Source: Marivirga salinae (GTDB lineage: Bacteria; Bacteroidota; Bacteroidia; Cytophagales; Cyclobacteriaceae). From it: a stretch of DNA of 64,000 bases. Position numbers and translations under genes: made by a program. Where the stretch lies: NCBI RefSeq assembly GCF_030503855.1, contig NZ_CP129971.1:69501-133500 (forward strand), given 5' to 3'. Every line of letters starts with the position of its first letter. Positions within the stretch are counted from its first letter, which is position 1. The notes under the pieces were generated by a model that was given only the letters and a program-made list of their open reading frames with translations, did no database searches and was not told where the DNA came from. Positions 1 to 64,000 of the stretch are shown piece by piece.

Positions 1-517
1 CAACTTTCTCATTGGAAGCTTCAGCAACAGTTCTCAATGAATCCATTGCGCCTTCATTCATGGTGGAATTGACCAAATCCTGATATTTCTGCTCCTTTAA
101 AAATGAGCGACCGTCTTTCGGTTGAGGAACATCAGGGTTTTCACTTACCCATAGTTCATATTTAATTCTATTTTTAACTCTTTGATCTTCATTAACGAAC
201 TTGCCTGGTTGCACTAAATTGACTAATGTTAGACCAATACCGACTGCCAGCACTGTAGACATTAAATAGAATACAAGTGTTTTTAAGCCCAGCTTTCCTA
301 GTTTGTTAATATCAGTTAAACTGGAAACACCACTAATAATAGAAAGTAAAACCAATGGAACGGCAATTGCTTTCAATACTCTTATGAATATGGTACCGAA
401 AGGATCAATCCAATCAATTGTAAATTGATTCCAGCCTAAATAGCTAGAAATAAAAGCCCAGACAATCCCTAAAACCAGACCAATAATTATTTTAATGTGT
501 AATGGTAATTTCTTCAT
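1..517 (-). CDS. Dicarboxylate/amino acid:cation symporter, N-terminal part (cut by window edge)
   Basis: The N-terminal 172 or so residues of a DAACS-family (GltP/DctA-like) sodium- or proton-coupled symporter of the inner membrane. The reading begins [17 protein letters not shown] and continues with hydrophobic segments and the IRVLKAIAVPLVLLSII stretch typical of TM2 in this family. A longer hydrophilic insert follows (about residues 105-172, rich in K, E, N and D), as many family members have between TM3 and TM4. The start codon shares one base with the aroC stop (TGATG on the coding strand), so it is probably translated together with aroC. The C-terminal transport core lies outside the window, so the substrate cannot be judged. 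Confidence 0.85.
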   Translation of the reverse strand, partial: MKKLPLHIKIIIGLVLGIVWAFISSYLGWNQFTIDWIDPFGTIFIRVLKAIAVPLVLLSIISGVSSLTDINKLGKLGLKTLVFYLMSTVLAVGIGLTLVNLVQPGKFVNEDQRVKNRIKYELWVSENPDVPQPKDGRSFLKEQKYQDLVNSTMNEGAMDSLRTVAEASNEKV

Positions 518-1593
518 CAAATTTTATTCGTTTTAGCCCTCAACATAAAATCAGCAATCGTTAAAGCAGCCATTGCTTCCACAATAGGTACCGCTCTTGG
601 CACCACACATGGGTCATGTCTTCCTTTGCCTTTTACTGTTACTTTATTTCCATCTTTATCAATACTCTCTTGATCATTCATAATAGTGGCAATAGGCTTA
701 AAAGCTACATTAAAGTAAATATCTTGCCCATTTGAAATCCCGCCTTGCACACCACCTGAATGATTACTGGTTGTTTTCACTTTTCCTTCTTCCGTTTCAA
801 AAGGATCATTATGTTCTGATCCATACATTTTCACACCTTCAAAACCACTTCCGTATTCAAATCCTTTTACAGCATTTATGCTCAGCATTGCTTGTCCTAA
901 AACTGCATGTAATTTATCAAATACGGGCTCTCCTAATCCTACTGGAGTTCCTTTTACAACACAACTGACAATTCCACCAATAGTATCTCTATTTTTTCTG
1001 GTCTCATCAATATGTTGAATCATTTTTTCAGCCATTTCAGGATCCGGACAACGCACAATATTTTCCTCTGCTTTGTCCAAATCCATTTCTAGATATGATT
1101 TTTCAAGTTTTAAACTTCCAACTTGAGAAACATAGGCCTGAACATTAATACCTGCTTGCTTCAGATACATTTTAGCAATGGCTCCAGCAGCCACTCTAGC
1201 TGCTGTTTCCCTTGCAGAACTTCTTCCTCCTCCTCTATAATCACGAATACCATATTTTTCTTGGTAGGTATAGTCTGCATGAGATGGCCTGTAACTATCT
1301 TTAATATGAGAATAATCTTTACTCTTTTGATTAGTATTTCTAATTCCCAAAGCGATTGGAGTTCCAGTTGTTACTCCTTCAAAGATTCCCGATAAAATTT
1401 CTACCTCATCTTCTTCTTTTCTCTGAGTGGTAATCTTGGATTGCCCTGGCTTTCTGCGTTGCATTTCAGATTGCAAAAATGCTTCATCTACCCTTACACC
1501 GGCAGGACAACCGTCTATTACAACACCTATACCTACCCCATGGGACTCCCCATAAGTCGTGATTTTGAAGATTTTTCCGAAACTATTGCTCAT
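517..1593 (-). CDS. aroC: Chorismate synthase
   Basis: Converts 5-enolpyruvylshikimate-3-phosphate to chorismate with reduced FMN, the last shikimate-pathway step. It has the family length (358 aa) and the three signature regions: [12 protein letters not shown] near the N-terminus, the Arg/Ser-rich [20 protein letters not shown] block near residue 120, and [16 protein letters not shown] near residue 325. The start [19 protein letters not shown] is the usual one. The gene lies 23 bp after the BatD-like gene on the same strand and overlaps the symporter start by one base. No other aro gene is in the window, so the pathway is scattered, as is common in this phylum. Confidence 0.98.
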
Positions 1594-1616
1594 TTATACA
1601 AAAATTGATGCGCAAT

Positions 1617-3077
1617 TTAGGACTTTTTAAGTAAGATGAACAAGGAAAGTGAAAAAGCCACTATAAGAAATATGTTAAACACCCATTTCCAGATTTCTGT
1701 GGTTTGATGTGATTGTAACTGATTGGACACCTCATCAATTCTATCATAGAACAACCCATCAGACGAAGCTTGCTCGATATTTACGTTAGCCATGCTTTCA
1801 CCAATCACTTTTATATTGTAATTAGATTTTAAAGTATCATATTTATTGGTTGAAGTATTAAAAAATATGAACTGAAAATATTCCGATAAATCGTATTCTC
1901 CTGGTTCTTTAGGAATCATATAGTATCGAAATGCTTTTGAACCTCTTACTGAAACTCCACTTCTGGTTATGTTTTCACTTACATCAGGCGAATAGATTTC
2001 TAATTCCTTTTTATCAATCACTTGAGGTTCCGTTATTCCTGAAATATTCCCTTTCCCTCTAACATCAAATTCATATTGAAAACTTTCTCCTGTATTCAAT
2101 TCAGTAGAATTAATATTTTCAGACAACTCATAATTCCCAACCGAGACTTGGTCTTTTAATGGATGCTCAGGCAATGGCTTTACTTTAACTGTTTTGGGTT
2201 TGGAATAGAAAGTTTTGAACGTTTCTTTCCTATTCTGCCCAAAAAAACTTCTGCTTTTAGCCACCTGATATTTGATCATTTCCAATCCAACTTTCGGAAA
2301 CACTATATCCTGCTCACCTAAAGGAAAAAAGGTGGCCTGAAATATTTTATAAACACTATATCGTTTTCCACCAATATTGACAGGCTCCGCTGTGATGTTT
2401 TCAATATTAAAATTCTCTTCCCAAACATTATTTGGTCTGACTTTACGTAAAATTTCAGTCAGTTGATTTGTTAAGTCATGAAACTGAAGCGGTGCTCTAT
2501 TCTCATTTGAAACATAAAATGCTAAAGTAGTATTGACTCCCTCCCCAACATATATCTCATCTTTATCAGTGGTTAAAGCAAAAAATGCATCCTCTTTCAA
2601 ATTAACAAATTCATCTGGTTCATCTCTTCTTCCGAAGAAATCCTCAAATGGATCACTTCCGAAAGGGTCGTATCTCCTATTTCGGCTTTGTTGCTTTGCT
2701 GGACCTACTTCTACATTTTTTCCAGGAGAGCTTATGACTTTTCCATTCACATTAATATTGAAGGCTGGTATATTGATAGTACCTTCCTTTTCTGGAACAT
2801 AGGTTTGCGTAATACTTTGACTTCTTGTTACCTGCCCATTAAAGATATTAGTAGACGAACTACTTGAAGTACCTCTTTTCACTAAACCAGAGATCTCAGG
2901 AAACTTATCATAAGATTTTAAAGTCTCTCCCTCAACCTTTACAGTGATAGTAAAAGCCTCATTTAAAGCAATTCTATCTGGTCCTAGCTCAATAGAAATG
3001 TCTTGTGCCATCAGCCCAAAACTACCAAAAATCATTATTGAAAATATAATTAAAAAATAGTCTAACCTAAACTTCAT
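1617..3077 (-). CDS. BatD-family protein (oxygen-tolerance / aerotolerance family)
   Basis: A secreted, membrane-anchored protein of the BatD family: an N-terminal signal peptide (MKFRLDYFLIIFSIMIFGSF...AQ), a first Ig-like region around ISIELGPDRIALNEAFTITVKVEG, a proline/arginine-rich linker with RRYDPFGSDPFEDFFGRRDE, further beta-rich domains, and one C-terminal TM (about residues 462-480) ending in KKS. The open frame extends seven codons further upstream (MNQNTIN). The start used here places the signal peptide at the true N-terminus. BatD is usually encoded with MoxR and BatA/B/C genes. None is adjacent here, so this may be a stand-alone paralogue. The exact role of Bat proteins is not settled. 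Confidence 0.85.
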   Translation of the reverse strand: MKFRLDYFLIIFSIMIFGSFGLMAQDISIELGPDRIALNEAFTITVKVEGETLKSYDKFPEISGLVKRGTSSSSSTNIFNGQVTRSQSITQTYVPEKEGTINIPAFNINVNGKVISSPGKNVEVGPAKQQSRNRRYDPFGSDPFEDFFGRRDEPDEFVNLKEDAFFALTTDKDEIYVGEGVNTTLAFYVSNENRAPLQFHDLTNQLTEILRKVRPNNVWEENFNIENITAEPVNIGGKRYSVYKIFQATFFPLGEQDIVFPKVGLEMIKYQVAKSRSFFGQNRKETFKTFYSKPKTVKVKPLPEHPLKDQVSVGNYELSENINSTELNTGESFQYEFDVRGKGNISGITEPQVIDKKELEIYSPDVSENITRSGVSVRGSKAFRYYMIPKEPGEYDLSEYFQFIFFNTSTNKYDTLKSNYNIKVIGESMANVNIEQASSDGLFYDRIDEVSNQLQSHQTTEIWKWVFNIFLIVAFSLSLFILLKKS

Positions 3078-3224
3078 ATTTATCGTATTTTGATTCAAAT
3101 ACTTTGAATATTCGAACGTTAAAATTAGTGTTTAATTTTCGATTTTAATAAATTTTTACTACTTTCAAGAAACCAGAAAACTAAGTTCTTTAAAGTAATA
3201 TCTACAACTCAAACCATAATAGCT

Positions 3225-3410
3225 ATGTTAGATTATGCAAAATCAATTCTTTCAAAAGTAAGTTTCGACAGACGTTTATTTGAAAAGGAGTTGACAAAAG
3301 CTATTGCTCTGTTAGTTGAACATGAGCTGAATTTATTGAAGGAATGGTGCTACAGAAATTTTAGTTCTAAGTACCGTGATGTGTTAAACAAACATTTCCA
3401 AACTATTTAA
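3225..3410 (+). CDS. Small basic hypothetical protein (61 aa)
   Basis: A short gene not assigned to a family. The product has two predicted amphipathic helices (about LDYAKSILSKVSF and LFEKELTKAIALLVEHELNLLKEW), no signal peptide and no TM, so it is probably a cytosolic helical protein. It is supported as a real gene by its position: it stands alone between divergent genes, starts about 125 bp past the BatD start region, and is followed seven bases after its stop by a clean intrinsic terminator. Function unknown. Confidence 0.6.
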   Translation: MLDYAKSILSKVSFDRRLFEKELTKAIALLVEHELNLLKEWCYRNFSSKYRDVLNKHFQTI

Positions 3411-3417
3411 TATTTGA

Positions 3418-3442
3418 AGCCACCTAATAGGTGGCTTTTTTA
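3418..3442 (+). terminator. Intrinsic terminator after the 61-aa gene
   Basis: A perfect 8-bp stem (AGCCACCT / AGGTGGCT) with a 3-nt loop, followed by a run of six T. It closes a monocistronic unit and supports the small upstream gene. Confidence 0.88.
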
Positions 3443-3534
3443 ATGTTCGATCATTTTTAAAAATCTTCTCTCCTATTCGCAATTCAATTGCATTTAACGT
3501 AATTTCGCTTCAAATTATATTAACATGAATTAAC

Positions 3535-4575
3535 ATGAACAATAGGAAGAAAAATTCAATCTATTCATTGATATTAATTGCAGTAGTGGCAATTGTTTGG
3601 TTTTATAGGGATAGCCAAAAGCCTGAAACTGAAAAATTGCCTTATATTTTTATTTCAGGAGAAGCACAAGGCACTACCTACAACATCACCTATTCAGATG
3701 TAGAAAACAGAAATTTCAAAGCTGCAGTGGATTCAATTCTGCATCAATTTGACTTAAGTTTATCCACTTATGTGAAGAGCTCTGAGATTGTAAGATTTAA
3801 CAAATCAGATAGCTTCAAATTTGAATCTCCCTTTTTTTATCCTGTTCTAGAAAAATCGAAAGAAATCTATGAAGCTTCAGAAGGAGCTTTTGACCCAACT
3901 GTTTATCCATTGATAGAAGCTTGGGGATTTGGTCCAGAAAAAGTGGACTTCCCAGATAGCAGCCGAATAGAAGAAATAAAAGAATATGTGGGTTTCGAAC
4001 ACATTAATTTCAATAAGCAGCGAGTTGTAAAAGAAAAAGAAAAAGTATCTCTAGACTTTAACGCTATAGCACAAGGCTATTCTATTGATGTCGTTTTTGA
4101 ATTCTTAGAAGCTCAAGGAATTGAGAACATGATGGTAGAATTAGGAGGGGAATTGAGAGTGAAGGGAAAGAATGAGAATGAAGATTTATGGGCGATAGGT
4201 ATTGATGATCCTAAAATAGAAAGTGGTCAACAAGCTTCAAGAGTTGCCATTATAAAATTAGATAATGAAGCCATTTCCACATCAGGAAATTACAGGAAAT
4301 TTTTCGTACATGAAGGTGAGAAATATGGACATAGCATCAATCCAAAAACAGGCTACCCGATTCAAAGAGACATTATTAGCTCAACAGTAGTTGCACCAAC
4401 ATGTATGGAAGCAGATGCATGGTCCACTGCTTTTATGGTTACTGGATTGGAAAAAGCAAAGGAAATTCTGACTACACAAAATCATCTGAAAGCCTTTTTC
4501 ATTTATGAAGATGAAAATGGTGTTCTAAAGCAATTCAATACTGAAAATATAGGGGAAAATATCATACTAGAATAA
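3535..4575 (+). CDS. apbE: FAD:protein FMN transferase (ApbE family)
   Basis: Covalently attaches FMN to threonine of target flavoproteins (for example NqrB/C or RnfG) on the outer face of the inner membrane. The 346-aa product has an N-terminal membrane anchor (SIYSLILIAVVAIVWFY) with no lipobox cysteine. It carries ApbE signatures: GEAQGTTYNITY near residue 44, SLSTYVKSSEI, FDPTVYPLIEAWGFGP, the DFNAIAQGYSID block, MVELGGELRVKG, AISTSGNYRKFF and HSINPKTGYP. Its stop overlaps the start of the next gene (TAATG), so it heads a three-gene operon with a methyltransferase and a ZIP transporter. The flavoprotein target is not in the window. Confidence 0.93.
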   Translation: MNNRKKNSIYSLILIAVVAIVWFYRDSQKPETEKLPYIFISGEAQGTTYNITYSDVENRNFKAAVDSILHQFDLSLSTYVKSSEIVRFNKSDSFKFESPFFYPVLEKSKEIYEASEGAFDPTVYPLIEAWGFGPEKVDFPDSSRIEEIKEYVGFEHINFNKQRVVKEKEKVSLDFNAIAQGYSIDVVFEFLEAQGIENMMVELGGELRVKGKNENEDLWAIGIDDPKIESGQQASRVAIIKLDNEAISTSGNYRKFFVHEGEKYGHSINPKTGYPIQRDIISSTVVAPTCMEADAWSTAFMVTGLEKAKEILTTQNHLKAFFIYEDENGVLKQFNTENIGENIILE

Positions 4576-5315
4576 TGGTTCAAGAGAAAAAAGAAGGCTT
4601 CAATGAATGGTTTGGTTCTCCCTATTATCACATTCTATATAAAAATAGAGACGATAAAGAAGCTAAATTCTTCCTTACCAATTTACTGAATCATTTAAAA
4701 ATCCCAAAAGAGGCAAAATTATTGGATGTTGCTTGTGGTAGTGGAAGACATTCTATTTTTTTGAACAAAAAAGGTTTTGAAGTAGAAGGAATCGATCTTT
4801 CAGAAAGAAATATTGCATTGGCAAAAGTACATGATAATGAAAAATTGCAATTCCATATTCATGATATGCGCAAAAGCCTAAAGGAAAATTATTTCGATTA
4901 CGCTTTCAACCTGTTTACTAGTTTTGGTTTTTTCAAATCGGAGGAAGAAAACCAAAAATGCATTAGTTCGATTTCAGATTCACTTAAAAATGGGGGCGTA
5001 TTTACCTTAGATTTTCTGAATCCATACAGGGTAATTCATAATCTGGTGAAAGAAGAAGTCAAAACTATTGACGGCATTGAATTTCACCTGAAAAGACATT
5101 TTGATGGAGAAAATATCATTAAAGAAATCAAATTTAATGCTGATGGTAAAGAATATGAATTTGAAGAAAGAGTAAAAGCTGTTAGAAGATTATCCTTTTT
5201 GGAATTTTTTCGTAATGCTAACTTTATGCTTTTGCAAACCTTTGGCGATTACGAACTAAATGAATATGAACCCGAGTCTTCCGAACGCATGATATTTATT
5301 GTGAAGAAATTATGA
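4575..5315 (+). CDS. Class I SAM-dependent methyltransferase
   Basis: A soluble 246-aa Rossmann-fold methyltransferase. Motif I is LLDVACGSGRHSIFLNKKGFEV (about residues 48-69) and the acidic end of strand 2 is EGIDLSERNIALA. The post-I region contains FHIHDMRKS, and FDYAFNLFTSFGFF is motif II-like. The C-terminal half is beta-rich and specific to this subgroup of small-molecule methyltransferases. The substrate cannot be predicted. It overlaps both neighbours (ApbE by one base, ZIP by four), so translation is probably coupled. Confidence 0.88.
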   Translation: MVQEKKEGFNEWFGSPYYHILYKNRDDKEAKFFLTNLLNHLKIPKEAKLLDVACGSGRHSIFLNKKGFEVEGIDLSERNIALAKVHDNEKLQFHIHDMRKSLKENYFDYAFNLFTSFGFFKSEEENQKCISSISDSLKNGGVFTLDFLNPYRVIHNLVKEEVKTIDGIEFHLKRHFDGENIIKEIKFNADGKEYEFEERVKAVRRLSFLEFFRNANFMLLQTFGDYELNEYEPESSERMIFIVKKL

Positions 5316-6055
5316 TTAGTAATACTATAATATTGTTTTTACTCACTTTTGGGGCTGGCTACCTAGTGTTTTTTATTCCAAAAGTGAATAATTCATTTTT
5401 CAAATTGGCACTAGTATTTGCAGGAGCTTATCTGTTTTCAGTTACTGTAATTCATATTTTACCAGAAATATTTTCGCAAGGTGAAAATGTTGCTTATATC
5501 AGTTTATATGTCCTTGCAGGTTTTTTCGTTCAAGTAATTTTAGAATATTTTTCCGAAGGCGTAGAGCATGGTCATTTGCATAATATTGAGGGTCATCATC
5601 ATCATGGGCAAAATAAATGGCTGGGATTGTTAATTGCCTTATCAATTCATGCTTTTTTAGAAGGCACGTTATTGGCTCATCCTGACACAATACATTCGCA
5701 CGACAGCACTAACTCCGTATTCTTTGGAATATTAATGCACAAAATGCCAGCTGCATTTGCGCTAATGTCAGTTTTGATTTGTCATTTAAAAACGAAATGG
5801 AAGACTGTTTTAATATTAGTCATTTTCAGTTTGGCAAGTCCTGCAGGTTTAGGTCTTAGTCATCTTTTACACGATGCTGAAATATTCTCAGATAGAGTCT
5901 TCCTTATACTCTTTGCTATTGTTTCAGGAAACTTTTTACATATTTCCACTACTATCTTTTTTGAAAGTAGCCCAGATCATAGCTTTAATTTCAAGAAATT
6001 ATTTATCTCTCTTCTAGGGGCACTGATTGCGGTATTGGCTGAGTTTTCGTTTTAA
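5312..6055 (+). CDS. ZIP-family divalent metal transporter
   Basis: An integral membrane importer (zinc or other divalent cations) with about eight hydrophobic segments in 247 residues. The variable loop after TM3 is histidine-rich (EHGHLHNIEGHHHHGQ, about residues 82-97), a usual ZIP feature. The metal-site helices contain SIHAFLEGTLL (HxxxEG) and HKMPAAFALM, the TM4/TM5 signature. It ends the ApbE/methyltransferase operon. The 3' end overlaps the convergent membrane-protein gene by 53 bp, so the two transcripts must be antisense over that stretch. Confidence 0.9.
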   Translation: MISNTIILFLLTFGAGYLVFFIPKVNNSFFKLALVFAGAYLFSVTVIHILPEIFSQGENVAYISLYVLAGFFVQVILEYFSEGVEHGHLHNIEGHHHHGQNKWLGLLIALSIHAFLEGTLLAHPDTIHSHDSTNSVFFGILMHKMPAAFALMSVLICHLKTKWKTVLILVIFSLASPAGLGLSHLLHDAEIFSDRVFLILFAIVSGNFLHISTTIFFESSPDHSFNFKKLFISLLGALIAVLAEFSF

Positions 6056-6698
6056 TTATTGCTACTTGTTTTAAGGTACTATAAAGTAAATAATAGCAAG
6101 GCAACAAAAGTAAATGGCTAATTACATTTTGATCAATCCATTTATTTAAATAAATATTAAACCCATGAATCATGGCGGGGACTGCAAATAAAGCAATAGC
6201 TAATGGGATTCTAAGATAAGCAATATCTCGTTCTTGAAAATATTGTAAAAGATGAATTATAGATACAAAACCTATTAAGCCAACAATAGAATTCATCTTC
6301 ACTACATCAAAATGCTGAACAGTAAAAACCTGAAAAAGAAATATTCCAAAAAAAGCAAATATCAATCCTTTTAAAAAGACTTTAATTTTAGCCGAATCTA
6401 TTAATCTTAAACTAGCCAACTGGAAGAATAAAATTGAAACACCTTGCATTGTCCAAGCAATTAGATGTGGATTTTTACCTAAATAAAGATCCAGTAAATG
6501 AGCGGTTCCACCTAGAAAGGCTGAAAACCCTAGAAACAAGAAAAAGAAAGCAGTTAATTTTGCGTATTTGGAATTGAATTCATAAAAAAGCTTATGTCCA
6601 AAATAGGCACAAAAAGCTGCCATCAAAATATCACTGATGAAAGTTAAGGGATCAGCTAGCTCCAATCCCATAAACTCAATGTAGGTATGTTCAATCAA
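6003..6698 (-). CDS. Seven-TM hypothetical membrane protein (DUF6962-like)
   Basis: A 231-aa protein with about seven evenly spaced hydrophobic helices (for example LTFISDILMAAFCAYFGHKL, AFFFLFLGFSAFLGGTAH, IALFAVPAMIHGFNIYL) and a basic C-terminal tail. Histidines recur in the membrane part (GHKLFYEF, GGTAHLLDLY, MIHGFNIYLNK), which recalls small heme- or metal-binding membrane families. The assignment to the DUF6962 group is from memory and tentative. Downstream of aspS and separated from it by two stem-loops. Convergent with, and overlapping, the ZIP gene. Confidence 0.75.
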   Translation of the reverse strand: MIEHTYIEFMGLELADPLTFISDILMAAFCAYFGHKLFYEFNSKYAKLTAFFFLFLGFSAFLGGTAHLLDLYLGKNPHLIAWTMQGVSILFFQLASLRLIDSAKIKVFLKGLIFAFFGIFLFQVFTVQHFDVVKMNSIVGLIGFVSIIHLLQYFQERDIAYLRIPLAIALFAVPAMIHGFNIYLNKWIDQNVISHLLLLPCYYLLYSTLKQVAIIKTKTQPIPQSVPLEER

Positions 6699-6730
6699 TT
6701 TAAATGTAATTCAAAAACTTAAAATCAATA

Positions 6731-6780
6731 AGTGAACTGACTAAAAAAATCAGTTCACTAGACAGTTTGAATTAAACTGT
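6731..6780 (-). terminator. Two consecutive perfect stem-loops downstream of aspS
   Basis: First stem-loop: AGTGAACTGA pairs with TCAGTTCACT across a 9-nt A-rich loop (6731-6759). Second: ACAGTTT pairs with AAACTGT across 5 nt (6762-6780). They sit directly after the aspS stop on the minus strand. There is no long U tract directly after the stems on that strand, so they may act as a weak terminator or an mRNA 3'-end stabiliser. Confidence 0.55.
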
Positions 6781-6797
6781 TAAACAATATATGAATA

Positions 6798-8543
6798 TTA
6801 TTTTATACTTAAGTGCAGTTCTTTCAATTGTTCTGGAGAAATTGTGGCTGGTGAATCAATCATTACATCTCTTCCAGCATTGTTTTTAGGAAATGCGATA
6901 TAATCTCTGATTGAATCAGAACCACCAAACATGGCGCATAATCTATCAAATCCAAAGGCTATCCCTCCGTGTGGTGGTGCACCGTATTCAAAGGCTTCCA
7001 TCAAGAACCCAAACTGCTTTTGAGCTTCCTCTTCTGTAAAGCCTAAAGCCTTGAACATTTTTTGCTGTAAAGACTTATCATGAATCCTGATACTTCCTCC
7101 TCCAATTTCAACTCCATTGATCACCATATCGTATGCATTTGCTCTGATTCTTCCTGGATCAGATTCAATGAATTCCATATCCTCTGGCTTAGGACTGGTA
7201 AACGGATGGTGCATGGCATGAAATCTCTTCGTTTCTTCATCCCATTCCAAAAGAGGGAAATCTAATACCCAAAGTGGTTTGAAAACATTTCTATCTCTCA
7301 AGCCTAATTCAGTACCCATTTTCAAACGTAATTCATTCATTGCTCTTCTAGTGTGATCAATATCACCACTAAGTACTAAGAGTAAATCCCCGGCTTTTGC
7401 TTCAGCAGCTTCTGCCCAAGCGTTAAGATCTTCTTGGCTGTAAAATTTATCTACAGAAGATTTGAAGCTTCCATCTTCATTGCATTTCACATAAACCAAT
7501 CCTTTCGCTCCAATTTGTGGACGCTTCACATATTCGGTTAAAGCATCCAATTGCTTACGAGTATATTCTGCTGCACCAGGAACATTTATTCCTACCACTA
7601 ACTCCGCTTGATCAAATACATTAAACCCTTTGCCTTGCGCATGTTCATTTAATTCTACGAAAGGCATTCCAAATCTAATATCAGGCTTATCAGAACCATA
7701 AAGTTTCATAGCCTGATCGTATGTCATTCTTTCAAAATCATCAATTTCAACACCTTTCACTTCTTTGAAAAGATATTTTACCATTTCCTCGAAAGTGTTC
7801 AAAATGTCTTCTTGCTCCACAAATGACATTTCACAGTCAATTTGAGTAAATTCTGGCTGACGGTCAGCACGTAAATCCTCATCTCTGAAACATTTCACAA
7901 TCTGAAAATATTTATCGAAACCAGAGACCATCAACAATTGCTTGAAAGTCTGCGGTGATTGTGGCAAAGCATAAAATTCACCTTCATGCACACGGGAAGG
8001 AACTACAAAATCACGTGCTCCCTCAGGAGTAGATTTTATTAAAACAGGTGTTTCTACTTCTAAGAATCCTGCGCTATCCATAAATCTACGGGTGGCTTGC
8101 ATTAATTGGTGACGCAGCTTAAGCTTTTCCCGTACTGCAGGTCTTCTTAAGTCCAAATAACGGTATTGCATTCTTAATTCTTCTCCACCATCAGTATCAT
8201 CTTCTATAGTGAAAGGAGGAGTTTTAGCAGCATTTAGGATTTTTAACTCCTCAAGAGATATTTCTATTTCTCCAGTAGCCATTTTATCATTTTTGGAGAA
8301 GCGTTCCAGCACCTCGCCTTTTGCCTGTAGAACAAATTCTCTACCTACTTTTCGGGCAGTCTTAAGAATATCTTCGTTTGTTTTGCCTTCTTCACATAAA
8401 AGCTGTGTAATTCCATAGCGGTCACGCAAATCTATCCATAATAAACCGCCTTTGTTACGTACACGCTGTACCCAACCGCTCAATATTACTTTTTCACCTT
8501 TATTTTCTATTCTTAATTCTCCGCAATGATGTGTCCTATGCAT
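6798..8543 (-). CDS. aspS: Aspartyl-tRNA synthetase
   Basis: Charges tRNA-Asp. The length (581 aa) fits the bacterial-type enzyme with an N-terminal OB anticodon-binding domain (about 1-110, containing [24 protein letters not shown]), class II catalytic core and an inserted GAD-type domain (about 290-420). Class II motif 2 region: [22 protein letters not shown]. Motif 3: [17 protein letters not shown] near the C-terminus. The flipping-loop and aspartate-pocket residues ([24 protein letters not shown]) are present. A TACCTTTG promoter element lies about 27 bp upstream of the start. Confidence 0.98.
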
Positions 8544-8569
8544 GATAAAATCTTAATTCAAATTTTGGG

Positions 8570-8577
8570 CAAAGGTA
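8570..8577 (-). promoter_or_regulatory. Bacteroidota-type -7 element of aspS
   Basis: TACCTTTG on the coding strand fits the TAnnTTTG consensus. No clear TTG is seen at the -33 position, only TTC about 20 bp upstream, so the promoter would be of moderate quality. Confidence 0.5.
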
Positions 8578-8642
8578 AGCAATTAGGCGAATTGATGAAG
8601 TGCTTTTCAGAATTGAATTTAATGGAGCAGTAAATTTTAAAT

Positions 8643-8680
8643 AAAAAAAGGGATGAATTCGGTTTTTATGAACTCATCCC
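8643..8680 (-). terminator. Intrinsic terminator of the DsbA-like gene
   Basis: An 11-bp stem with one mismatch (GGGATGAATTC against GAACTCATCCC) and a 9-nt loop, followed on the minus strand by seven T. It ends the DsbA-like transcription unit before the aspS promoter. Confidence 0.85.
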
Positions 8681-8702
8681 ATTAGATTATTGATTAAGTA
8701 AA

Positions 8703-9353
8703 TTATTTTGAATCTGCCGTTTCTTTGCTTAAAATTTCTTCAATTACAGCTTTCATTTCTGACTCTGATCTATAGCCTCTTGCAATTAGATAACCTTGAT
8801 TGCCAATGCTTAAGACCACAGAGGGGAAACCTCCAATCCCCATCTGTTGACCAATTTGAAATTCTTGATATGTTTTTTCTTTGTAAGCAGGATCTTCCAA
8901 TTTACTTTTGAAAACCTCCCAAGGTAAATCAAAACTTTCTATAAGTGTTCTGTAATTTTCAACTTCATTAAGATTTATACCCTGTTCATATAAAGTTGAT
9001 TGCAAAGCTGAGGCAAACTCAATGCTAGATTTATTGGTCATAGATTTATAAACCGTCATAGCGATACAAGGCAATTCAGAATTAAGCATTAAGCTTCCTT
9101 CCTCCAAAATATCCAAATAAGGTTTCCCAAACTTCACACCTGTCATTTCTTCTAAACGAGGCATAGCTTCCTTTAGATACTCTTTCATTTCGCTTAATGG
9201 CTTCACTCTATCTCCAAGCACCATTCCACCGCTGATGGCTTCAAAAGCTACTTGCTCTTGAAATTCCTTTTCCAATTTTTTAATCACTGGACTGAATCCA
9301 AAACACCATCCGCATAAAGGATCGTAGAAGTATAATAATTTTGCTTTTTCCAT
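8703..9353 (-). CDS. DsbA/FrnE-like thioredoxin-fold oxidoreductase
   Basis: A cytosolic 216-aa protein (no signal peptide) of the DsbA-family group that includes FrnE. The active site is at the first strand: LLYFYDPLCGWCFGFSPV, with redox motif CGWC (about residues 14-17). The cis-proline loop is IGGFPSVVLSIG (about residue 175), and the helical insertion lies between. Such proteins are linked to thiol and oxidative stress, but the client is unknown. The start codon is embedded in the repeat CATGTTGCTACAT, which is shared with the VOC and nitroreductase genes, suggesting common control. It is monocistronic, with its own terminator. Confidence 0.88.
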   Translation of the reverse strand: MEKAKLLYFYDPLCGWCFGFSPVIKKLEKEFQEQVAFEAISGGMVLGDRVKPLSEMKEYLKEAMPRLEEMTGVKFGKPYLDILEEGSLMLNSELPCIAMTVYKSMTNKSSIEFASALQSTLYEQGINLNEVENYRTLIESFDLPWEVFKSKLEDPAYKEKTYQEFQIGQQMGIGGFPSVVLSIGNQGYLIARGYRSESEMKAVIEEILSKETADSK

Positions 9354-9363
9354 GTTGCTACAT
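9351..9363 (-). promoter_or_regulatory. Candidate operator CATGTTGCTACAT at the DsbA-like gene
   Basis: A 13-bp near-palindrome covering the start codon of the DsbA-like gene. The identical 13-mer occurs twice upstream of the VOC gene (34642 and 34661), and a one-base variant lies upstream of the nitroreductase (43393). Chance recurrence of a 13-mer in 64 kb is very unlikely. Overlap with the start codon suggests repression close to the transcription start, or that the start codon was recruited into the site. Confidence 0.65.
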
Positions 9364-9403
9364 ACGTTGTGAAGAGGATTGAGTTGACAATTGAAATAAG
9401 AAT

Positions 9404-10537
9404 CTAATTAAATTCTCCAGAAAGTTGATAACCAAAAGAATCAGCACTATTGTCAGGGCTTAATGCCAATAAATACATTTTTGTTTTAGCTGGAACGGTA
9501 AATTTATAGGGTAATTTTTTAGTACTAATGAGATTTTTCAATTCCAATTTTAAAATACCTCTCATTTCTGTATTCATTCCGTTATTAACATAAATTAACA
9601 CGTAGTCCCCATAATTCTCTGTATCAAATTTAATTTTATTATTTAAGTCGGAAGGCTTCATTTCAGCTTCAAACTGTGATTCCTGAAAGCTATCCTGAAC
9701 TTCAAAATCAGGTTTTTCAGGATGGTATGCATAATAGCTATTCGATTCTCTAGGTATAAATAATTCCTCTTTATAATTTAAAAACTTTATTGGCAAAGTA
9801 ATATTTTTAAAATTCTGATTTTTAGCAACCATAAAATGAAGGTGAGGCCCAGAGCTCCAACCAGTATTACCACTGAGGCCAATGAATTGCCCTTTTTCAA
9901 TTTTATCTCCTTTTTCAACTAAACTCCCATTTTTTTGCAAATGAACATAGCTTCCAACCGTCCCATCGTCATGATAAACTTTAATAAAATTACCATATTT
10001 TTCAAATTTCGGGTCATTGCCTCCCACATTAGAATCTTCACTAACTTCTATCACTAAGCCATTTCTTGCAGCATAGATACTGTCTCCAATTTCTAAATTA
10101 AAGTCGATGGCATTTACCCCTCTATGTGTCCCTGAGCCATTATTCCCTTGCCCTATTCTGACCCTTTTCCCATGCTTATAGGGCAATAGATATGGATAAT
10201 CTTCATCAATTGTAAGTGATGGATCACCTATATTATAAAGAAAATTGAAGTCAAAGGAAGTACCCTTAGTTTCCTCATTTTTTTTCAACTTCAAAACCTC
10301 TTGACTCGCGGCATTTGCTGGAATAGTTCTGATGAAACTTTTCTCTCCTGAGCTAGAAGATAAATTTTCCATTTTCTGAAAATCAATCTTAACCGTATAA
10401 GGAACTGATTCATTGTTATTTGCATAGAACACAAAGCCTTCATCAGATTTTTTATAAAATATTTTAATTGGCTTATCTTGGGCTAGCAGAAAGCTTGAAT
10501 AAAAAGTATAGATAAGTAAAAATAAGAAGCTTTTCAT
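9404..10537 (-). CDS. Secreted M23-family (LytM) metallopeptidase
   Basis: A 377-aa exported peptidase with an N-terminal signal peptide (MKSFLFLLIYTFYSSFLLAQ), a beta-rich N-terminal region, and an M23 domain at about residues 125-235. Zinc and catalytic residues are visible: the H of GTHRGVNAIDF with the following D four residues later (HxxxD) and the HLH of SSGPHLHFMVAKN. The C-terminal 130 residues form a further beta-rich domain of unknown role. It probably cuts peptidoglycan cross-links in the periplasm. It is separated from its neighbours and appears to be transcribed alone. Confidence 0.9.
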   Translation of the reverse strand: MKSFLFLLIYTFYSSFLLAQDKPIKIFYKKSDEGFVFYANNNESVPYTVKIDFQKMENLSSSSGEKSFIRTIPANAASQEVLKLKKNEETKGTSFDFNFLYNIGDPSLTIDEDYPYLLPYKHGKRVRIGQGNNGSGTHRGVNAIDFNLEIGDSIYAARNGLVIEVSEDSNVGGNDPKFEKYGNFIKVYHDDGTVGSYVHLQKNGSLVEKGDKIEKGQFIGLSGNTGWSSGPHLHFMVAKNQNFKNITLPIKFLNYKEELFIPRESNSYYAYHPEKPDFEVQDSFQESQFEAEMKPSDLNNKIKFDTENYGDYVLIYVNNGMNTEMRGILKLELKNLISTKKLPYKFTVPAKTKMYLLALSPDNSADSFGYQLSGEFN

Positions 10538-10768
10538 TTGAATTTAATTTTAAGACCCTCCCGATTAGCATGGACAGGCTATGAAATTTATTTAAAACTT
10601 ATACGTATTACACTGTAAAAACAGTTGCATTGTTTTACAAAAATGAAATTAGGAAAGTTTATAAGTTCAATAATTAAATCACACAGAAAACTACTATTTA
10701 TTATTGAATATCAAATAATAAATACGTAATCCTATTGTAATCTAATAAACTCGAATTATTTTTTTCTA

Positions 10769-11467
10769 CTATTTTGATTCTTTAGAAAGAGGAAACAATA
10801 AGCTTAATTGAATGGCGGTTACTTGATTTGTAGATGTAGTAGGGTTCTCCCTAATAAAGTGGTTAACAGGAAGAATATTTGCAAATCCAGATTTGAAACT
10901 TCCGTCCAATTGCAGAATAAATAGAGAAAAATCATAGGAAAACCCTACTCCAGCATTAATCCCAAAGTCGCCTCTATTATCTCTATCTGGAGAATAATAA
11001 ATTTGAACCTGATCCAAATCCTGATCGTTTTCAATTGTAGTGGAAGAATTTAATGCCCATGCCACATAAACTCCGGCATCTACAAAGAATTTAAATTTTT
11101 CTTTACCAAACACCTCCCAATGCAAATAGAAAGGCATTTCTAAATAATTTATTTCTGTAATAACAGTATTAGTATAGAAAGTATTGGTTGAATCCAGAGT
11201 GTTTTGTCCCCAACCTTTGGTAGAATAGTTTAAATCTAATTGAATCCCAATCTTATCATTTTGCATGTAGCGGTATGAAATCCCAAAAGTTTGACTTACA
11301 AAATAAGCAGTTGGAAATCTGGTTGAAATAGGTCTATTGGTAAAATCAGTGAAATTTACAAAAGGAATATTAGCACCTCCTTTTACACCCAAGTAGGATT
11401 GGCCCTTAATTTCTTTTGTAGAAATTAGACATAAAAAAAGTATGAAAACTATAAATATCTTTTTCAT
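10769..11467 (-). CDS. PorT-like outer-membrane beta-barrel protein
   Basis: A 232-aa exported protein: signal peptide MKKIFIVFILFLCLISTKEIKGQ followed by SYLGVKGGANIPF, a beginning typical of the PorT-like (outer membrane protein beta-barrel) family. Alternating hydrophobic/polar strands run to the C-terminus, which ends with LFPLSKESK. The open frame has six extra N-terminal codons (MISYNS). The internal Met is preferred because it starts the signal peptide. No partner can be assigned. A 43-aa membrane-protein gene lies just upstream on the same strand. Confidence 0.8.
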   Translation of the reverse strand: MKKIFIVFILFLCLISTKEIKGQSYLGVKGGANIPFVNFTDFTNRPISTRFPTAYFVSQTFGISYRYMQNDKIGIQLDLNYSTKGWGQNTLDSTNTFYTNTVITEINYLEMPFYLHWEVFGKEKFKFFVDAGVYVAWALNSSTTIENDQDLDQVQIYYSPDRDNRGDFGINAGVGFSYDFSLFILQLDGSFKSGFANILPVNHFIRENPTTSTNQVTAIQLSLLFPLSKESK

Positions 11468-11496
11468 ACTATTATAACTTATCAAGATCGAAAAAA

Positions 11497-11628
11497 TTAC
11501 GATTCTGACTCCTCTTTATCAGTATTTCTTTTATCAATAAATGCGATTGCATTTACTAGGCCAACTAAAGTGACTAATATCCAAAAAAATGTGTTGGCTC
11601 CTTCTGTTACCGGTATATCGTAAAACAT
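11497..11628 (-). CDS. 43-aa single-TM membrane protein
   Basis: A short open frame reading MFYDIPVTEGANTFFWILVT, then LVGLVNAIAFIDKRNTDKEE and SES, then stop. It has one hydrophobic segment (about residues 14-31) flanked by a short N-terminus and a charged C-terminal tail, the usual layout of small membrane proteins. Its stop lies about 30 bp before the start of the barrel gene, which supports co-transcription. The family was not recognised. The alternative is chance, but the composition and stop/start spacing argue for a gene. Confidence 0.6.
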   Translation of the reverse strand: MFYDIPVTEGANTFFWILVTLVGLVNAIAFIDKRNTDKEESES

Positions 11629-11695
11629 ATTTTTCTCTTTATAATTTATTGGACAAAAATAGAGGATAAGCTTTTATCCTACAAGCATTATTGAT

Positions 11696-12964
11696 TTACT
11701 TTTTTAAAGTATCTTTCTCAAGATTAAATAAATCGTTCAAAACACCAATTAAGGTTTCTTCTTCACCTCTTTTGCAAGCGGCTTTCAGTTGTAAAACTGG
11801 AAGTTTAAGTATTTTCTGCATCATGCTTTTAGTCACCTTATCTACAATTTTACAGTCTTCGCTTTCAATATCTTTAAGATAACGAGCAAGTTCTTCTTGT
11901 CGTATCTGCTCTAATGCATTTTTCAGATTATTAATAGTTGGAGAAACTGCCATTTCTTTTGACCAGTCATTGAATTCATCCATTGATTCCTCAATGATTT
12001 CTTCTACTTGTGGAATAGCTTTAATTCGTTTCTCTAAGGCTTCATCCGCTTTACTTTTCACACTATCTACATTGTAAACCAATGCTGCAGGGTTTTCCTC
12101 TACCTCGTTACTTACTGAACGAGGAACAGATAAATCTATAAAATACTTAAAACTTAAAATATCTAAAGCATCAACTTTTTCCTTCGTAAAGATGGGTTCT
12201 GAAGCCCCAACTGAGGAGATAATTATATCTGCATCTTGAACTCCGTCCCACAATTCGGTATAAGGATGAACTTCAAAATTACATTCAGCTGCTAATACCT
12301 TAGCCTTATCTTCTGTTCTGTTGGTAATTTTAACAGAAAGTCTTGTATCTCCTACAAGATTCCGGCAAACATCCTCTCCTATTTCACCTACACCAACGAC
12401 CAAAACTCTTGGATTTTTAATATCCGCTGTTAAGGTTTTTACTAATTCAGTAGCTGCATAAGATACTGATGCTGCCCCATCTCTAAATGGAGTTTCTTGT
12501 ACCACTCTTTTATTAGTGAAGAAAATAGTATGCATCAAACGATGCAAGAAAGGACCAGCCAATTGTAAATCAGCCGAAAGCTGATAAGCTCTTTTAACTT
12601 GATTTGAAATTTGAATATCACCTACAACTTGAGCTTCTAAGCCCATTGAAACTCTAAAGAGACGTTCAACTGCAGGTTCATGCTCGTTAATAATTTCAAA
12701 ATAGGGTTTAAATGAATCAAAATCACTAATTCCTTTTTCAATCCCTATTAATTTTATGATATCTTCAGAAAGCTCCTCTTCATTGAAATAATATACCTCT
12801 GTTCTGTTGCAAGTCGAGAGCACCAAAACATCGGAAACTGAAGTAAACTCTTTGAAATAGTTCAATAACCTACCAATAGCCCCATCATTAAGAGAGACTT
12901 GTTCCCTAATTTCAATAGGGGCATTTTTGAATGATAAACTTATTGCTTTGAAATTTTCTTTCAT
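11696..12964 (-). CDS. hemA: Glutamyl-tRNA reductase
   Basis: Reduces glutamyl-tRNA to glutamate-1-semialdehyde, the first committed step of C5 tetrapyrrole synthesis. The N-terminal catalytic domain contains LVLSTCNRTEVYYF, with the nucleophilic Cys at about residue 50, and the family motif GLEAQVVGDIQISNQVK near residue 107. The NADPH-binding domain has RVLVVGVGEIGEDVCRNL (about 185-202), and a C-terminal helical dimerisation domain follows. The length (422 aa) is normal. No other hem gene is adjacent. A TATTTTTG promoter element lies about 20 bp upstream of the start. Confidence 0.97.
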   Translation of the reverse strand: MKENFKAISLSFKNAPIEIREQVSLNDGAIGRLLNYFKEFTSVSDVLVLSTCNRTEVYYFNEEELSEDIIKLIGIEKGISDFDSFKPYFEIINEHEPAVERLFRVSMGLEAQVVGDIQISNQVKRAYQLSADLQLAGPFLHRLMHTIFFTNKRVVQETPFRDGAASVSYAATELVKTLTADIKNPRVLVVGVGEIGEDVCRNLVGDTRLSVKITNRTEDKAKVLAAECNFEVHPYTELWDGVQDADIIISSVGASEPIFTKEKVDALDILSFKYFIDLSVPRSVSNEVEENPAALVYNVDSVKSKADEALEKRIKAIPQVEEIIEESMDEFNDWSKEMAVSPTINNLKNALEQIRQEELARYLKDIESEDCKIVDKVTKSMMQKILKLPVLQLKAACKRGEEETLIGVLNDLFNLEKDTLKK

Positions 12965-12981
12965 AATTCTAGATGAATACG

Positions 12982-12989
12982 CAAAAATA
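12982..12989 (-). promoter_or_regulatory. Bacteroidota-type -7 element of hemA
   Basis: TATTTTTG on the coding strand, an exact TAnnTTTG match, ends 18 bp before the start codon. The -33 position is only T-rich. Confidence 0.5.
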
Positions 12990-13156
12990 ACTTTTAAGTC
13001 ACAGGAAATAAAATAGATGTAAGTAGTTCTGCTTATTTATTATTTTTCTAAATAAGACGCCTTCCTATCACTGCCACTTAACACATAAAAATGCCAATTC
13101 ATTCCATTTATTTTTTTAGCAAAATAAAATAACGAAATTCGTGCAAAATTTAATCA

Positions 13157-14110
13157 ATGGAAACGAATACGATATTAGTAATAGGAGCAAATGGTCAGCT
13201 GGGCACCGAATTAACAGCTGAGTTAAGGGCGATTTATGGAAGCACTAATGTTATTGCAACCGACATTCAAAATCCAAAAAAGGAACCACTTCCCAATGAG
13301 CCTTTTGAGCAATTGGATGTTATGAATGCTGAAAAATTGAATAAAATAGTAGAGCAGTATAAGGTTACGGAGATCTATATGTTAGCAGCAATATTATCTG
13401 CCAAGGGAGAGCAAAACCCGATCTTTGCATGGGATCTCAATATGCAAAGCCTACTTAACGTATTAGAAGTAGCTAGAGAGAAAAAGCTATCAAAAGTTTA
13501 TTGGCCTAGTTCAATTGCTGTTTTTGGACCAAAATCTCCTGTTGACAATACTCCTCAGGATTGTGTAATGGATCCCAACACTGTCTATGGAATCAGTAAA
13601 TTGGCTGGAGAAAGATGGTGTGCATACTATAATGAAAAATATGGTGTTGATGTTAGAAGTTTAAGATATCCTGGATTAATAGGATACAAATCTTTGCCAG
13701 GTGGCGGTACTACTGATTATGCTGTCGATATTTTCCATAAAGCATTAAATAAAGAAGATTTTGAATGCTATTTGAGAGAGGATTCATATCTACCCATGAT
13801 GTATATGCCTGATGCTATTAAAGCTACTATTGATTTAATGCAAGCACCTGCAGAAAAGATTAGTGTAAGATCTAGTTATAATTTAGGAGCACTTAGTTTC
13901 ACTCCAAAAGATATTTATGAAGTAATCAAAAAGCAGCATCCTGATTTCAAAATTTCTTACAAAGTGGATTATAGACAAAAAATTGCTGATACATGGCCTA
14001 ACAGCATTGATGATAGCCAAGCGCAAAAAGATTGGAACTGGAAACCATCATTCACTTTAGAAGATATGGTAGAAGATATTTTGGAGAAACTTCCTGAGTA
14101 TGAATTCTAA
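13157..14110 (+). CDS. L-threonine 3-dehydrogenase, SDR (GalE-like) type
   Basis: A 317-aa extended short-chain dehydrogenase. It has the NAD-binding glycine motif VIGANGQLGTEL near the N-terminus (about 9-20) and the acidic strand-2 residue in IATDIQ. The catalytic serine region is VYWPSSIAVFGP (about 116-127), and the Tyr/Lys pair is VYGISKLAGE (about 145-154). The SSIAVFGP stretch and the LRYPGLIGYKSLPGGGTTDYAVDIF segment are characteristic of the epimerase-like threonine dehydrogenases found in Bacteroidota. It is predicted to oxidise threonine to 2-amino-3-ketobutyrate. A general UDP-sugar epimerase role is less likely. Single gene with a strong terminator. Confidence 0.88.
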   Translation: METNTILVIGANGQLGTELTAELRAIYGSTNVIATDIQNPKKEPLPNEPFEQLDVMNAEKLNKIVEQYKVTEIYMLAAILSAKGEQNPIFAWDLNMQSLLNVLEVAREKKLSKVYWPSSIAVFGPKSPVDNTPQDCVMDPNTVYGISKLAGERWCAYYNEKYGVDVRSLRYPGLIGYKSLPGGGTTDYAVDIFHKALNKEDFECYLREDSYLPMMYMPDAIKATIDLMQAPAEKISVRSSYNLGALSFTPKDIYEVIKKQHPDFKISYKVDYRQKIADTWPNSIDDSQAQKDWNWKPSFTLEDMVEDILEKLPEYEF

Positions 14111-14130
14111 ATAAGTTTTTAAGTATAAAA

Positions 14131-14174
14131 AAGGCTGATTTTAAGAGAAAAACTTAAAATCAGCCTTTTTTTTT
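14131..14174. terminator. Bidirectional intrinsic terminator
   Basis: A perfect 15-bp stem (AAGGCTGATTTTAAG / CTTAAAATCAGCCTT) with a 7-nt loop. On the plus strand it is followed by nine T. On the minus strand it also ends in a T run. It serves both the threonine dehydrogenase gene and the convergent M14 peptidase gene. Confidence 0.92.
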
Positions 14175-14181
14175 GCAGCAA

Positions 14182-16674
14182 TCAATCATTTCCTACCATA
14201 AATAAAGCGTTGGCAAATAATAGTTGACCTTGATGCCAAAATGCTCTAAAGAGTGGATCATCTTGTAAATAAATCACTTGGCCTCTTCCAAATGATTCAA
14301 CTCCAAAAACCATACTGTTGAGTTGCTGTTGCTTTGCTTTATAACCTGCAAATCCTGCGATGTGGCTATTATTAGATTTAATCACCCCTACATTCCATCC
14401 ATTGGGCAGATACTCGTAAGCTTTTCCAGAAGTCTTTAGGCTGAAATATTGATTTCCTAAGCCAAACGCTAGCGGATGACTATTATCAAGTTGAATGTCA
14501 TAAATAGCGCCAAATATACTACTCGACAATCTTTTTCTTTCCGCATTTTCATATAAAGCCAATGCTTCTTCTGATGGATCTTCTTTTTTTGTTTTCAGTT
14601 GCCCATTCTCGTGATCTGCAATTAATGAAATAGCAGAACCCATCGCAATAACTTTTCCTCCTGATTTAGCAAATTCTAATAATTTTGATTTTCCTTCTTC
14701 AGTTAAATTAGAATAGCTACCTGATGGTAAAATTAACTGATCGTAATCAGAAATATCAATTCGATCAAAGCTACTCACTCTTATACTGTGAATTGGATAA
14801 TCTAATGACTGCTCAAAGAAATACCATATTTCACCATAAGCTAAAGAAGAAACTCCTTCATCCATTAAAACGGCTATTCTTGGAGCTTTCAAAAATTGAA
14901 CCTCTGATGAACCTATATCATAAATTTTATCAGCAAATCCTGAGGTTATTGGATAAACTCTTATTTCAAATTTATTTGAAAGCTTTAACAGCTCTTCATT
15001 TAAGTTCTTGATTTCTTCATTGTTGGTTTGGGTAATAATTAAACTTCCCTTATTAAATTCTTCAGACTTAAATTTCAAATTTTTATATGCAATTCGAACT
15101 TTTATATCCTGCTTAAGGGCTTCCGCTAAAAATTGAGCTGAATTAAATGAATTCCATTTTATGGCATAAGCATAAGCTGATTGCAAATTATCGTTTTCAT
15201 TGATTTGCTCATCAATAGGTTCAGAATTCATTCTATTTTTCAAACCGTAAGTTTCCAATCCGTAGGCATAAGGAATCGCCCAAGCTGTAATGTCATAGGT
15301 TAGGGAATCGCTGTAATTCGGTTTAGGATCGAAAAGTGCCTGAATTAGAGTTGATTTTGGTTGGTAAGCACTTATGACCAAATCTTTTTTATCTGAATTG
15401 AAACTAATTTCCTTTCTTTGAAAATAACTATAGCCACTTAAATTTTGTTGCTTCCCAATTTGACCAATTTCTATTTTTTGACCTTCCAAAAATTCAAGTA
15501 AAGCTTTTATATCATCCTTTTTATCTTCTGTCCATTTTATAACATATGATTTAAATGGATCTTCAGGATTGTTGATATTTCTTGAAAAATATTTTTTAAA
15601 CTCACTGTTTAGTTTTTCAGCATTTTGAGAAGCTATTTCGATAGTACTCATCCCTGTTGTATAATGATGTTCCAGCCTATCTTTCAAGGTCAATGTATCC
15701 CCTATATTGGTAATCGCTCCTAATCCAGCTCTTCCATTACCTGCTTGTTCGTAGGTCATCCCGATGGCACCATTGAATGTTGGGTAGGTATCACCATAAC
15801 TTGGATAAAACAAATCAAATCGCTCACGAGTAAAGTATAACCAGTTATTTTGATCAAAATATTTAGCATGATTTTGACCTATTTGTGTCTGAAAATCTTT
15901 CTGCCAATCGGTAATTACCTCATGCAGCGGCTCAGCTGCTGGAGCAAAATAATAGGGGCTATTAATGGATTGCTCATGAAAATCGACATGAATATGAGGC
16001 ATCCATTCATGATAGGCTTTCATTCTGGCTTTTGATTCCGTTTGCGTTTGCCATGCCCAATCTCTGTTCAAATCAAATAAATAATGATTTGGTCGACCAC
16101 CTGGCCAAGGTTCATCATGTTCTACTGCATCCAAGTTGGGATTGAAATTTTTCGCACCATACCTTCTATAAAAATTAGCATATCGATCTCTCCCATCAGG
16201 ATTTACGCATGGATCCATTATGATTATTGTATTCTCTAGCCATTCTTCACTTTCCATTCCTCCAGTTAATAATTCATAAGCAGTTTTCATGGAAGCTTCT
16301 GTGGAGGATGCTTCATTTCCGTGAATATTGTAACTCAACCAAACCACAGCTTTTTCAGCGGCACCATTTAATTCACCATTTAATCCAGTCTGCGCAACAT
16401 TTTGATTCTGGATTTCATCAAGGTTTGCTATGTTCTCGCTAGAAGAAATCACAGCATAATAGAGTGGCCTTCCTTCATAAGTCTCACCATATTTCTTCAA
16501 GATAATTTGATCAGAATTATCGGCTAGATATTTAAAATAATCAACTACTTGATGATGGAAAGTGAATTTATCTCCCAAAGCATATCTTAATTTCTGATCA
16601 GGAGTTTGAAGATTTTGAGCAATTGAAAGACTTGTGATTGAGTAAATTAACAGAAAGAAAATTACTTTTTTCAT
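14182..16674 (-). CDS. Secreted M14-family zinc carboxypeptidase with C-terminal glutaminase-like domain
   Basis: An 830-aa exported peptidase: signal peptide (MKKVIFFLLIYSITSLSIAQ) and an M14 domain with zinc motif HxxE in SYNIHGNEASSTEASM, the third ligand in HIHVDFHEQSINSPYY, and a likely catalytic Glu in IGMTYEQAGNG. The second half ends in a class I glutamine-amidotransferase-like fold (YDQLILPSGSYSNLTEEG, then FAKSGGKVIAMGSA) that probably has a structural role. The open frame runs 36 codons further upstream. The start used here is chosen because it begins the signal peptide. Probably degrades exogenous peptides. Convergent with threonine dehydrogenase. Confidence 0.9.
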   Translation of the reverse strand: MKKVIFFLLIYSITSLSIAQNLQTPDQKLRYALGDKFTFHHQVVDYFKYLADNSDQIILKKYGETYEGRPLYYAVISSSENIANLDEIQNQNVAQTGLNGELNGAAEKAVVWLSYNIHGNEASSTEASMKTAYELLTGGMESEEWLENTIIIMDPCVNPDGRDRYANFYRRYGAKNFNPNLDAVEHDEPWPGGRPNHYLFDLNRDWAWQTQTESKARMKAYHEWMPHIHVDFHEQSINSPYYFAPAAEPLHEVITDWQKDFQTQIGQNHAKYFDQNNWLYFTRERFDLFYPSYGDTYPTFNGAIGMTYEQAGNGRAGLGAITNIGDTLTLKDRLEHHYTTGMSTIEIASQNAEKLNSEFKKYFSRNINNPEDPFKSYVIKWTEDKKDDIKALLEFLEGQKIEIGQIGKQQNLSGYSYFQRKEISFNSDKKDLVISAYQPKSTLIQALFDPKPNYSDSLTYDITAWAIPYAYGLETYGLKNRMNSEPIDEQINENDNLQSAYAYAIKWNSFNSAQFLAEALKQDIKVRIAYKNLKFKSEEFNKGSLIITQTNNEEIKNLNEELLKLSNKFEIRVYPITSGFADKIYDIGSSEVQFLKAPRIAVLMDEGVSSLAYGEIWYFFEQSLDYPIHSIRVSSFDRIDISDYDQLILPSGSYSNLTEEGKSKLLEFAKSGGKVIAMGSAISLIADHENGQLKTKKEDPSEEALALYENAERKRLSSSIFGAIYDIQLDNSHPLAFGLGNQYFSLKTSGKAYEYLPNGWNVGVIKSNNSHIAGFAGYKAKQQQLNSMVFGVESFGRGQVIYLQDDPLFRAFWHQGQLLFANALFMVGND

Positions 16675-16798
16675 ATATATATCCTTGAAGTGAGTGTGAA
16701 AATTATTTGTCAATTTACATTGTTTTTTAAAATATCGAAAATGTAATTGACAGACGGTTAGAACACAAGCTATACCAGACAATTGTAATTTTTCTCAC

Positions 16799-16823
16799 AA
16801 AAAAAGGTCTCATTTCTGAGACC
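16799..16823 (-). terminator. Intrinsic terminator after the Ser/Arg/Asn-rich protein gene
   Basis: Stem GGTCTCA / TGAGACC with loop TTTC, followed on the minus strand by seven T, 26 bp after the stop codon. Confidence 0.88.
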
Positions 16824-16848
16824 CTTTAAATTTGATTTAAACCTAATA

Positions 16849-17661
16849 TTAATTTCTACTTCTGGAAGAAGAAACTACGGCTCTTGAGTTTCTACTTTCA
16901 TTACTTCTACTATTTTGAGATCCTCTTACTGAAGAATTTGGACTTTTTGCTGAATTACTGATTCTTGAATTTGAGCTGCTTCTTCCTCTCTCATTATTAC
17001 TGATTCTTGAATTTACACTACTTCTGCTTCGCTCAGAATTACTAATTCTATTATTTGAATTATCTCTAGTTGAGTTACTTCGCACTTCATTTCTATTTAC
17101 TGAACTTCTGCTAGAAGAACTTCTTCTCGAATCTGATTTTATATTTTTTGAAGCATAACTTGCTCTTACATTTCTATTAGCTGCTCCATTATTTGCTGCA
17201 TATGAATTATAATTTCTACCACTTCTGTAAGCGATATGGTTATGCCCATTATGATAATTATGACCATGATTTCTGTGGTTACAAACTACTTGATGAGTTC
17301 TATAAAAGTTACCATGATAACCACAATGACCACTACAAATATGTTGTGCTAATGGATAATTGTTATAATAGTTAATATCCAAAATGATAGCATTTCTACC
17401 AAAGAACAACTCTACAAACTGACCTCTATCTACTAGTAAAACATTGTAAAATAGATTTCTTCCTCTGCGTTCACGATTGATATGCACAATCTGATGATAT
17501 GGATAGTAATAATCAATTTCATAAAGTACCGAATTTGGAACTGCCCAGTTGTGTGTTGTGCCAAAAGAAGCCACAATTTGAAAATTTTGAGTTTTTGCAG
17601 AATTAGAGAAAAATAATAATCCTAAACCTAAAACGAACGGAAGTAAAATGTGCTTCTTCAT
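16849..17661 (-). CDS. Secreted His-rich / Ser-Arg-Asn repeat protein, unknown function
   Basis: Family not recognised. A signal peptide (MKKHILLPFVLGLGLLFFSN...) is followed by an ordered region of about 85 residues rich in Tyr, Phe and Ile. A His/Asn/Tyr-rich stretch then runs to about residue 165 with HICSGHCGYHGNFYRTHQ and HNYHNGHNH, a plausible metal-binding segment with several Cys/His. The last 100 residues are low-complexity repeats of the type NSRISNSERSRSSVNSRISN. They are strongly basic and probably disordered, and may bind acidic glycans or the cell surface. An ATACCTG-N5-CAGTAT motif lies about 70 bp upstream. Confidence 0.75.
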   Translation of the reverse strand: MKKHILLPFVLGLGLLFFSNSAKTQNFQIVASFGTTHNWAVPNSVLYEIDYYYPYHQIVHINRERRGRNLFYNVLLVDRGQFVELFFGRNAIILDINYYNNYPLAQHICSGHCGYHGNFYRTHQVVCNHRNHGHNYHNGHNHIAYRSGRNYNSYAANNGAANRNVRASYASKNIKSDSRRSSSSRSSVNRNEVRSNSTRDNSNNRISNSERSRSSVNSRISNNERGRSSSNSRISNSAKSPNSSVRGSQNSRSNESRNSRAVVSSSRSRN

Positions 17662-17729
17662 AACTTTAATTGTTTGGTGTTATGAAGGATGAACCAAGTA
17701 TTGTGCCAAAACCGTCAAATTATATATAA

Positions 17730-17748
17730 ATACCTGATATACAGTATT
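17730..17748. promoter_or_regulatory. ATACCTG-N5-CAGTAT motif, copy 1
   Basis: A partial palindrome within an AT-rich stretch, upstream of the Ser/Arg/Asn-rich protein gene. The same 7+6 bases with 5-nt spacing and a similar TATATA lead-in occur at 49418, upstream of nrdB. Possible operator. The regulator is unknown. Confidence 0.35.
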
Positions 17749-17831
17749 ATAAATTATTTTTTATCGATGAAATATCCTTAAGATTTGTTTCCTCTACACT
17801 TTGGAGAAGGATCAAGACTTATGCTTTAGAC

Positions 17832-18440
17832 TTATTCATAAGCAGTTCTGCTTACAATACTTCTGCCCAAAGTAATTTCATCAGCGTACTCAAGTTCTCC
17901 GCCAATTGGAATCCCTCTGGCAATGGTGCTGGTTTTAACTCCTAATTGTTTTACTTTTTTGCTGATGTAGAAAGCAGTGGTATCGCCTTCCATGGTGGGA
18001 GAAAGTCCGAAAATAATTTCTTTTACTTCTGAATCTGATGAAGAAACTCTCTCCATTAAACTGTCAATGGTTAAGTCTTCAGGTCCAATTCCTTCTATAG
18101 GAGAAATAATTCCTCCTAAAACATGGTATAAGCCATTATATTGTGAAGTATTTTCGATAGCTAATACATCTCGAGTATCTTCTACCAAGCAGATAATAGA
18201 ATTATCTCTTTTATGGCTTTTGCAAATATTGCATATCTCCTCATCGGAGATATTATGGCATTTTCTGCAGTATTTAATATTTTGGCGCATATCTATGAGA
18301 GATTGCGCTATATCCGTTGTGAAATTTTCTTCTTGTTTTAATAAATGTAGGACTAATCTTAGGGCTGTTTTTTTTCCAATACCAGGAAGCTTGGAAAATT
18401 CATTGACTGCAGACTCAATTAATTTAGAGGAAAACTCCAT
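17832..18440 (-). CDS. recR: Recombination mediator RecR
   Basis: Acts with RecO (and RecF) to load RecA on SSB-coated gaps. The 202-aa protein has the helix-hairpin-helix region [18 protein letters not shown], the four-cysteine zinc finger [16 protein letters not shown] (about residues 58-73), the Toprim core [15 protein letters not shown], and the C-terminal [20 protein letters not shown] block. It lies one base downstream of clpS on the same strand, so the two are probably one unit. Confidence 0.97.
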
Positions 18441-18441
18441 A

Positions 18442-18741
18442 TTATTCTATCTCAGCATTGATTCCAGCATCTACTATAGCTTGTCTGTAAGGGATTAAAT
18501 CAACAAACGAACCTTTTTTTACTGCACATTTGCCTTTGTAATGCACCAATAAAGTGCATTGCTCAGCTTGTTCAGGAGAATGTTTACAGACTTTAACCAA
18601 TGTATTAATTACATGCTCAAATGTATTCACATCATCATTATAGACGATCAAATCATTGATATCCTCATCAGAGGTAGTTTCCAAAACCACCTCTCTTTTG
18701 TCTTCTTCTAGCTGATAAAATATTTTAAAATCACTCATCAC
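18442..18741 (-). CDS. clpS: ATP-dependent Clp protease adaptor ClpS
   Basis: N-degron adaptor that delivers substrates to ClpAP. The core [20 protein letters not shown] (about 31-50) is the ClpS signature with the substrate-pocket residues N-D-D and the V/T/F positions. It is followed by [21 protein letters not shown]. The usual adaptor length (99 aa) includes an acidic N-terminal extension of about 28 residues. There are two adjacent Met codons at the N-terminus, either of which could be used. Upstream of recR. Confidence 0.93.
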
Positions 18742-18928
18742 GATTCAATAACTTTAAAAAAAGCCTAATGTTACAATTAAGCATAATTCACATGCAAATT
18801 TACGAAAAATTAACCAACTTCGGATTTATTTAAAAACCCAATTTTAAAATCATTTAAGAAATAACTTTTATTAAGGCTTATTTTTTGTGCAATAGTAATT
18901 TCGAGTTTATAAACTATAATAATTCATT

Positions 18929-20386
18929 ATGAGTCCGATTCTGGTCATTTCAGTCATATCCATTTACTTTCTGGTTTTAATGGGGATTTCCTGGCTTACT
19001 TCTCGTCAAAATGATAACCTAACATTTTTCACTGCCAACAGACAATCGCCTTGGTATTTGGTGGCTTTTGGAATGATTGGTGCTTCGCTTTCTGGTGTAA
19101 CTTTCATCAGTGTACCTGGTGAAGTGGGCAATACTGCTTTCGCTTATTTTCAGGTGGTTCTGGGCTATTTGGTGGGCTATTTTGTAATCGCTACTGTTTT
19201 GCTTCCCCTTTATTACCGACTTAATCTGATTAGTATTTACACTTATCTGGAACAAAGGTTTGGGAAATACTCCTATAAAAGTGGTGCATTTTTCTTTTTA
19301 CTATCTAGGATTGTTGGCTCTTCCTTTAGATTATTTTTGGTAGCTGGAGTATTACAATTAGCTATTTTCGATGCGTATGGCTGGCCTTTTTCGGTCACCG
19401 TGGCGATTACAATTGCATTAATCTGGCTCTATACCTTCCGCGGTGGGATAAAAACCATTGTTTGGACGGATACACTTCAAACGCTCTTCATGATTTCGGC
19501 AGTTGCTATCAGCATTTATTTAATGAAAGATGCATTAGATATGTCTTGGCTACAGCTAACAGAGAAAGTTTCTGCTTCAGGCTATTCCGAAATATTTGTT
19601 TGGGACTGGCAAAGTGGTCAAAACTTCTTTAAGCAATTTATCAGTGGCGCTTTCATTGCCATTGTGATGACAGGTTTAGATCAGGATATGATGCAAAAAA
19701 ACCTGACTTGCCGCTCCTTAAAGGATGCACAAAAGAATATGTTCTGGTTTTGCATAGTATTGGTAATTGTGAATTTCATGTTCTTAAGCATGGGTGCATT
19801 GCTTTACATTTATGCGGGAGAAATGAATATTGCCATTCCGACCAGAACTGATGATTTATATCCACTTCTTGCTCTCGAGCATTTCCCTTTAATTGCAGGA
19901 GTAGTTTTTCTTTTGGGGATAATTGCAGCAGCTTATTCTAGTGCTGATTCAGCCCTTACAGCATTGACCACGTCATTTTGTGTTGATTTCCTAGGCTTAG
20001 GCCAAGATGATAAACCCATTTCTAAGAAAATCCGCATCAGAGTACACCTGGTTTTCTCTGTCATTTTATTTCTAGTCATTATCGCGTTCAAAGCCATTAA
20101 TGATCAAAGCGTAATTACTGCTGTTTTTAAAGCAGCAGGCTATACTTACGGCCCAATTTTAGGGCTATTCACTTTCGGATTGCTCACAAAATATCAACTG
20201 AAAGATAAATGGGTTCCGTTAATAGCTGTACTCGCTCCTATCTTTTCTTATATCATCAATGAAAATTCGGAAGCATGGTTTTACGGCTATAAATTTGGAT
20301 TTGAAATACTGGTAGTCAATGGATTACTGACTTTCTTTGGATTATTTTTAATTAGAAAAGATAAAATAGAAATCGGCCTAAAATAG
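18929..20386 (+). CDS. Sodium:solute symporter (SSS family)
   Basis: A 485-aa inner-membrane transporter with about 13 TM helices. Family features include the N-terminal SIYFLVLMGISWLTSRQNDN segment, FFTANRQSPWYLVAFGMIGASLSGVTF (TM2, substrate/Na+ site), a TM5 region with FRGGIKTIVWTDTLQTLFM, GLDQDMMQKNLTCRS, and the TM8 sodium-site stretch AAAYSSADSALTALTTSFC. It is of the proline/sialic-acid/glucose-type subfamily common in marine Bacteroidota. The substrate is not predictable. Transcribed divergently from clpS-recR, with no operon partner. Confidence 0.92.
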   Translation: MSPILVISVISIYFLVLMGISWLTSRQNDNLTFFTANRQSPWYLVAFGMIGASLSGVTFISVPGEVGNTAFAYFQVVLGYLVGYFVIATVLLPLYYRLNLISIYTYLEQRFGKYSYKSGAFFFLLSRIVGSSFRLFLVAGVLQLAIFDAYGWPFSVTVAITIALIWLYTFRGGIKTIVWTDTLQTLFMISAVAISIYLMKDALDMSWLQLTEKVSASGYSEIFVWDWQSGQNFFKQFISGAFIAIVMTGLDQDMMQKNLTCRSLKDAQKNMFWFCIVLVIVNFMFLSMGALLYIYAGEMNIAIPTRTDDLYPLLALEHFPLIAGVVFLLGIIAAAYSSADSALTALTTSFCVDFLGLGQDDKPISKKIRIRVHLVFSVILFLVIIAFKAINDQSVITAVFKAAGYTYGPILGLFTFGLLTKYQLKDKWVPLIAVLAPIFSYIINENSEAWFYGYKFGFEILVVNGLLTFFGLFLIRKDKIEIGLK

Positions 20387-20842
20387 ATCCTAATACAAAA
20401 AGATTGAATTGATTGGCTTCCAATCATTGACAGTAGAGTTAATGAAACTTACGAAATGCTTTCAGGAAACCACATTTCAATATCTAAAATTGAACCGTTT
20501 TGAAAATATGAATCAGAGGCATTTCAGATTCCATGAGAACAAAAACATCTTATATATTAGAAAAAGACGCATTAGCGTAATTAATTGATGAACGTTTTGG
20601 AAATTACCTCAATGTTTAAGTCGTAACAAAATGAACGCTTATACAGAAGGAGTTGGATTCAATAACAGCAAAAAAACTTTGATACAAAGCTCAATATTCC
20701 AGAGCAGTAATTATAGTCTTTCATTTTTATTGTCAAGCATAGCATTCTGATTTCACAATGGCCGAAAGTAAAATGAAGATTGACAACCGCCAAAAAATCA
20801 GTACGTTATTAGAAGAAAGTAGAGTATCTACAAACCTGAGAA
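20387..20842. other. 456-bp stretch without an intact gene, possibly a decayed gene
   Basis: Contains only very short open frames. The longest (20442-20588, plus) would give a 48-aa basic peptide, MKLTKCFQETTFQYLKLNRF and onward, that resembles nothing I recognise. Fragments in shifted frames read like interrupted coding sequence (for example LIDERFGNYLNV near 20583), which would fit an old pseudogene. No terminator or promoter was recognised. Confidence 0.3.
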
Positions 20843-21301
20843 ATGAAAACTATATTTTTGACTTTGGGATTACTTTGTACAGTTTTTTTGCTCGAAGCGC
20901 AGGAAAAAACACCCCCTAATATTATAGTAGTAGAGTCGAACTTTATTATCAGCACTCATTTTTCTTATGACAGAGTCATGACTTCTGTTGGAGATAAGTC
21001 AGCACTAACGCTTGGGGGTGACTATATGATGGGGACTGGTTTTGGTTATGGAACGCATTGGATTGCACCAGAAATCAATCTTTTTTCTTTTGGTCCCAAA
21101 CACTTTCTCGAAACCGGAATACAATATGCAATTGCCTTCAGCAATAGTGAACCAGAAGCGGATAGTGATTCTTCGCTGGGCATCAAAGTTGCATACCGAT
21201 ACCAAGGATCTAAAGGATTTATTTTTCGCACCAGCTTATATGCACATCTCGGAGTTGATCCGCCTGTTTTTCCTACAATTGGATTTGGATACGCCTTCTA
21301 G
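20843..21301 (+). CDS. Small exported beta-rich protein, possible outer-membrane barrel
   Basis: A 152-aa protein of no recognised family. Signal peptide MKTIFLTLGLLCTVFLLEAQ, then short amphipathic strands (SNFIISTHFSYDRVM, LTLGGDYMMGTGFGYGTH, HFLETGIQYAIAF, SLGIKVAYRYQG) and a C-terminal PTIGFGYAF ending in an aromatic residue, as in outer-membrane barrels. This fits a small 8-strand barrel. It stands alone, after a stretch of possibly decayed DNA. Confidence 0.65.
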   Translation: MKTIFLTLGLLCTVFLLEAQEKTPPNIIVVESNFIISTHFSYDRVMTSVGDKSALTLGGDYMMGTGFGYGTHWIAPEINLFSFGPKHFLETGIQYAIAFSNSEPEADSDSSLGIKVAYRYQGSKGFIFRTSLYAHLGVDPPVFPTIGFGYAF

Positions 21302-21383
21302 AATTTTACTATTTCTTCAAAACAAATTTAAAACGCGGGAATTCCATTCACATTAGCTATAATTTTCATTTATCAGAGCAAAG

Positions 21384-21719
21384 TTAAACCTCTAGCTCTA
21401 CCATCGGATCCCAAAAAATACTTTTGAAATTCTGAATTTGATCATCCTTTACTTGAATCCCTTCTGCTTCCAATGCTTTTTGCATGGTGTCAGGAGTTTC
21501 AAAATGCATTTTACCGGTCAATAATCCATTTCTATTCACCACTCTATGTGCTGGGATATTTTCTATAGAATGAGAAGCATTCATAGCATATCCTACAACT
21601 CTGGAACTTTTTGCAGCTCCTAAGTATTTAGCTATAGCCCCATAGGATGTCACTCTTCCTTTAGGGATTAATCGGACAACTTGGTATACCTGATCGAAAA
21701 AATCATTCTTTTCCTTCAT
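21384..21719 (-). CDS. Alkyltransferase-like protein (ATL), MGMT homologue lacking the acceptor cysteine
   Basis: A 111-aa protein matching the C-terminal DNA-binding domain of O6-alkylguanine-DNA alkyltransferase: IPKGRVTSYGAIAKYLG (helix-turn-helix with the arginine-finger region), SSRVVGYAMNAS, and the active-site motif. The PCHR motif of MGMT is replaced by PAHRVVNRNG (about residues 67-76), so the methyl-accepting Cys is Ala. ATL proteins bind O6-alkylguanine and recruit nucleotide excision repair rather than repairing directly. I infer that role. Convergent with the small exported protein and divergent from the WG-repeat gene. Confidence 0.88.
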   Translation of the reverse strand: MKEKNDFFDQVYQVVRLIPKGRVTSYGAIAKYLGAAKSSRVVGYAMNASHSIENIPAHRVVNRNGLLTGKMHFETPDTMQKALEAEGIQVKDDQIQNFKSIFWDPMVELEV

Positions 21720-21850
21720 AAAATATGCAGACTGCTTTTACTTTTCTATTTTTGATTTTTCAGCTGGTGAATTTTTGGCATCCATCCTCCCCTTTTGGGA
21801 AAATTAAATGGGGTTTAATTCATTTTGCTATGTGTTTTCAATTTGTAAGT

Positions 21851-21862
21851 CGGTCATGACCG
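21851..21862. promoter_or_regulatory. 12-bp perfect palindrome CGGTCATGACCG next to the WG-repeat start
   Basis: It ends six bases before the start codon of the WG-repeat gene and is GC-richer than its surroundings. It could be an operator or a translation-blocking hairpin. It was found only here. Confidence 0.35.
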
Positions 21863-21868
21863 TTTCGT

Positions 21869-24118
21869 ATGGCTAAATTAATTTATATTTTCTTAATTCC
21901 ATGGTGTTTGTTTGCTTATGCCAGTCATGCGCAAGCTTATGCTAATTTTCCTCATGACAGCACTTTGGAAGTATTTTCCAAAAAGGGCAAAAAAGGAATT
22001 AGAAATGAAAGTGGAAACATCTTATTAGATGCAAAATATCAAGCTTTTGGATGGTCTGATGGTGAATCAAAAAGCCTAACTGGATATATTGGTTACCAAC
22101 AAAACGATTTATGGGGCTTAATGTCCAATGACTTCGAAGTAATTTCAAAACCTAAATACCATAGCTTATTGCCATTTGGTGATGATTTGTTTATCATTTC
22201 TGAGAAAAGTAAATATTCTAAAGTCCTATTCTATGGCTTAATTAAAGCGAATGGAAAGTCAAAAATTAAGACGAGTTTCCGAAACATTTATCCTGCTGGA
22301 AACCATCTTATCACAGCCACTAAAAAAGAGAAGGATATTTATTTTGGTATAATCAATTCCTCTGGTAAAACTACTCTACCATTTGAGTATTTCCATATTG
22401 GGTATTTAGGGCACGACAATTTTATTCTAACAAAAAATACTGGTGAAAAAGAACTTATAAAACTCGCTTCTAAGCCAGAAGTATTATTGGGAAATATGGA
22501 CAGTGTTTCCTCTTTTAGAGATGGAGTAGCTATCATTTTCAGAAATGGAAAACAGGGGCTAATTAGGCAAGATGGCAAAATGTTATTACCAATTGAGTAC
22601 AAAAAAATTGAATGGAATAATGGCACACATATTTATGTTACACCTCTCGATGAATGGACTATTTTAAATCAAAATGGCAGAGAAACAGGTATACAAAAAG
22701 CTGATTCCATTTTTTATTTGAATGATAGTTTACTTGTAAAAAACACTTCTTCATTTGCCCAAATCCATAATATTAACACTAATAAAAGCAATCAAGTTTT
22801 TCATGCAGATATCATTGGTGTATTTGGAGACCACTTCATTCTCAATAAATCAAATCAGACTTTCATAGCTCAGGACAGCAATCAAATTATTAGTGAAAAA
22901 TTCAATAATGATGTTCAATGGAATGAAGATTTTTTTGTAGCAAAAAAGAAAACTTATCAAGGTTTTGAAAACATCATTATTAGTACAAAAGGAAAATCAA
23001 TAAAAGCTGACTCATACATGTTTTTAGATAATTCCATCGCCCTAAAAATCAAAGCAAATTGGGGTATTTTTGATAAGAATTTAAAAGAAGTCATCCCTCC
23101 TCTTTATCTCAATATCCTGAGAAATGAAAATCAATATATAGTGAATTTTAAAGGTCTTTATGGTGTAATTGACCTAAATAACAATTGGGTAATTCCCCCT
23201 CAATACAAAGAAATTAAAGCTATCAACAGCACTCAATACAAATTGGTAGATAAATATTTACGTGAATTTATTTCTGACGGAGATGGAAATACCGAAGCCA
23301 GACTATATTATGATTTTTATGGAAACTATGGAGTGGAGCAAGATTTAAACGATAAATATAGATTAGTTGATCATAAAGGACAGGCTATATCTGATTTCAA
23401 AAAGGGCAAATATTCAGGTCATGGGAAATCAGGAATAATTTTTCGAAATGGAAACCAGCATATATTGCTAAATGATTCTGGGAAAGAACTATTCAAGATT
23501 AATGATTATGATACTATCATTTTTTCAGATGATGAATACTTAGCCATTCAAAAAAATGGTCAATGGGGATTTATAAATGATAGTGGTATTTTAAGAATCG
23601 CAAATCGCTACGATACAGTGCGTCCTTTTAAAAATGAAAGGTCAGCAGTTAAAATCCGTAATTCATGGGGTTTTATAAATCGAAGTGAAGATTTAGTGGT
23701 TCAGCCATATTATTCTAAAGTGTCAGATTTTGAAAACAGCACTGCATTTGTCCGAATTAATAATAAATACGGATTGATTAATGTGAATGGCGATTTCATA
23801 ATTGAGGCTGAATACGATGAAATTTTAAAAGAAAAGGGATTTTATTTATTGAGAAAAGCTTCAAAATGGGGAATTGCAAATACTCAAGGTGAAGTAATTT
23901 CTTATCCTAACTACGATGAAATTACTGTGGGAAATGATTATCTCAAAGTAGAAAAATATGGCACTTCCAGGATTCTCTCCAAAAAAGGAACAAACCTTAT
24001 TGACAATCAATATGATCAAATCTATTATGACGAAGAAAGAAAGCTTTTCCTTGCAAAGAAAAAATCTAAAAAAGAACAAGTTTTCTTAACTGATATTTTG
24101 AGTGGTGACTATCCTTAA
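21869..24118 (+). CDS. Exported WG-repeat protein
   Basis: A 749-aa protein with a signal peptide (MAKLIYIFLIPWCLFAYASHAQA) and many WG repeats of about 45-50 residues. Examples are LWGLMSNDFEVISKPKY, QGLIRQDGKMLLPIEYKKI, WGIFDKNLKEVIPPLY, YGVIDLNNNWVIPPQYKEI, WGFINDSGILRIANRYD, WGFINRSEDLVVQPYY, YGLINVNGDFIIEAEYDEI and WGIANTQGEVISYPNYDEI. WG repeats are thought to form extended beta structures for protein binding, and no catalytic site is visible. Probably periplasmic or surface-exposed. Monocistronic as far as can be seen. Confidence 0.88.
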   Translation: MAKLIYIFLIPWCLFAYASHAQAYANFPHDSTLEVFSKKGKKGIRNESGNILLDAKYQAFGWSDGESKSLTGYIGYQQNDLWGLMSNDFEVISKPKYHSLLPFGDDLFIISEKSKYSKVLFYGLIKANGKSKIKTSFRNIYPAGNHLITATKKEKDIYFGIINSSGKTTLPFEYFHIGYLGHDNFILTKNTGEKELIKLASKPEVLLGNMDSVSSFRDGVAIIFRNGKQGLIRQDGKMLLPIEYKKIEWNNGTHIYVTPLDEWTILNQNGRETGIQKADSIFYLNDSLLVKNTSSFAQIHNINTNKSNQVFHADIIGVFGDHFILNKSNQTFIAQDSNQIISEKFNNDVQWNEDFFVAKKKTYQGFENIIISTKGKSIKADSYMFLDNSIALKIKANWGIFDKNLKEVIPPLYLNILRNENQYIVNFKGLYGVIDLNNNWVIPPQYKEIKAINSTQYKLVDKYLREFISDGDGNTEARLYYDFYGNYGVEQDLNDKYRLVDHKGQAISDFKKGKYSGHGKSGIIFRNGNQHILLNDSGKELFKINDYDTIIFSDDEYLAIQKNGQWGFINDSGILRIANRYDTVRPFKNERSAVKIRNSWGFINRSEDLVVQPYYSKVSDFENSTAFVRINNKYGLINVNGDFIIEAEYDEILKEKGFYLLRKASKWGIANTQGEVISYPNYDEITVGNDYLKVEKYGTSRILSKKGTNLIDNQYDQIYYDEERKLFLAKKKSKKEQVFLTDILSGDYP

Positions 24119-24276
24119 TTTCAATCTCCAGCAGAAATAATTTCCTCCATATTAATCCTATCTATTATAATCTATTAGCTGATTTTTCTGTGAAACATAT
24201 TGAATTTCACAAGGTTTCCAGTCATCTCAATAAAATATTCATTCTCACTTTTTTCGATAAGATGTGATTTTTAGCT

Positions 24277-24284
24277 TATATTTG
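24277..24284 (+). promoter_or_regulatory. Bacteroidota-type -7 element upstream of the histidine kinase
   Basis: TATATTTG, an exact TAnnTTTG match, about 50 bp before the kinase start. No clear -33 TTG. Confidence 0.45.
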
Positions 24285-24334
24285 AGTTGTTTTTAGGGAT
24301 GAATTAGGATAATTTAAATTCCTTAGTGTACTTT

Positions 24335-26029
24335 ATGGCTTACAAATTTGAACATACTGCTGATATAGCTTCTGAACTTCCAGGAGAGCTTCTTTTTAAA
24401 ATAATGAATGAAAGCTCATTAGTTGAAGCAAATGGAGTTCCTGCAAAAGCATTGAGAAATATGCTGAATTTCATTACCCACGAATTTGAAGCTGATGAAC
24501 ACTGGGTGGTTGAAGAAAGTAAAAAAGATAATTGCCTAAAGTGGGATCTGGAAAACCCATTAATTAAAGAGAGCATTCCATTCAACCATGAATTGAAAGA
24601 AAAAAGTCAACATCCTTTTTTCACTGTTGAAATTAAAAAGCCATTTTTATTATTTAAACATCATTTAATTTTCCCTGTAGATATAAATGAAAAGAAAATT
24701 TACATAGGCTTTTCTTCCCAGCAAAAGTTTGATTTAACTTCACAGGATAAAAAATTCTTTCATGTTATCTCTGAAAGGTTAAAAGAGTTAATCTTATTAA
24801 TAAACAATGAAAGAAAAGAAAAATCAAAGTCTCAGCGATTAGAAACTATATTGGATAGGCTACCTCAAGCTATCGTGTTCACCGAAAATAGAAATGGTGA
24901 TACATGGCTAAATAATGAAGCCCTTCAGATTTTTGGCTTAGGAAAAAATGAGAAATCAATCCCATCTGAGCTTTTCAGCAAAAAATTAGCAGAGCTCAAG
25001 GTAAAAGTCACCAATAAAGAAGAAGTAGAATTGGTGGGAAATAATATGATTAGCTTAAATGCTTTACCATCAAGCTTTGGAGAAGATTGGATCTGGAAAT
25101 TCGAAAATTTCGTTTTGAAAGTAATTCGAAAAAACGCCTATATAGCTGGAAAAGAAGGAGAATTATGGGTTTTCGATAATGTAAGTGAATTATATTTCGC
25201 TAATGAAAGATTGAATTCTCTTTTCAGAAAACTTAATGTAGCCTACAATGAGATTAATGCTAACCTTACAGAATTTCAAAGCAAATCGAGTAGTAAAAAT
25301 ATTACAGATTTAGAAGCTGAAGAATCACGAATCATACAACAATATGATGATAAAGATATTTTAGGAAAAGTTACTCATGATTTGAGAACCCCTTTTGCTA
25401 AGGTTTATACTATAGTTCAGCTTCTTTTAACTGACAACGAGGAAAATTTAAGTGATCAACAGGTAGAAAGAATCAACCTCATTAAGCAAGTAGTAGCTGA
25501 TGGATTACAAATCGTAAAAGGATTTTTGGATACAGGCAATATGGTCTTGGATGACAAGAAATTTAAGCCAGAAACCATAGATATTCAAGAATTCGTGGAC
25601 AACAGTTTAATGCCTTATGAACTTTTATCTGCCAAAAAGAATATTATTTTTATTACTCAGGTATTGAATAAAAATCTGAAACTTGAAGTTGATAGAACCT
25701 ACCTCAGAAGAATTGTGGACAATTTGGTATCCAATGCCATTAAGTTTTCATCAAATGAAACACAAATTAACTACACCATATACCAAGAAGGTGAAGAAAT
25801 CATATTTTCTGTAAAAGACCAAGGACCTGGACTTACAGATGATGACAAAAGCCGGCTATTTAAAAAATATCAGCAACTATCTGCCAAACCAATTGGCACA
25901 GATGAATCTACTGGATTAGGACTTTACATCGTAAAAACCATGACAGATAAAATGGGTGGCAGAATTTGGGTGGAAAGTGAGAGTGGAAAAGGAGCTGAAT
26001 TCAAAGTTGCTTTTAAAGCCAAATCTTAA
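24335..26029 (+). CDS. Soluble sensor histidine kinase
   Basis: A 564-aa cytosolic kinase (no TM). Residues up to about 165 look like a GAF-type sensory domain, followed by a PAS-like region (ETILDRLPQAIVFTENRNGD and on), a short coiled coil, and HisKA with the H-box in VTHDLRTPFAKV (about 350). The ATP-binding domain has N-box LRRIVDNLVSNAIKFSS, G1 KDQGPGL and G2 ESTGLGLYIVKTM. All catalytic boxes are intact. An ATG three codons after an in-frame GTG is taken as the start (MAYKFEHTAD). No response regulator is adjacent, so it is an orphan kinase. Confidence 0.88.
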   Translation: MAYKFEHTADIASELPGELLFKIMNESSLVEANGVPAKALRNMLNFITHEFEADEHWVVEESKKDNCLKWDLENPLIKESIPFNHELKEKSQHPFFTVEIKKPFLLFKHHLIFPVDINEKKIYIGFSSQQKFDLTSQDKKFFHVISERLKELILLINNERKEKSKSQRLETILDRLPQAIVFTENRNGDTWLNNEALQIFGLGKNEKSIPSELFSKKLAELKVKVTNKEEVELVGNNMISLNALPSSFGEDWIWKFENFVLKVIRKNAYIAGKEGELWVFDNVSELYFANERLNSLFRKLNVAYNEINANLTEFQSKSSSKNITDLEAEESRIIQQYDDKDILGKVTHDLRTPFAKVYTIVQLLLTDNEENLSDQQVERINLIKQVVADGLQIVKGFLDTGNMVLDDKKFKPETIDIQEFVDNSLMPYELLSAKKNIIFITQVLNKNLKLEVDRTYLRRIVDNLVSNAIKFSSNETQINYTIYQEGEEIIFSVKDQGPGLTDDDKSRLFKKYQQLSAKPIGTDESTGLGLYIVKTMTDKMGGRIWVESESGKGAEFKVAFKAKS

Positions 26030-26123
26030 AATTCTTTACAAAGAATTTGTCCTATTTTTCTCTTTATTTCTCCAAAGTATTTTACTTTAGATTTTTAAAA
26101 TTTTGGAATCATTATAATTTGCT

Positions 26124-27344
26124 ATGAAGAATTTAATTCTACTGGGCCTCCTAGTACTATTGTTTGCATGCTCACCCGAAAAGGAAAAGATTGATCTGTC
26201 AGGGAAATGGATAGGTGAAATCAGTATGCAGGACAAGACCATGCCGTTTGAAATGCAAATTCAAGCAGAAAAAGATGGTAGTATAAAAGCAGAAATTATA
26301 AATGGTGAAGAAGAAATAGTATTGGATGAAATCAAAAAAGCAAATGATTCTCTTCATATCCCTTTACACATTTTTGATATTACAATTGATGTAAAAATAG
26401 GTAATAATGTATTAGCAGGAACCTACACCAAACATTACGAGGAAGATTATGTGCTTCCCATTACTTTTCACAAAGGTGAAAACAGATTTAAAAGTAATTC
26501 AGAAAAAGAACCGTCTGATTTTTCAGGCAAATGGGAAGTAACTTTCATTGAACCAAAAGAGAAAGATACCACTGAAGCAGTGGGGATATTTGAGCAAAAT
26601 GGAACAACTATAAAAGGAACATTTTTAACACCTTTAGGGGATTACCGTTATTTAGTAGGTATTGCTCAAGGAAATCAAATGAAATTAAGCACTTTCGATG
26701 GGAATCATGCCTTTCTTTTTGAAGCTGAATTGCAAAGCGACAATACCTTAAAAGGAGATTTTTATTCAGGAAAAGAGTGGTATGAAAGCTGGACAGCATT
26801 TCGAAATGAGAATGCAGAACTTCCAAACCCAGACTCTTTAACTTATCTTAAAAAGGGATATGATAACATCTATTTTAGCTTTCCGAATTTAGAAGGTGAA
26901 AAAGTAAGCTTGACGGATGAGAAATATCAAGACAAAGTGGTTATCGTTCAAATTTTTGGTACTTGGTGTCCTAATTGCATGGATGAAACCAAATTTCTAA
27001 CTCAATGGTATGATAGAAACAAAGACAGAGGAGTTGAAATCATTGGATTAGCTTATGAATCCAAAGATGATTTTGATTATGCCAAAAGTAGGGTGGAAAA
27101 AATGATTAAGAAATATGATGTGAAATATGACTTTCTTATTGCGGGAACTAATGATAAGGAAGCAGCTTCTAAAACCTTGCCAATGCTAAATCGTGTGATT
27201 TCATTTCCAACCATGATTATACTTGATAAGAATGGTGAGTTGGTCAGCATTCATACTGGTTTCAATGGCCCAGGAACAGGGAATTATTACGATGAATTTG
27301 TAAAGAATTTCAACTCAAAAATGGATAGCCTTTTAATTGAATAA
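26124..27344 (+). CDS. TlpA-like thioredoxin-fold lipoprotein
   Basis: A 406-aa lipoprotein: signal sequence with lipobox LLFACS (Cys about residue 16), two lipocalin-like or beta-rich regions (each beginning with LSGKWIGEI or FSGKWEVTF), and a C-terminal TlpA/AhpC-type domain from about 255. The redox motif is FGTWCPNCMDE (WCPNC, about 285) and a cis-Pro loop is visible in VISFPTMIILDKNG. It probably reduces periplasmic disulfides. It is followed four bases later by a gene for an exported protein and then a DUF2490 gene, so these three form a unit. Confidence 0.87.
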   Translation: MKNLILLGLLVLLFACSPEKEKIDLSGKWIGEISMQDKTMPFEMQIQAEKDGSIKAEIINGEEEIVLDEIKKANDSLHIPLHIFDITIDVKIGNNVLAGTYTKHYEEDYVLPITFHKGENRFKSNSEKEPSDFSGKWEVTFIEPKEKDTTEAVGIFEQNGTTIKGTFLTPLGDYRYLVGIAQGNQMKLSTFDGNHAFLFEAELQSDNTLKGDFYSGKEWYESWTAFRNENAELPNPDSLTYLKKGYDNIYFSFPNLEGEKVSLTDEKYQDKVVIVQIFGTWCPNCMDETKFLTQWYDRNKDRGVEIIGLAYESKDDFDYAKSRVEKMIKKYDVKYDFLIAGTNDKEAASKTLPMLNRVISFPTMIILDKNGELVSIHTGFNGPGTGNYYDEFVKNFNSKMDSLLIE

Positions 27345-27347
27345 AAA

Positions 27348-27980
27348 ATGAATCTCTTTTTTAAATATTCAATACTTCTTTTAGTGCTTTTTGCACATGT
27401 GAGCGCTTCCTACGCCCAAGAAATTGGAGAGAAATATGAAAGAGAGGAAAAAATCAAGCAAGAAGAATTCCCTAAACCTGCTTTGAAATTAATTAAACCT
27501 ATTCTTAAAAAAGGAAAAAGAACACGATATTTTAAAGATCATGAAGCAGAAACTTATTTCTTTGAAGTTAAAACGATCTATAAAGACGAAAAAATAAGCA
27601 TCAAATTCTACAAAGATGGTAGCCTTTTGGATATTGAAATCCTGAAAGAATTTAATGAGCTACCTGAAGAAATTCAAGAACAAATTCAGCAGTATTTTCA
27701 AACTAATTATAAAAAACATAACCTCAACAGAATTCAAATTCAATATAATCGTGAAAAGGAATATGAAGATGGAGAACTAGAAATTGATGAGGATAAAGAG
27801 TATGTAGAAGAATTTTTAGAATTGGACTTGGAAGACCTCGTTATAAAGTATGAAATTGAAGCTGAAGTGGTGAGTGAAGATAATGAAAGAGGTTTTTTCG
27901 AATTTCTTTTTGGTGCTGAGGGTAAAATGGAACAAATCAAGAAAATCATTATAAGGGCTGATGACAACGTACTTTATTAG
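27348..27980 (+). CDS. Exported acidic hypothetical protein, PepSY-like
   Basis: A 210-aa protein with signal peptide MNLFFKYSILLLVLFAHVSASYAQ. The mature part contains a segment DGSLLDIEILKEFNELPEEI and an amphipathic helix IQEQIQQYFQTNY, an arrangement like PepSY-type or PepSY-like domains (strand, then helix, then strand). A very acidic stretch follows (EKEYEDGELEIDEDKEYVEEF). The family was not firmly recognised. It sits between the TlpA-like gene (four-base gap) and the DUF2490 gene, which it overlaps by 20 bp, so co-expression is likely. Confidence 0.7.
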   Translation: MNLFFKYSILLLVLFAHVSASYAQEIGEKYEREEKIKQEEFPKPALKLIKPILKKGKRTRYFKDHEAETYFFEVKTIYKDEKISIKFYKDGSLLDIEILKEFNELPEEIQEQIQQYFQTNYKKHNLNRIQIQYNREKEYEDGELEIDEDKEYVEEFLELDLEDLVIKYEIEAEVVSEDNERGFFEFLFGAEGKMEQIKKIIIRADDNVLY

Positions 27981-28653
27981 AAGTCTTTTTTTCTTTTTAT
28001 TTTTTATTCAATTCATAGGACAAGCCCAAAAAAGCCCTTCTATCCGATGGGAGCCCGGTGTTTCGCTTACCAAAAAAATAGACTCTAGATGGAGTTATAA
28101 CATATCTCTGATGGGCAGGCAAAGGTTTACCAATTATGGAGAAGGTGAGAAAAACTTCAAGACCGATCGCTGGGAAATTAAAGGCTTTGGTACTTATACC
28201 CTTTTAGGAGGTAAAAAATTAAGTTTAGGTTATATGTATAGAAGCTATAACCCCTTTGAGCCAGAAGGTGGATGGGAACATAGAATCACCCAACAAATTG
28301 CTTTTATTACGAATTTCGGAGGATACCGAATAGGAAATAAATTCAGAATAGAACAAAGAATCCGTTCAAGTGATTATTTAACGAGATTAAGATATTCCAT
28401 AAGCAATGATTTTCCATTACAAGGAGAAAATCTTGATCCTAAAGAATTTTATCTGATTGCTGGAAATGAACTTGTTTATGCGTTCAATCGAATAGGCAAT
28501 GAATTAGAAAACCGATTTTCATTGGGAATAGGCAGGCTTATTAAAAAAGGACAAAAGCTTCAATTCGCTTTTGTAAGCCGAAACAGTGATTTAATCAGTA
28601 CGAGTCGCGATCATATTATTCAGTTTGAAAGCGTTTATTACTTTAGTTTGTAA
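27961..28653 (+). CDS. DUF2490-family outer-membrane beta-barrel protein
   Basis: A 230-aa exported protein with signal peptide (TTYFIRSLFFFLFFIQFIGQAQ). The family hallmarks are a series of amphipathic strands with SRWSYNISLMGRQRF, KKLSLGYMYRSY, GGWEHRITQQIAF and FRIEQRIRSSDYLTRLRYSI, ending in VYYFSL with a terminal hydrophobic strand. This fits the DUF2490 barrel group. It overlaps the previous gene by 20 bp. A 20-bp perfect stem-loop about 60 bp after the stop may end the transcript. Confidence 0.8.
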   Translation: MTTYFIRSLFFFLFFIQFIGQAQKSPSIRWEPGVSLTKKIDSRWSYNISLMGRQRFTNYGEGEKNFKTDRWEIKGFGTYTLLGGKKLSLGYMYRSYNPFEPEGGWEHRITQQIAFITNFGGYRIGNKFRIEQRIRSSDYLTRLRYSISNDFPLQGENLDPKEFYLIAGNELVYAFNRIGNELENRFSLGIGRLIKKGQKLQFAFVSRNSDLISTSRDHIIQFESVYYFSL

Positions 28654-28712
28654 ATAACCTGAATTCGATTATTAATTTAGGATTCAGACTGTTTGTAAAT
28701 AGTGAGTTTCAA

Positions 28713-28756
28713 CTAAAAATTTCTTACAATAGCGAGCTATTGTAAGAAATTTTTAG
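28713..28756. repeat. Perfect 20-bp inverted repeat with loop CGAG
   Basis: Left arm from 28713 (CTAAAAATTTCTTACAATAG) pairs completely with the right arm ending at 28756. The central TAGCGAGCTA core recurs, as its reverse complement, in the hairpin at 28832. Could be a terminator for the DUF2490 operon or a member of a dispersed repeat family. Confidence 0.8.
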
Positions 28757-28831
28757 GAAGAAAATCGCTGTTTACAAGCAGATTTAGAAAAACTTTCTCA
28801 TTAAATCCAATATACTGCGTTGTCTTTCTTC

Positions 28832-28849
28832 GATATAGCTCGCTATATC
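28832..28849. repeat. Hairpin GATATAGC-TC-GCTATATC sharing the TAGCGAGCTA core
   Basis: An 8-bp perfect stem with a 2-nt centre. Outward from it the two flanks still match imperfectly (about TGTCTTTCTTC against GAAAAAGAC-type sequence), suggesting a longer degenerate inverted repeat of about 50 bp, similar to REP-type elements. Confidence 0.6.
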
Positions 28850-28959
28850 TTCAAAAAGACGCCTTGTCTATTGAATTTTATGAAAATCTGAATTTCCAAA
28901 TTAATGTCGAACTCAGGTAAATAATAATTTCACTGTGGAAAACTTTCCCGAATGTCTTC

Positions 28960-28988
28960 TTGTTTGACCTACGAAAGCTGTAATTTTG
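28960..28988 (+). promoter_or_regulatory. Promoter of the structured RNA (TTG-N18-TAATTTTG)
   Basis: TTG at 28960-28962 and TAATTTTG at 28981-28988 fit the Bacteroidota sigma-A consensus with 18-bp spacing. The expected start, about six bases on, coincides with the first base pair of the RNA closing helix (28995). Confidence 0.75.
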
Positions 28989-28992
28989 CAGC

Positions 28993-29212
28993 ATCCTCAG
29001 GGTGTTAAACAAATTTTGGTGAACCTAACAAGTATGACAATACCGGGTGAAGCAAGCTTGTAAAGCCAGGCCTCATGCCGACTTCGGTCGGTCCCTCGTT
29101 TACCGTTTACGGTATTCAGGATAACAGTGGAAGGCTGATCAGGTACGCAGCCCAAATCCTGTAATAATCGGGGTTCACGCAATTTCTTTGATGCTCTGAG
29201 GTATTTTTTTTT
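28993..29212 (+). ncRNA. Structured non-coding RNA of about 215 nt, unassigned (6S-like outline)
   Basis: The 5' end 28995-29009 pairs without a break (G-U allowed) with 29187-29201, directly followed by nine T (29204-29212), so the closing helix doubles as a terminator. Inside it, AAATT/AATTT and GTGAACC/GGTTCAC extend the helix. An apical arm is closed by AATACCG/CGGTATT and ends in CCGAC-TTCG-GTCGG. A side arm on the 3' half is CAGGAT/ATCCTG with GGCTG/CAGCC. With its own promoter and no coding potential this is almost certainly an RNA gene. The long closing stem, opened middle and apical arm recall 6S RNA. SRP RNA (no GGAA/AGCAG symmetric loop), RNase P (no GAGGAAAGTCC) and tmRNA motifs were not found. 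Confidence 0.75.
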
Positions 29213-29269
29213 CATTAAGTTAGAAGTTTGGAGCCAGAAGCTCGGAGTTGGTATGTAATTGGCTTATCC

Positions 29270-29524
29270 TAGGGCGCGCTTAAAAACATATATCTTAGTG
29301 AATATGGATTTTGCCTTAATTTAAATAACATTCTTGTTTCAAGAAGTTTTTCAGCAAGTGCAAGCTTTTATTGAGGGATTGTTAAAAATATGTGCATTTG
29401 ATTTTCAAATGCTTTAGCCTCAAGCACTGCATATATTTCCTGGGCTTCAGTTCGAGGTATAATTATACATCTTCACTTTGCCCAGTCGTATTTGAGGCAC
29501 TTGAGACTTTTTAAGCAGGCCCTA
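29270..29524. repeat. 255-bp hairpin-rich element bounded by 17-bp inverted repeats
   Basis: The left end TAGGGCGCGCTTAAAAA and the right end TTTTTAAGCAGGCCCTA are inverted copies with two mismatches. The outer flanks both read TCC, a possible 3-bp target duplication. Inside are GCATTTGA/TCAAATGC (29394-29412), CTGGGC/GCCCAG enclosing GTATAATTATAC, and TTTAGCCTCAAG against TTTGAGGC. No open frame. Either a small non-autonomous mobile element or a second structured RNA without an obvious promoter. Confidence 0.4.
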
Positions 29525-29584
29525 TCCTAGATATTAAGTTTCTGCTACTTTAGTACAATTCAGAGCAAGATCAATACTCGGACA

Positions 29585-30778
29585 TCAAACCACCCTCAAA
29601 ACCAAGCCCTTCAAATACTCACCTTCTGGATGGAAAATATTAATAGGATGATCAGCTGGCTGGTGAAGCTGATGCAATATTTGTACTTGTCTGCCTGCTC
29701 TTGCCGCTGCTGAAAAAATAACAGTACGGAATTGCTCCTGATTGACTACCTGGGAACAGCTAAAAGTGAAAAGCACCCCGCCCGATTTCATATTCTTCAT
29801 GGCTTTTTCATTTATAGTTCTATATCCTTGCAAGCCATTTTTCAATACTTTTCGATGCTTAGCAAAAGCTGGAGGATCCAATACAATCACATCATATTCC
29901 TCTGGCATTTCATTTAAGAAATTGAATACATCAGCCGTAAAAGATTGATGATTTTGAGCTTCTTTAAAATTCAAGCCTACATTCTGATCGGTTAAATCAA
30001 TTGCCCCTTGAGAACTGTCCACGCTATGTACTAATTCAGCACCCGACTGTAAGGCAAAAATGGAAAAACCACCAGAATAGCAAAAAGTATTGCAAACCTT
30101 ATTGCCTTTACTGTATTGTTCTAGTAATTTTCTATTTTCTCTCTGATCAATGAAGAAGCCTGTTTTTTGCCCGCTTACCACATTGATATTAAAAATGTTT
30201 CCGTATTCTTTCACCAACCATTCCTCTTTTTCTTCTCCATAAATGAAAGCATCTGAAGTTTCTAATTCAGCTTTGAAAGGAAGCGTATGCGCACTTTTAT
30301 CATAAACTGCTTTCAAGCTATCCCCTAAAAGCTCTTTCAATACTTCTAAGAAGACTTCTTTGATTTGGTACATACCAACTGTGTGCGCCTGAAAAACCAC
30401 GCAGCCATCATAATAATCTACTATAAGCCCAGGAAAGCCATCTCCCTCACCATGTACCAATCTGAATACATTGGTTTCAGGATTGTCCCATAGATTGGCG
30501 GTCTTCCTCAATTCAATGGAAGATTGTAATTTCCTTTTCCAGAAATCCTGATTAATCTCCTCTTTTTGGAAAGTCAGCATGCGAACTGCAATAGAACCCA
30601 CTTGAAAATAACCAATTCCGATAAACCTTTTGTCTTGGGTATGAATTTCAACAAAATCACCTTCTTTCACTTCACTAGGCACAGGATGAATAGCACCTGA
30701 AAATATCCAAGGATGGAAACGCTCTAATGATTTTTCTTTTCCTTTTTTGAGGTTGATAATAGGTAATTGACTTTGCAT
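29585..30778 (-). CDS. rlmI: 23S rRNA m5C1962-type methyltransferase (RlmI family)
   Basis: A 397-aa class I methyltransferase with an N-terminal PUA domain (residues 1-75, containing RFHPWIFSGAIHPV and GDFVEIHTQDKRFIGIGYF). SAM-binding motif I is VCNTFCYSGGFSIFALQSGA (about 216-235), the acidic strand end is VHSVDSSQGAI, and the catalytic DPP motif lies in DVIVLDPPAFAKHRK (about 295). A Cys in LFTFSCSQVVN fits the m5C mechanism. RlmI acts on cytosine in large-subunit rRNA. The precise position here is inferred from family membership. Single gene. Confidence 0.9.
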   Translation of the reverse strand: MQSQLPIINLKKGKEKSLERFHPWIFSGAIHPVPSEVKEGDFVEIHTQDKRFIGIGYFQVGSIAVRMLTFQKEEINQDFWKRKLQSSIELRKTANLWDNPETNVFRLVHGEGDGFPGLIVDYYDGCVVFQAHTVGMYQIKEVFLEVLKELLGDSLKAVYDKSAHTLPFKAELETSDAFIYGEEKEEWLVKEYGNIFNINVVSGQKTGFFIDQRENRKLLEQYSKGNKVCNTFCYSGGFSIFALQSGAELVHSVDSSQGAIDLTDQNVGLNFKEAQNHQSFTADVFNFLNEMPEEYDVIVLDPPAFAKHRKVLKNGLQGYRTINEKAMKNMKSGGVLFTFSCSQVVNQEQFRTVIFSAAARAGRQVQILHQLHQPADHPINIFHPEGEYLKGLVLRVV

Positions 30779-30848
30779 AAAATTCGGATTCTAAAATATT
30801 ATGCAAATATGGGGAAATTTGAGGAAGAAGGCTTTGATTTTATTCTAC

Positions 30849-31160
30849 TTATTCAAATTCCACCACCACTGGAAAATGATCGGACAAAAAAGTATCCTGA
30901 ATTCTTAAGCTAAAGTTCTTATAACTCTTAATTTCAAATCCCTGATAGAAAACATAATCAATCCGCCTTTCATAGTTTTCTCCAATTTTAAATGCGTTAT
31001 AAGTTCCGACAGGCCCTAAATTTAATTCAGCTTCAAAAGCATCCTTTAATTCTGAGTCGATGATTTTTTGAATAGGCTCTGTTTCCGGTTCTAAATTGAA
31101 GTCACCCATCAAAACCACTTTACCAGTGTGATCTAATTCTTCGATTTTAGATAAAATTAA
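30849..31160 (-). pseudogene. C-terminal remnant of an endonuclease/exonuclease/phosphatase-family protein
   Basis: The open frame codes for the last 100 or so residues of an EEP-fold hydrolase: ILSKIEELDHTGKVVLMGDF with the catalytic GDFN, then RRIDYVFYQGFEI and the terminal SDHFPVVVEFE. The N-terminal half, including the metal-binding Asn/Glu region, is missing. Upstream the frame runs straight into the end of a different truncated gene at about 31157-31169. No proper start exists, since only an internal GTG is available. Best explained by a deletion that removed the 5' part of this gene. Confidence 0.8.
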
Positions 31161-31558
31161 ATATGTTTAATGGATTTGCTACTGAATCGATAAGCATCGC
31201 CCAGATTATACTTTCTATATAATCCTCCATCCTGCCTGAGATAAACATTTATACTGTCAATGGTTTGATCATAAAACTCCAATATATAATTCCCCTCATA
31301 TTCAGGCAATTTAAAATTTAGCTTTACCCAGTAAGTGGAATTTCTATTATAATCATCAGGTTCAAAATCAGGCTTTTGGGTGAAATTAGATTGGAATGAA
31401 GGTGATTTCACATCCGAAAAAGTGAGTTGATTGCTCCTATCCTCAAAAGAGTATAATTCCTCCATACTGAGGATTACTTCTTCCTGATCTCGATCAATTT
31501 CAAGGGGATTAAAAATAAATAAATAAAATATAATTGAAATTATAAACATGCCTTTCAA
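31157..31558 (-). pseudogene. N-terminal remnant of a 7TMR-DISM sensor protein
   Basis: 133 codons with a signal sequence (MFIISIIFYLFIFNP) and most of a 7TMR-DISMED2 extracellular domain: NSTYWVKLNFKLPEYEGNYI, FYDQTIDSINVYLRQDGGLY and YNLGDAYRFSSKSIKH. The frame stops at exactly the point where the domain should continue toward the seven TM helices. The missing 7TM region and the output domain (usually a kinase or cyclase) are absent. It is joined directly to the EEP remnant on the same strand. The N-terminus looks intact, so a short secreted peptide might still be made. Confidence 0.8.
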
Positions 31559-31620
31559 TAAAGTAATATCAATTTATAGGAATTTTACTAAACCTTTACA
31601 CCTAACCCTCTAATTTTTAG

Positions 31621-31628
31621 TACTTTTG
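31621..31628 (+). promoter_or_regulatory. Bacteroidota-type -7 element of the dioxygenase-cytochrome b5 gene
   Basis: TACTTTTG, an exact TAnnTTTG match, 46 bp upstream of the start codon. The -33 position is T-rich but lacks TTG. Confidence 0.45.
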
Positions 31629-31674
31629 AATTTTTCTATTAAAAATATCCGTTCTTTTCATTTTAAAACTTATC

Positions 31675-33693
31675 ATGTTACTAAAATCATTCATTGAAGA
31701 AGCTCAAAATAACAGTAAATATTTAGATGGAAATCTATCAATTGAATTTGGTTTTCTTCCAAAAGAGGAGCCTTCTCAGACCAATAATGAAGCTTTAAAA
31801 GAATGGGAAGAATTATGCGAAAGAATTCCTGAACTTTATTTTAAAGATCAATCACAAGAAGAAATTGAGAACCTCACACCTTTGTACATTGATAAAATTA
31901 AAGGGCAAGATATAACCAGAGCTGTATCAGTAATGAGTCTATTAGCTTCCGCTTATTGGCGACATGGAACAAAAAATAAATTCTCCATTAGGAATACAAT
32001 TGAATATGGAGAGCTACCCAAAGTATTGGAAGAACCTTGGATTGAACTGAGCAAAAGATTAAATAGAGAAAAAGCCCCTTACCAAAGCAGCTATGACTTA
32101 TTCATGAACAACTTCAAGTTGAAGCCCAATTTAGAATATAATATTGAAAATATTAAAATTGAGAATCTTGAAGTACTAAATAAGAGCTTTGGAAATGAAC
32201 CTGAACGGATTTTTTATATGTCCTTTGTGGAAATTCATGCAGCATTAACTCCTGTAGTGGAATGTTTATGTGAAATTGAAAATGCTATAAAAAGTGAAAC
32301 GCTCAGTACTAATGAGAAATTTGATAACCTTAGCCGGTATCTAAACAAAATTTCATCCGCAATTAAACAAGCTAACAGAGCTTTAGTGAAAATAAGCCCT
32401 GTAAAAAGATCAAAAACCTTTTGCGACCCTATTCAATGGGCAAAAACTGTTGGTGTTTTTGCATTGCCGCCTGCAAATTACACACAAGGCGGGACAAGTG
32501 GCACTAGCACACCTATGGTGCATGTATTAGACGCAATTTGTGGAAGAAAAAGTTACGATTCTTATTATGGTGAATATGTTTCCAAGGAAGGAGAACCATT
32601 ATTACCTCTAGTAATTAAGGAATTCACCAAATTAGTTTATAAACTTGATGTTAAAGGCTGGATAGAAAATCAAGAAGTGAAGAATGATGAGTATGCTAAT
32701 TTGATCGATTCATTTAACAACCTTATTGATACTTATACTGGCGCAAATGGATTTTTAGACAAGCATACTGCCAAAGTGTTTAATTACTTGGGAGTAGCCA
32801 CATTTGTTGGAAGAAATGAATCCACCAGTGGGCATCAAAGATATATCACCAAAGAGACATGGAAAAAAGTATCGGACGAATTGAAAATAGCCCAATTTGA
32901 AAGAAAAAAGTTGTTTGATGAAGAAATTCAGCTTAACTCAAAATCGGAACTGAAAATTGAAGAAAGTGAAAATACTATTTCTGCTTTTGAATTAGTAAAA
33001 CATTATAGATCAAATGATGCCCTAATCGCAATTAATTCAAATGTGTTTGAAGTCACTAGCTATTTGGAGCTACATCCTGGTGGAAAGTCAATTATTCAAC
33101 CTTATTTAGGGCATGACGCAACACAAGAGTTTAATATGGTTTCTGGGCACTCCACTAATATGGCTCAAAAATTATTAAGTAAATATTGGGTAGGAAAATT
33201 AACGGAAGAGAGAAACTATCCTGAATTCCACCACTATGAAAAGCTTTTAAAAGCATTCACCAGAACCTACAATATCATAGACCTACAACTCAGTAATGAA
33301 ATTAAAGAGTTAAAATCTGCTACACTTAATTTGACTCAAATAAAAAATCAATTTATATCAGATTTACTGCAGAATTTAATAAGTCTTCTGGAGGATAAAG
33401 GGATTTCAATTCGGTTCAATCACTCAAGCTGGAAAGAATTTATGGATTACATGAGCAAAACCGAATTAGAGTCTTTTGATAATTTTATATTGGATGAGCT
33501 ACATAAAAATTTAAAGCAGTTGTTAACATTCGGTCAGAAACTATTAGAAAATTCTATTGACCTTATGGTGGATTTTATAGAATCCAATAATCAAGCACCT
33601 ATTGATGAATTAGAACTTCTTCTACAAAAAGAATTCAAAAATTATGAAGAAAAACTAAATGAGTCCTTTAGCGAAACCTTAGATGCCGTATAA
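31675..33693 (+). CDS. IDO/PrnB-like heme dioxygenase fused to a cytochrome b5 domain
   Basis: A 672-aa soluble protein with two recognisable parts. Residues about 1-410 resemble the indoleamine-dioxygenase superfamily, PrnB/DUF1864 branch: FYMSFVEIHAALTPVVECL, FALPPANYTQGGTSGTSTPMVH (the GGTSGTS at 272-278) and NESTSGHQRYITKETW, with a likely proximal heme His at 387. Residues about 435-515 form a cytochrome b5 domain with both heme ligands: His467 in HPGGKSIIQPYLGHDA and His492 in SGHSTNMAQKLL, 25 residues apart as expected. The last 150 residues are helical and unassigned. I infer a heme oxygenase acting on an indole-like substrate, with a built-in electron carrier. The substrate is unknown. 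Single gene next to two gene remnants. Confidence 0.82.
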   Translation: MLLKSFIEEAQNNSKYLDGNLSIEFGFLPKEEPSQTNNEALKEWEELCERIPELYFKDQSQEEIENLTPLYIDKIKGQDITRAVSVMSLLASAYWRHGTKNKFSIRNTIEYGELPKVLEEPWIELSKRLNREKAPYQSSYDLFMNNFKLKPNLEYNIENIKIENLEVLNKSFGNEPERIFYMSFVEIHAALTPVVECLCEIENAIKSETLSTNEKFDNLSRYLNKISSAIKQANRALVKISPVKRSKTFCDPIQWAKTVGVFALPPANYTQGGTSGTSTPMVHVLDAICGRKSYDSYYGEYVSKEGEPLLPLVIKEFTKLVYKLDVKGWIENQEVKNDEYANLIDSFNNLIDTYTGANGFLDKHTAKVFNYLGVATFVGRNESTSGHQRYITKETWKKVSDELKIAQFERKKLFDEEIQLNSKSELKIEESENTISAFELVKHYRSNDALIAINSNVFEVTSYLELHPGGKSIIQPYLGHDATQEFNMVSGHSTNMAQKLLSKYWVGKLTEERNYPEFHHYEKLLKAFTRTYNIIDLQLSNEIKELKSATLNLTQIKNQFISDLLQNLISLLEDKGISIRFNHSSWKEFMDYMSKTELESFDNFILDELHKNLKQLLTFGQKLLENSIDLMVDFIESNNQAPIDELELLLQKEFKNYEEKLNESFSETLDAV

Positions 33694-33793
33694 TTCAAAT
33701 TGTCAATCTGTTGAAAGACAAAACCAAATTAAATAATCAGCTATTTATCTCACTATTCTGGAAGTAGAAAAAGATGCTTTATGACATCTCTTT

Positions 33794-33994
33794 CTACTTC
33801 CTTCCTTTTGACATTAAAATAGCACCCACTAATAGTACTACAACACTAACAATTAGTGGAGTCCAATTAGCTGAGCTGACCCCAACATCCAATCCTAAGA
33901 AACTAAAACTCTCGGAATCTTGAATGGCTTGAATACCAAATAAAACTGTTCCAATAATGCCAATTATCAAAATAATTGTACCTGCAATCTTCAT
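33794..33994 (-). CDS. Small two-TM membrane protein (66 aa)
   Basis: Two hydrophobic helices (MKIAGTIILIIGIIGTVLFG and TPLIVSVVVLLVGAILMSK) joined by a 27-residue loop, with a basic C-terminus. It resembles the short conserved membrane proteins (DUF3185-type) of Bacteroidota that are often stress-linked, but no function is assigned. It lies 120 bp downstream of the VOC gene on the same strand and might be its distal partner, though no overlap or shared signal proves this. Confidence 0.7.
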   Translation of the reverse strand: MKIAGTIILIIGIIGTVLFGIQAIQDSESFSFLGLDVGVSSANWTPLIVSVVVLLVGAILMSKGRK

Positions 33995-34114
33995 AATGAA
34001 TGTGGTTTAAAGTTTAAAAAAATGGTTGATAATATATTCATATGTAAATAATACAAACGAAACTAATCTTTAATAGTTGTTAAATCCACCAATGAACCAC
34101 AAAAAGCAAGGTGA

Positions 34115-34603
34115 TTAATTCATCTCTTCGAGTAAAGCTTCAAGATTAAGTGGGCGAGTATACATTTCTATCTCACCCTCAGCATTTCTTGGCCATTCTT
34201 CCTTTGGTCTGTCCCAATAAAGTTCAACGCCATTCCCATCAGGATCATCCAAATATAAGGCCTCAGAGACACCATGATCTGCTACTCCTGTAAACCTATA
34301 ATTAGCTTCTCTCAAGCGAGCAAATATCTCTGCCAAGGATTTCCTAGTGGGGTAGACAATAGCCGTATGGAACAAACCAGGCGCATAATCCGGTGCGGGT
34401 TCTGCACCTTTACTTTGCCAGGTATTTAAGCCAATATGATGATGATAACCGCCTGCGGAGATAAAAGCTGCTTGATCGCCCAACTTCTGAATAATTTCGA
34501 AGCCCAATAAACCATGATAAAAATCCAAGGCTTTATCCAGATCAGAAACTTTTAAATGTATATGACCAATTCTTGTCTGTGCAGGGATTTTGTAATCTTT
34601 CAT
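34115..34603 (-). CDS. VOC-family (glyoxalase/ring-cleaving dioxygenase-like) protein, CatE-like
   Basis: A 162-aa vicinal-oxygen-chelate protein: RIGHIHLKVSDLDKALDFYHGLLGF (first module, metal His in IGHIHL), GGYHHHIGLNTWQSKG and LFHTAIVYPTRKSL (second metal His), and the closing VSEALYLDDPDGNGVELYWDRP with the terminal Glu ligand. Members with this pattern are catechol-2,3-dioxygenase-like (CatE/MhqO type) and act on catechols or quinone-derived adducts. Two copies of the CATGTTGCTACAT repeat upstream point to the same control as the DsbA-like and nitroreductase genes. Confidence 0.87.
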   Translation of the reverse strand: MKDYKIPAQTRIGHIHLKVSDLDKALDFYHGLLGFEIIQKLGDQAAFISAGGYHHHIGLNTWQSKGAEPAPDYAPGLFHTAIVYPTRKSLAEIFARLREANYRFTGVADHGVSEALYLDDPDGNGVELYWDRPKEEWPRNAEGEIEMYTRPLNLEALLEEMN

Positions 34604-34637
34604 AATAGCAATTTTAAAATTGATTACGCTAAAATAT

Positions 34638-34675
34638 TTTACATGTTGCTACATTGTTTACATGTTGCTACATTG
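34638..34675 (-). promoter_or_regulatory. Tandem candidate operators upstream of the VOC gene
   Basis: Two exact 19-bp direct repeats, TTTACATGTTGCTACATTG (34638-34656 and 34657-34675), lie about 35 bp upstream of the VOC start. Each contains the 13-mer also found at 9351. Nineteen-base spacing puts the two sites about two helical turns apart, which suits cooperative binding. Confidence 0.72.
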
Positions 34676-35109
34676 TATATTGAATGTTTTTCGATTTATT
34701 ATTTTGGATATTACCCATAAATCAAAAAAAGGAAGCTGCTGTTTAATAAAAAACTATATTAATATTTTATATAAATATATAGTTCAAAGCCTATGTCTGA
34801 GCTAAACATTAAACTCACACAAAATAAATATATATCTTGTTTTCTTATTAATACTTGATTTTAACAACATGAAGAGTATAAAGGTGACAAAAAAACCTAC
34901 AAAGACATTAGTTTAAAACAATACTTCTTGCTCAAGATAATTATTAGTCGTTAAATTATACACATTAATCTCCATAAGTACATTATACCTGTAAATTATA
35001 TAACAAAGTATATTATACCTGTGAATTATGTAACAAAGTATATATCTAAATACTTATCTTACACATATTAAATACGTTGCAGAACAGCAAACTTAAAACA
35101 CCCAGCATA
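34676..35109. repeat. AT-rich intergenic region with two 30-bp tandem repeats at 34981-35040
   Basis: About 430 bp between the VOC operators and the first CheB-CheR gene, without a credible gene. The repeat units (YATTATACCTGTRAATTATRT and the following AACAAAGTA) are 27/30 identical. A similar but untandemised AT-rich character continues to the next gene. It may hold the promoter and binding sites for the CheB-CheR kinase gene. No exact TAnnTTTG was found. Confidence 0.6.
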
Positions 35110-38100
35110 ATGAGTGAAAAAAAGTTAAAATCAAACACAAAAAATTCCGACAAGCATCATGATTCTTATTCGAAAAATACAAAAATGATAAACGCTTCAC
35201 GATCATCTCACTTCAACCAAAATGATATGACTGAATCAGATATAAATAACAGCTGCTATATTGTGGGCATTGGAGCATCTTCTGGTGGAATGGAAGCCAT
35301 TCATTCTCTATTCGACAACACCCCTGCTGATGGCGTGTCATATGTAATAATCCAGCATCTTTCTCCCAATCATAAAAGTTTTATGGCGGAGCTATTGGAA
35401 ATACACAGTAAACTAAAGATTTGTGAAGTAGAAAACGAAATGGTAGTAAAGCCTAATCAGGTCTATACCATACCGAAAGGGAAAAACATGACGATTAGAG
35501 ACAAAACGCTGTACTTAACAGATAGTATACCTAAACAAACTAATACAGCTGTTGATATTTTTTTTAAATTCTCTCGCAGAAGATCAAAAAAGTAAAAGTA
35601 TAGCGGTTATTCTATCAGGGATGGGTAATGACGGAACCAAAGGGATTGAGGCCATCAAAAGGAATGGAGGTATGGTAATAGTTCAGGAACCGTCAAGTGC
35701 AAAGTCGCCTAGTATGCCACTAAGTGCCATTGAATCTGGAAATGCTGATGCTATTCTGGCTCCAAATTTAATCCCTGACGAAATAATTTCTTATTTAAAA
35801 AGCGAAGAACTTAAAGCCAAGCTCGCTGAAGAAGTCACCCAAAGCAATGAAGATCAGCTTTCTGAAATCCTTAATTTAGTAAAGCAATATACTCCATTAG
35901 ACTTCACAGATTATAAACGTCCTACTATTATCAGAAGAATAGTAAACAGGATGACTAAAAATAATATCAGTAGCTTAAATGGTTATGTAAATTACATCCA
36001 TGAGAACACGAACGAACTTGAGATTTTGGCTCATGAATTCCTCATAAGTGTAACGAAATTTTTCAGAGACAAAGAAGCTTATGAGATTTTAAGAGAAAGA
36101 ATAATTCCTGAAATCGTTAAAAATAAATTAACGGTAGACTCCCTTAAAATATGGGTGGTGGGATGTGCAACTGGAGAGGAAGCTTACTCTTTAGCTATCT
36201 TGGTAATGGAACATCTAACAGAGGTGAAAAAAAATCTAGAAGTTAAGATTTTTGCTAGCGACATTGATAAAGAAGCATTGTCTGTTGCCTCAAAAGGAAT
36301 TTATAATTCAAGCATTAAGAAAGATATTTCGGATGATTTACTCGATAAATACTTTATAAAAGAAGAAAATACCTTTAGGGTTAGGGACAATATCAGGAAA
36401 ATGATCATTTTTGCCGATCATGACATCGTGAAACAGCCTCCTTATGGTAAAATTGACCTCATAAGTTGTCGAAATCTGTTGATCTATCTTAATCCCGTAC
36501 TACAAAATAAAATTCTTTCTTCATTACATTTCTGTCTTAATAAGGACGGATATTTATTTCTAGGACCAAGTGAAAGTTTAGGAGAAGTAAAGAAATCTTT
36601 CAATATGGTCGATAAAAAATGGAAGATCTTTAAAAGCATAGAAACGCCCAAATATCTTAGAGATACAACCTACACCACCCCTGGATTAAATTTACCGAAT
36701 ATATCATTCCAAAAAAGTGCGACAACTGAAAAAGTTAATTCTGATAGAAACTTAACGGAAATTCATAACCGCAGCATTCTTGAAGAATTGGGGTTTGAGG
36801 CCGGTATCTATGTAGATTCAAATTTTTCTATTTTAGAAACCTTTGGGAATTATGACAAGTATCTATCTCCCAAATTTTTCAATTTCAACTTACTTGAAAT
36901 GCTACCTGATCAGCTTTCTATTGCCACTTCTGTATGCCTTAGGAAAGCCGTTAAAAATCAAGGCAAAAGCAGCATGTCAGATGTGAAATTTATAAAAAAT
37001 GACCAAAAACAATTTATTGATATAATGGTCTTGCCCATCAGTAAGTCTAATGACAATAGTCCTGATATTTCATTGATTTTGTACAGTGATCATCAGCATG
37101 AGGAAGAAAACTTAGATAATGAAGAATCTTTTGAATTAGATTCTCATGCACGACAACACATCAATGATTTAAAGCATGAGTTAGCCATTTCTCAAGAAAA
37201 ACTTCACAAAAGTTATGATGCCCTCGATGAATCTAATGATAATATAACCTCTTACAATGAAGAATTAATATCGAGCAATGAGGAATTGCAAAGCACAAAT
37301 GAAGAGCTACAATCTGTTAATGAGGAATTACAGACAGTAAATAATGAATATCAGTTGAAGATAAAGGAATTAGCAGAGCTTAATGATGATTTAACTAACT
37401 TTTTTAAAGGTACGGTTAATGGGCAACTTTATATTGACAATGATTTGATTTTGCGCAAATTCACCTCTGCGACTACCAAACAAATAAATCTTAAGACCAC
37501 CGATATAGGGAGACCTTTAAGCGATATTTCTACTAAAATAAAACTCCCTACACTAATTACTGATATAAAGAATGTTATTCAATCTTCAGAAGAAACAATA
37601 AAAGAAGTAGAAACCATTGACGAGCGGTGGTATCAAATGGTGATTACTCCTTACTTTAAAGAACAGGAAAATATCAATGATGGTGTTATTGTTACCTTTA
37701 ATGATATTACCGAATTGAAAAAAACGCAGTATAAGCTATCACGCATTAATGAAGATCATAATACTTTTATTTACTCTGTTTCTCATGATTTAAGAGGCCC
37801 ATTATCCAGTCTGAAAGGATTGATATCATTTTTAACAGATGCACAGAAAGCTGGCAGTATAGGGACAGAAAAAATAATGGATATGATTGAGGTATCTATT
37901 AACAACCTATTACAAACTATTGATGAATTATCAGACATTGCTAAAATTGAAAACGAAATAGAAAATAGCGAGCCTGTTAATTTAGAGGATGTATGTGATG
38001 AAGTTAAAATTGGGCTTCAAGAACTAATAACTAAAACTAAAACAAACATAATTTGTGATTTTCAGGAGCCTACTATATCATTTTCTAAGAAAAATTTAAG

Positions 38101-38413
38101 AAGTGTATTATTAAATTTGATCAGCAATGGTATAAAATATAGATCCCCCGAAAGAGAGCCTGAAATCCTTATAAGCTCAGAAAAGAAAGATGGCTTTGTA
38201 GTATTATCCATTCAAGATAACGGACTAGGAATGGAAGCTGACAAAATTGAGGAAATATTCAATGTCTTTAAAAGAAGACATAATCATGTTGAAGGATCGG
38301 GTATTGGATTATACCTGGTGAAAAAAATCATAAATAATGCGAATGGAGAAATTTCGGTGGATAGTGAGCTAGGTAAAGGTTCAACTTTTACTGTTCGTTT
38401 TAAAAGTGAATAA
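35110..38413 (+). pseudogene. CheB-CheR-PAS histidine kinase, copy 1, frameshifted in a T8 tract
   Basis: Two overlapping frames together code for the same domain series as the intact paralogue at 39362. The series is a CheB methylesterase domain (GIGASSGGMEAIHS, IIQHLSPNHKSF, then LSGMGNDGTKGI), a CheR methyltransferase domain (FFRDKEAYEIL, VGCATGEEAYSLAIL, IFASDID), and a long NEELQSTNEELQSVNEEL coiled coil. PAS, HisKA (SVSHDLRGPLSS) and HATPase (SNGIKYRS, DNGLGM, GSGIGLYL) domains follow. The shift lies at 35558-35565, where eight T replace the seven needed to read VDIFLNSLAEDQ. It may be a true mutation, a phase-variable tract or a sequence error. A start at 35227 (MTESDINN), matching the paralogue, is also possible. 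Confidence 0.85.
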
Positions 38414-38460
38414 TTATTTTTAACATTTAGATTTTTATTATCAAAACTGATATTTTTAAT

Positions 38461-38500
38461 AGCCTAGTATTCAAATAAAATTGAATACTAGGCTTTTTTA
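38461..38500 (+). terminator. Intrinsic terminator after CheB-CheR copy 1
   Basis: A perfect 14-bp stem (AGCCTAGTATTCAA / TTGAATACTAGGCT) with a 6-nt loop, then six T, 48 bp past the stop. Confidence 0.9.
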
Positions 38501-38762
38501 TTATAATCAAAATTTTTCTACTACTACATTCTAGTCAAAGAAATTAACTAAGGTTCTCTTGAAAATTAAAATGAAACTCTAATTTTCATTATATCAACTA
38601 TAAAGTCCTTATTCTGAAATTTTATCATATCTAAAATCTCAAAAAGCTTTGATTTAGAGGAAATCTGCGGTTTTTGATATTAAAAATAGATTTATATCTA
38701 AAATTATATTTTGTAGGTTCTACTTTTCCTTTTTGTTTGATCAAAAAGAAAGAAAAAATCAA

Positions 38763-38836
38763 GACAAAAAGATGTCAGCCAGAGGCTGACCAGCCTCTGG
38801 CTGGCTTGTCTGCCCAAACAGGCCCGCCTTTTTGTC
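38763..38836. repeat. GC-rich REP-like element between the two CheB-CheR genes
   Basis: Outer arms GACAAAAAG (38763-38771) and CTTTTTGTC (38828-38836) enclose a perfect 12-bp stem-loop, CAGCCAGAGGCT / AGCCTCTGGCTG, with loop GACC (38776-38803), plus a CCTGTTTGGGC-like tail. It is much more GC-rich than the surrounding AT-rich DNA and resembles the dispersed intergenic repeats of this phylum. Confidence 0.65.
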
Positions 38837-39361
38837 CTCCTGCCCGCCCTCTTCGAGTAAATATTTTTTGGTTTTGAAGGTTTGTAGTGTTAATCAAGAG
38901 GAGCCTAACTATTGCTGTTTAAAGCAAAATTTTCAAGTGATTGGCTTTTGTAATTTTTTGTCTTTGTATGCTAAAACCCAAGTCATATTTCTCTTATGCC
39001 GATCTATTAATCAAGTAAAATGAAATCCTGCTCTCTATTTTTATATGAAAGCAGTATTCTGTAAATATTTATTGTAAATTGATAAGTAAATACACTCATA
39101 AAATTATTTAAAACAGTGTAAATTCTTTTAAAACTGCCGTCTATCAATGGAATAGAAGCACTCATCCTACAATACATATAACTTAATGAGAATGCATGCA
39201 ATTGTATGTACTATATTTCCTAACTTTAAACCTTATAATCAAGGAGTTAATAAAATCCATCACCTTAAAATATTAAGTCAATATTAGTTTACAGACCCAA
39301 ATCACTTACAAGAAAGTTTTAGTTAAGCACTTCCCCAAAATCACAAAAGAATCAAAAAGAA
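38837..39361. other. Intergenic region upstream of CheB-CheR copy 2
   Basis: About 525 bp without a convincing gene. Short frames on both strands have no recognisable features. It presumably contains the promoter of the downstream gene. No repeat matching the 30-bp units upstream of copy 1 was seen. Confidence 0.5.
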
Positions 39362-42300
39362 ATGACAGAATCTGATTTAAATAAAAGCTGTTACATTATT
39401 GCAATAGGGGCATCAACAGGAGGAATGGAAGCAATTCACACCCTTTTTGATCACACGCCTACCGATGATGTTTCATATGTCATTTTACAGCACCTTTCCC
39501 CAGATTACAAAAGCTTTATGGCAGAGCTACTGGAAAAGCACAGTAAATTAAAGATTTGTGAAGTAGAAAATGAAACTTATGTGAAGCCCAATCAGGTGTA
39601 TTTACTTCCTAAAGGGAAAAACATGACTATTCAGAATAAAATTCTACACTTAACGGATAGAGAATCAGAACACAACACCACTATTGATGTATTTTTAAAT
39701 TCCCTTGCAGAAGATCAAAAAGAAAAAAGTATAGCTGTCATTCTATCTGGTATGGGTGAAGATGGCACTAAAGGAATTTCTGCCATAAAAAAAAATGGCG
39801 GTATGGTGATAGTGCAAGATCCATCAAGTGCTACGGCTGCTAATATGCCACTAAGCGCAATTGAATCAGGACATGCCGATGCTATTCTTGCGCCTCACTT
39901 AATTCCTGAAGAAATAATTTCTTATTTAAAGCGTGAAGATCTTAGAGAAAAATTATCAGATCTAGTCACGCAAAGCAATGGAGAGCAATTATCTGAAATC
40001 CTCGATTTAATCAAAGAAAACACACCTCTAGACTTTACTAATTATAAGCATCCGACCATTGTAAGAAGAATAGTCATTAGAATGACTACTAATAAGATTA
40101 ATAGCCTAAAGGACTATATTAATTATATTCATGAAAACATGGGGGAGCTCGAGATTTTGGCTAATAGTTTCCTCATTAGTGTAACAAAGTTTTTTAGAGA
40201 CAAAGAAGCTTATGAAATACTAAAAGAAAAAGTAATCCCTGAAATCATCGAAAATAAACAGATTGATGAACCCTTAAAAATATGGGTGGTCGGGTGCGCC
40301 ACTGGTGAAGAGGCCTATTCGCTCGCTATATTAATTAAAGAGCATCTTCAGGAAGTGAAGAAAAAATTAGAGGTTAAAATTTTTGCGAGTGATATTGATG
40401 AGAGCGCACTTGCGGTTGCCTCAAAAGGCATTTACCATTCGAATATTAAAAAGGATGTTCCAGAGAAGCTCCTTAAGAAGTATTTTAGAGAAGAAAACCA
40501 TAAGTATCGGATAAAGGACATTATTAGGAAAATGATCATTTTTGCTAATCATGATATTGTAAAACATCCCCCATATGGTAAAATTGACTTAATGAGTTGC
40601 CGAAATCTTTTGATTTATATCAATCCACTTCTTCAAAAAAAGATTCTCTCCTCATTACATTTTTGCCTTAACAAGGAAGGATATTTATTTTTAGGACCAA
40701 GCGAAAGTTTAGGTGATTTACAAAAATCTTTCTCCACGGTAGATAAGAAATGGAAAATATACCAAAGCATAAAAACTCCAACCTATCTTAAAGATACAAC
40801 TTACACTACCCCCGGATTAAATTTGGTCAATAATCCGTCACAAAAGGATTATGAAGGTGAAAAAATCAGTAAAGAAAGAAAGCTTTCCGAAATTAAAAAT
40901 CATCACATACTACAGGAATTGGGGTATGAGGCTGGTATTTATGTAGACTCTGACTTTTCTATCTTAAAAACTTTTGGGAATTTCGAAAAATACCTTTTAC
41001 CTAAATTTTTCAATTTCAACTTACTTGAGTTACTTCCAGAAGAGCTTTCTATTGCCACTTCTGTATACCTTAAAAAAGCTACCAAAAATAAAAAGAAAAG
41101 TCGAATAGCAAAGGTTAGGCTCAGTCAGAATAGCAAAAAACAAGTAGTAAATATTGAAGTTGTTCCCTTCAATCAACCAGAAGATAGCGATACTGTTATT
41201 TCACTTGTTTTATATAGTGATTATAAGGAAGTAGAGGAGAGCGCTGAAAATGAAGAATTCTTTGAACTAGATTCTCATGCACAACAACATATTAATGACT
41301 TAAAGCATGAGTTATCGGTAGCTAAAGAAAAACTGAAAAAAAGTCATGAGGCTTTAGAGGAGTCCAATGACAATATCACCTCTTACAACGAAGAATTAAT
41401 TTCAAGCAATGAAGAATTGCAAAGCACAAATGAAGAATTGCAATCTGTTAATGAGGAACTGCAGACTGTCAATAATGAATATCAATCAAAAATTAAGGAA
41501 TTAGCTGAGCTAAATGATAACTTAACTAACTTTTTCAAAGGCATGGTAAATGGGCAACTTTATATCGATAAAGATATGATATTGCGCAAATTCACCCCAC
41601 CTGCCACTAAGCAAATAAATCTTAAAAATAGTGATGTAGGCAGACCTTTAAACGACATATCAACCAAAATCAAACTTCCTACGCTGATTGATAGCATACA
41701 AAATGTTTTTGAATCTTCAAATGGGATTGAAGAAGAAATACAGACATTGGATAACCGCTGGTATCAAATGGTGATTACTCCTTATTTCAAGGAGAAAGAA
41801 AGAGAACATGACGGAGTTATCATTACGTTTAATGATATAACTTCCTTGAAAAAAATCCAGCAAAAGCTATCACGCATAAATGCTGATCATAGCACATTTA
41901 GTTACTCTGTTTCCCATAATATAAAAGGACCATTGGCTAATATAGAAGCAATCATGCCTTATTTAAAAAATCCAGAAAAATCAGGTAAGAAAAACATGGT
42001 GGAAATGGTAGAAAAAGCAATTGACAATATTGCTAAAACCGTTGATGAATTATCTGATATTGCCAATATTGAAAGTGAAATAGAAGAAAGAGAGGCTGTT
42101 AATATAAATGAATTATTAAAAGAAGTTAAAACTAGCCTTCAGATAGAGTTGAATGAATCTAAAGCTTCAATTATTTGTGATTTTAAGGAGCCTACTATTT
42201 CCTTTTCCAAGAAAAATTTGAGAAACATATTATTCAACTTACTCAGTAATGCGATCAAATATAGAGCTTCTGAAAGAGCCCCCGAAATTAAAATTAGCAC

Positions 42301-42532
42301 ACAGAAGGAAAATAATTATACCATTTTATCAGTACAGGATAATGGACTAGGAATGAAAGCTGATAAAATAGATAAGGTATTTAATATTTTCACACGAATA
42401 CATAATCATGTTGAAGGATCCGGTGTCGGATTGTATCTAGTGAAAAAACTTATTGACAATGCAGGGGGAGAAATTAAAGTTGAAAGCGAGTTAGATAAAG
42501 GTACTACTTTCAAAGTGTATATTGAAAATTGA
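39362..42532 (+). CDS. CheB-CheR-PAS histidine kinase fusion, copy 2 (intact)
   Basis: A 1056-aa soluble multidomain signalling protein. CheB-type methylesterase covers about 8-190 (AIGASTGGMEAIHT, LQHLSPDYKSFMAE, LSGMGEDGTKGI: Ser, His and Asp of the triad). CheR-type methyltransferase covers about 205-465 (FFRDKEAYEIL, VGCATGEEAYSLAIL, FASDIDESAL, SCRNLLIYINP). A PAS-like part and a coiled coil (NEELISSNEELQSTNEELQS, about 690-720) follow, then PAS, HisKA with His852 in SVSHNIKGP, and HATPase with LLSNAIKYRA, DNGLGM and GSGVGLYLVKKL. The residue after the phospho-accepting His is Asn, not the usual acidic residue. It is about 70% identical by eye to copy 1, so the pair arose by tandem duplication. 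No chemoreceptor gene is nearby. Confidence 0.9.
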   Translation: MTESDLNKSCYIIAIGASTGGMEAIHTLFDHTPTDDVSYVILQHLSPDYKSFMAELLEKHSKLKICEVENETYVKPNQVYLLPKGKNMTIQNKILHLTDRESEHNTTIDVFLNSLAEDQKEKSIAVILSGMGEDGTKGISAIKKNGGMVIVQDPSSATAANMPLSAIESGHADAILAPHLIPEEIISYLKREDLREKLSDLVTQSNGEQLSEILDLIKENTPLDFTNYKHPTIVRRIVIRMTTNKINSLKDYINYIHENMGELEILANSFLISVTKFFRDKEAYEILKEKVIPEIIENKQIDEPLKIWVVGCATGEEAYSLAILIKEHLQEVKKKLEVKIFASDIDESALAVASKGIYHSNIKKDVPEKLLKKYFREENHKYRIKDIIRKMIIFANHDIVKHPPYGKIDLMSCRNLLIYINPLLQKKILSSLHFCLNKEGYLFLGPSESLGDLQKSFSTVDKKWKIYQSIKTPTYLKDTTYTTPGLNLVNNPSQKDYEGEKISKERKLSEIKNHHILQELGYEAGIYVDSDFSILKTFGNFEKYLLPKFFNFNLLELLPEELSIATSVYLKKATKNKKKSRIAKVRLSQNSKKQVVNIEVVPFNQPEDSDTVISLVLYSDYKEVEESAENEEFFELDSHAQQHINDLKHELSVAKEKLKKSHEALEESNDNITSYNEELISSNEELQSTNEELQSVNEELQTVNNEYQSKIKELAELNDNLTNFFKGMVNGQLYIDKDMILRKFTPPATKQINLKNSDVGRPLNDISTKIKLPTLIDSIQNVFESSNGIEEEIQTLDNRWYQMVITPYFKEKEREHDGVIITFNDITSLKKIQQKLSRINADHSTFSYSVSHNIKGPLANIEAIMPYLKNPEKSGKKNMVEMVEKAIDNIAKTVDELSDIANIESEIEEREAVNINELLKEVKTSLQIELNESKASIICDFKEPTISFSKKNLRNILFNLLSNAIKYRASERAPEIKISTQKENNYTILSVQDNGLGMKADKIDKVFNIFTRIHNHVEGSGVGLYLVKKLIDNAGGEIKVESELDKGTTFKVYIEN

Positions 42533-42747
42533 ATTACAAAGTATTTTCACCTAAACATTTACCATTTTCTTCTGAGTTCTTTGCCACTCGTATTTATGAT
42601 TCCTGATTAAAACAACTCATGGCAAAGAACTTATTTTTTGTGACCTTAGTGAAAGCCTCTGTGTAAATCGTATGTTCACCATTGTTAAAAATAATAGTAG
42701 CCTATGGCTACCATTTATTCTCTTTTGTGGTGGAAAAATTTATCTTT

Positions 42748-43356
42748 TCAAAAACTACTTTCGCCCCAAGCTTCATTAAAAACAAATTCATTGAGCGATT
42801 TTCTTGTGCGCTCTTTGGTTTCCCTATCTTTTAAATCCTCAGGTACATCTTCAATGTCTAGTTTATAACCTAAGGCAATTCCAGAAACGATCTCATAGTC
42901 TTCCGGAATGTCAAAATCCTTTTGGATATTATCTCTAACAATACCAGCCATCTGATGTAAATATAATCCCATAGCAGTTGACTGAGCAGACATATTCCCC
43001 ATTGCCAAACCGAGATCGTGCCAGCTGTGCATATTGGGTCTTCCATTTTTATCAAAGGTTTTCTTGGCGAAAGTAAGCATCAATACCGGAGCATTTTGTG
43101 CCCAAGTTTGATTATGAGGATTAAGTCCATTCAAGACTTTCTGATAATGATCCCCTTGATCTTTAGTAGCCACCACAAATCGCCAAGGCTGTTCATTAAA
43201 ACAAGATGCAGCCCAGCGAACAGCTTCAAAAAGTTGCTCCAATTGATCTTTGGCAACCTCCTTCTCAGAGAAAGCTACCGGACTTTTCCTTTTCTTAATT
43301 AAATCTAATTGAACTTGAGCTAAGTCTTGTGAGGTATCTATATTTTGATTTTCCAT
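42748..43356 (-). CDS. Nitroreductase-family flavoprotein
   Basis: A 202-aa FMN-dependent NAD(P)H oxidoreductase: KKRKSPVAFSEKEVAKDQLE, then the FMN-binding stretch AVRWAASCFNEQPWRFVVA near residue 45, a MLTFAKKTF strand, the dimer segment SWHDLGLAMGNMSAQ, and EIVSGIALGYK near the C-terminus. Related enzymes (MhqN, YodC) detoxify quinones and nitro compounds in Bacillus. The shared repeat CATGTTACTACAT upstream of the start suggests co-regulation with the VOC and DsbA-like genes. Confidence 0.88.
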   Translation of the reverse strand: MENQNIDTSQDLAQVQLDLIKKRKSPVAFSEKEVAKDQLEQLFEAVRWAASCFNEQPWRFVVATKDQGDHYQKVLNGLNPHNQTWAQNAPVLMLTFAKKTFDKNGRPNMHSWHDLGLAMGNMSAQSTAMGLYLHQMAGIVRDNIQKDFDIPEDYEIVSGIALGYKLDIEDVPEDLKDRETKERTRKSLNEFVFNEAWGESSF

Positions 43357-43392
43357 AATTGTCTTTTTAGATCAATACGAAAATTCAAATTA

Positions 43393-43406
43393 CATGTTAC
43401 TACATG
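43393..43406 (-). promoter_or_regulatory. Candidate operator upstream of the nitroreductase gene
   Basis: CATGTTACTACATG, one base different from the 13-mer at 9351, 34642 and 34661. On the coding strand it runs directly into TAATTTG, a likely -7 region, so a bound protein would block the promoter. Confidence 0.65.
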
Positions 43407-43414
43407 GGTTTCTA

Positions 43415-44020
43415 TTACTTTCCTTCTACATTTAATTGTAACCCGAATATTGTATTGTTTAATATTTCAAATAAATAATTAATTTCAGTTAGTCTATTTT
43501 GATGGTAGAATATTATTCCATCCTTTACTTCAAGAGGGATTTCAGAATTACTAATTTTTGTTTTATCAATTTTAGGCGTATTAGTCAATAAGTCCTTTAA
43601 ATGCTTAAATTTATCTTCAAATTGATTATTACCTAGTTTTGAAATATTAATGTTTTTCAAGTTTTCTGCCTCTTTAGAAATTGAAAGGTATATGCCGTAG
43701 ATTTTCTTAAGTCTTGAAGCTGCTTTTTGGTAAGAAATTTTTCCATCTTCCAAATCATTTGAAATATCATTCAAAACATTATTAATTTCACCTAACCTAT
43801 TGATTATTAAATCAACTTTTTTTCTAGAATGAAATTTCGAACGATCAAAATAATTAGTTAAAAAAATTGCTATAATTAAAGTTGTTCCAACAGAAAGTAG
43901 ATTAGAAATACTTAATTCGGGATTAAAGGTTATGAAAGACCAGTTAACAAATATTTCATTAACTATAATACCTGAAATAAAAGCTACTATTAATATTAGT
44001 ATCTGATAAAACTTATTCAT
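43415..44020 (-). CDS. Two-TM membrane protein with coiled-coil cytoplasmic part (third gene of the GHKL/STAS cassette)
   Basis: A protein of about 200 aa of no recognised family. Two N-terminal TM helices (NKFYQILILIVAFISGIIVN and LSVGTTLIIAIFLTNYF) are followed by a helical, charged domain with coiled-coil-like segments (KKVDLIINRLGEINNVLNDI, SRLKKIYGIYLSISKEAENL). Met at 44020 is chosen as start because it gives ATGAATAA, an 8-bp overlap with the STAS-like stop, identical in form to the upstream junction. The open frame continues 11 codons further up. A membrane-bound effector or sensor is plausible, but there is no homology to back this. Confidence 0.7.
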   Translation of the reverse strand: MNKFYQILILIVAFISGIIVNEIFVNWSFITFNPELSISNLLSVGTTLIIAIFLTNYFDRSKFHSRKKVDLIINRLGEINNVLNDISNDLEDGKISYQKAASRLKKIYGIYLSISKEAENLKNINISKLGNNQFEDKFKHLKDLLTNTPKIDKTKISNSEIPLEVKDGIIFYHQNRLTEINYLFEILNNTIFGLQLNVEGK

Positions 44021-44357
44021 CAGGATTTTCATAAGCATCTTTAAGATATTCAAAAATATCTTCTATTAAATAAGGTTCTTCATCAGATTTTATCTCAATA
44101 AATTCAACTAGTTCATCATAATCAAGCTTATTTTCTCTTATTAATCCACCGAAAACCTCTTCTAAAAATGAAGTCCCATACCCTGCGGTTCCATCTAAAT
44201 CAATTTCTATTTTTTCATTTTTTTTAATAGATTCTGATACTTGAGGAAAAACTATTTCATTTCTGAGCTTCTCCCCAGACCAACTACCCTCTTTTATATA
44301 TCTAGGTCCTGGAGTAGTTGTATAATCTTGAGCTATTTTTAATTTTTTCTTAGACAT
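44013..44357 (-). CDS. DUF4325 STAS-like protein (second gene of the GHKL/STAS cassette)
   Basis: A 114-aa protein with the DUF4325 pattern: RYIKEGSWSGEKLRNEIVFP (strand and helix), KKNEKIEIDLDGTAGYGTSF (the central strand with the D/G...S/T turn) and LEEVFGGLIRENKLDYDEL. STAS folds act as phospho-switch or nucleotide-binding partners, classically with GHKL-type kinases. Whether Ser/Thr in GYGTSF is the phospho-site is inference. It overlaps both neighbours by 8 bp (ATGTCTAA upstream, ATGAATAA downstream). Confidence 0.82.
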   Translation of the reverse strand: MSKKKLKIAQDYTTTPGPRYIKEGSWSGEKLRNEIVFPQVSESIKKNEKIEIDLDGTAGYGTSFLEEVFGGLIRENKLDYDELVEFIEIKSDEEPYLIEDIFEYLKDAYENPDE

Positions 44358-45441
44358 CGCAATGTTCATTATCAGCAGTTAATTCCCAATATACAAACGT
44401 ACCACTAAATCCATTTGTTATTTTTTTAAATTTATTTTGGCTAACATTTGCGAACACATCGTTCGTAATAATATGTAAATTAGAAATCTGGTTTCTTTCC
44501 ATTACCTCATTTATCCCTGGAAGCCCTTTACCTCTGTAATGTTTTTTTGTAACTGTTTTATGGAGTTTACCTTCTAAAATAATTTGTAGTAAGTCTGTAT
44601 TTTTATCACTACTAAAAATCTCATTTATCTTTGATTTCCATTTGTAGAATTTACTTTCTTCTGTTTTATTATTTAAACTATTAAATACACCAATACCAAA
44701 ATCAACAAATGAAAAGCTTACTTTTTGTTCTGCGATATTATGATTAACACTCAACCACCAATGTTTCTCGCCCTCTGAACCTAATACTGCATGATTATTT
44801 GTGTTTTGCATTAATTCAAGTAAAGCTCTTTGAACTCCTTGACATCGCTTTTTCGTTCCCCAGATAGATTTTGTCGCACTTTCAATAATATTAGATCCAA
44901 GTTCTGCATCAACTTTATTAGACGCATGTGTATGTATCTTGTTGTTTCTTGTTTTGATTGAATATTGATCAACCTTTTTAAAAGATTTATAAAGATTTTC
45001 AAAAAATCCTGACTGTTCAATAATTTTTCTAGAAGCAGGATCTTTTGGTAAATTACCATTAAATGAAATCCCTGAAGATTTAAATTTCACCATTATTGAA
45101 AGTAAAACCACAATCGCTCCGTAACTTACATTTGATACTTTATTTAGTAAAACAAAAACCCTCTTTCTTTTATCATATACTTTTGAAAGCTTTTGAATAA
45201 ATTCTGATACTCTTTCAGGATTATCAATAAAGGATAGATTTATAGGAGCAGCAATTTTCACATAATTTGAGTGCTTTTCATTTACAAAATTATGATCATG
45301 TTGTTCTGCTTTATTTAATCCATGCAATTTTCTATTTTTTATTCTCCTTTTTTCTTTGTGGATTAAATGCCTTTTAAGTCTATTTTTTGCCCTTTTAGAA
45401 TTGAATTTCTTATACCTTTCTGTTTTCCATTTTTTCTTCAT
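44350..45441 (-). CDS. STAS-like/GHKL ATPase fusion (first gene of the cassette)
   Basis: A 363-aa soluble protein. The N-terminus is strongly basic (about 50 residues with KKKWKTERYKKFNSKRAKNR). A STAS-like fold follows (INLSFIDNPERVSEFIQKLS, FVLLNKVSNVSYGAIVVLLS, ISFNGNLP, IIEQSGFFENL). Then comes a Bergerat-fold ATPase with N-box QRALLELMQNTNNHA, G1 SFVDFGIGVFN and G2 HYRGKGLPGINEVMER, ending FVYWEL. All ATP-binding boxes are intact. No phospho-accepting HisKA is present. The 25-codon upstream extension of the frame runs through the nrdA terminator and is rejected. Partner-switching with the downstream STAS-like protein is the likely mode. Confidence 0.82.
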   Translation of the reverse strand: MKKKWKTERYKKFNSKRAKNRLKRHLIHKEKRRIKNRKLHGLNKAEQHDHNFVNEKHSNYVKIAAPINLSFIDNPERVSEFIQKLSKVYDKRKRVFVLLNKVSNVSYGAIVVLLSIMVKFKSSGISFNGNLPKDPASRKIIEQSGFFENLYKSFKKVDQYSIKTRNNKIHTHASNKVDAELGSNIIESATKSIWGTKKRCQGVQRALLELMQNTNNHAVLGSEGEKHWWLSVNHNIAEQKVSFSFVDFGIGVFNSLNNKTEESKFYKWKSKINEIFSSDKNTDLLQIILEGKLHKTVTKKHYRGKGLPGINEVMERNQISNLHIITNDVFANVSQNKFKKITNGFSGTFVYWELTADNEHCDV

Positions 45442-45484
45442 ATTCTTACGGTTGAAATGAATACAAATATGATCTATAGCTATT

Positions 45485-45513
45485 AAAAAACCACCCAGTC
45501 TCCTAGGTGGTTT
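45485..45513 (-). terminator. Intrinsic terminator downstream of nrdA
   Basis: Stem AAACCACC / GGTGGTTT with a 10-nt loop, followed on the minus strand by six T. It separates nrdA from the GHKL/STAS cassette. Some read-through may feed the cassette, as no strong promoter is visible between them. Confidence 0.88.
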
Positions 45514-45554
45514 CAATATTCTTAAATCTTAAAATCTAAAATCTTTATTCTCAT

Positions 45555-48041
45555 TTAAGACCCGCACATTTCACAGTCATCAGGATTGTCCAATGAACAG
45601 GCTACTTGAGCTGCTTTAAGCGCTGCTAGATCATCTTCTTCAATGTTAGCTTGTGGACCATGTCCTTGAGCTCCATTGCCGTTATTAACTGGTCTTTTCA
45701 CCTTAGTATCGGTATTGAGGTTAATGTCCTGAGGCTTACTTTCCGGCTGTGGCTCATCCAACTGACTTTTATCAACTGTAAACTGAATGGCGCTAGTTGC
45801 TGCTTTTGAACGTAAATAATACATTCCGGTTTTCAAACCCTTCTTCCAAGCATAGAAATGCATAGAAGTCATCTTTCCGAAGTTCGGATCTTGCATGAAT
45901 AAGTTCATACTCTGCGACTGACAAATGAAAGCTCCACGATCGGCCGCCATATCAATAATTGATTTTTGAGAAATCTCCCAAACGGTTTTATACAGTTCTT
46001 TAATATCCTGAGGAATATCTGCAATATCCTGAACCGAACCATTTGCCGCAATCAGTTTATTCTTCATGTTATCATTCCACATGCCTCTTTCGATCAAGTC
46101 ACGCATTAAGTGCTTGTTCACCACTACAAACTCTCCAGATAATGTTCTTCTAGTGTAGATATTAGATGTATAAGGCTCAAAGCACTCATTATTTCCTAAA
46201 ATCTGAGAAGTAGAAGCAGTAGGCATAGGCGCTACTAATAAAGAGTTACGAACTCCATTTTTCTTCACTTCCTGCTTCAATGTAGTCCAATCCCATCTTT
46301 CTGATGGTGTTACGTTCCACATATCAAATTGGAAGATCCCTTTAGAAACTGGCGAACCTTTATAAGTCTCATAAGCACCTTCTTTAATGGCCAAATCTTT
46401 TGAAGCCGTCATAGCTGCAAAGTAGATAGTTTCAAAAATCTCCTTATTCAATTTTCTTGATTCAGCTGAATCAAATGGATAACGTAATAACATGAAAGCA
46501 TCTGCTAACCCTTGAACACCCAAACCAATCGGTCGGTGTCTCATATTGGAAGTTTTAGCTTCCTTCACAGGATAATAATTCACATCAATTACACGGTTCA
46601 AATTCACAGTAGCCGTATAAGTGATATCATATAATTTATCGTGATCGAAGAATTTCTGTCCGTCCCCGTCCTCTGTAACAAACATAGGCAAGGCAATAGA
46701 AGCCAAATTACAAACCGCTACCTCATCCTTAGAAGTATACTCCATAATCTCGGTACATAAGTTTGATGACTTGATGGTACCCAAATTTTTCTGATTCGAT
46801 TTTTTATTTGCTGCATCTTTATACAACATATAAGGCGTGCCAGTCTCAATTTGAGACTCCAAAATCTCGAACCAAAGCTCTTGAGCTTTTACTGTTTTTC
46901 TTCCTCTTCCTTCTCGCTCGTATTTTTCGTATAATTTCTCGAAGTCATCTCCATAAGCTTCATCCAAGCCTGGTGCTTCATTCGGATCGAATAAAGTCCA
47001 CTCTACATTAGCTTCCACTCTTTTCATGAATAAATCTGACATCCACATGGCGTAGAATAAATCACGCGCACGCATTTCTTCTTTTCCATGGTTCTTTTTC
47101 AAATCCAAGAAATCAAAAATATCAGCATGCCAAGGCTCAAGGTAAATAGCGAAACTTCCTTTTCTTTTTCCACCACCTTGATCCACATATCTAGCAGTCA
47201 TGTCAAAGTTTCTCAACATCGGCACAATACCATTGGAAACCCCACCGGTTCCTTTGATGTATGAACCTGTTGCTCTTACATTGTGAATGCTTAGTCCGAT
47301 ACCTCCAGCTGATTGAGAGATTTTAGCTGTTTGTTTTAAGGTATCATAAATTCCATCTATGCTATCTTCCTGAATAGTTAATAAGAAGCAAGATGACAAT
47401 TGTGGTTTAGGAGTACCAGCATTGAAAAGCGTTGGTGTAGCATGTGTAAACCACTTCTCTGACATCAAATTATAAGTCTTAATAGCTGATTCAATATCTT
47501 CCCCATGGATACCAATCGCCACTCTCATCAACATGTGCTGTGGACGCTCAACAATTTTACCGTCTACTTTCATTAAATAAGAACGCTCTAAGGTTTTGAA
47601 ACCAAAGAAATCATAACCAAAATCACGGTCGTAGATAATAGCAGAATCTAATTGAGCCGCGTGCTTTTTGATGATGCCATATGTTTCCGTAGAAAGCAAA
47701 GGTGCGTTTTGTCCGGTTTTCGCATCCACATAAGTATAAAGTCTTTTCATTGTATTGCTGAAAGACTTACTTGTAGTTTTATGCAAATTGGAAATGGCTA
47801 TTCTAGCTGAAAGTTTGGAATAATCCGGGTGCTTCACTGTCATAGAAGCAGCGGTTTCAGCTGCTAAATTATCCAATTCCTGAGTAGTTACACCATCGTA
47901 AATACCGTTGATTACTTTTCTAGCCACATCAATTGGCTGAATGTAATTAAGATCTAAGCCATAGCATAGTTTTTCTATGCGGGCAGTAATTTTATCGAAT
48001 TTAACGGTTTCTCTCCTACCGTCTCTTTTTACAACTAACAT
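45555..48041 (-). CDS. nrdA: Ribonucleoside-diphosphate reductase, alpha subunit (class Ia)
   Basis: An 828-aa catalytic subunit. It has an N-terminal ATP-cone ([24 protein letters not shown]), and the substrate site is visible as [29 protein letters not shown] (the Asn/Cys/Glu triad) and [23 protein letters not shown]. The C-terminal tail [14 protein letters not shown] carries the CxxC pair that re-reduces the active site. Length and motifs place it with the eukaryote-like (NrdA of class Ia) enzymes. Encoded after nrdB on the same strand, with 165 bp between that contain small GC-rich hairpins. Confidence 0.96.
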
Positions 48042-48151
48042 GCTATTATTATTTTATGGGGTTATAGGTTCTTGTTCCCGCGTAACCTGTCCCGTATTTT
48101 AATCGGGAGGCGGAAATCTTTATTTCTTTTTACTATTTGTTCTTACTAGAC

Positions 48152-48167
48152 CCCTGCCTTCGCAGGG
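48152..48167. repeat. GC-rich hairpin in the nrdB-nrdA spacer
   Basis: CCCTGC-CTTC-GCAGGG, perfect 6-bp stem. A second short hairpin, CCCG/CGGG, is at about 48091-48107. They stand out against the AT-rich context, and may be remnants of dispersed repeats or affect the nrdB/nrdA expression ratio. Confidence 0.5.
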
Positions 48168-48206
48168 ACCCTGATTAAAATGACTCGATTAAAATCACAT
48201 CTTACT

Positions 48207-49202
48207 TTAGAAGTCTTCGTCCAATGAGAATTTAGCTTTATCGCTATCTTCTTCTTTTTTCATTACACCAGCTTTTTGGTAATCTCCAACTCTTTTCTCG
48301 AAGAAGTTGGTTTTGCCTTGCAGTGAAATCATTTCCATAAAGTCAAATGGATTGCTTGATCCATATACTTTATCACATCTTAATTCTTGTAATAATCTAT
48401 CAGCCACAAACTCGATGTACTGACACATTAAATCTGCATTCATCCCAATCAATTTAACGGGTAATGAATCGGTCACAAATTCTTTTTCTATTTCCACTGC
48501 ATCTGTGATGATAGAAGTTACTTTCTCTTTGGATAATTTATTAACCAAATGATCATTGTAAAGCAGACAAGCAAAATCACAGTGCAATCCTTCATCTCTT
48601 GAGATTAATTCATTAGAGAAAGTTAAACCTGGCATCAGACCTCTTTTCTTTAACCAGAAGATTGAGCAGAAACTTCCAGAGAAAAATATTCCTTCCACAG
48701 CAGCAAAGGCGATTAATCTTTCAGCATAATTTCCTTCATCAATCCAACGCAAAGCCCAATCTGCTTTTTTCTTCACGCAATCCATTGTATCGATCGCATT
48801 GAAAAGACTGCTCTTTTCTTTATTATCTTTTACATAAGTGTCAATCAATAAAGAGTAGGTTTCTGAGTGTACGTTTTCCATTGCAATTTGGAAGCCGTAG
48901 AAAAACTTAGCTTCAGTATATTGAACTTCTGCCACGAAGTTCTCCGCAAGGTTTTCATTTACGATTCCATCACTAGCTGCAAAGAAAGCCAATACATGCT
49001 TAATAAAGTGTGTCTCACCATCCGTCAGATTTTCCCAGTCTTTTTGATCCTGGCTCAAATCGATTTCTTCAGCAGTCCAGAAACTAGCTTCGGCCATCTT
49101 ATAGAATTCCCATATATCTTTATGTTGGATTGGGAATAAAACAAAGCGGTCTTTGTTCTCCTTCAAAATCGGTTCGTCTTGGAATGTGTTTACTTCACTC
49201 AT
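48207..49202 (-). CDS. nrdB: Ribonucleoside-diphosphate reductase, beta subunit (class Ia)
   Basis: A 331-aa ferritin-like di-iron subunit that holds the tyrosyl radical. Metal ligands and the radical Tyr follow the eukaryotic R2 pattern: the Asp of [13 protein letters not shown], then Glu and His in [18 protein letters not shown] (the Tyr four residues after the His is the radical site), the Glu of [11 protein letters not shown], and Glu/His in [15 protein letters not shown]. The C-terminal tail ends [11 protein letters not shown], the peptide that docks on NrdA. Upstream lie two DnaA-box-like sites. Confidence 0.96.
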
Positions 49203-49572
49203 CTTTGAAATACTTTTTATGTTCTTAATAAATTCCTCAAAGAAAACAGGGTGGTTCAGGCTAATGAATTCTTACTAAAGCAGATAGAAAAAATTACGCA
49301 GTCAAAAATCTTTTTTTACTTCCCTATTTTCTTGGCTGTGCTTACAAATATTAGGAAGATTACTGAAAAAACAAAGGGTGAAAAGTTACTGACAGAGCGC
49401 TGTGGATAAGTATATATATACCTGTATTTCAGTATCTTAACGGCTTTTATCTCAGCTTCACTTAGGGGAATTTCGCGTGTATTCAATCATTAAAAAAAAA
49501 TGCTAAAGTTTTCCACAAGCACAAGCAAATCAGCACTTGAAAAAATGACCATAAGGACACTATATTACATCA
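49203..49572. promoter_or_regulatory. nrdB upstream region with two DnaA-box-like sites
   Basis: 370 bp without a gene. TGTGGATAA at 49401-49409 (the exact complement of TTATCCACA) and TTTTCCACA at 49509-49517 both fit the DnaA-box consensus TTWTNCACA. Between them is the AT-rich TATATATATA stretch. A DnaA link to nrd control is known in E. coli. Its use here is inference. NrdR boxes of the usual form were not found. Confidence 0.45.
49418..49436. promoter_or_regulatory. ATACCTG-N5-CAGTAT motif, copy 2
   Basis: Same 7+6 bases and 5-nt spacing as at 17730, again preceded by TATATA-type sequence and again upstream of a minus-strand gene. Confidence 0.35.
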
Positions 49573-50079
49573 TTAATTATTATACAACAATCTCTCTTTC
49601 AGGTCTTCTGGCATAAATTCAATCTGCGGCTCGTGCTGATTTAAGAAAAAGGACACGGGGCCATAGTAAGTATTACTAGTAACGGGATCTTCGAACTTAC
49701 GATACACTCCTTTCTTCATTTTATTAGACAAAGCTGCTGAAACTGAACTCCTTACCTTAGATTTATTAAGGTCGGGTTCCTTCTCCATTATAAAGTCTAC
49801 TACTTCATTGGTTTTTACCAATTTCCGCTTAAAATCAATAAAATAGGCGATTTTCTTAGTCCAAGCCCATTGATCATGATACGCATTTGTCTTTTGATGA
49901 AGTAAATTTTGAGCTTCATTTTCCTGGAAAAGAGGCAGGTTAACTAAATTGGAGAGGTGACTATCGATCTCTTCAATCTCCGCTTTGAATTGATTGATTT
50001 TCATTTGCAAAGCTTTCTTTTTGTCACCTAAAGCTTTTATATATAGGTCAGTATATTTCTCTGGAATGTTAACCTTCAT
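49573..50079 (-). CDS. Hypothetical coiled-coil protein with a winged-helix-like C-terminus
   Basis: A 168-aa cytosolic protein. The N-terminal third is a probable coiled coil (DKKKALQMKINQFKAEIEEI and on). The second half has a pattern resembling a winged-helix domain: TNEVVDFIMEKEPDLNKSKV (helix-turn), RSSVSAALSNKMKKGVYRKF (recognition helix and wing). This resembles HTH modules in which NKSKVRSSVSAALS would contact DNA. The family was not recognised. The region upstream of its start has several AAGCG-type repeats that may be its own binding sites. Confidence 0.65.
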   Translation of the reverse strand: MKVNIPEKYTDLYIKALGDKKKALQMKINQFKAEIEEIDSHLSNLVNLPLFQENEAQNLLHQKTNAYHDQWAWTKKIAYFIDFKRKLVKTNEVVDFIMEKEPDLNKSKVRSSVSAALSNKMKKGVYRKFEDPVTSNTYYGPVSFFLNQHEPQIEFMPEDLKERLLYNN

Positions 50080-50126
50080 CTTTTAATAAATTTTAAGTAC
50101 TTATTAGTTTCAAAATAAAGCATATC

Positions 50127-50241
50127 AAGCGAGTAAAGCAAGCGTTTGAAGCGTATTATATGATTTAAATCAACATTAAAAGCCATTTATTGCTTTAATC
50201 GCTTCCAATTCAAGGTAATTAAAGCAATATTTCAATCGCTT
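50127..50241. repeat. Cluster of AAGCG(N)TAAAGCA-type repeats
   Basis: Between the coiled-coil protein gene (minus) and rplU (plus). AAGCGAGTAAAGCA at 50127-50140 and its near-exact inverse TGCTTTAATCGCTT at 50191-50204 are the two best copies. A third site, ATTAAAGCA with CGCTT, is at 50218-50241. Simple AAGCG pentamers also occur at 50140 and 50149. Possible binding sites for an autoregulator of the divergent gene. Confidence 0.45.
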
Positions 50242-50293
50242 ATCAAATGTGCAGAACAGAAATCAATAAGATTTAGATCAGTAATACAATAGC

Positions 50294-50325
50294 TTTTGTA
50301 ACTATAAATAAAATCACTATATTTG
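50294..50325 (+). promoter_or_regulatory. rplU promoter (TTTTG-N19-TATATTTG)
   Basis: TTTTG at 50294-50298 and TATATTTG at 50318-50325 with 19-bp spacing match the Bacteroidota consensus very well, 43 bp upstream of the rplU start. Confidence 0.8.
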
Positions 50326-50368
50326 CATTCCTTTTGGGAAATAGTATACTTAATAAACAATTATTTCA

Positions 50369-50680
50369 ATGTACGCAATTGTAAACATAGCCGGAAAGCA
50401 GTTCAAAGTAACGCAAGACCAGTTCGTATACGCTCCAAAGATGGAGGGTGAGGATGGCGCTTCCGTAGAGTTCGACAAAGTATTGTTAGTAGACAATGAT
50501 GGAAAAGTCGAAGTAGGTGCACCTTTAGTAAAGGGCGCTAAGGTATCAGGGAAAATCCTTGGTCATGTAAAAGGCGATAAAGTAGTCGTTTTCAAGAAGA
50601 AAAGAAGAAAAGGCTACAAGAAAAGAAATGGACATCGTCAAGATTTCACAAAAGTATTAATCGAAAAAATTACAAAATAA
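50369..50680 (+). CDS. rplU: 50S ribosomal protein L21
   Basis: A 103-aa large-subunit protein: MYAIVNIAGKQFKVTQDQFV at the N-terminus, DKVLLVDNDGKVEVGAPLV in the middle and the basic, RNA-binding KKKRRKGYKKRNGHRQDFT tail. It is followed eight bases later by rpmA, the usual pairing. Confidence 0.98.
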   Translation: MYAIVNIAGKQFKVTQDQFVYAPKMEGEDGASVEFDKVLLVDNDGKVEVGAPLVKGAKVSGKILGHVKGDKVVVFKKKRRKGYKKRNGHRQDFTKVLIEKITK

Positions 50681-50688
50681 TATAAACC

Positions 50689-50946
50689 ATGGCACACAAA
50701 AAAGGAGCTGGTAGTTCCAAAAACGGAAGAGAATCGGAAAGTAAACGATTAGGTGTGAAAATTTATGGTGGCCAAGCTGCAATTGCAGGAAATATCTTGG
50801 TTCGTCAGCGTGGTACTTCTCATCACCCAGGCGATAATGTTGGGATGGGAAAAGATCACACATTATTTGCACTTACTGATGGAGTGGTTCAATTTAAAAG
50901 AGGCAAAAAAGACAGATCTTACGTTTCTGTTGAGCCTGTAAATTAA
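50689..50946 (+). CDS. rpmA: 50S ribosomal protein L27
   Basis: An 85-aa large-subunit protein whose N-terminus ([19 protein letters not shown]) reaches the peptidyl-transferase centre. Further motifs: [20 protein letters not shown] and [20 protein letters not shown]. There is no N-terminal pre-sequence of the type cleaved in Firmicutes. Co-transcribed with rplU and followed by a terminator. Confidence 0.98.
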
Positions 50947-50970
50947 GAAGATAAGATTAAAATTATTCCA

Positions 50971-51001
50971 AAGCCTTTCAATATAATTGAAAGGCTTTTT
51001 T
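50971..51001 (+). terminator. Intrinsic terminator of rplU-rpmA
   Basis: Perfect 12-bp stem AAGCCTTTCAAT / ATTGAAAGGCTT with a 3-nt loop and a T run. Confidence 0.92.
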
Positions 51002-51330
51002 ATTTATACCCTCCAATATCAAATTGCTCTTTTGAGATATCCTGAAAAATTAGAATAATCAAACTGGATACATAAGTAAAAATTCAAGATTAATTCTTAC
51101 AGCGATATAAAAAATATCTAGTCTTTTATCAGTTGATAGATTCCCCCCTCATCACATACTACTGAAAACCTTATTAAATCAAATTTTTCCAGCATCAGTT
51201 TTCTAAACCACTCAAATTATTACATTCATAATTAGGATATTCCAATACAGTGGTAATAATTTCCTTCCAAGTCTTCCGATAATTACTTATCTTATATTGT
51301 ATTATGAATTTGTATTGACTTATTTTTATT
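51002..51330. other. AT-rich intergenic region before the TPR kinase gene
   Basis: About 330 bp with no convincing gene on either strand. Presumably holds the promoter of the next gene. No consensus TAnnTTTG was recognised. Confidence 0.4.
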
Positions 51331-53502
51331 TTGAAATTAAGACTTCTATATATAGCCCTGATAATTTTGATGAGCACTCATCTGATGTCTCAATCAAAAA
51401 CAGATAGCTTACGATCCGTTTTGAGGAATGCAGAAGGAGAGGAAAGAATAAATATTTTACATTCATTGATTTATGAAACCTGGTTAAATTACCCTGATTC
51501 AGCCTTAAAATATGCTGAACAAGCCTTAATTCTCTCTAGAAAAGATGACGATACAAAAAATATTTCCAAATCACTTAGGCTTTTAGGTGGCACTTACAAT
51601 TATAAAGGAGAATTTGAATTTTCACTAGAATATAACATACAAGCATTAGAAATCGCCACTCAAATTAACGATTCTATCCTGATTCACAATGCTTTAAACA
51701 ACATTGGATTTGTATACATCAGCTTAGGGAATTATCAAAATGCACTGGAATATTTGATGCGATCTTATCAATTAAAACAAAAATTAGGTGTTGTTTATGG
51801 ATTAGAACATACGTTGAACAATATTGGCTTAGTTTATGCACAAGCTCATATGTTAGATAGTGCCATTCATTATTTTAACAGCGGTTTACAAGTTGCTCAA
51901 GCTAACCATGATATTGATTTGGTAATCTATTCTTATAACAATATGGGGAATTTGCACCTTTCCCAAATGGACTACCAAAAAGCTGGTAATTATTTTAAAT
52001 CCTCTTTATCCTTAGCTGAAAATACTGAAAATAAAAACTGGAAATCAGTTGCATTGCAAGGGATGGGGCAAGTCTCAATGTCTCAAGGACTATATGATTC
52101 GGCTAACTACTATTATGATCAATCATTGAAGATCAGGAAGGAGATTAGCGAACAAAAAGGAATAGCTCAAATTTACCTCCTACAAGCCGAGCTTTTAGTT
52201 TTAAAAGGTGATACTGAAAAAGCACTTGAATTACTCACTCAATGTGATTCTATTGCTGACAAGATTAAAGCCAAAGATTTGGTATTAGGAATTTATAGGG
52301 TACGCGCTGAATTATATAAGAAAAAGGGAGACACTCCATTATCCAATGAGTTCTTAAAAGAATTTATTTTATTAAAAGACTCACTGTATCTCGATGCATT
52401 GGAAAGGAATCTATCATTAGTCCCTTTAAAGCTTGAGGAAAATGAGAATAGATTAAAACTGCAGGAAAGTGAGATTGCCCTAAAAGAGAAGAGTTTTCAG
52501 AATTTAGTATACATTTCGCTGCTCATTTTAGTCACTCCCTTTTCATTACTCATGATATTAATCTATCAGCGAAATAAGAAGATCAACAGCACCTTAAAGA
52601 AACAAAACGATAAGGTTGAAGCTCAAAAAGAAGAAATTGAAACTCAAAAAGAATATTTAGAAGCCAATTTAAAAGAATTAGAACGGGCGAAAAATGTAAT
52701 AAGCCAACAAAAAGATGAGCTTGAAACCTTAAATCAGCAATTAGCGGGTACTGTTGATAAAAGAAACTATGAATTAAAAAAAGTAAATGAGAGGTTACGC
52801 ACTACCAGTTTGGAATTAGACAACTTCATATATAAATCTTCTCATGACATTAAGGGACCGATAGTGAGGCTTATTGGAATTTGTAACTTAGCCATGAGAG
52901 ATGTAAATGATGCAAAGGCCTTAGAATATTTCAGCATGTTGGACAAAGCAGCACTAAGACTCAATGTCATTATTGAAGAATTGAAATTGATCAGTGAGTT
53001 AAATGAGAAGGAAGTTGAGAATTCACTAATAGATTTTAAATCAATTGTTCAAGAGTGTTTTAATGAAGTGGCTTATATAGAAAATATAAAGGAATTCAAT
53101 TTGGATGTCCATATTGAAGATCATTTAGTTTATTATTCAGATGAAGCCTTAGTACGCTTGATAATCTTTAATATGCTCCAAAATTCTTTACAATTCATGA
53201 AAAGTGAACAGTCAAAGGATTATAAAATTGGTTTTTATATAACTGATGATGCAAAACATATCCATATAAGCTTCAAACTATTTGATCTAAAATTATTGGA
53301 TGCAGAAACCTCCAAACTTGTAAGTAGTTTCTCAAAAGCGCAGAATGAGTTTGAAAATATTAGTATTGGACTTTATACAGTCAAACAATGTATTCAAAAA
53401 TTATCAGGAGATTTCTATATGCTTTTAGAGGAAAAGGAGCATACAAAGTTTGAAATTGAATTACCTAAAACCTTGCATTCCTTTTCACAAAAAACTGATT
53501 AA
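51331..53502 (+). CDS. TPR-containing membrane sensor with degenerate histidine-kinase domain
   Basis: A 723-aa protein beginning at a TTG codon (this retains the signal sequence MKLRLLYIALIILMSTHLMS). The periplasmic part (about 30-365) is TPR repeats (NYQNALEYLMRSYQLKQKLG, DYQKAGNYFKSSLSLAEN, LYDSANYYYDQSLKIRKEIS). One TM at about 395-412 (NLVYISLLILVTPFSLLMIL) is followed by a coiled coil and a HisKA-like helix with the H-box in KSSHDIKGPIVRLIGI. The ATP-binding domain has a recognisable N-box (FNMLQNSLQF) and G2-like ISIGLYTVK. The DxGxG G1 box is absent (FKLFDLKLLDAETS in its place). Probably weak or inactive as a kinase. Convergent with the DUF5686 gene, stops abutting. Confidence 0.85.
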   Translation: MKLRLLYIALIILMSTHLMSQSKTDSLRSVLRNAEGEERINILHSLIYETWLNYPDSALKYAEQALILSRKDDDTKNISKSLRLLGGTYNYKGEFEFSLEYNIQALEIATQINDSILIHNALNNIGFVYISLGNYQNALEYLMRSYQLKQKLGVVYGLEHTLNNIGLVYAQAHMLDSAIHYFNSGLQVAQANHDIDLVIYSYNNMGNLHLSQMDYQKAGNYFKSSLSLAENTENKNWKSVALQGMGQVSMSQGLYDSANYYYDQSLKIRKEISEQKGIAQIYLLQAELLVLKGDTEKALELLTQCDSIADKIKAKDLVLGIYRVRAELYKKKGDTPLSNEFLKEFILLKDSLYLDALERNLSLVPLKLEENENRLKLQESEIALKEKSFQNLVYISLLILVTPFSLLMILIYQRNKKINSTLKKQNDKVEAQKEEIETQKEYLEANLKELERAKNVISQQKDELETLNQQLAGTVDKRNYELKKVNERLRTTSLELDNFIYKSSHDIKGPIVRLIGICNLAMRDVNDAKALEYFSMLDKAALRLNVIIEELKLISELNEKEVENSLIDFKSIVQECFNEVAYIENIKEFNLDVHIEDHLVYYSDEALVRLIIFNMLQNSLQFMKSEQSKDYKIGFYITDDAKHIHISFKLFDLKLLDAETSKLVSSFSKAQNEFENISIGLYTVKQCIQKLSGDFYMLLEEKEHTKFEIELPKTLHSFSQKTD

Positions 53503-56175
53503 CTATTCATCCTCGGTTACATTGATGGACATATCGCCTCCGATTGTTGTGGAAATCCCTATTCTTACTCCCCAACCTTTGTATTGGAAATTTTCATATT
53601 GGGTGGCCACTTCAACACGGAAGAATTTTAATAAACCCTCAACAGAATAACCTATTTCCGAATAATTATTGCTATCTGGCGTATACAAATAGTTTAGAAA
53701 CACACCTTCTTTCAATCCCATAAATCGTGTAGCTGGAATTTGAGTGACTAATAATTTCCTGAATCGATGGAACAGGAAATTCTGTACATAATATTGGTCA
53801 GTGCTGAATCGGTAGTAATCAAGTAATCGGAATGATTTAACGGGATCTGATTGGGTAATAAAAGAACGATTACCTGGGAAATGCGCGTAATCCATAAATC
53901 CTAAAGCATTGTTATTCAAAAACCCACCAATATTAGTATTGATATAGGTTCTTCCTTTGGCGCCAAAATCAAATTCATCACGGTAACCAAATTCAAATTT
54001 ATCAAAATCCACCTCACTGCCTCCTATATTTTTGAAGCCTTTATAATATTCCAATGTGAAACGAGTTTCTCTGCTAAATACTGGTAGTCTCACATTATTA
54101 CGAATCCTATATTTCAAAAAAGGTTTATAATGAGCTTTGAAACTAGCTGTCAAGGCTGTTTGCCCATCAAAATCATCAATAGGATTAATGTTAACAGGAA
54201 AGTTAGGCGTAAACTCTCTATCCCATTCAATAATATGGAAATCACCATTATTCAATAAACGATTTCTCTCTTCATATTCTATTTCAGCTTCTATATCAAA
54301 ACTTGCAGAGAATCTTCTATCAAAATTTAACTTGAGAAAATCTTTTTCATAAATCTTCATGAAATTCTGTTCCCAAATTGTCGTGAAACTTGTATTTATT
54401 AAGGGCTGTACTGCCGGTGCGTCATTGAACTGTTGTACATATCGCCCAACACGAAATTCTACTGCTCCTTTTTTGAACTGATACTTGGCTAAAACTTTAC
54501 CTATTACTTTATTTCTGGCAACAGAATAGCGAACAGTAGGTTTTATTAAGGCATAAGAATTCCAATTGAAATAACTTCTGTCTATTTCTGAATTTTCTCT
54601 AGTAGTGTCATATTTAATTGGCAGCATTCTTTTGAGTCCAATGCTATAATCCATATTGAGTCCTTCTACTGTATTGTATTGAACTTTGAAAATAGGGTTA
54701 TAAATTTTGAATCTCCATTGTTTTGCTGTATCCAAATAATAGCGCCCTCCAAATAAAATATCGGAGATCTGAAATGTAGATTGTTTTGCACTTTTAACAG
54801 AATCCTCCTCGGCTAATTTATCTTGAACAAGGTTAATACTGTCTAGTTTTACGTATCCTCTGCTCTCATCAGTTGACAATGGAATAGGACGGACTTGCAC
54901 CCAAAACATAGAATCTTGATTATAAGCCCCAGAATCAATTTTAAAGTTATAAACTTCAATAATATCCAGCTTCGCTAAAGAATCCTTCTGGCTTTTTTTA
55001 TAATCTTTCATGATACCCGAAAGATCTTCAGACTTTACCACTATCTCTTCTTTCTTTTTCGTTTCAGACAGCTGAGAAGCTTCTTCTATAATTTCCTCCG
55101 TCATCTTGCCTTGCTCGCCATCATCTTTATCCAAAATCTTGATTTTTTGAGGTAAAGCAGGATTTAATTCAATTTCATAATTACTGACAGAGGCTAAATA
55201 TTTCCCTTCAAATGCAACACCCATCAATTTACCCTCAACATCAAACTGATGGGTGATCGGCATCCATGCCAAATCATTTATCTTCTGATAAACTTGTCGG
55301 ATGCGAACTTTCACTCCTAATTCAATTTGTGCATCCAAATCTAAACGATAGAGTGCCCAATCCTCTTCAACTAATTGAATTTCTCCTTCAAACACATTAG
55401 GTGCGGGTACTTTTGGGATAACTTTTATTTTATTGATCAAATTATCACCATCCATAAAAGCACCTAAATGCATAAATTTATAATAATTAAAAGCTTTGGA
55501 TGAGAGTGGGGAAATCACGGTAGCAATTTCATCCTGATAAAAACTCCCTGTAATGAACCGCATAGGATTCGCATTAAAATCAGTCTCTTTAGAAGCATAA
55601 ATTGAAATTACTTTTTCGGAAAACTGATTGGGTCTCCTATAACTCACCTCACTTACCGATTCGGTAATAATCATCGTTTCAGTATCAATCCCTTGCTTTT
55701 TTAATACACTAGTCAGGTAAAACGGGATATCAGTGACTCTTCCTTTTCCTTTTACATAAACTCGTCCTGAATATGCATCAATTTGTTGCCGATGATAGCT
55801 ACTTTTTGCAATGGCTTTACGCATCATCCAATTAGCAGGATCAGTTGCTTTGGCAGTAGTAGTTACCTCATTTAATAACAAACTTTGCTTTGGTAAAACC
55901 ACATCCAACCTTATGCTTTCATCTGTTACTGTAATTTTCTTAGTAACCGATTCATATCCAACAAATTTATACTGAATGGTATAATCACCTTTTTTTAGTT
56001 GTAATTCATAATAAGCTTCTTGATTGGAGGAAGTCCCAGAACCGGTTTCCTCCACATAAATAGTGGCAAAAGATAATGCTTCTCCATCATCTCCATATAC
56101 AACACCTCTAACGTCTTGAGCTTTAATTTGAAAAATAGAACAGAATAAAATACAGAGGGTAAATAGTTTCTTCAT
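53503..56175 (-). CDS. DUF5686-family outer-membrane protein with N-terminal carboxypeptidase-D-like domain
   Basis: An 890-aa exported protein. It has a signal peptide (MKKLFTLCILFCSIFQIKAQ), a CarboxypepD_reg-like domain (VRGVVYGDDGEALSFATIYV...GDYTIQYKFVGYES, about 21-95), a middle part with AYSGRVYVKGKGRVTDIPFY and an 'IV-P' pattern typical of DUF5686, and a C-terminal beta-barrel of many amphipathic strands. Near residue 360 there is an acidic, coiled stretch. The open frame starts four codons upstream (MNHF). Its substrate is unknown. DUF5686 proteins are common among the outer-membrane proteins of the phylum. Confidence 0.85.
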   Translation of the reverse strand: MKKLFTLCILFCSIFQIKAQDVRGVVYGDDGEALSFATIYVEETGSGTSSNQEAYYELQLKKGDYTIQYKFVGYESVTKKITVTDESIRLDVVLPKQSLLLNEVTTTAKATDPANWMMRKAIAKSSYHRQQIDAYSGRVYVKGKGRVTDIPFYLTSVLKKQGIDTETMIITESVSEVSYRRPNQFSEKVISIYASKETDFNANPMRFITGSFYQDEIATVISPLSSKAFNYYKFMHLGAFMDGDNLINKIKVIPKVPAPNVFEGEIQLVEEDWALYRLDLDAQIELGVKVRIRQVYQKINDLAWMPITHQFDVEGKLMGVAFEGKYLASVSNYEIELNPALPQKIKILDKDDGEQGKMTEEIIEEASQLSETKKKEEIVVKSEDLSGIMKDYKKSQKDSLAKLDIIEVYNFKIDSGAYNQDSMFWVQVRPIPLSTDESRGYVKLDSINLVQDKLAEEDSVKSAKQSTFQISDILFGGRYYLDTAKQWRFKIYNPIFKVQYNTVEGLNMDYSIGLKRMLPIKYDTTRENSEIDRSYFNWNSYALIKPTVRYSVARNKVIGKVLAKYQFKKGAVEFRVGRYVQQFNDAPAVQPLINTSFTTIWEQNFMKIYEKDFLKLNFDRRFSASFDIEAEIEYEERNRLLNNGDFHIIEWDREFTPNFPVNINPIDDFDGQTALTASFKAHYKPFLKYRIRNNVRLPVFSRETRFTLEYYKGFKNIGGSEVDFDKFEFGYRDEFDFGAKGRTYINTNIGGFLNNNALGFMDYAHFPGNRSFITQSDPVKSFRLLDYYRFSTDQYYVQNFLFHRFRKLLVTQIPATRFMGLKEGVFLNYLYTPDSNNYSEIGYSVEGLLKFFRVEVATQYENFQYKGWGVRIGISTTIGGDMSINVTEDE

Positions 56176-56342
56176 AAAATGGTTCAAACGGAGTTCAATT
56201 TAATAAATGGATTCTAAAATTTAACTATACAAATTTTATCATTTGATAATAACTATCAGTCAACTTCTACAATTTCTCATAAAGTTACTAATAGGGTCAA
56301 TTTAATAGTAAGGTTGATAATTGAGTTCTAGTTGAAAAATAA

Positions 56343-56921
56343 TTAGATGTACAACTTTTTCCCTATTATCCTATCTAAAACCGCATCTGGAACCAAATAT
56401 TTTACTGAACGGTTATTTTTTATGGATTTTCTAATAAATGTAGCCGATATATCCATCATGGGAGCCTCCACAAATCGAACATTTTCATGATCTTCTAATT
56501 CTGATTTTTTTGCATTGGGACGAGGATAAACCAGTAATCCATAATCGCGTAGAATCACATCGCTATTTTTCCATTTAGGAAAACTTCTCAAATTATCTTC
56601 GCCAATGATTAATTTAAAATTGTGATTAGGATACTGGTCGGTTAAATAGGCTAAAGTATCTGAGGTATAGCTTGGTTTAGGCATATTGAATTCAATATCC
56701 GTAACTTTCATATGGAAATGATCTCCTATAGCCGCTTGGACTAAATCGTATCGATCAAATTCATGCGCCAATGATTTTTGCTTTTTGAATGGGCTTTGAG
56801 GAGAAACCACAAACCAAACTTCATCAATATCGGGCTCTTCCAACATAGTGTTGGCAATTATTAAATGCCCAACATGAATAGGGTTAAAAGTACCAAAAAA
56901 AAGACCTACATTTTTATTCAT
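56343..56921 (-). CDS. nadD: Nicotinate-nucleotide adenylyltransferase
   Basis: Adenylates nicotinate mononucleotide in NAD synthesis. A 192-aa nucleotidyltransferase with the GxFxPxHxGH motif in GLFFGTFNPIHVGHLIIA, substrate motifs VWFVVSPQSPFKKQ and FKLIIGEDNLRSFPKW, and the ISATFIRKSIKN (SSTxxR-like) signature near the C-terminus. Nine bases downstream of gmk on the same strand. Confidence 0.95.
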   Translation of the reverse strand: MNKNVGLFFGTFNPIHVGHLIIANTMLEEPDIDEVWFVVSPQSPFKKQKSLAHEFDRYDLVQAAIGDHFHMKVTDIEFNMPKPSYTSDTLAYLTDQYPNHNFKLIIGEDNLRSFPKWKNSDVILRDYGLLVYPRPNAKKSELEDHENVRFVEAPMMDISATFIRKSIKNNRSVKYLVPDAVLDRIIGKKLYI

Positions 56922-56930
56922 GAGCTTAAT

Positions 56931-57509
56931 TTAAGCTTTCCCTATAAAACCAGCCACCATATCCTCTGCTTTTTTGAGGGATGTTGGCAAATCCTTATTA
57001 ACCAAAGTAACATCAAACTCTTTTTCAAAAGTCATTTCAAACTTGGCTTTATATAATCTTTGGGATAGACTTGATGAGGATTCTGAATTACGATTTTTTA
57101 ATCTTTCTTCTAATACTTCAAGAGATGGGACTTTAACAAAAACGGCTAATGCATCATCCCCAAAGTATTTTTTGAGCTTTAAACCTCCTTTTACATCTAC
57201 GTCAAAAATCACGGCTTTGCCCGAATCCCATATTCTTTGAACTTCTTCTTTTAAGGTACCATAAAAATTTCCTTCGTAGACCTCCTCCCATTCTACAAAC
57301 TCATCTTTATCAATACGGTTTTTAAATTCTTCAGGGGTCAGGAAATAATAATCAACTCCGTCAACTTCAGTTCTACCTCTTTTATCGCGCGTGCACGCAG
57401 AAATAGAAAAGCCTAGCTCAGGATGTTTATCTAATAAATGTTGTACTATAGTGGTTTTGCCAGCTCCGGATGGAGCTGAGAAGATAATGGCTTTACCGTT
57501 ATTTTTCAT
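56931..57509 (-). CDS. gmk: Guanylate kinase
   Basis: Phosphorylates GMP to GDP. A 192-aa P-loop kinase: Walker A in [20 protein letters not shown]-binding region [22 protein letters not shown] and the [12 protein letters not shown] segment, LID motif with [13 protein letters not shown]. Its start overlaps the end of the zinc-finger gene by 4 bp, so it is translationally coupled to a presumed anti-sigma protein. Confidence 0.97.
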
Positions 57510-57751
57510 TTTAGGGAAGCTGTTTCAGAAATTTTGTTTTGGATGGAATTTGCCAAATCTTTGGGAGTGCCATTGACTTTTATATGGTTCTTGAGACTGT
57601 CTTTGATTGTTTTGCTCAATAAATATTCCTTTCTGCAGCTTTCACATTCTTCCAAATGCTTCATCAATTCTTGATGTTGCTCTTCTGTAGCTTGTCCATC
57701 TATTACCAATAGTAATAGTTCTGTACACGCTTGGTTTTGCTCAACTTCCAT
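57506..57751 (-). CDS. Zinc-finger protein, putative anti-sigma factor
   Basis: An 81-aa protein with the zf-HC2 motif [12 protein letters not shown] (HxxxCxxC; an upstream Cys/Glu region completes the site) and an amphipathic tail ([19 protein letters not shown]). No TM. Small soluble zf-HC2 proteins bind and inhibit ECF sigma factors. It follows the ECF gene by 87 bp and overlaps gmk. Function inferred from context and motif. Confidence 0.8.
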
Positions 57752-57838
57752 GGTTTATTCGTTTATTAAAAAAATTTGGCGGTTACCTTTATTATGCAAA
57801 TATGCCCAATGTTTTCCTCACCTAAAAATCTCCTGTAA

Positions 57839-58411
57839 TTATTTTCGTTTATCCTTATAGCCCAAGGAACTAGCATATTGTTTTAATTTCTCTTTTAATA
57901 AATTTCTTGCCCTGTGCAATCTACTTCTGACCGTTCCTATGGGAATGTCTAAAATCTTAGCCATTTCCTCATAAGTGAATCCTTCAAGATCGCACAAAAT
58001 AATTACTGTTCTGAAATCCACATCAAGCGAATTGAGTGCATTAGTGATTTCATCGCCAATTAAATGTTGAACGGTTTCAACCCTAAGGTCGGTCGTGATA
58101 TTCTCATTAACAGAATCGGAATTATAATATGATTCTACTTCCTGATAATCTACCTTATTAGGTTGTTTACTTTTCTTTCTGTAATTATTGATAAAACTGT
58201 TCTTCAAGATTCGAAACAGCCAAGCTTTTGCATTGGTTCCCGTTTCAAAAGAATTTATGAACCTGTAGGCTTTCATGAAGGTTTCTTGCACCAAATCTTT
58301 GGCATCATCTTCATCCAAAGTAAGCCTAAAGGCGAAATTATACATCGCATCTATATGCGGCATAAATTCCTCATTGAATACTCTTTGTTTATCTTTGTTC
58401 TCGTATGACAT
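57839..58411 (-). CDS. ECF-type RNA polymerase sigma factor
   Basis: A 190-aa sigma-70 family member: region 2 MYNFAFRLTLDEDDAKDLVQETFMKAYRFI with the core-binding and -10 helices (NAKAWLFRILKNSFINNYRK), and region 4 LDVDFRTVIILCDLEGFTYEEMAKILDIPIGTVRSRLHRARN with the HTH. Start at MSYENKDKQRVFNEEF rather than the longer MGERM form. It begins a likely operon with the anti-sigma, gmk and nadD. The regulon is unknown. Confidence 0.93.
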   Translation of the reverse strand: MSYENKDKQRVFNEEFMPHIDAMYNFAFRLTLDEDDAKDLVQETFMKAYRFINSFETGTNAKAWLFRILKNSFINNYRKKSKQPNKVDYQEVESYYNSDSVNENITTDLRVETVQHLIGDEITNALNSLDVDFRTVIILCDLEGFTYEEMAKILDIPIGTVRSRLHRARNLLKEKLKQYASSLGYKDKRK

Positions 58412-58505
58412 ACGCTCTCCCACAGACTAGTTTAATTATTGTATATAACCAAAAAATGGAGAGAAGGTTATACCTATGGATTCTTAAATTTACTTAAATT
58501 TTATT

Positions 58506-59609
58506 ATGAATATTCTTATTCTTTGTGCGCAAGGTGGTGTAGCCGGTTCTACTTACAGTATTTCATATCTTGCAAAAGGTTTGGCTGAAAGAAATCATAA
58601 CGTCTTTTTAGGATTGATAAAAGATTCATTTCTGGATAGCTTAGTCAAGGATTCAACAGTAAAAAGGGTCTATATGCCGTTTAAAGGCAAGACCGATAAA
58701 GTTACTCGTTCAATTATTAAAGAATTAATTGAGAAAGAAAACATTCAAATCATTAATGCTCAATCATCAAACGATCGTTACGTAGGGCCAATAATTAATT
58801 TCCTGCATCGTAAAAAAGTGAAAATTGTGCAGACCAGAAGGCAAAATCCTAAGAAAATGATAGGGTTAAATAAATTTTTTCAGAATATATTCAATAATTA
58901 CTTCTGCGATAAGATTGTGGTGGTTAGTGAAGCTTTAAAAGAAATTTTTATTGAAAGAGGTATTCATGAAAATAAGCTTCAAGTAATTCATAACGGAACT
59001 CCCACTGAACAATATCAACCTAATTTAGAACTGCGAACCAAATTACAAAATGAACTAGGCTATACAGATGATGACATTGTAATTGGATGTGTAGCCCGTT
59101 ATAAAAATCAACCACAATTTGTAAAAGCATTGCAATATCTTCCGAAAGAATGGAAAGTACTCTACGTTGGGCTAGATGAAGAAAACTATAGAAACCGGTT
59201 TCCTGATGAACCTGACATTCACGATGTACCACAAGAAGTGAAATGCATAGGCATTGTGAATGATAAAGCCACAGTGATTCAATACTATACTCTGATGACT
59301 GTAAACGTATTGCCTTCCACTATGGATGGATTTGGGCTCACATTAGTGGAAAGCATGGCTATGGGGACGCCAGTGGTAGCCACAGCTTTTGCAGGCATAC
59401 CCGATGTAGTGCAACATGAAGAAAATGGATTGTTGTATGAAAATGAAAATTATGAAGAGTTTGCCCATCAAATCAAGCGTGTTGTAGAGGATCAAGATCT
59501 TAGAACTAAGCTTCTGGAAAATGGTAAAAAAACAGCATTCGAGAGGTTCTCAATTAAAAATACCATTAATAAGTATGAAGAGTTTTTTGAGGGTATTTTG
59601 CAGAGTTAG
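58506..59609 (+). CDS. Glycosyltransferase, GT4 family
   Basis: A 367-aa GT-B fold enzyme. The N-terminal Rossmann domain begins MNILILCAQGGVAGSTYSIS. VVSEALKEIFIERGI precedes the linker, and the GT4 C-terminal domain contains VIHNGTPTEQY, IGCVARYKNQ and the nucleotide-sugar motif PSTMDGFGLTLVESMAMGTP (ExFGxxxxE-like, about 270-290). Retaining transferase for surface glycan or lipid-linked sugar. Acceptor unknown. Divergent from the sigma-factor gene and 267 bp before the first FkbM gene. Confidence 0.9.
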   Translation: MNILILCAQGGVAGSTYSISYLAKGLAERNHNVFLGLIKDSFLDSLVKDSTVKRVYMPFKGKTDKVTRSIIKELIEKENIQIINAQSSNDRYVGPIINFLHRKKVKIVQTRRQNPKKMIGLNKFFQNIFNNYFCDKIVVVSEALKEIFIERGIHENKLQVIHNGTPTEQYQPNLELRTKLQNELGYTDDDIVIGCVARYKNQPQFVKALQYLPKEWKVLYVGLDEENYRNRFPDEPDIHDVPQEVKCIGIVNDKATVIQYYTLMTVNVLPSTMDGFGLTLVESMAMGTPVVATAFAGIPDVVQHEENGLLYENENYEEFAHQIKRVVEDQDLRTKLLENGKKTAFERFSIKNTINKYEEFFEGILQS

Positions 59610-59876
59610 ATTTGGGATAAAAGTTCCGTAATCCTCAAAAGAGGAATTAAATCTGTACCCAATAAGGAATAATGAGACATAAATAGAAATAATTTGATTG
59701 GATCTTAAGAAATCGAATTGATTAAACTAAAGTCTTATAAATCCTTTACTTTACATCTCTAAGATAAAAATGTCATTTTAAATACTTTATTTTGCAATGT
59801 ATTGTTAAGCTTACTTAAGAAAAGAAGACAATACTCTTTAATGCATTAATTATCTTTAAATAAAAAAACTTACATT

Positions 59877-60749
59877 TTGAATAACCTATTTCGCAAACTA
59901 GTACCCAAATTTATAAGGGGGCCTTTTGAAAAAAACAAACTGAAATTCACTATTCTGAACTATTACAATTCAACTGATCAAGAATTTATTGATGAAGAGA
60001 AAAGAGATGCACTCAACTATTTGAAGGATAAAGGATTTAGTGTCTTCCCAAATCGATTTCAAGAGAAATACAAACGATCAGATATAGAAGTGCATGTTGA
60101 CCCATCCAACCAACTTAAATATATTATTACAGATGGAAAGCGACTTTATTTCAAAAGAAAATCTTCGAAAAGAGGAGTGCGTAGAAATTATAACTTCCTT
60201 AAAATAGAACAAGATAAAAAATCACCTCACCGATATCTGACCAGCAAATTTAAAGTTGAAGAAAATGATATTTTGGTAGATGTGGGTGCGGCTGAAGGCA
60301 ACTTACCATTAGAAGTGATTGAAAAGGTTAAAAAAGTTTATCTTTTTGAAACAGATGAAAGATGGATTGAGGCACTGGAAGCTACTTTTGCTCCCTGGAA
60401 GGATAAAGTAGTCATAGTTAATAAGTTTGTATCAAATGTAAATGATAAAAAGAATGTATCCTTAGATGTATATTTTAAGGATAAAGAGCCCTACAGTTTT
60501 TTAAAAGTGGATGCAGAAGGAGCAGAAGGCGATATTTTAGAGGGTTCACAAAAAACAATAGCAAACAGTGATAATTTAAAAATAGCGCTATGTTGCTATC
60601 ACAAACCTCATGATGAAGATAAATTCAAAGCCCATCTCGAAAAAAGAGATTTTGAAGTTTCTTTTGCGGATGGATATATGGTTTTTCCTGAACCTAAAAC
60701 TTTTAACCCTCCTTATTTAAGAAGAGGTGTATTAAGGGCTGTAAAATAA
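59877..60749 (+). CDS. FkbM-family SAM-dependent methyltransferase
   Basis: A 290-aa soluble protein starting at a TTG codon (no in-frame ATG is nearby). SAM site: ENDILVDVGAAEGNLPLEVI (about 130-150), followed by KKVYLFETDERWIEAL. FkbM landmarks are SFLKVDAEGAEGDILEGSQK near residue 205-225 (the DxEGxE motif). Likely O-methylates a sugar of a surface glycan. The 267 bp upstream contain no gene. Convergent with the second FkbM gene. Confidence 0.87.
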   Translation: MNNLFRKLVPKFIRGPFEKNKLKFTILNYYNSTDQEFIDEEKRDALNYLKDKGFSVFPNRFQEKYKRSDIEVHVDPSNQLKYIITDGKRLYFKRKSSKRGVRRNYNFLKIEQDKKSPHRYLTSKFKVEENDILVDVGAAEGNLPLEVIEKVKKVYLFETDERWIEALEATFAPWKDKVVIVNKFVSNVNDKKNVSLDVYFKDKEPYSFLKVDAEGAEGDILEGSQKTIANSDNLKIALCCYHKPHDEDKFKAHLEKRDFEVSFADGYMVFPEPKTFNPPYLRRGVLRAVK

Positions 60750-60794
60750 ATGCTAAAATATTTCAGATTACTATTTAAAAAAGTGTGTTCTACC

Positions 60795-61610
60795 TTATTC
60801 AAACATTTTCATCAATTCCATCCCAACGCTATAATCTTTACGGACAGCAACACTATCGCCTTTTACTCTTTTAATTAAAAACCCATTTTTCGTGAAATAT
60901 TGCTCAGCTTCAGCGTATTCCTCATCACCTAAATGACGACTTTCAAAAACGATTACTTTTGGTTTATGCTGATTTAAATCATATAATTTAATCACTTCAA
61001 AATCAAAACCTTCGACATCAATTTGCAATACATCCACTTCCTGAATTTGATATTTAGCTCTAAGAAAATCAAAGGTTTTAGATTCCACTTTAACTTCGTC
61101 AATATATTCCTCCCGACTAGCCGGAACTTTGATACCTTTTCTCTTTGCAATGATATCTATATCTCCCCGATCCACTTTGTCTTGTAAGGTTGGCTTATGA
61201 AAAGTAGTCAGTCCAGTGGCCCACCTTTCTCTGGTGAAACTGATTTTATACATATCCATCAAACTAATTTTATCACTTATGGCAATATTTTCCATATAAA
61301 CACCTTCGTCTCGCATATAAAGAGGAAAAAGTTGATGTCGAAATACATCAGGTTGTGGCTCGATCAACAATCCTCTCCATTTATCTCGTTTCACATATTT
61401 ATGAATTGGATCGTGGTTAATGCCATCATTAGCACCCACTTGGATTACAAATGGTCGATCAAGATTTTGGGAGACCTGATTATAAAAGTAGCCTAAAGTT
61501 CCTTTTTTAGGATTAAATAGATATCTATAAAAAAAAATGAAAATTACAGAGTTACGTGCCGATAATCTAAATACAAAATTTTTATAAGCTTGGGTAAAGT
61601 ATTTTTTCAT
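60795..61610 (-). CDS. FkbM-family SAM-dependent methyltransferase
   Basis: A 271-aa FkbM protein with a short hydrophobic N-terminus (NSVIFIFFYRYLF) that may touch the membrane. SAM motif PFVIQVGANDGINHDPIHKY, IEPQPDVFRHQLF after strand 2, and VDVLQIDVEGFDFEVIKLYD (DxEGxD) are the hallmarks. It lies convergent to the previous methyltransferase but is too different from it to be a recent duplicate. Probable sugar O-methyltransferase. Confidence 0.87.
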   Translation of the reverse strand: MKKYFTQAYKNFVFRLSARNSVIFIFFYRYLFNPKKGTLGYFYNQVSQNLDRPFVIQVGANDGINHDPIHKYVKRDKWRGLLIEPQPDVFRHQLFPLYMRDEGVYMENIAISDKISLMDMYKISFTRERWATGLTTFHKPTLQDKVDRGDIDIIAKRKGIKVPASREEYIDEVKVESKTFDFLRAKYQIQEVDVLQIDVEGFDFEVIKLYDLNQHKPKVIVFESRHLGDEEYAEAEQYFTKNGFLIKRVKGDSVAVRKDYSVGMELMKMFE

Positions 61611-61660
61611 GCGTGATATAGTGAAGTTTTAAGGTCACATGGAATCTTTGATTAAAAATT

Positions 61661-61680
61661 CCTGCCTGCCGGCAGGCAGG
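61661..61680. repeat. 20-bp perfect GC-rich palindrome
   Basis: CCTGCCTGCC pairs exactly with GGCAGGCAGG, no spacer, in otherwise AT-rich intergenic DNA between the FkbM and GT4 genes. Similar CCTGCC-type hairpins are common intergenic repeats in Cytophagales. It may be a transcription terminator or a repeat-family member. Confidence 0.75.
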
Positions 61681-61846
61681 CATCTTCATTTTAAATAAAA
61701 TTTGAACCTGAATTTTTAAAGTCGATTTCATCCGAAAGGGTAATTAATATAAAAATGAAAGCACAATAATACGAAGAATCAGGTTTGAGAAAGAAAAATT
61801 AGATAATAATTAATTATACTCTTTTACTCGGTTTGATTATCTCGAA

Positions 61847-62935
61847 TTAAACTGAAATCAATTCCTGATAGAATTTTTCATACTCTTCCACTGTTTTGCT
61901 GGTATGGAATACCGTTTGAATTCTATTTTGAGCTGCTTTTCCGTATTGAGTTATTAATTCAGGATTGTAAATATATTGCTTCATTCCATCTGCAAGTGCT
62001 TTTGCATTGGCTTTTGGAACGACTATACCAGACTCCCCAGAAACGACTAATTTCTTATTCCCAGGAATATCCGTTATCAATGGCGCCTTTCCTAATGCCA
62101 TAGCTTCAATGGCCGCTTTAGTGATGGATTCACCATAAAGTGAAGCCAATACAAACACATCACAATTATTTTCTACTTCTAGAATATCCTTTCTAAATCC
62201 CAAAATATGAATCTTATCTTTTACTGGGCTCTCATTGATCAGCTTCAAGAATTCCGGCCTGTCCATATTATTACCTGCTAAGAATAATTCAAAAGGGGCA
62301 TCTTTTTCTAAATAATGGGTTGCTTTTAATAAGTATTTTAACCCTTTCATTTTTCGGTCATTGGCCGTGCAGATAAATTTTACATTATCTGTGTTTTGTG
62401 TGTACTCTGACAAATCAGCTTTTTCATCTACCTGATACCATGAGACCTCATGTCCTTTATTAATAGTTTTGAAAATTATTCGATTGGAGAAAGAGTGTTT
62501 TCTAAATAGCTCTTCAATGGCTTTAACATTGCAGATTACAGCATCAACTCGTCTGTTAAAGTACTTCAAATAAATAAATGGATCATACCAAGCTATATTT
62601 CCAGTATACCCTCTATATAAAATTACTTTTACTGGTAATCCTTTGGCAGCTGGAACTCCATTGAAATACGCCAAACTATTATACATTTGAAAGATATCAT
62701 AATCACCTTTTATCAGTTCTTCTCTAATAAAAACGATGCTCTCTTTATCTCTTTTTTTGCTTGGGTGAAATGGAATTACATTGATTCCGTGTTCCTTTAA
62801 ACGTGGAATATATTCAGAATCTTCATAAGTCATTACCGTAATGTCATGCCCTTTTTTTGCTAAACCGATAAAAATTTCAGCTTCAGGCCTTACTGTAACA
62901 ATGGATCTAAAATTACTGATGACTAATATCTTCAC
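61847..62935 (-). CDS. Glycosyltransferase, GT4 family
   Basis: A 362-aa GT-B transferase. N-terminal domain begins MKILVISNFRSIVTVRPEAE and includes GLAKKGHDITVMTYEDSEYI and DYDIFQMYNSLAYFNG. The C-terminal half has VKFICTANDRKMKGLKYLLK (binding loop), FELFLAGNNMDRPEF, IHILGFRKDI and the GT4 signature FVLASLYGESITKAAIEAMALGKAP, then GNKKLVVSGESGIVVP. It follows the GT2 gene with a six-base gap. Confidence 0.9.
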   Translation of the reverse strand: MKILVISNFRSIVTVRPEAEIFIGLAKKGHDITVMTYEDSEYIPRLKEHGINVIPFHPSKKRDKESIVFIREELIKGDYDIFQMYNSLAYFNGVPAAKGLPVKVILYRGYTGNIAWYDPFIYLKYFNRRVDAVICNVKAIEELFRKHSFSNRIIFKTINKGHEVSWYQVDEKADLSEYTQNTDNVKFICTANDRKMKGLKYLLKATHYLEKDAPFELFLAGNNMDRPEFLKLINESPVKDKIHILGFRKDILEVENNCDVFVLASLYGESITKAAIEAMALGKAPLITDIPGNKKLVVSGESGIVVPKANAKALADGMKQYIYNPELITQYGKAAQNRIQTVFHTSKTVEEYEKFYQELISV

Positions 62936-62941
62936 ATTACT

Positions 62942-63829
62942 CTATTTAAAACTGTAATAAATTTTCTTAAGTCTATTGACTATCTTTTTGGATTGAGCTA
63001 AGCTAGGCTTATTCAAAGCGGAAGAATACTCTTTTCCAATATTCAGGAAATTTTGAGTGAAGGTTTTAGAACTAAACCCCCACTTCATAATAAATTGTAT
63101 TCTTCCTGTATTTTTCCCTAACCTTTTGGTTGATTTTGATCCGAAATGATAAACTAGGCTATCTCCTTTTCCCTTAAAGATTCTAACTCCTGCCTCAAAT
63201 ATTTTCTTTGAAAAATCAGGGTCTGAGTACATTCCAGGACTGTATTCTATGCTTAAGCCACCAACCAAATCCCAAAGTTCAACTGGCATAATATTAGGTG
63301 GCCAAGTACTTCCACTCCAATCTTCTTTAATCAAACTTTTATACTCACTTAACAGCTTTTCTTCCTGAAAATTATCTAATCCATTTCCATAATTTTGAAC
63401 CACAACACAATCGTTACCGGTATCAGTTGGCTCAATCAGGGTTGCCGAAAGCATAAACATTTTGGTGCCTAAAGATTTTATTTCATCATACAGTATTTTA
63501 TCCCAGTCTGGAAGAACATACATATCATCATTCAAATACAGCATATAATCTGCTTGAAACAATTTTCTACAACTATTCAGAGCATAACAAACCCCTACAT
63601 TAGTAGGACTATAAACATAATCAAGATCTTTTTGAGATTTCACCCATTCTAATGTATCATCTTTTCCCTCGTTGATAAACACTATGATTTGATGATTCAA
63701 TTCAGAATGATTACGGATTGCTTTAATGCAGTTTTTAAGTATATCTAAATTATTCCATGTTGGTATCACAATAGAAAATACTGGTGAATTTTCCTTTTGG
63801 CTGCTATATGATTTGAAATTATCTAACAT
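62942..63829 (-). CDS. Glycosyltransferase, GT2 family
   Basis: A 295-aa GT-A inverting transferase. Begins SPVFSIVIPTWNNLDILKNC (GT2 start), with VFINEGKDDTLEWVKSQKDL, DYVYSPTNVGVCYALNSCRK and the DxD-like ADYMLYLNDDMYVLPDWDKI (LNDD, about 95). A C-terminal helical part follows. Encoded between a partial GT2 gene and the GT4 gene, so this is one glycan-assembly operon. Confidence 0.9.
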   Translation of the reverse strand: MLDNFKSYSSQKENSPVFSIVIPTWNNLDILKNCIKAIRNHSELNHQIIVFINEGKDDTLEWVKSQKDLDYVYSPTNVGVCYALNSCRKLFQADYMLYLNDDMYVLPDWDKILYDEIKSLGTKMFMLSATLIEPTDTGNDCVVVQNYGNGLDNFQEEKLLSEYKSLIKEDWSGSTWPPNIMPVELWDLVGGLSIEYSPGMYSDPDFSKKIFEAGVRIFKGKGDSLVYHFGSKSTKRLGKNTGRIQFIMKWGFSSKTFTQNFLNIGKEYSSALNKPSLAQSKKIVNRLKKIYYSFK

Positions 63830-63842
63830 TCAATCTAATAAA

Positions 63843-64000
63843 TTAGGTGTGTGATTTAATTTTTTCAGCTCTTTCTAATTCCCAAAGCTTTATAATCTTC
63901 AAATAGGTTTCAACGGCAGTAAGTAAACAAATCGTTAACCCTCTATAACCACCAAGAAAACCATGTTTTAGAAAATAATCACGAAAAAATCTCCAGAAAG
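63843..64000 (-). CDS. GT2-family glycosyltransferase, C-terminal end (cut by window edge)
   Basis: Only the last 52 codons are in the window: FWRFFRDYFLKHGFLGGYRG, then LTICLLTAVETYLKIIKLWE and a short polar tail ending at a TAA stop. This pattern (FxRxYFLKxGFLDGxxG followed by a helical tail) is the C-terminus of WaaE/KdtX-like GT2 enzymes of lipopolysaccharide core synthesis. Its stop is 13 bp before the next gene's start, so it heads the same operon. Confidence 0.75.
   Translation of the reverse strand, partial: FWRFFRDYFLKHGFLGGYRGLTICLLTAVETYLKIIKLWELERAEKIKSHT

What the first reader, a model, noticed from the sequence alone, without database searches (positions are those of the whole stretch)
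9351..43406. A 13-bp sequence shared by three unlinked redox genes: a candidate quinone/electrophile-stress regulon
CATGTTRCTACAT occurs at 9351, 34642, 34661 and 43393. The first three are identical and the fourth differs by one base. All copies lie at the 5' ends of minus-strand genes for a DsbA/FrnE-like thiol protein, a CatE/MhqO-like VOC protein and an MhqN/YodC-like nitroreductase. A random 13-mer is expected far less than once in 64 kb. In Firmicutes the same enzyme set is repressed by MhqR or YodB/CatR and induced by quinones or diamide. The site sequence here differs from those known operators, so a separate MarR- or HxlR-type repressor is likely. No regulator gene is in the window.
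Basis: partly seen in the sequence, partly recalled or inferred. Interest (0 to 1): 0.82.

Follow-up and report, generated by a model that had tools for sequence, protein, structure and literature searches.

The report
Conserved detoxification-gene switch in Marivirga
A short mirror-symmetric DNA word, found at the starts of the same detoxification and drug-export genes in several species of the marine bacterial genus Marivirga, is very probably the docking site of a repressor of a chemical-stress defence, and a likely repressor gene lies elsewhere in the genome.

Summary
The four 13-mers are the only exact copies in the 4.49-Mb genome. They contain a near-palindrome, ATGTWRYWACAT. All 9 nitroreductase orthologues found by protein search in ten genomes of the genus (Marivirga, by named matches) carry it exactly. 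It also starts the MATE exporter in 8, a DsbM-like thiol protein in 7 and an MFS transporter in 7 of 10 genomes. Nitroreductase and VOC are one operon behind one site in 7 of 9 genomes. In the window CheB/CheR-kinase genes split them and each half has its own site. This is strong evidence for an operator.

The best regulator candidate is a MarR gene outside the window, in a MarR-DoxX-hydrolase operon, present in 10/10 genomes. Its own dyad is imperfect but positionally conserved in 8/10. Its 30 best homologues carry exact ATGTNNNNACAT upstream in 15 cases (0.22 expected), but exact ATGTWRYWACAT in only 2. HxlR is unlikely. Binding, repression and the inducer are untested. Verdict: a real regulon, a new variant of the MhqR-like kind.

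The parts
9351..9363 (+). Site 1 (12-mer 9352-9363); overlaps the start codon of the DsbM-like gene
   Evidence: Exact match; site at the same position at this gene in 7 of 10 genus genomes
8703..9353 (-). DsbM-like cytosolic thiol/disulfide oxidoreductase, 216 aa, CGWC
   Evidence: Pfam Thioredoxin_5 and DSBA; PDB 2in3, 3kzq, DsbM 5hfi
34642..34654 (+). Site 2, proximal site of the VOC gene (12-mer 34643-34654)
   Evidence: Exact match
34661..34673 (+). Site 3, distal site of the VOC gene, 19 bp from site 2 (12-mer 34662-34673)
   Evidence: Exact match; the stand-alone VOC gene of G123 has one site
34115..34603 (-). Single-module VOC protein, extradiol-dioxygenase/glyoxalase-like, 162 aa
   Evidence: Pfam PF00903; weak PDB matches to catechol 2,3-dioxygenase 3lm4 and 7q2a
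35077..42532 (+). Two CheB/CheR/PAS/histidine-kinase-type genes lying between VOC and nitroreductase, which are adjacent in 7 of 9 genomes; the first is spread over two frames (35077-35595 and 35552-38413)
   Evidence: Pfam; gene order
43393..43405 (+). Site 4, operator of the nitroreductase gene (12-mer 43394-43405)
   Evidence: Exact match; exact 12-mer upstream of 9 of 9 genus orthologues found by protein search
42748..43356 (-). Nitroreductase-family flavin oxidoreductase, 202 aa
   Evidence: Pfam PF00881; PDB 4eo3, 2fre

Best explanation
The near-palindrome ATGTWRYWACAT is the operator of a dimeric MarR-type repressor. Bound at or shortly before the start codon, it blocks transcription of a detoxification set: nitroreductase, VOC dioxygenase-like enzyme, DsbM-like disulfide reductase, a MATE and an MFS exporter, and the repressor's own MarR-DoxX-hydrolase operon. 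A toxic compound, most likely a quinone-like electrophile or oxidant, releases it. SHOWN: the sites, their conservation and positions, the gene families, the operon split. INFERRED: that a protein binds (about 0.93), that it is the MarR at G000:C1:3106318-3106764 (about 0.6; I had 0.65 and lowered it because 7 of 23 own-genome regulators have a site at 2 mismatches or fewer and only 2 of 30 homologues have the exact 12-mer), that it represses, and that electrophiles are the signal (about 0.45).
For: Exact 12-mer upstream of 9 of 9 nitroreductase orthologues found without using the site, with diverged flanks (identity 0.37-0.62 around it). Same site at MATE 8, DsbM-like 7, MFS 7 of 10 genomes, at constant distance (21-23 nt) for MATE and overlapping the start codon for DsbM-like. 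Both halves of the split operon keep a site in G000 and G123. Positions within about 41 nt of the start codon in the four core genes suit a repressor. MarR orthologue in 10/10 genomes with GTGTTTA-ATGTnnnnACA(A/G)-TAC upstream in 8/10. Among the 30 best family homologues, exact ATGTNNNNACAT in 15 (expected 0.22) and ATGTWRYWACAT with at most 1 mismatch in 8 (expected 0.45). The same MarR type lies next to nitroreductase in G011, G015, G093 and a Glassbacteria MAG. Wing Cys96 in 36 of 37 aligned MarRs and 100 of the 120 listed homologues.
Against: No binding or expression data. The MarR's own dyad has 1 mismatch in 4, 2 in 4 and 3 in 2 of 10 genus genomes, and sites with at most 2 mismatches also lie near 6 other regulators of the 23 screened. 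Of 39 further MarR homologues only 3 have an exact and 8 a one-mismatch ATGTNNNNACAT. MarRs adjacent to nitroreductase (G011, G015, G093) lack it. In G025, G028 and G100 the nitroreductase has ATGTATATACAT but the MarRs examined have no exact dyad. Total 12-mer counts are not above the reversed control in G118, G119, G120 and G121. G121 keeps the MarR but has no close nitroreductase. G120 has the nitroreductase site but Asn at the Cys96 position and no clear MarR block.
Confidence: 0.6

Rival explanations
1. The dyad is an operator, but another regulator binds it (a family not screened, or a different MarR); the MarR-DoxX-hydrolase dyad only resembles it.
For: Imperfect MarR dyad; weak link in more distant homologues; only MarR, HxlR and TetR families were searched in the own genome.
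Against: None of 10 TetR genes has a site with at most 1 mismatch; the one other MarR with such a site (L031) does not conserve it in the 89%-identical orthologues of G118 and G119; the HxlR frame has an in-frame stop; close MarR homologues are strongly enriched for the dyad.
Confidence: 0.3
2. Same MarR and operator, but the signal is a phenolic, antibiotic-like or other pocket ligand and the regulon is a drug-efflux/xenobiotic response rather than an electrophile response.
For: Two exporters belong to the conserved core; S. aureus MhqR senses quinone by a ligand pocket without thiol chemistry (PMC6798810 and PMC12893000, passages); G120 lacks the cysteine.
Against: The DsbM-like disulfide reductase and nitroreductase point to redox or electrophile damage; the cysteine is well conserved.
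Confidence: 0.35
3. The protein bound at the dyad is an activator.
For: Transcription starts are unmapped, so geometry is inferred from start codons only.
Against: Core-gene sites overlap or lie within about 41 nt of start codons, too close for a usual activator site.
Confidence: 0.06
4. The matches are chance or a recent repeat without function.
For: The 12-mer is not rare: 93 sites against 67 for the reversed control in ten genomes, 33 of them inside open frames.
Against: 0.003 exact copies expected in the window; 9 of 9 nitroreductase orthologues carry it although flanks diverge.
Confidence: 0.02

Closest known systems
MhqR regulon (B. subtilis, S. aureus)
   Same: MarR-type regulator; nitroreductase, ring-cleavage-type VOC and alpha/beta-hydrolase genes; palindromic operator near the transcription start (PMC6798810, passages). 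S. aureus MhqR (PDB 9smz) is the fourth-best PDB match of the candidate, E 6e-8.
   Different: Operator TATCTCGAA-aTCGAaATA, unrelated to ATGTWRYWACAT; no Cys at the Cys96 position in the S. aureus protein; here two exporters and a DsbM-like protein join in; the VOC protein is a single short module.
YodB / CatR / QsrR (DUF24, HxlR-type) quinone regulons
   Same: Similar enzyme sets induced by quinones and diamide (PMC6798810, passages).
   Different: HxlR-type regulators with an N-terminal redox cysteine; the only HxlR frame here has an in-frame stop.
BmoR of Bacteroides fragilis
   Same: MarR repressor in the same phylum that affects thiol/disulfide genes and represses its own operon (PMC6158253, passages).
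   Different: Inverted repeat described with TTTCC half-sites and one directly bound operon. Its protein sequence was not compared here.

Membership tests
MarR-type autoregulated repressor regulon | MarR winged-helix protein conserved with the regulon | tested here: met
   PF01047 match; orthologue in 10 of 10 genus genomes; G121 keeps it without a close nitroreductase
MarR-type autoregulated repressor regulon | Palindromic operator shared by targets and the regulator's own promoter | tested here: inconclusive
   Targets yes; own promoter has a conserved but imperfect dyad, 1-3 mismatches
MarR-type autoregulated repressor regulon | Specific DNA binding and derepression on regulator loss | not testable with these tools
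   Needs gel shift and a deletion
MhqR regulon | MhqR operator sequence | tested here: not met
   ATGTWRYWACAT differs from TATCTCGAA-aTCGAaATA
MhqR regulon | Nitroreductase, VOC dioxygenase, DoxX and hydrolase under one MarR | tested here: inconclusive
   All four kinds occur near dyads, but DoxX is below the Pfam cut-off and the MarR operon's dyad is imperfect
MhqR regulon | Induction by quinones | not testable with these tools
   No expression data
YodB/CatR/QsrR regulon | Intact HxlR-family regulator in the genome | tested here: not met
   One HxlR frame, with an in-frame TAA; other genus genomes not searched for it

The most novel reading that the evidence does not exclude
A Bacteroidota MarR subfamily senses electrophiles through a single cysteine in its DNA-contacting wing (Cys96), a mode distinct from the MhqR ligand pocket and the YodB/QsrR N-terminal cysteine, and through ATGTWRYWACAT commands a genus-wide programme of detoxification, disulfide repair and efflux.
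Probability: 0.28. Interest if true: 0.72.

Novelty: new variant of a known kind. Interest (0 to 1): 0.55.

Why it matters
It gives a concrete operator, target list and candidate repressor for chemical-stress control in Bacteroidota. In ten keyword searches of the held open library I saw no described MarR regulon of this phylum with this operator (several demanded all terms and returned nothing, and subscription papers are mostly not held). The split operon is a natural experiment: both halves carry the operator.

Tried and rejected
HxlR as regulator: one frame with an in-frame stop; a sequencing error is not excluded. TetR: none of 10 genes has a site with at most 1 mismatch. MarR L031: a one-mismatch site 140 nt upstream, absent in the G118 and G119 orthologues. 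Peroxidase (PF00141): exact site 51 nt upstream in G000 only, left out of the core. Hydrolase/VOC pair at L024: site 152 nt upstream inside the preceding frame, G000 only. MscS-type channel 4/10, Sulf_transp protein 3/10, YceI 3/10, 118-aa protein 3/10 genomes: possible further members. No consistent promoter box could be placed by eye, so none is claimed. One search scanned loci without regard to strand and is superseded; an apparent G042 nitroreductase site there was an artefact. In one search the identity of the outer bases is forced by how the sites were chosen and is not used as evidence. No structure was predicted.

Full report
OBSERVATION. CATGTTRCTACAT occurs exactly at 9351, 34642, 34661 and 43393, each at the 5' end of a minus-strand gene. 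A first-order model expects 0.003 copies in the window. The window is bases 69501-133500 of a one-contig genome of 4,494,741 bp, and these are its only exact copies; one mismatch adds nine places, six inside genes.

THE UNIT. The site is a near-palindrome, ATGTWRYWACAT. The own genome has 15 against 5 for the reversed pattern. Ten genomes of the genus hold 93 against 67 (my sum). The excess lies in G000, G055, G116, G122, G123 and G124; G118 and G119 tie with the control; G120 and G121 fall below it. Raw counts are therefore weak evidence.

CONSERVATION. The unselected test is the nitroreductase: its orthologues were found by protein search in 9 of 10 genomes (G121 has only a distant relative), and all 9 carry the exact 12-mer within 120 nt upstream. 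Flanks have diverged (identity 0.37-0.62). Starting instead from the 93 sites and clustering the genes behind them gives nitroreductase in 9 genomes, MATE in 8, DsbM-like in 7, MFS in 7, an MscS-type channel in 4, and YceI, a Sulf_transp protein and a 118-aa protein in 3 each (families). Of the 93 sites, 33 lie inside open frames of at least 80 aa and 28 have no candidate gene. In this second approach the matching letters are forced by selection; what counts is recurrence at the same gene and distance (MATE 21-23 nt; DsbM-like always overlapping the start codon). Whether MATE, MFS or DsbM-like orthologues without a site exist in the remaining genomes was not examined. In one search one of the 8 MATE copies (G123) did not pass the script's filter.

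ORGANISM. G055 shares a 184,814-base contig with Marivirga sericea DSM 4125 and G119 a 3,942,954-base contig with M. arenosa, so the genus is Marivirga. The species of the window is not known.

THE SPLIT OPERON. Nitroreductase and VOC are adjacent behind one site in G055, G116, G118, G119, G120, G122 and G124: 7 of 9. In the window two CheB/CheR/kinase-type genes lie between them and VOC has two sites of its own 19 bp apart. In G123 VOC stands beside a CheB-type gene with one site, on another contig than the nitroreductase, whose contig ends 343 bases after it; this fits the same split. VOC homologues in the family have no site of their own (1 of 30, the window itself). How VOC obtained its sites is not shown; operon duplication with reciprocal loss is a guess.

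THE ENZYMES. The 8703-9353 product (CGWC) matches 2in3, 3kzq and the cytosolic disulfide reductase DsbM. The VOC protein is one module with weak similarity to catechol 2,3-dioxygenases. The nitroreductase is closest to 4eo3 and 2fre; the labels MhqN/YodC and CatE/MhqO were not tested directly.

THE REGULATOR. The own genome has one HxlR frame with an in-frame TAA, 13 PF01047 matches, 9 over the cut-off, and 10 TetR genes. All 23 MarR- and TetR-type places were screened: one has a site with 1 mismatch (L031, not conserved) and six have 2, among them the MarR at G000:C1:3106318-3106764. That MarR heads an operon with a DoxX-like gene and an alpha/beta hydrolase. Its orthologue is in 10 of 10 genomes at 70-97% identity, with GTGTTTA-ATGTnnnnACA(A/G)-TAC upstream in 8 of 10; G121 has a related block further upstream and G120 none clear. 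The best site has 1 mismatch in four, 2 in four and 3 in two of the ten. Of the 30 best family homologues, 15 have exact ATGTNNNNACAT within 120 nt upstream (0.22 expected; 24 with one mismatch, 3.24 expected); the full 12-mer is exact in 2 and within one mismatch in 8 (0.45 expected). Of 39 further homologues that I picked from the lower part of the list, 3 have an exact and 8 a one-mismatch dyad. Outside the genus, G007, G061 and G088 have dyads with at most one mismatch at both nitroreductase and MarR; G025, G028 and G100 have an exact one at the nitroreductase only, among the MarRs examined.

NEIGHBOURS. This MarR type lies beside nitroreductase in G011, G015 and G093, without the dyad. 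In 6 of 80 nitroreductase loci from named genomes a MarR-like gene was seen, one 56% identical to a family member (Glassbacteria). YceI follows MarR in 7 of 30 loci and a ring-cleavage-type VOC in 6 of 30 (by reading; Pfam confirmed for L111, L116 and L119).

SENSING. Cys96, between R93 and D99-R100-R101, is Cys in 36 of 37 aligned MarRs and in 100 of the 120 listed of 6408 database homologues, else Asn 12, Ser 7, Ala 1. That this is the wing follows from known MarR folds. S. aureus MhqR has no Cys there and senses quinone without thiol chemistry (PMC6798810 and PMC12893000, passages). A thiol switch is plausible and unproved; G120 has Asn.

MECHANISM AND VERDICT. Core-gene sites overlap or lie within about 41 nt of start codons, so blocking of initiation or early elongation is the simplest reading; the S. 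aureus MhqR operator spans -6 to +12 of its start. Observation confirmed; operator and regulon strongly supported; this MarR as repressor likely; quinone trigger plausible only.

Noticed in passing
window 35077-38413 and 39362-42532: Two tandem CheB-CheR-PAS-histidine-kinase genes; the CheB domain of the first is spread over two overlapping frames, the second is in one frame.
   Followed up: partly
window 31675-33693: An indoleamine 2,3-dioxygenase-like domain and a cytochrome b5 domain in one 672-aa frame.
   Followed up: no
L029 (G000:C1:4143502-4143759): The only HxlR frame of the genome has an in-frame TAA.
   Followed up: partly
L007/L019 (G000:C1:2138205): Two peroxidase-like genes in tandem; the second (PF00141) has an exact site 51 nt upstream in this genome only. 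The first was named by eye.
   Followed up: partly
nitroreductase upstream regions of the genus; VOC of G000 and G123: CGTA follows the dyad after 14 nt in most nitroreductase leaders and in the G000 VOC leader; perhaps part of the promoter or transcript start.
   Followed up: no
L110, L113, L119, L127, L131: A second own-operator type, ATGTATATACATTAAATACA or close to it, upstream of MarR homologues, mostly those next to YceI.
   Followed up: partly
L024 (G000:C1:3837383): Hydrolase (PF02230) and two-module VOC pair resembling MhqD/MhqO by eye, with ATGTAATAACAT 152 nt upstream, not seen at this gene in the other genomes.
   Followed up: partly
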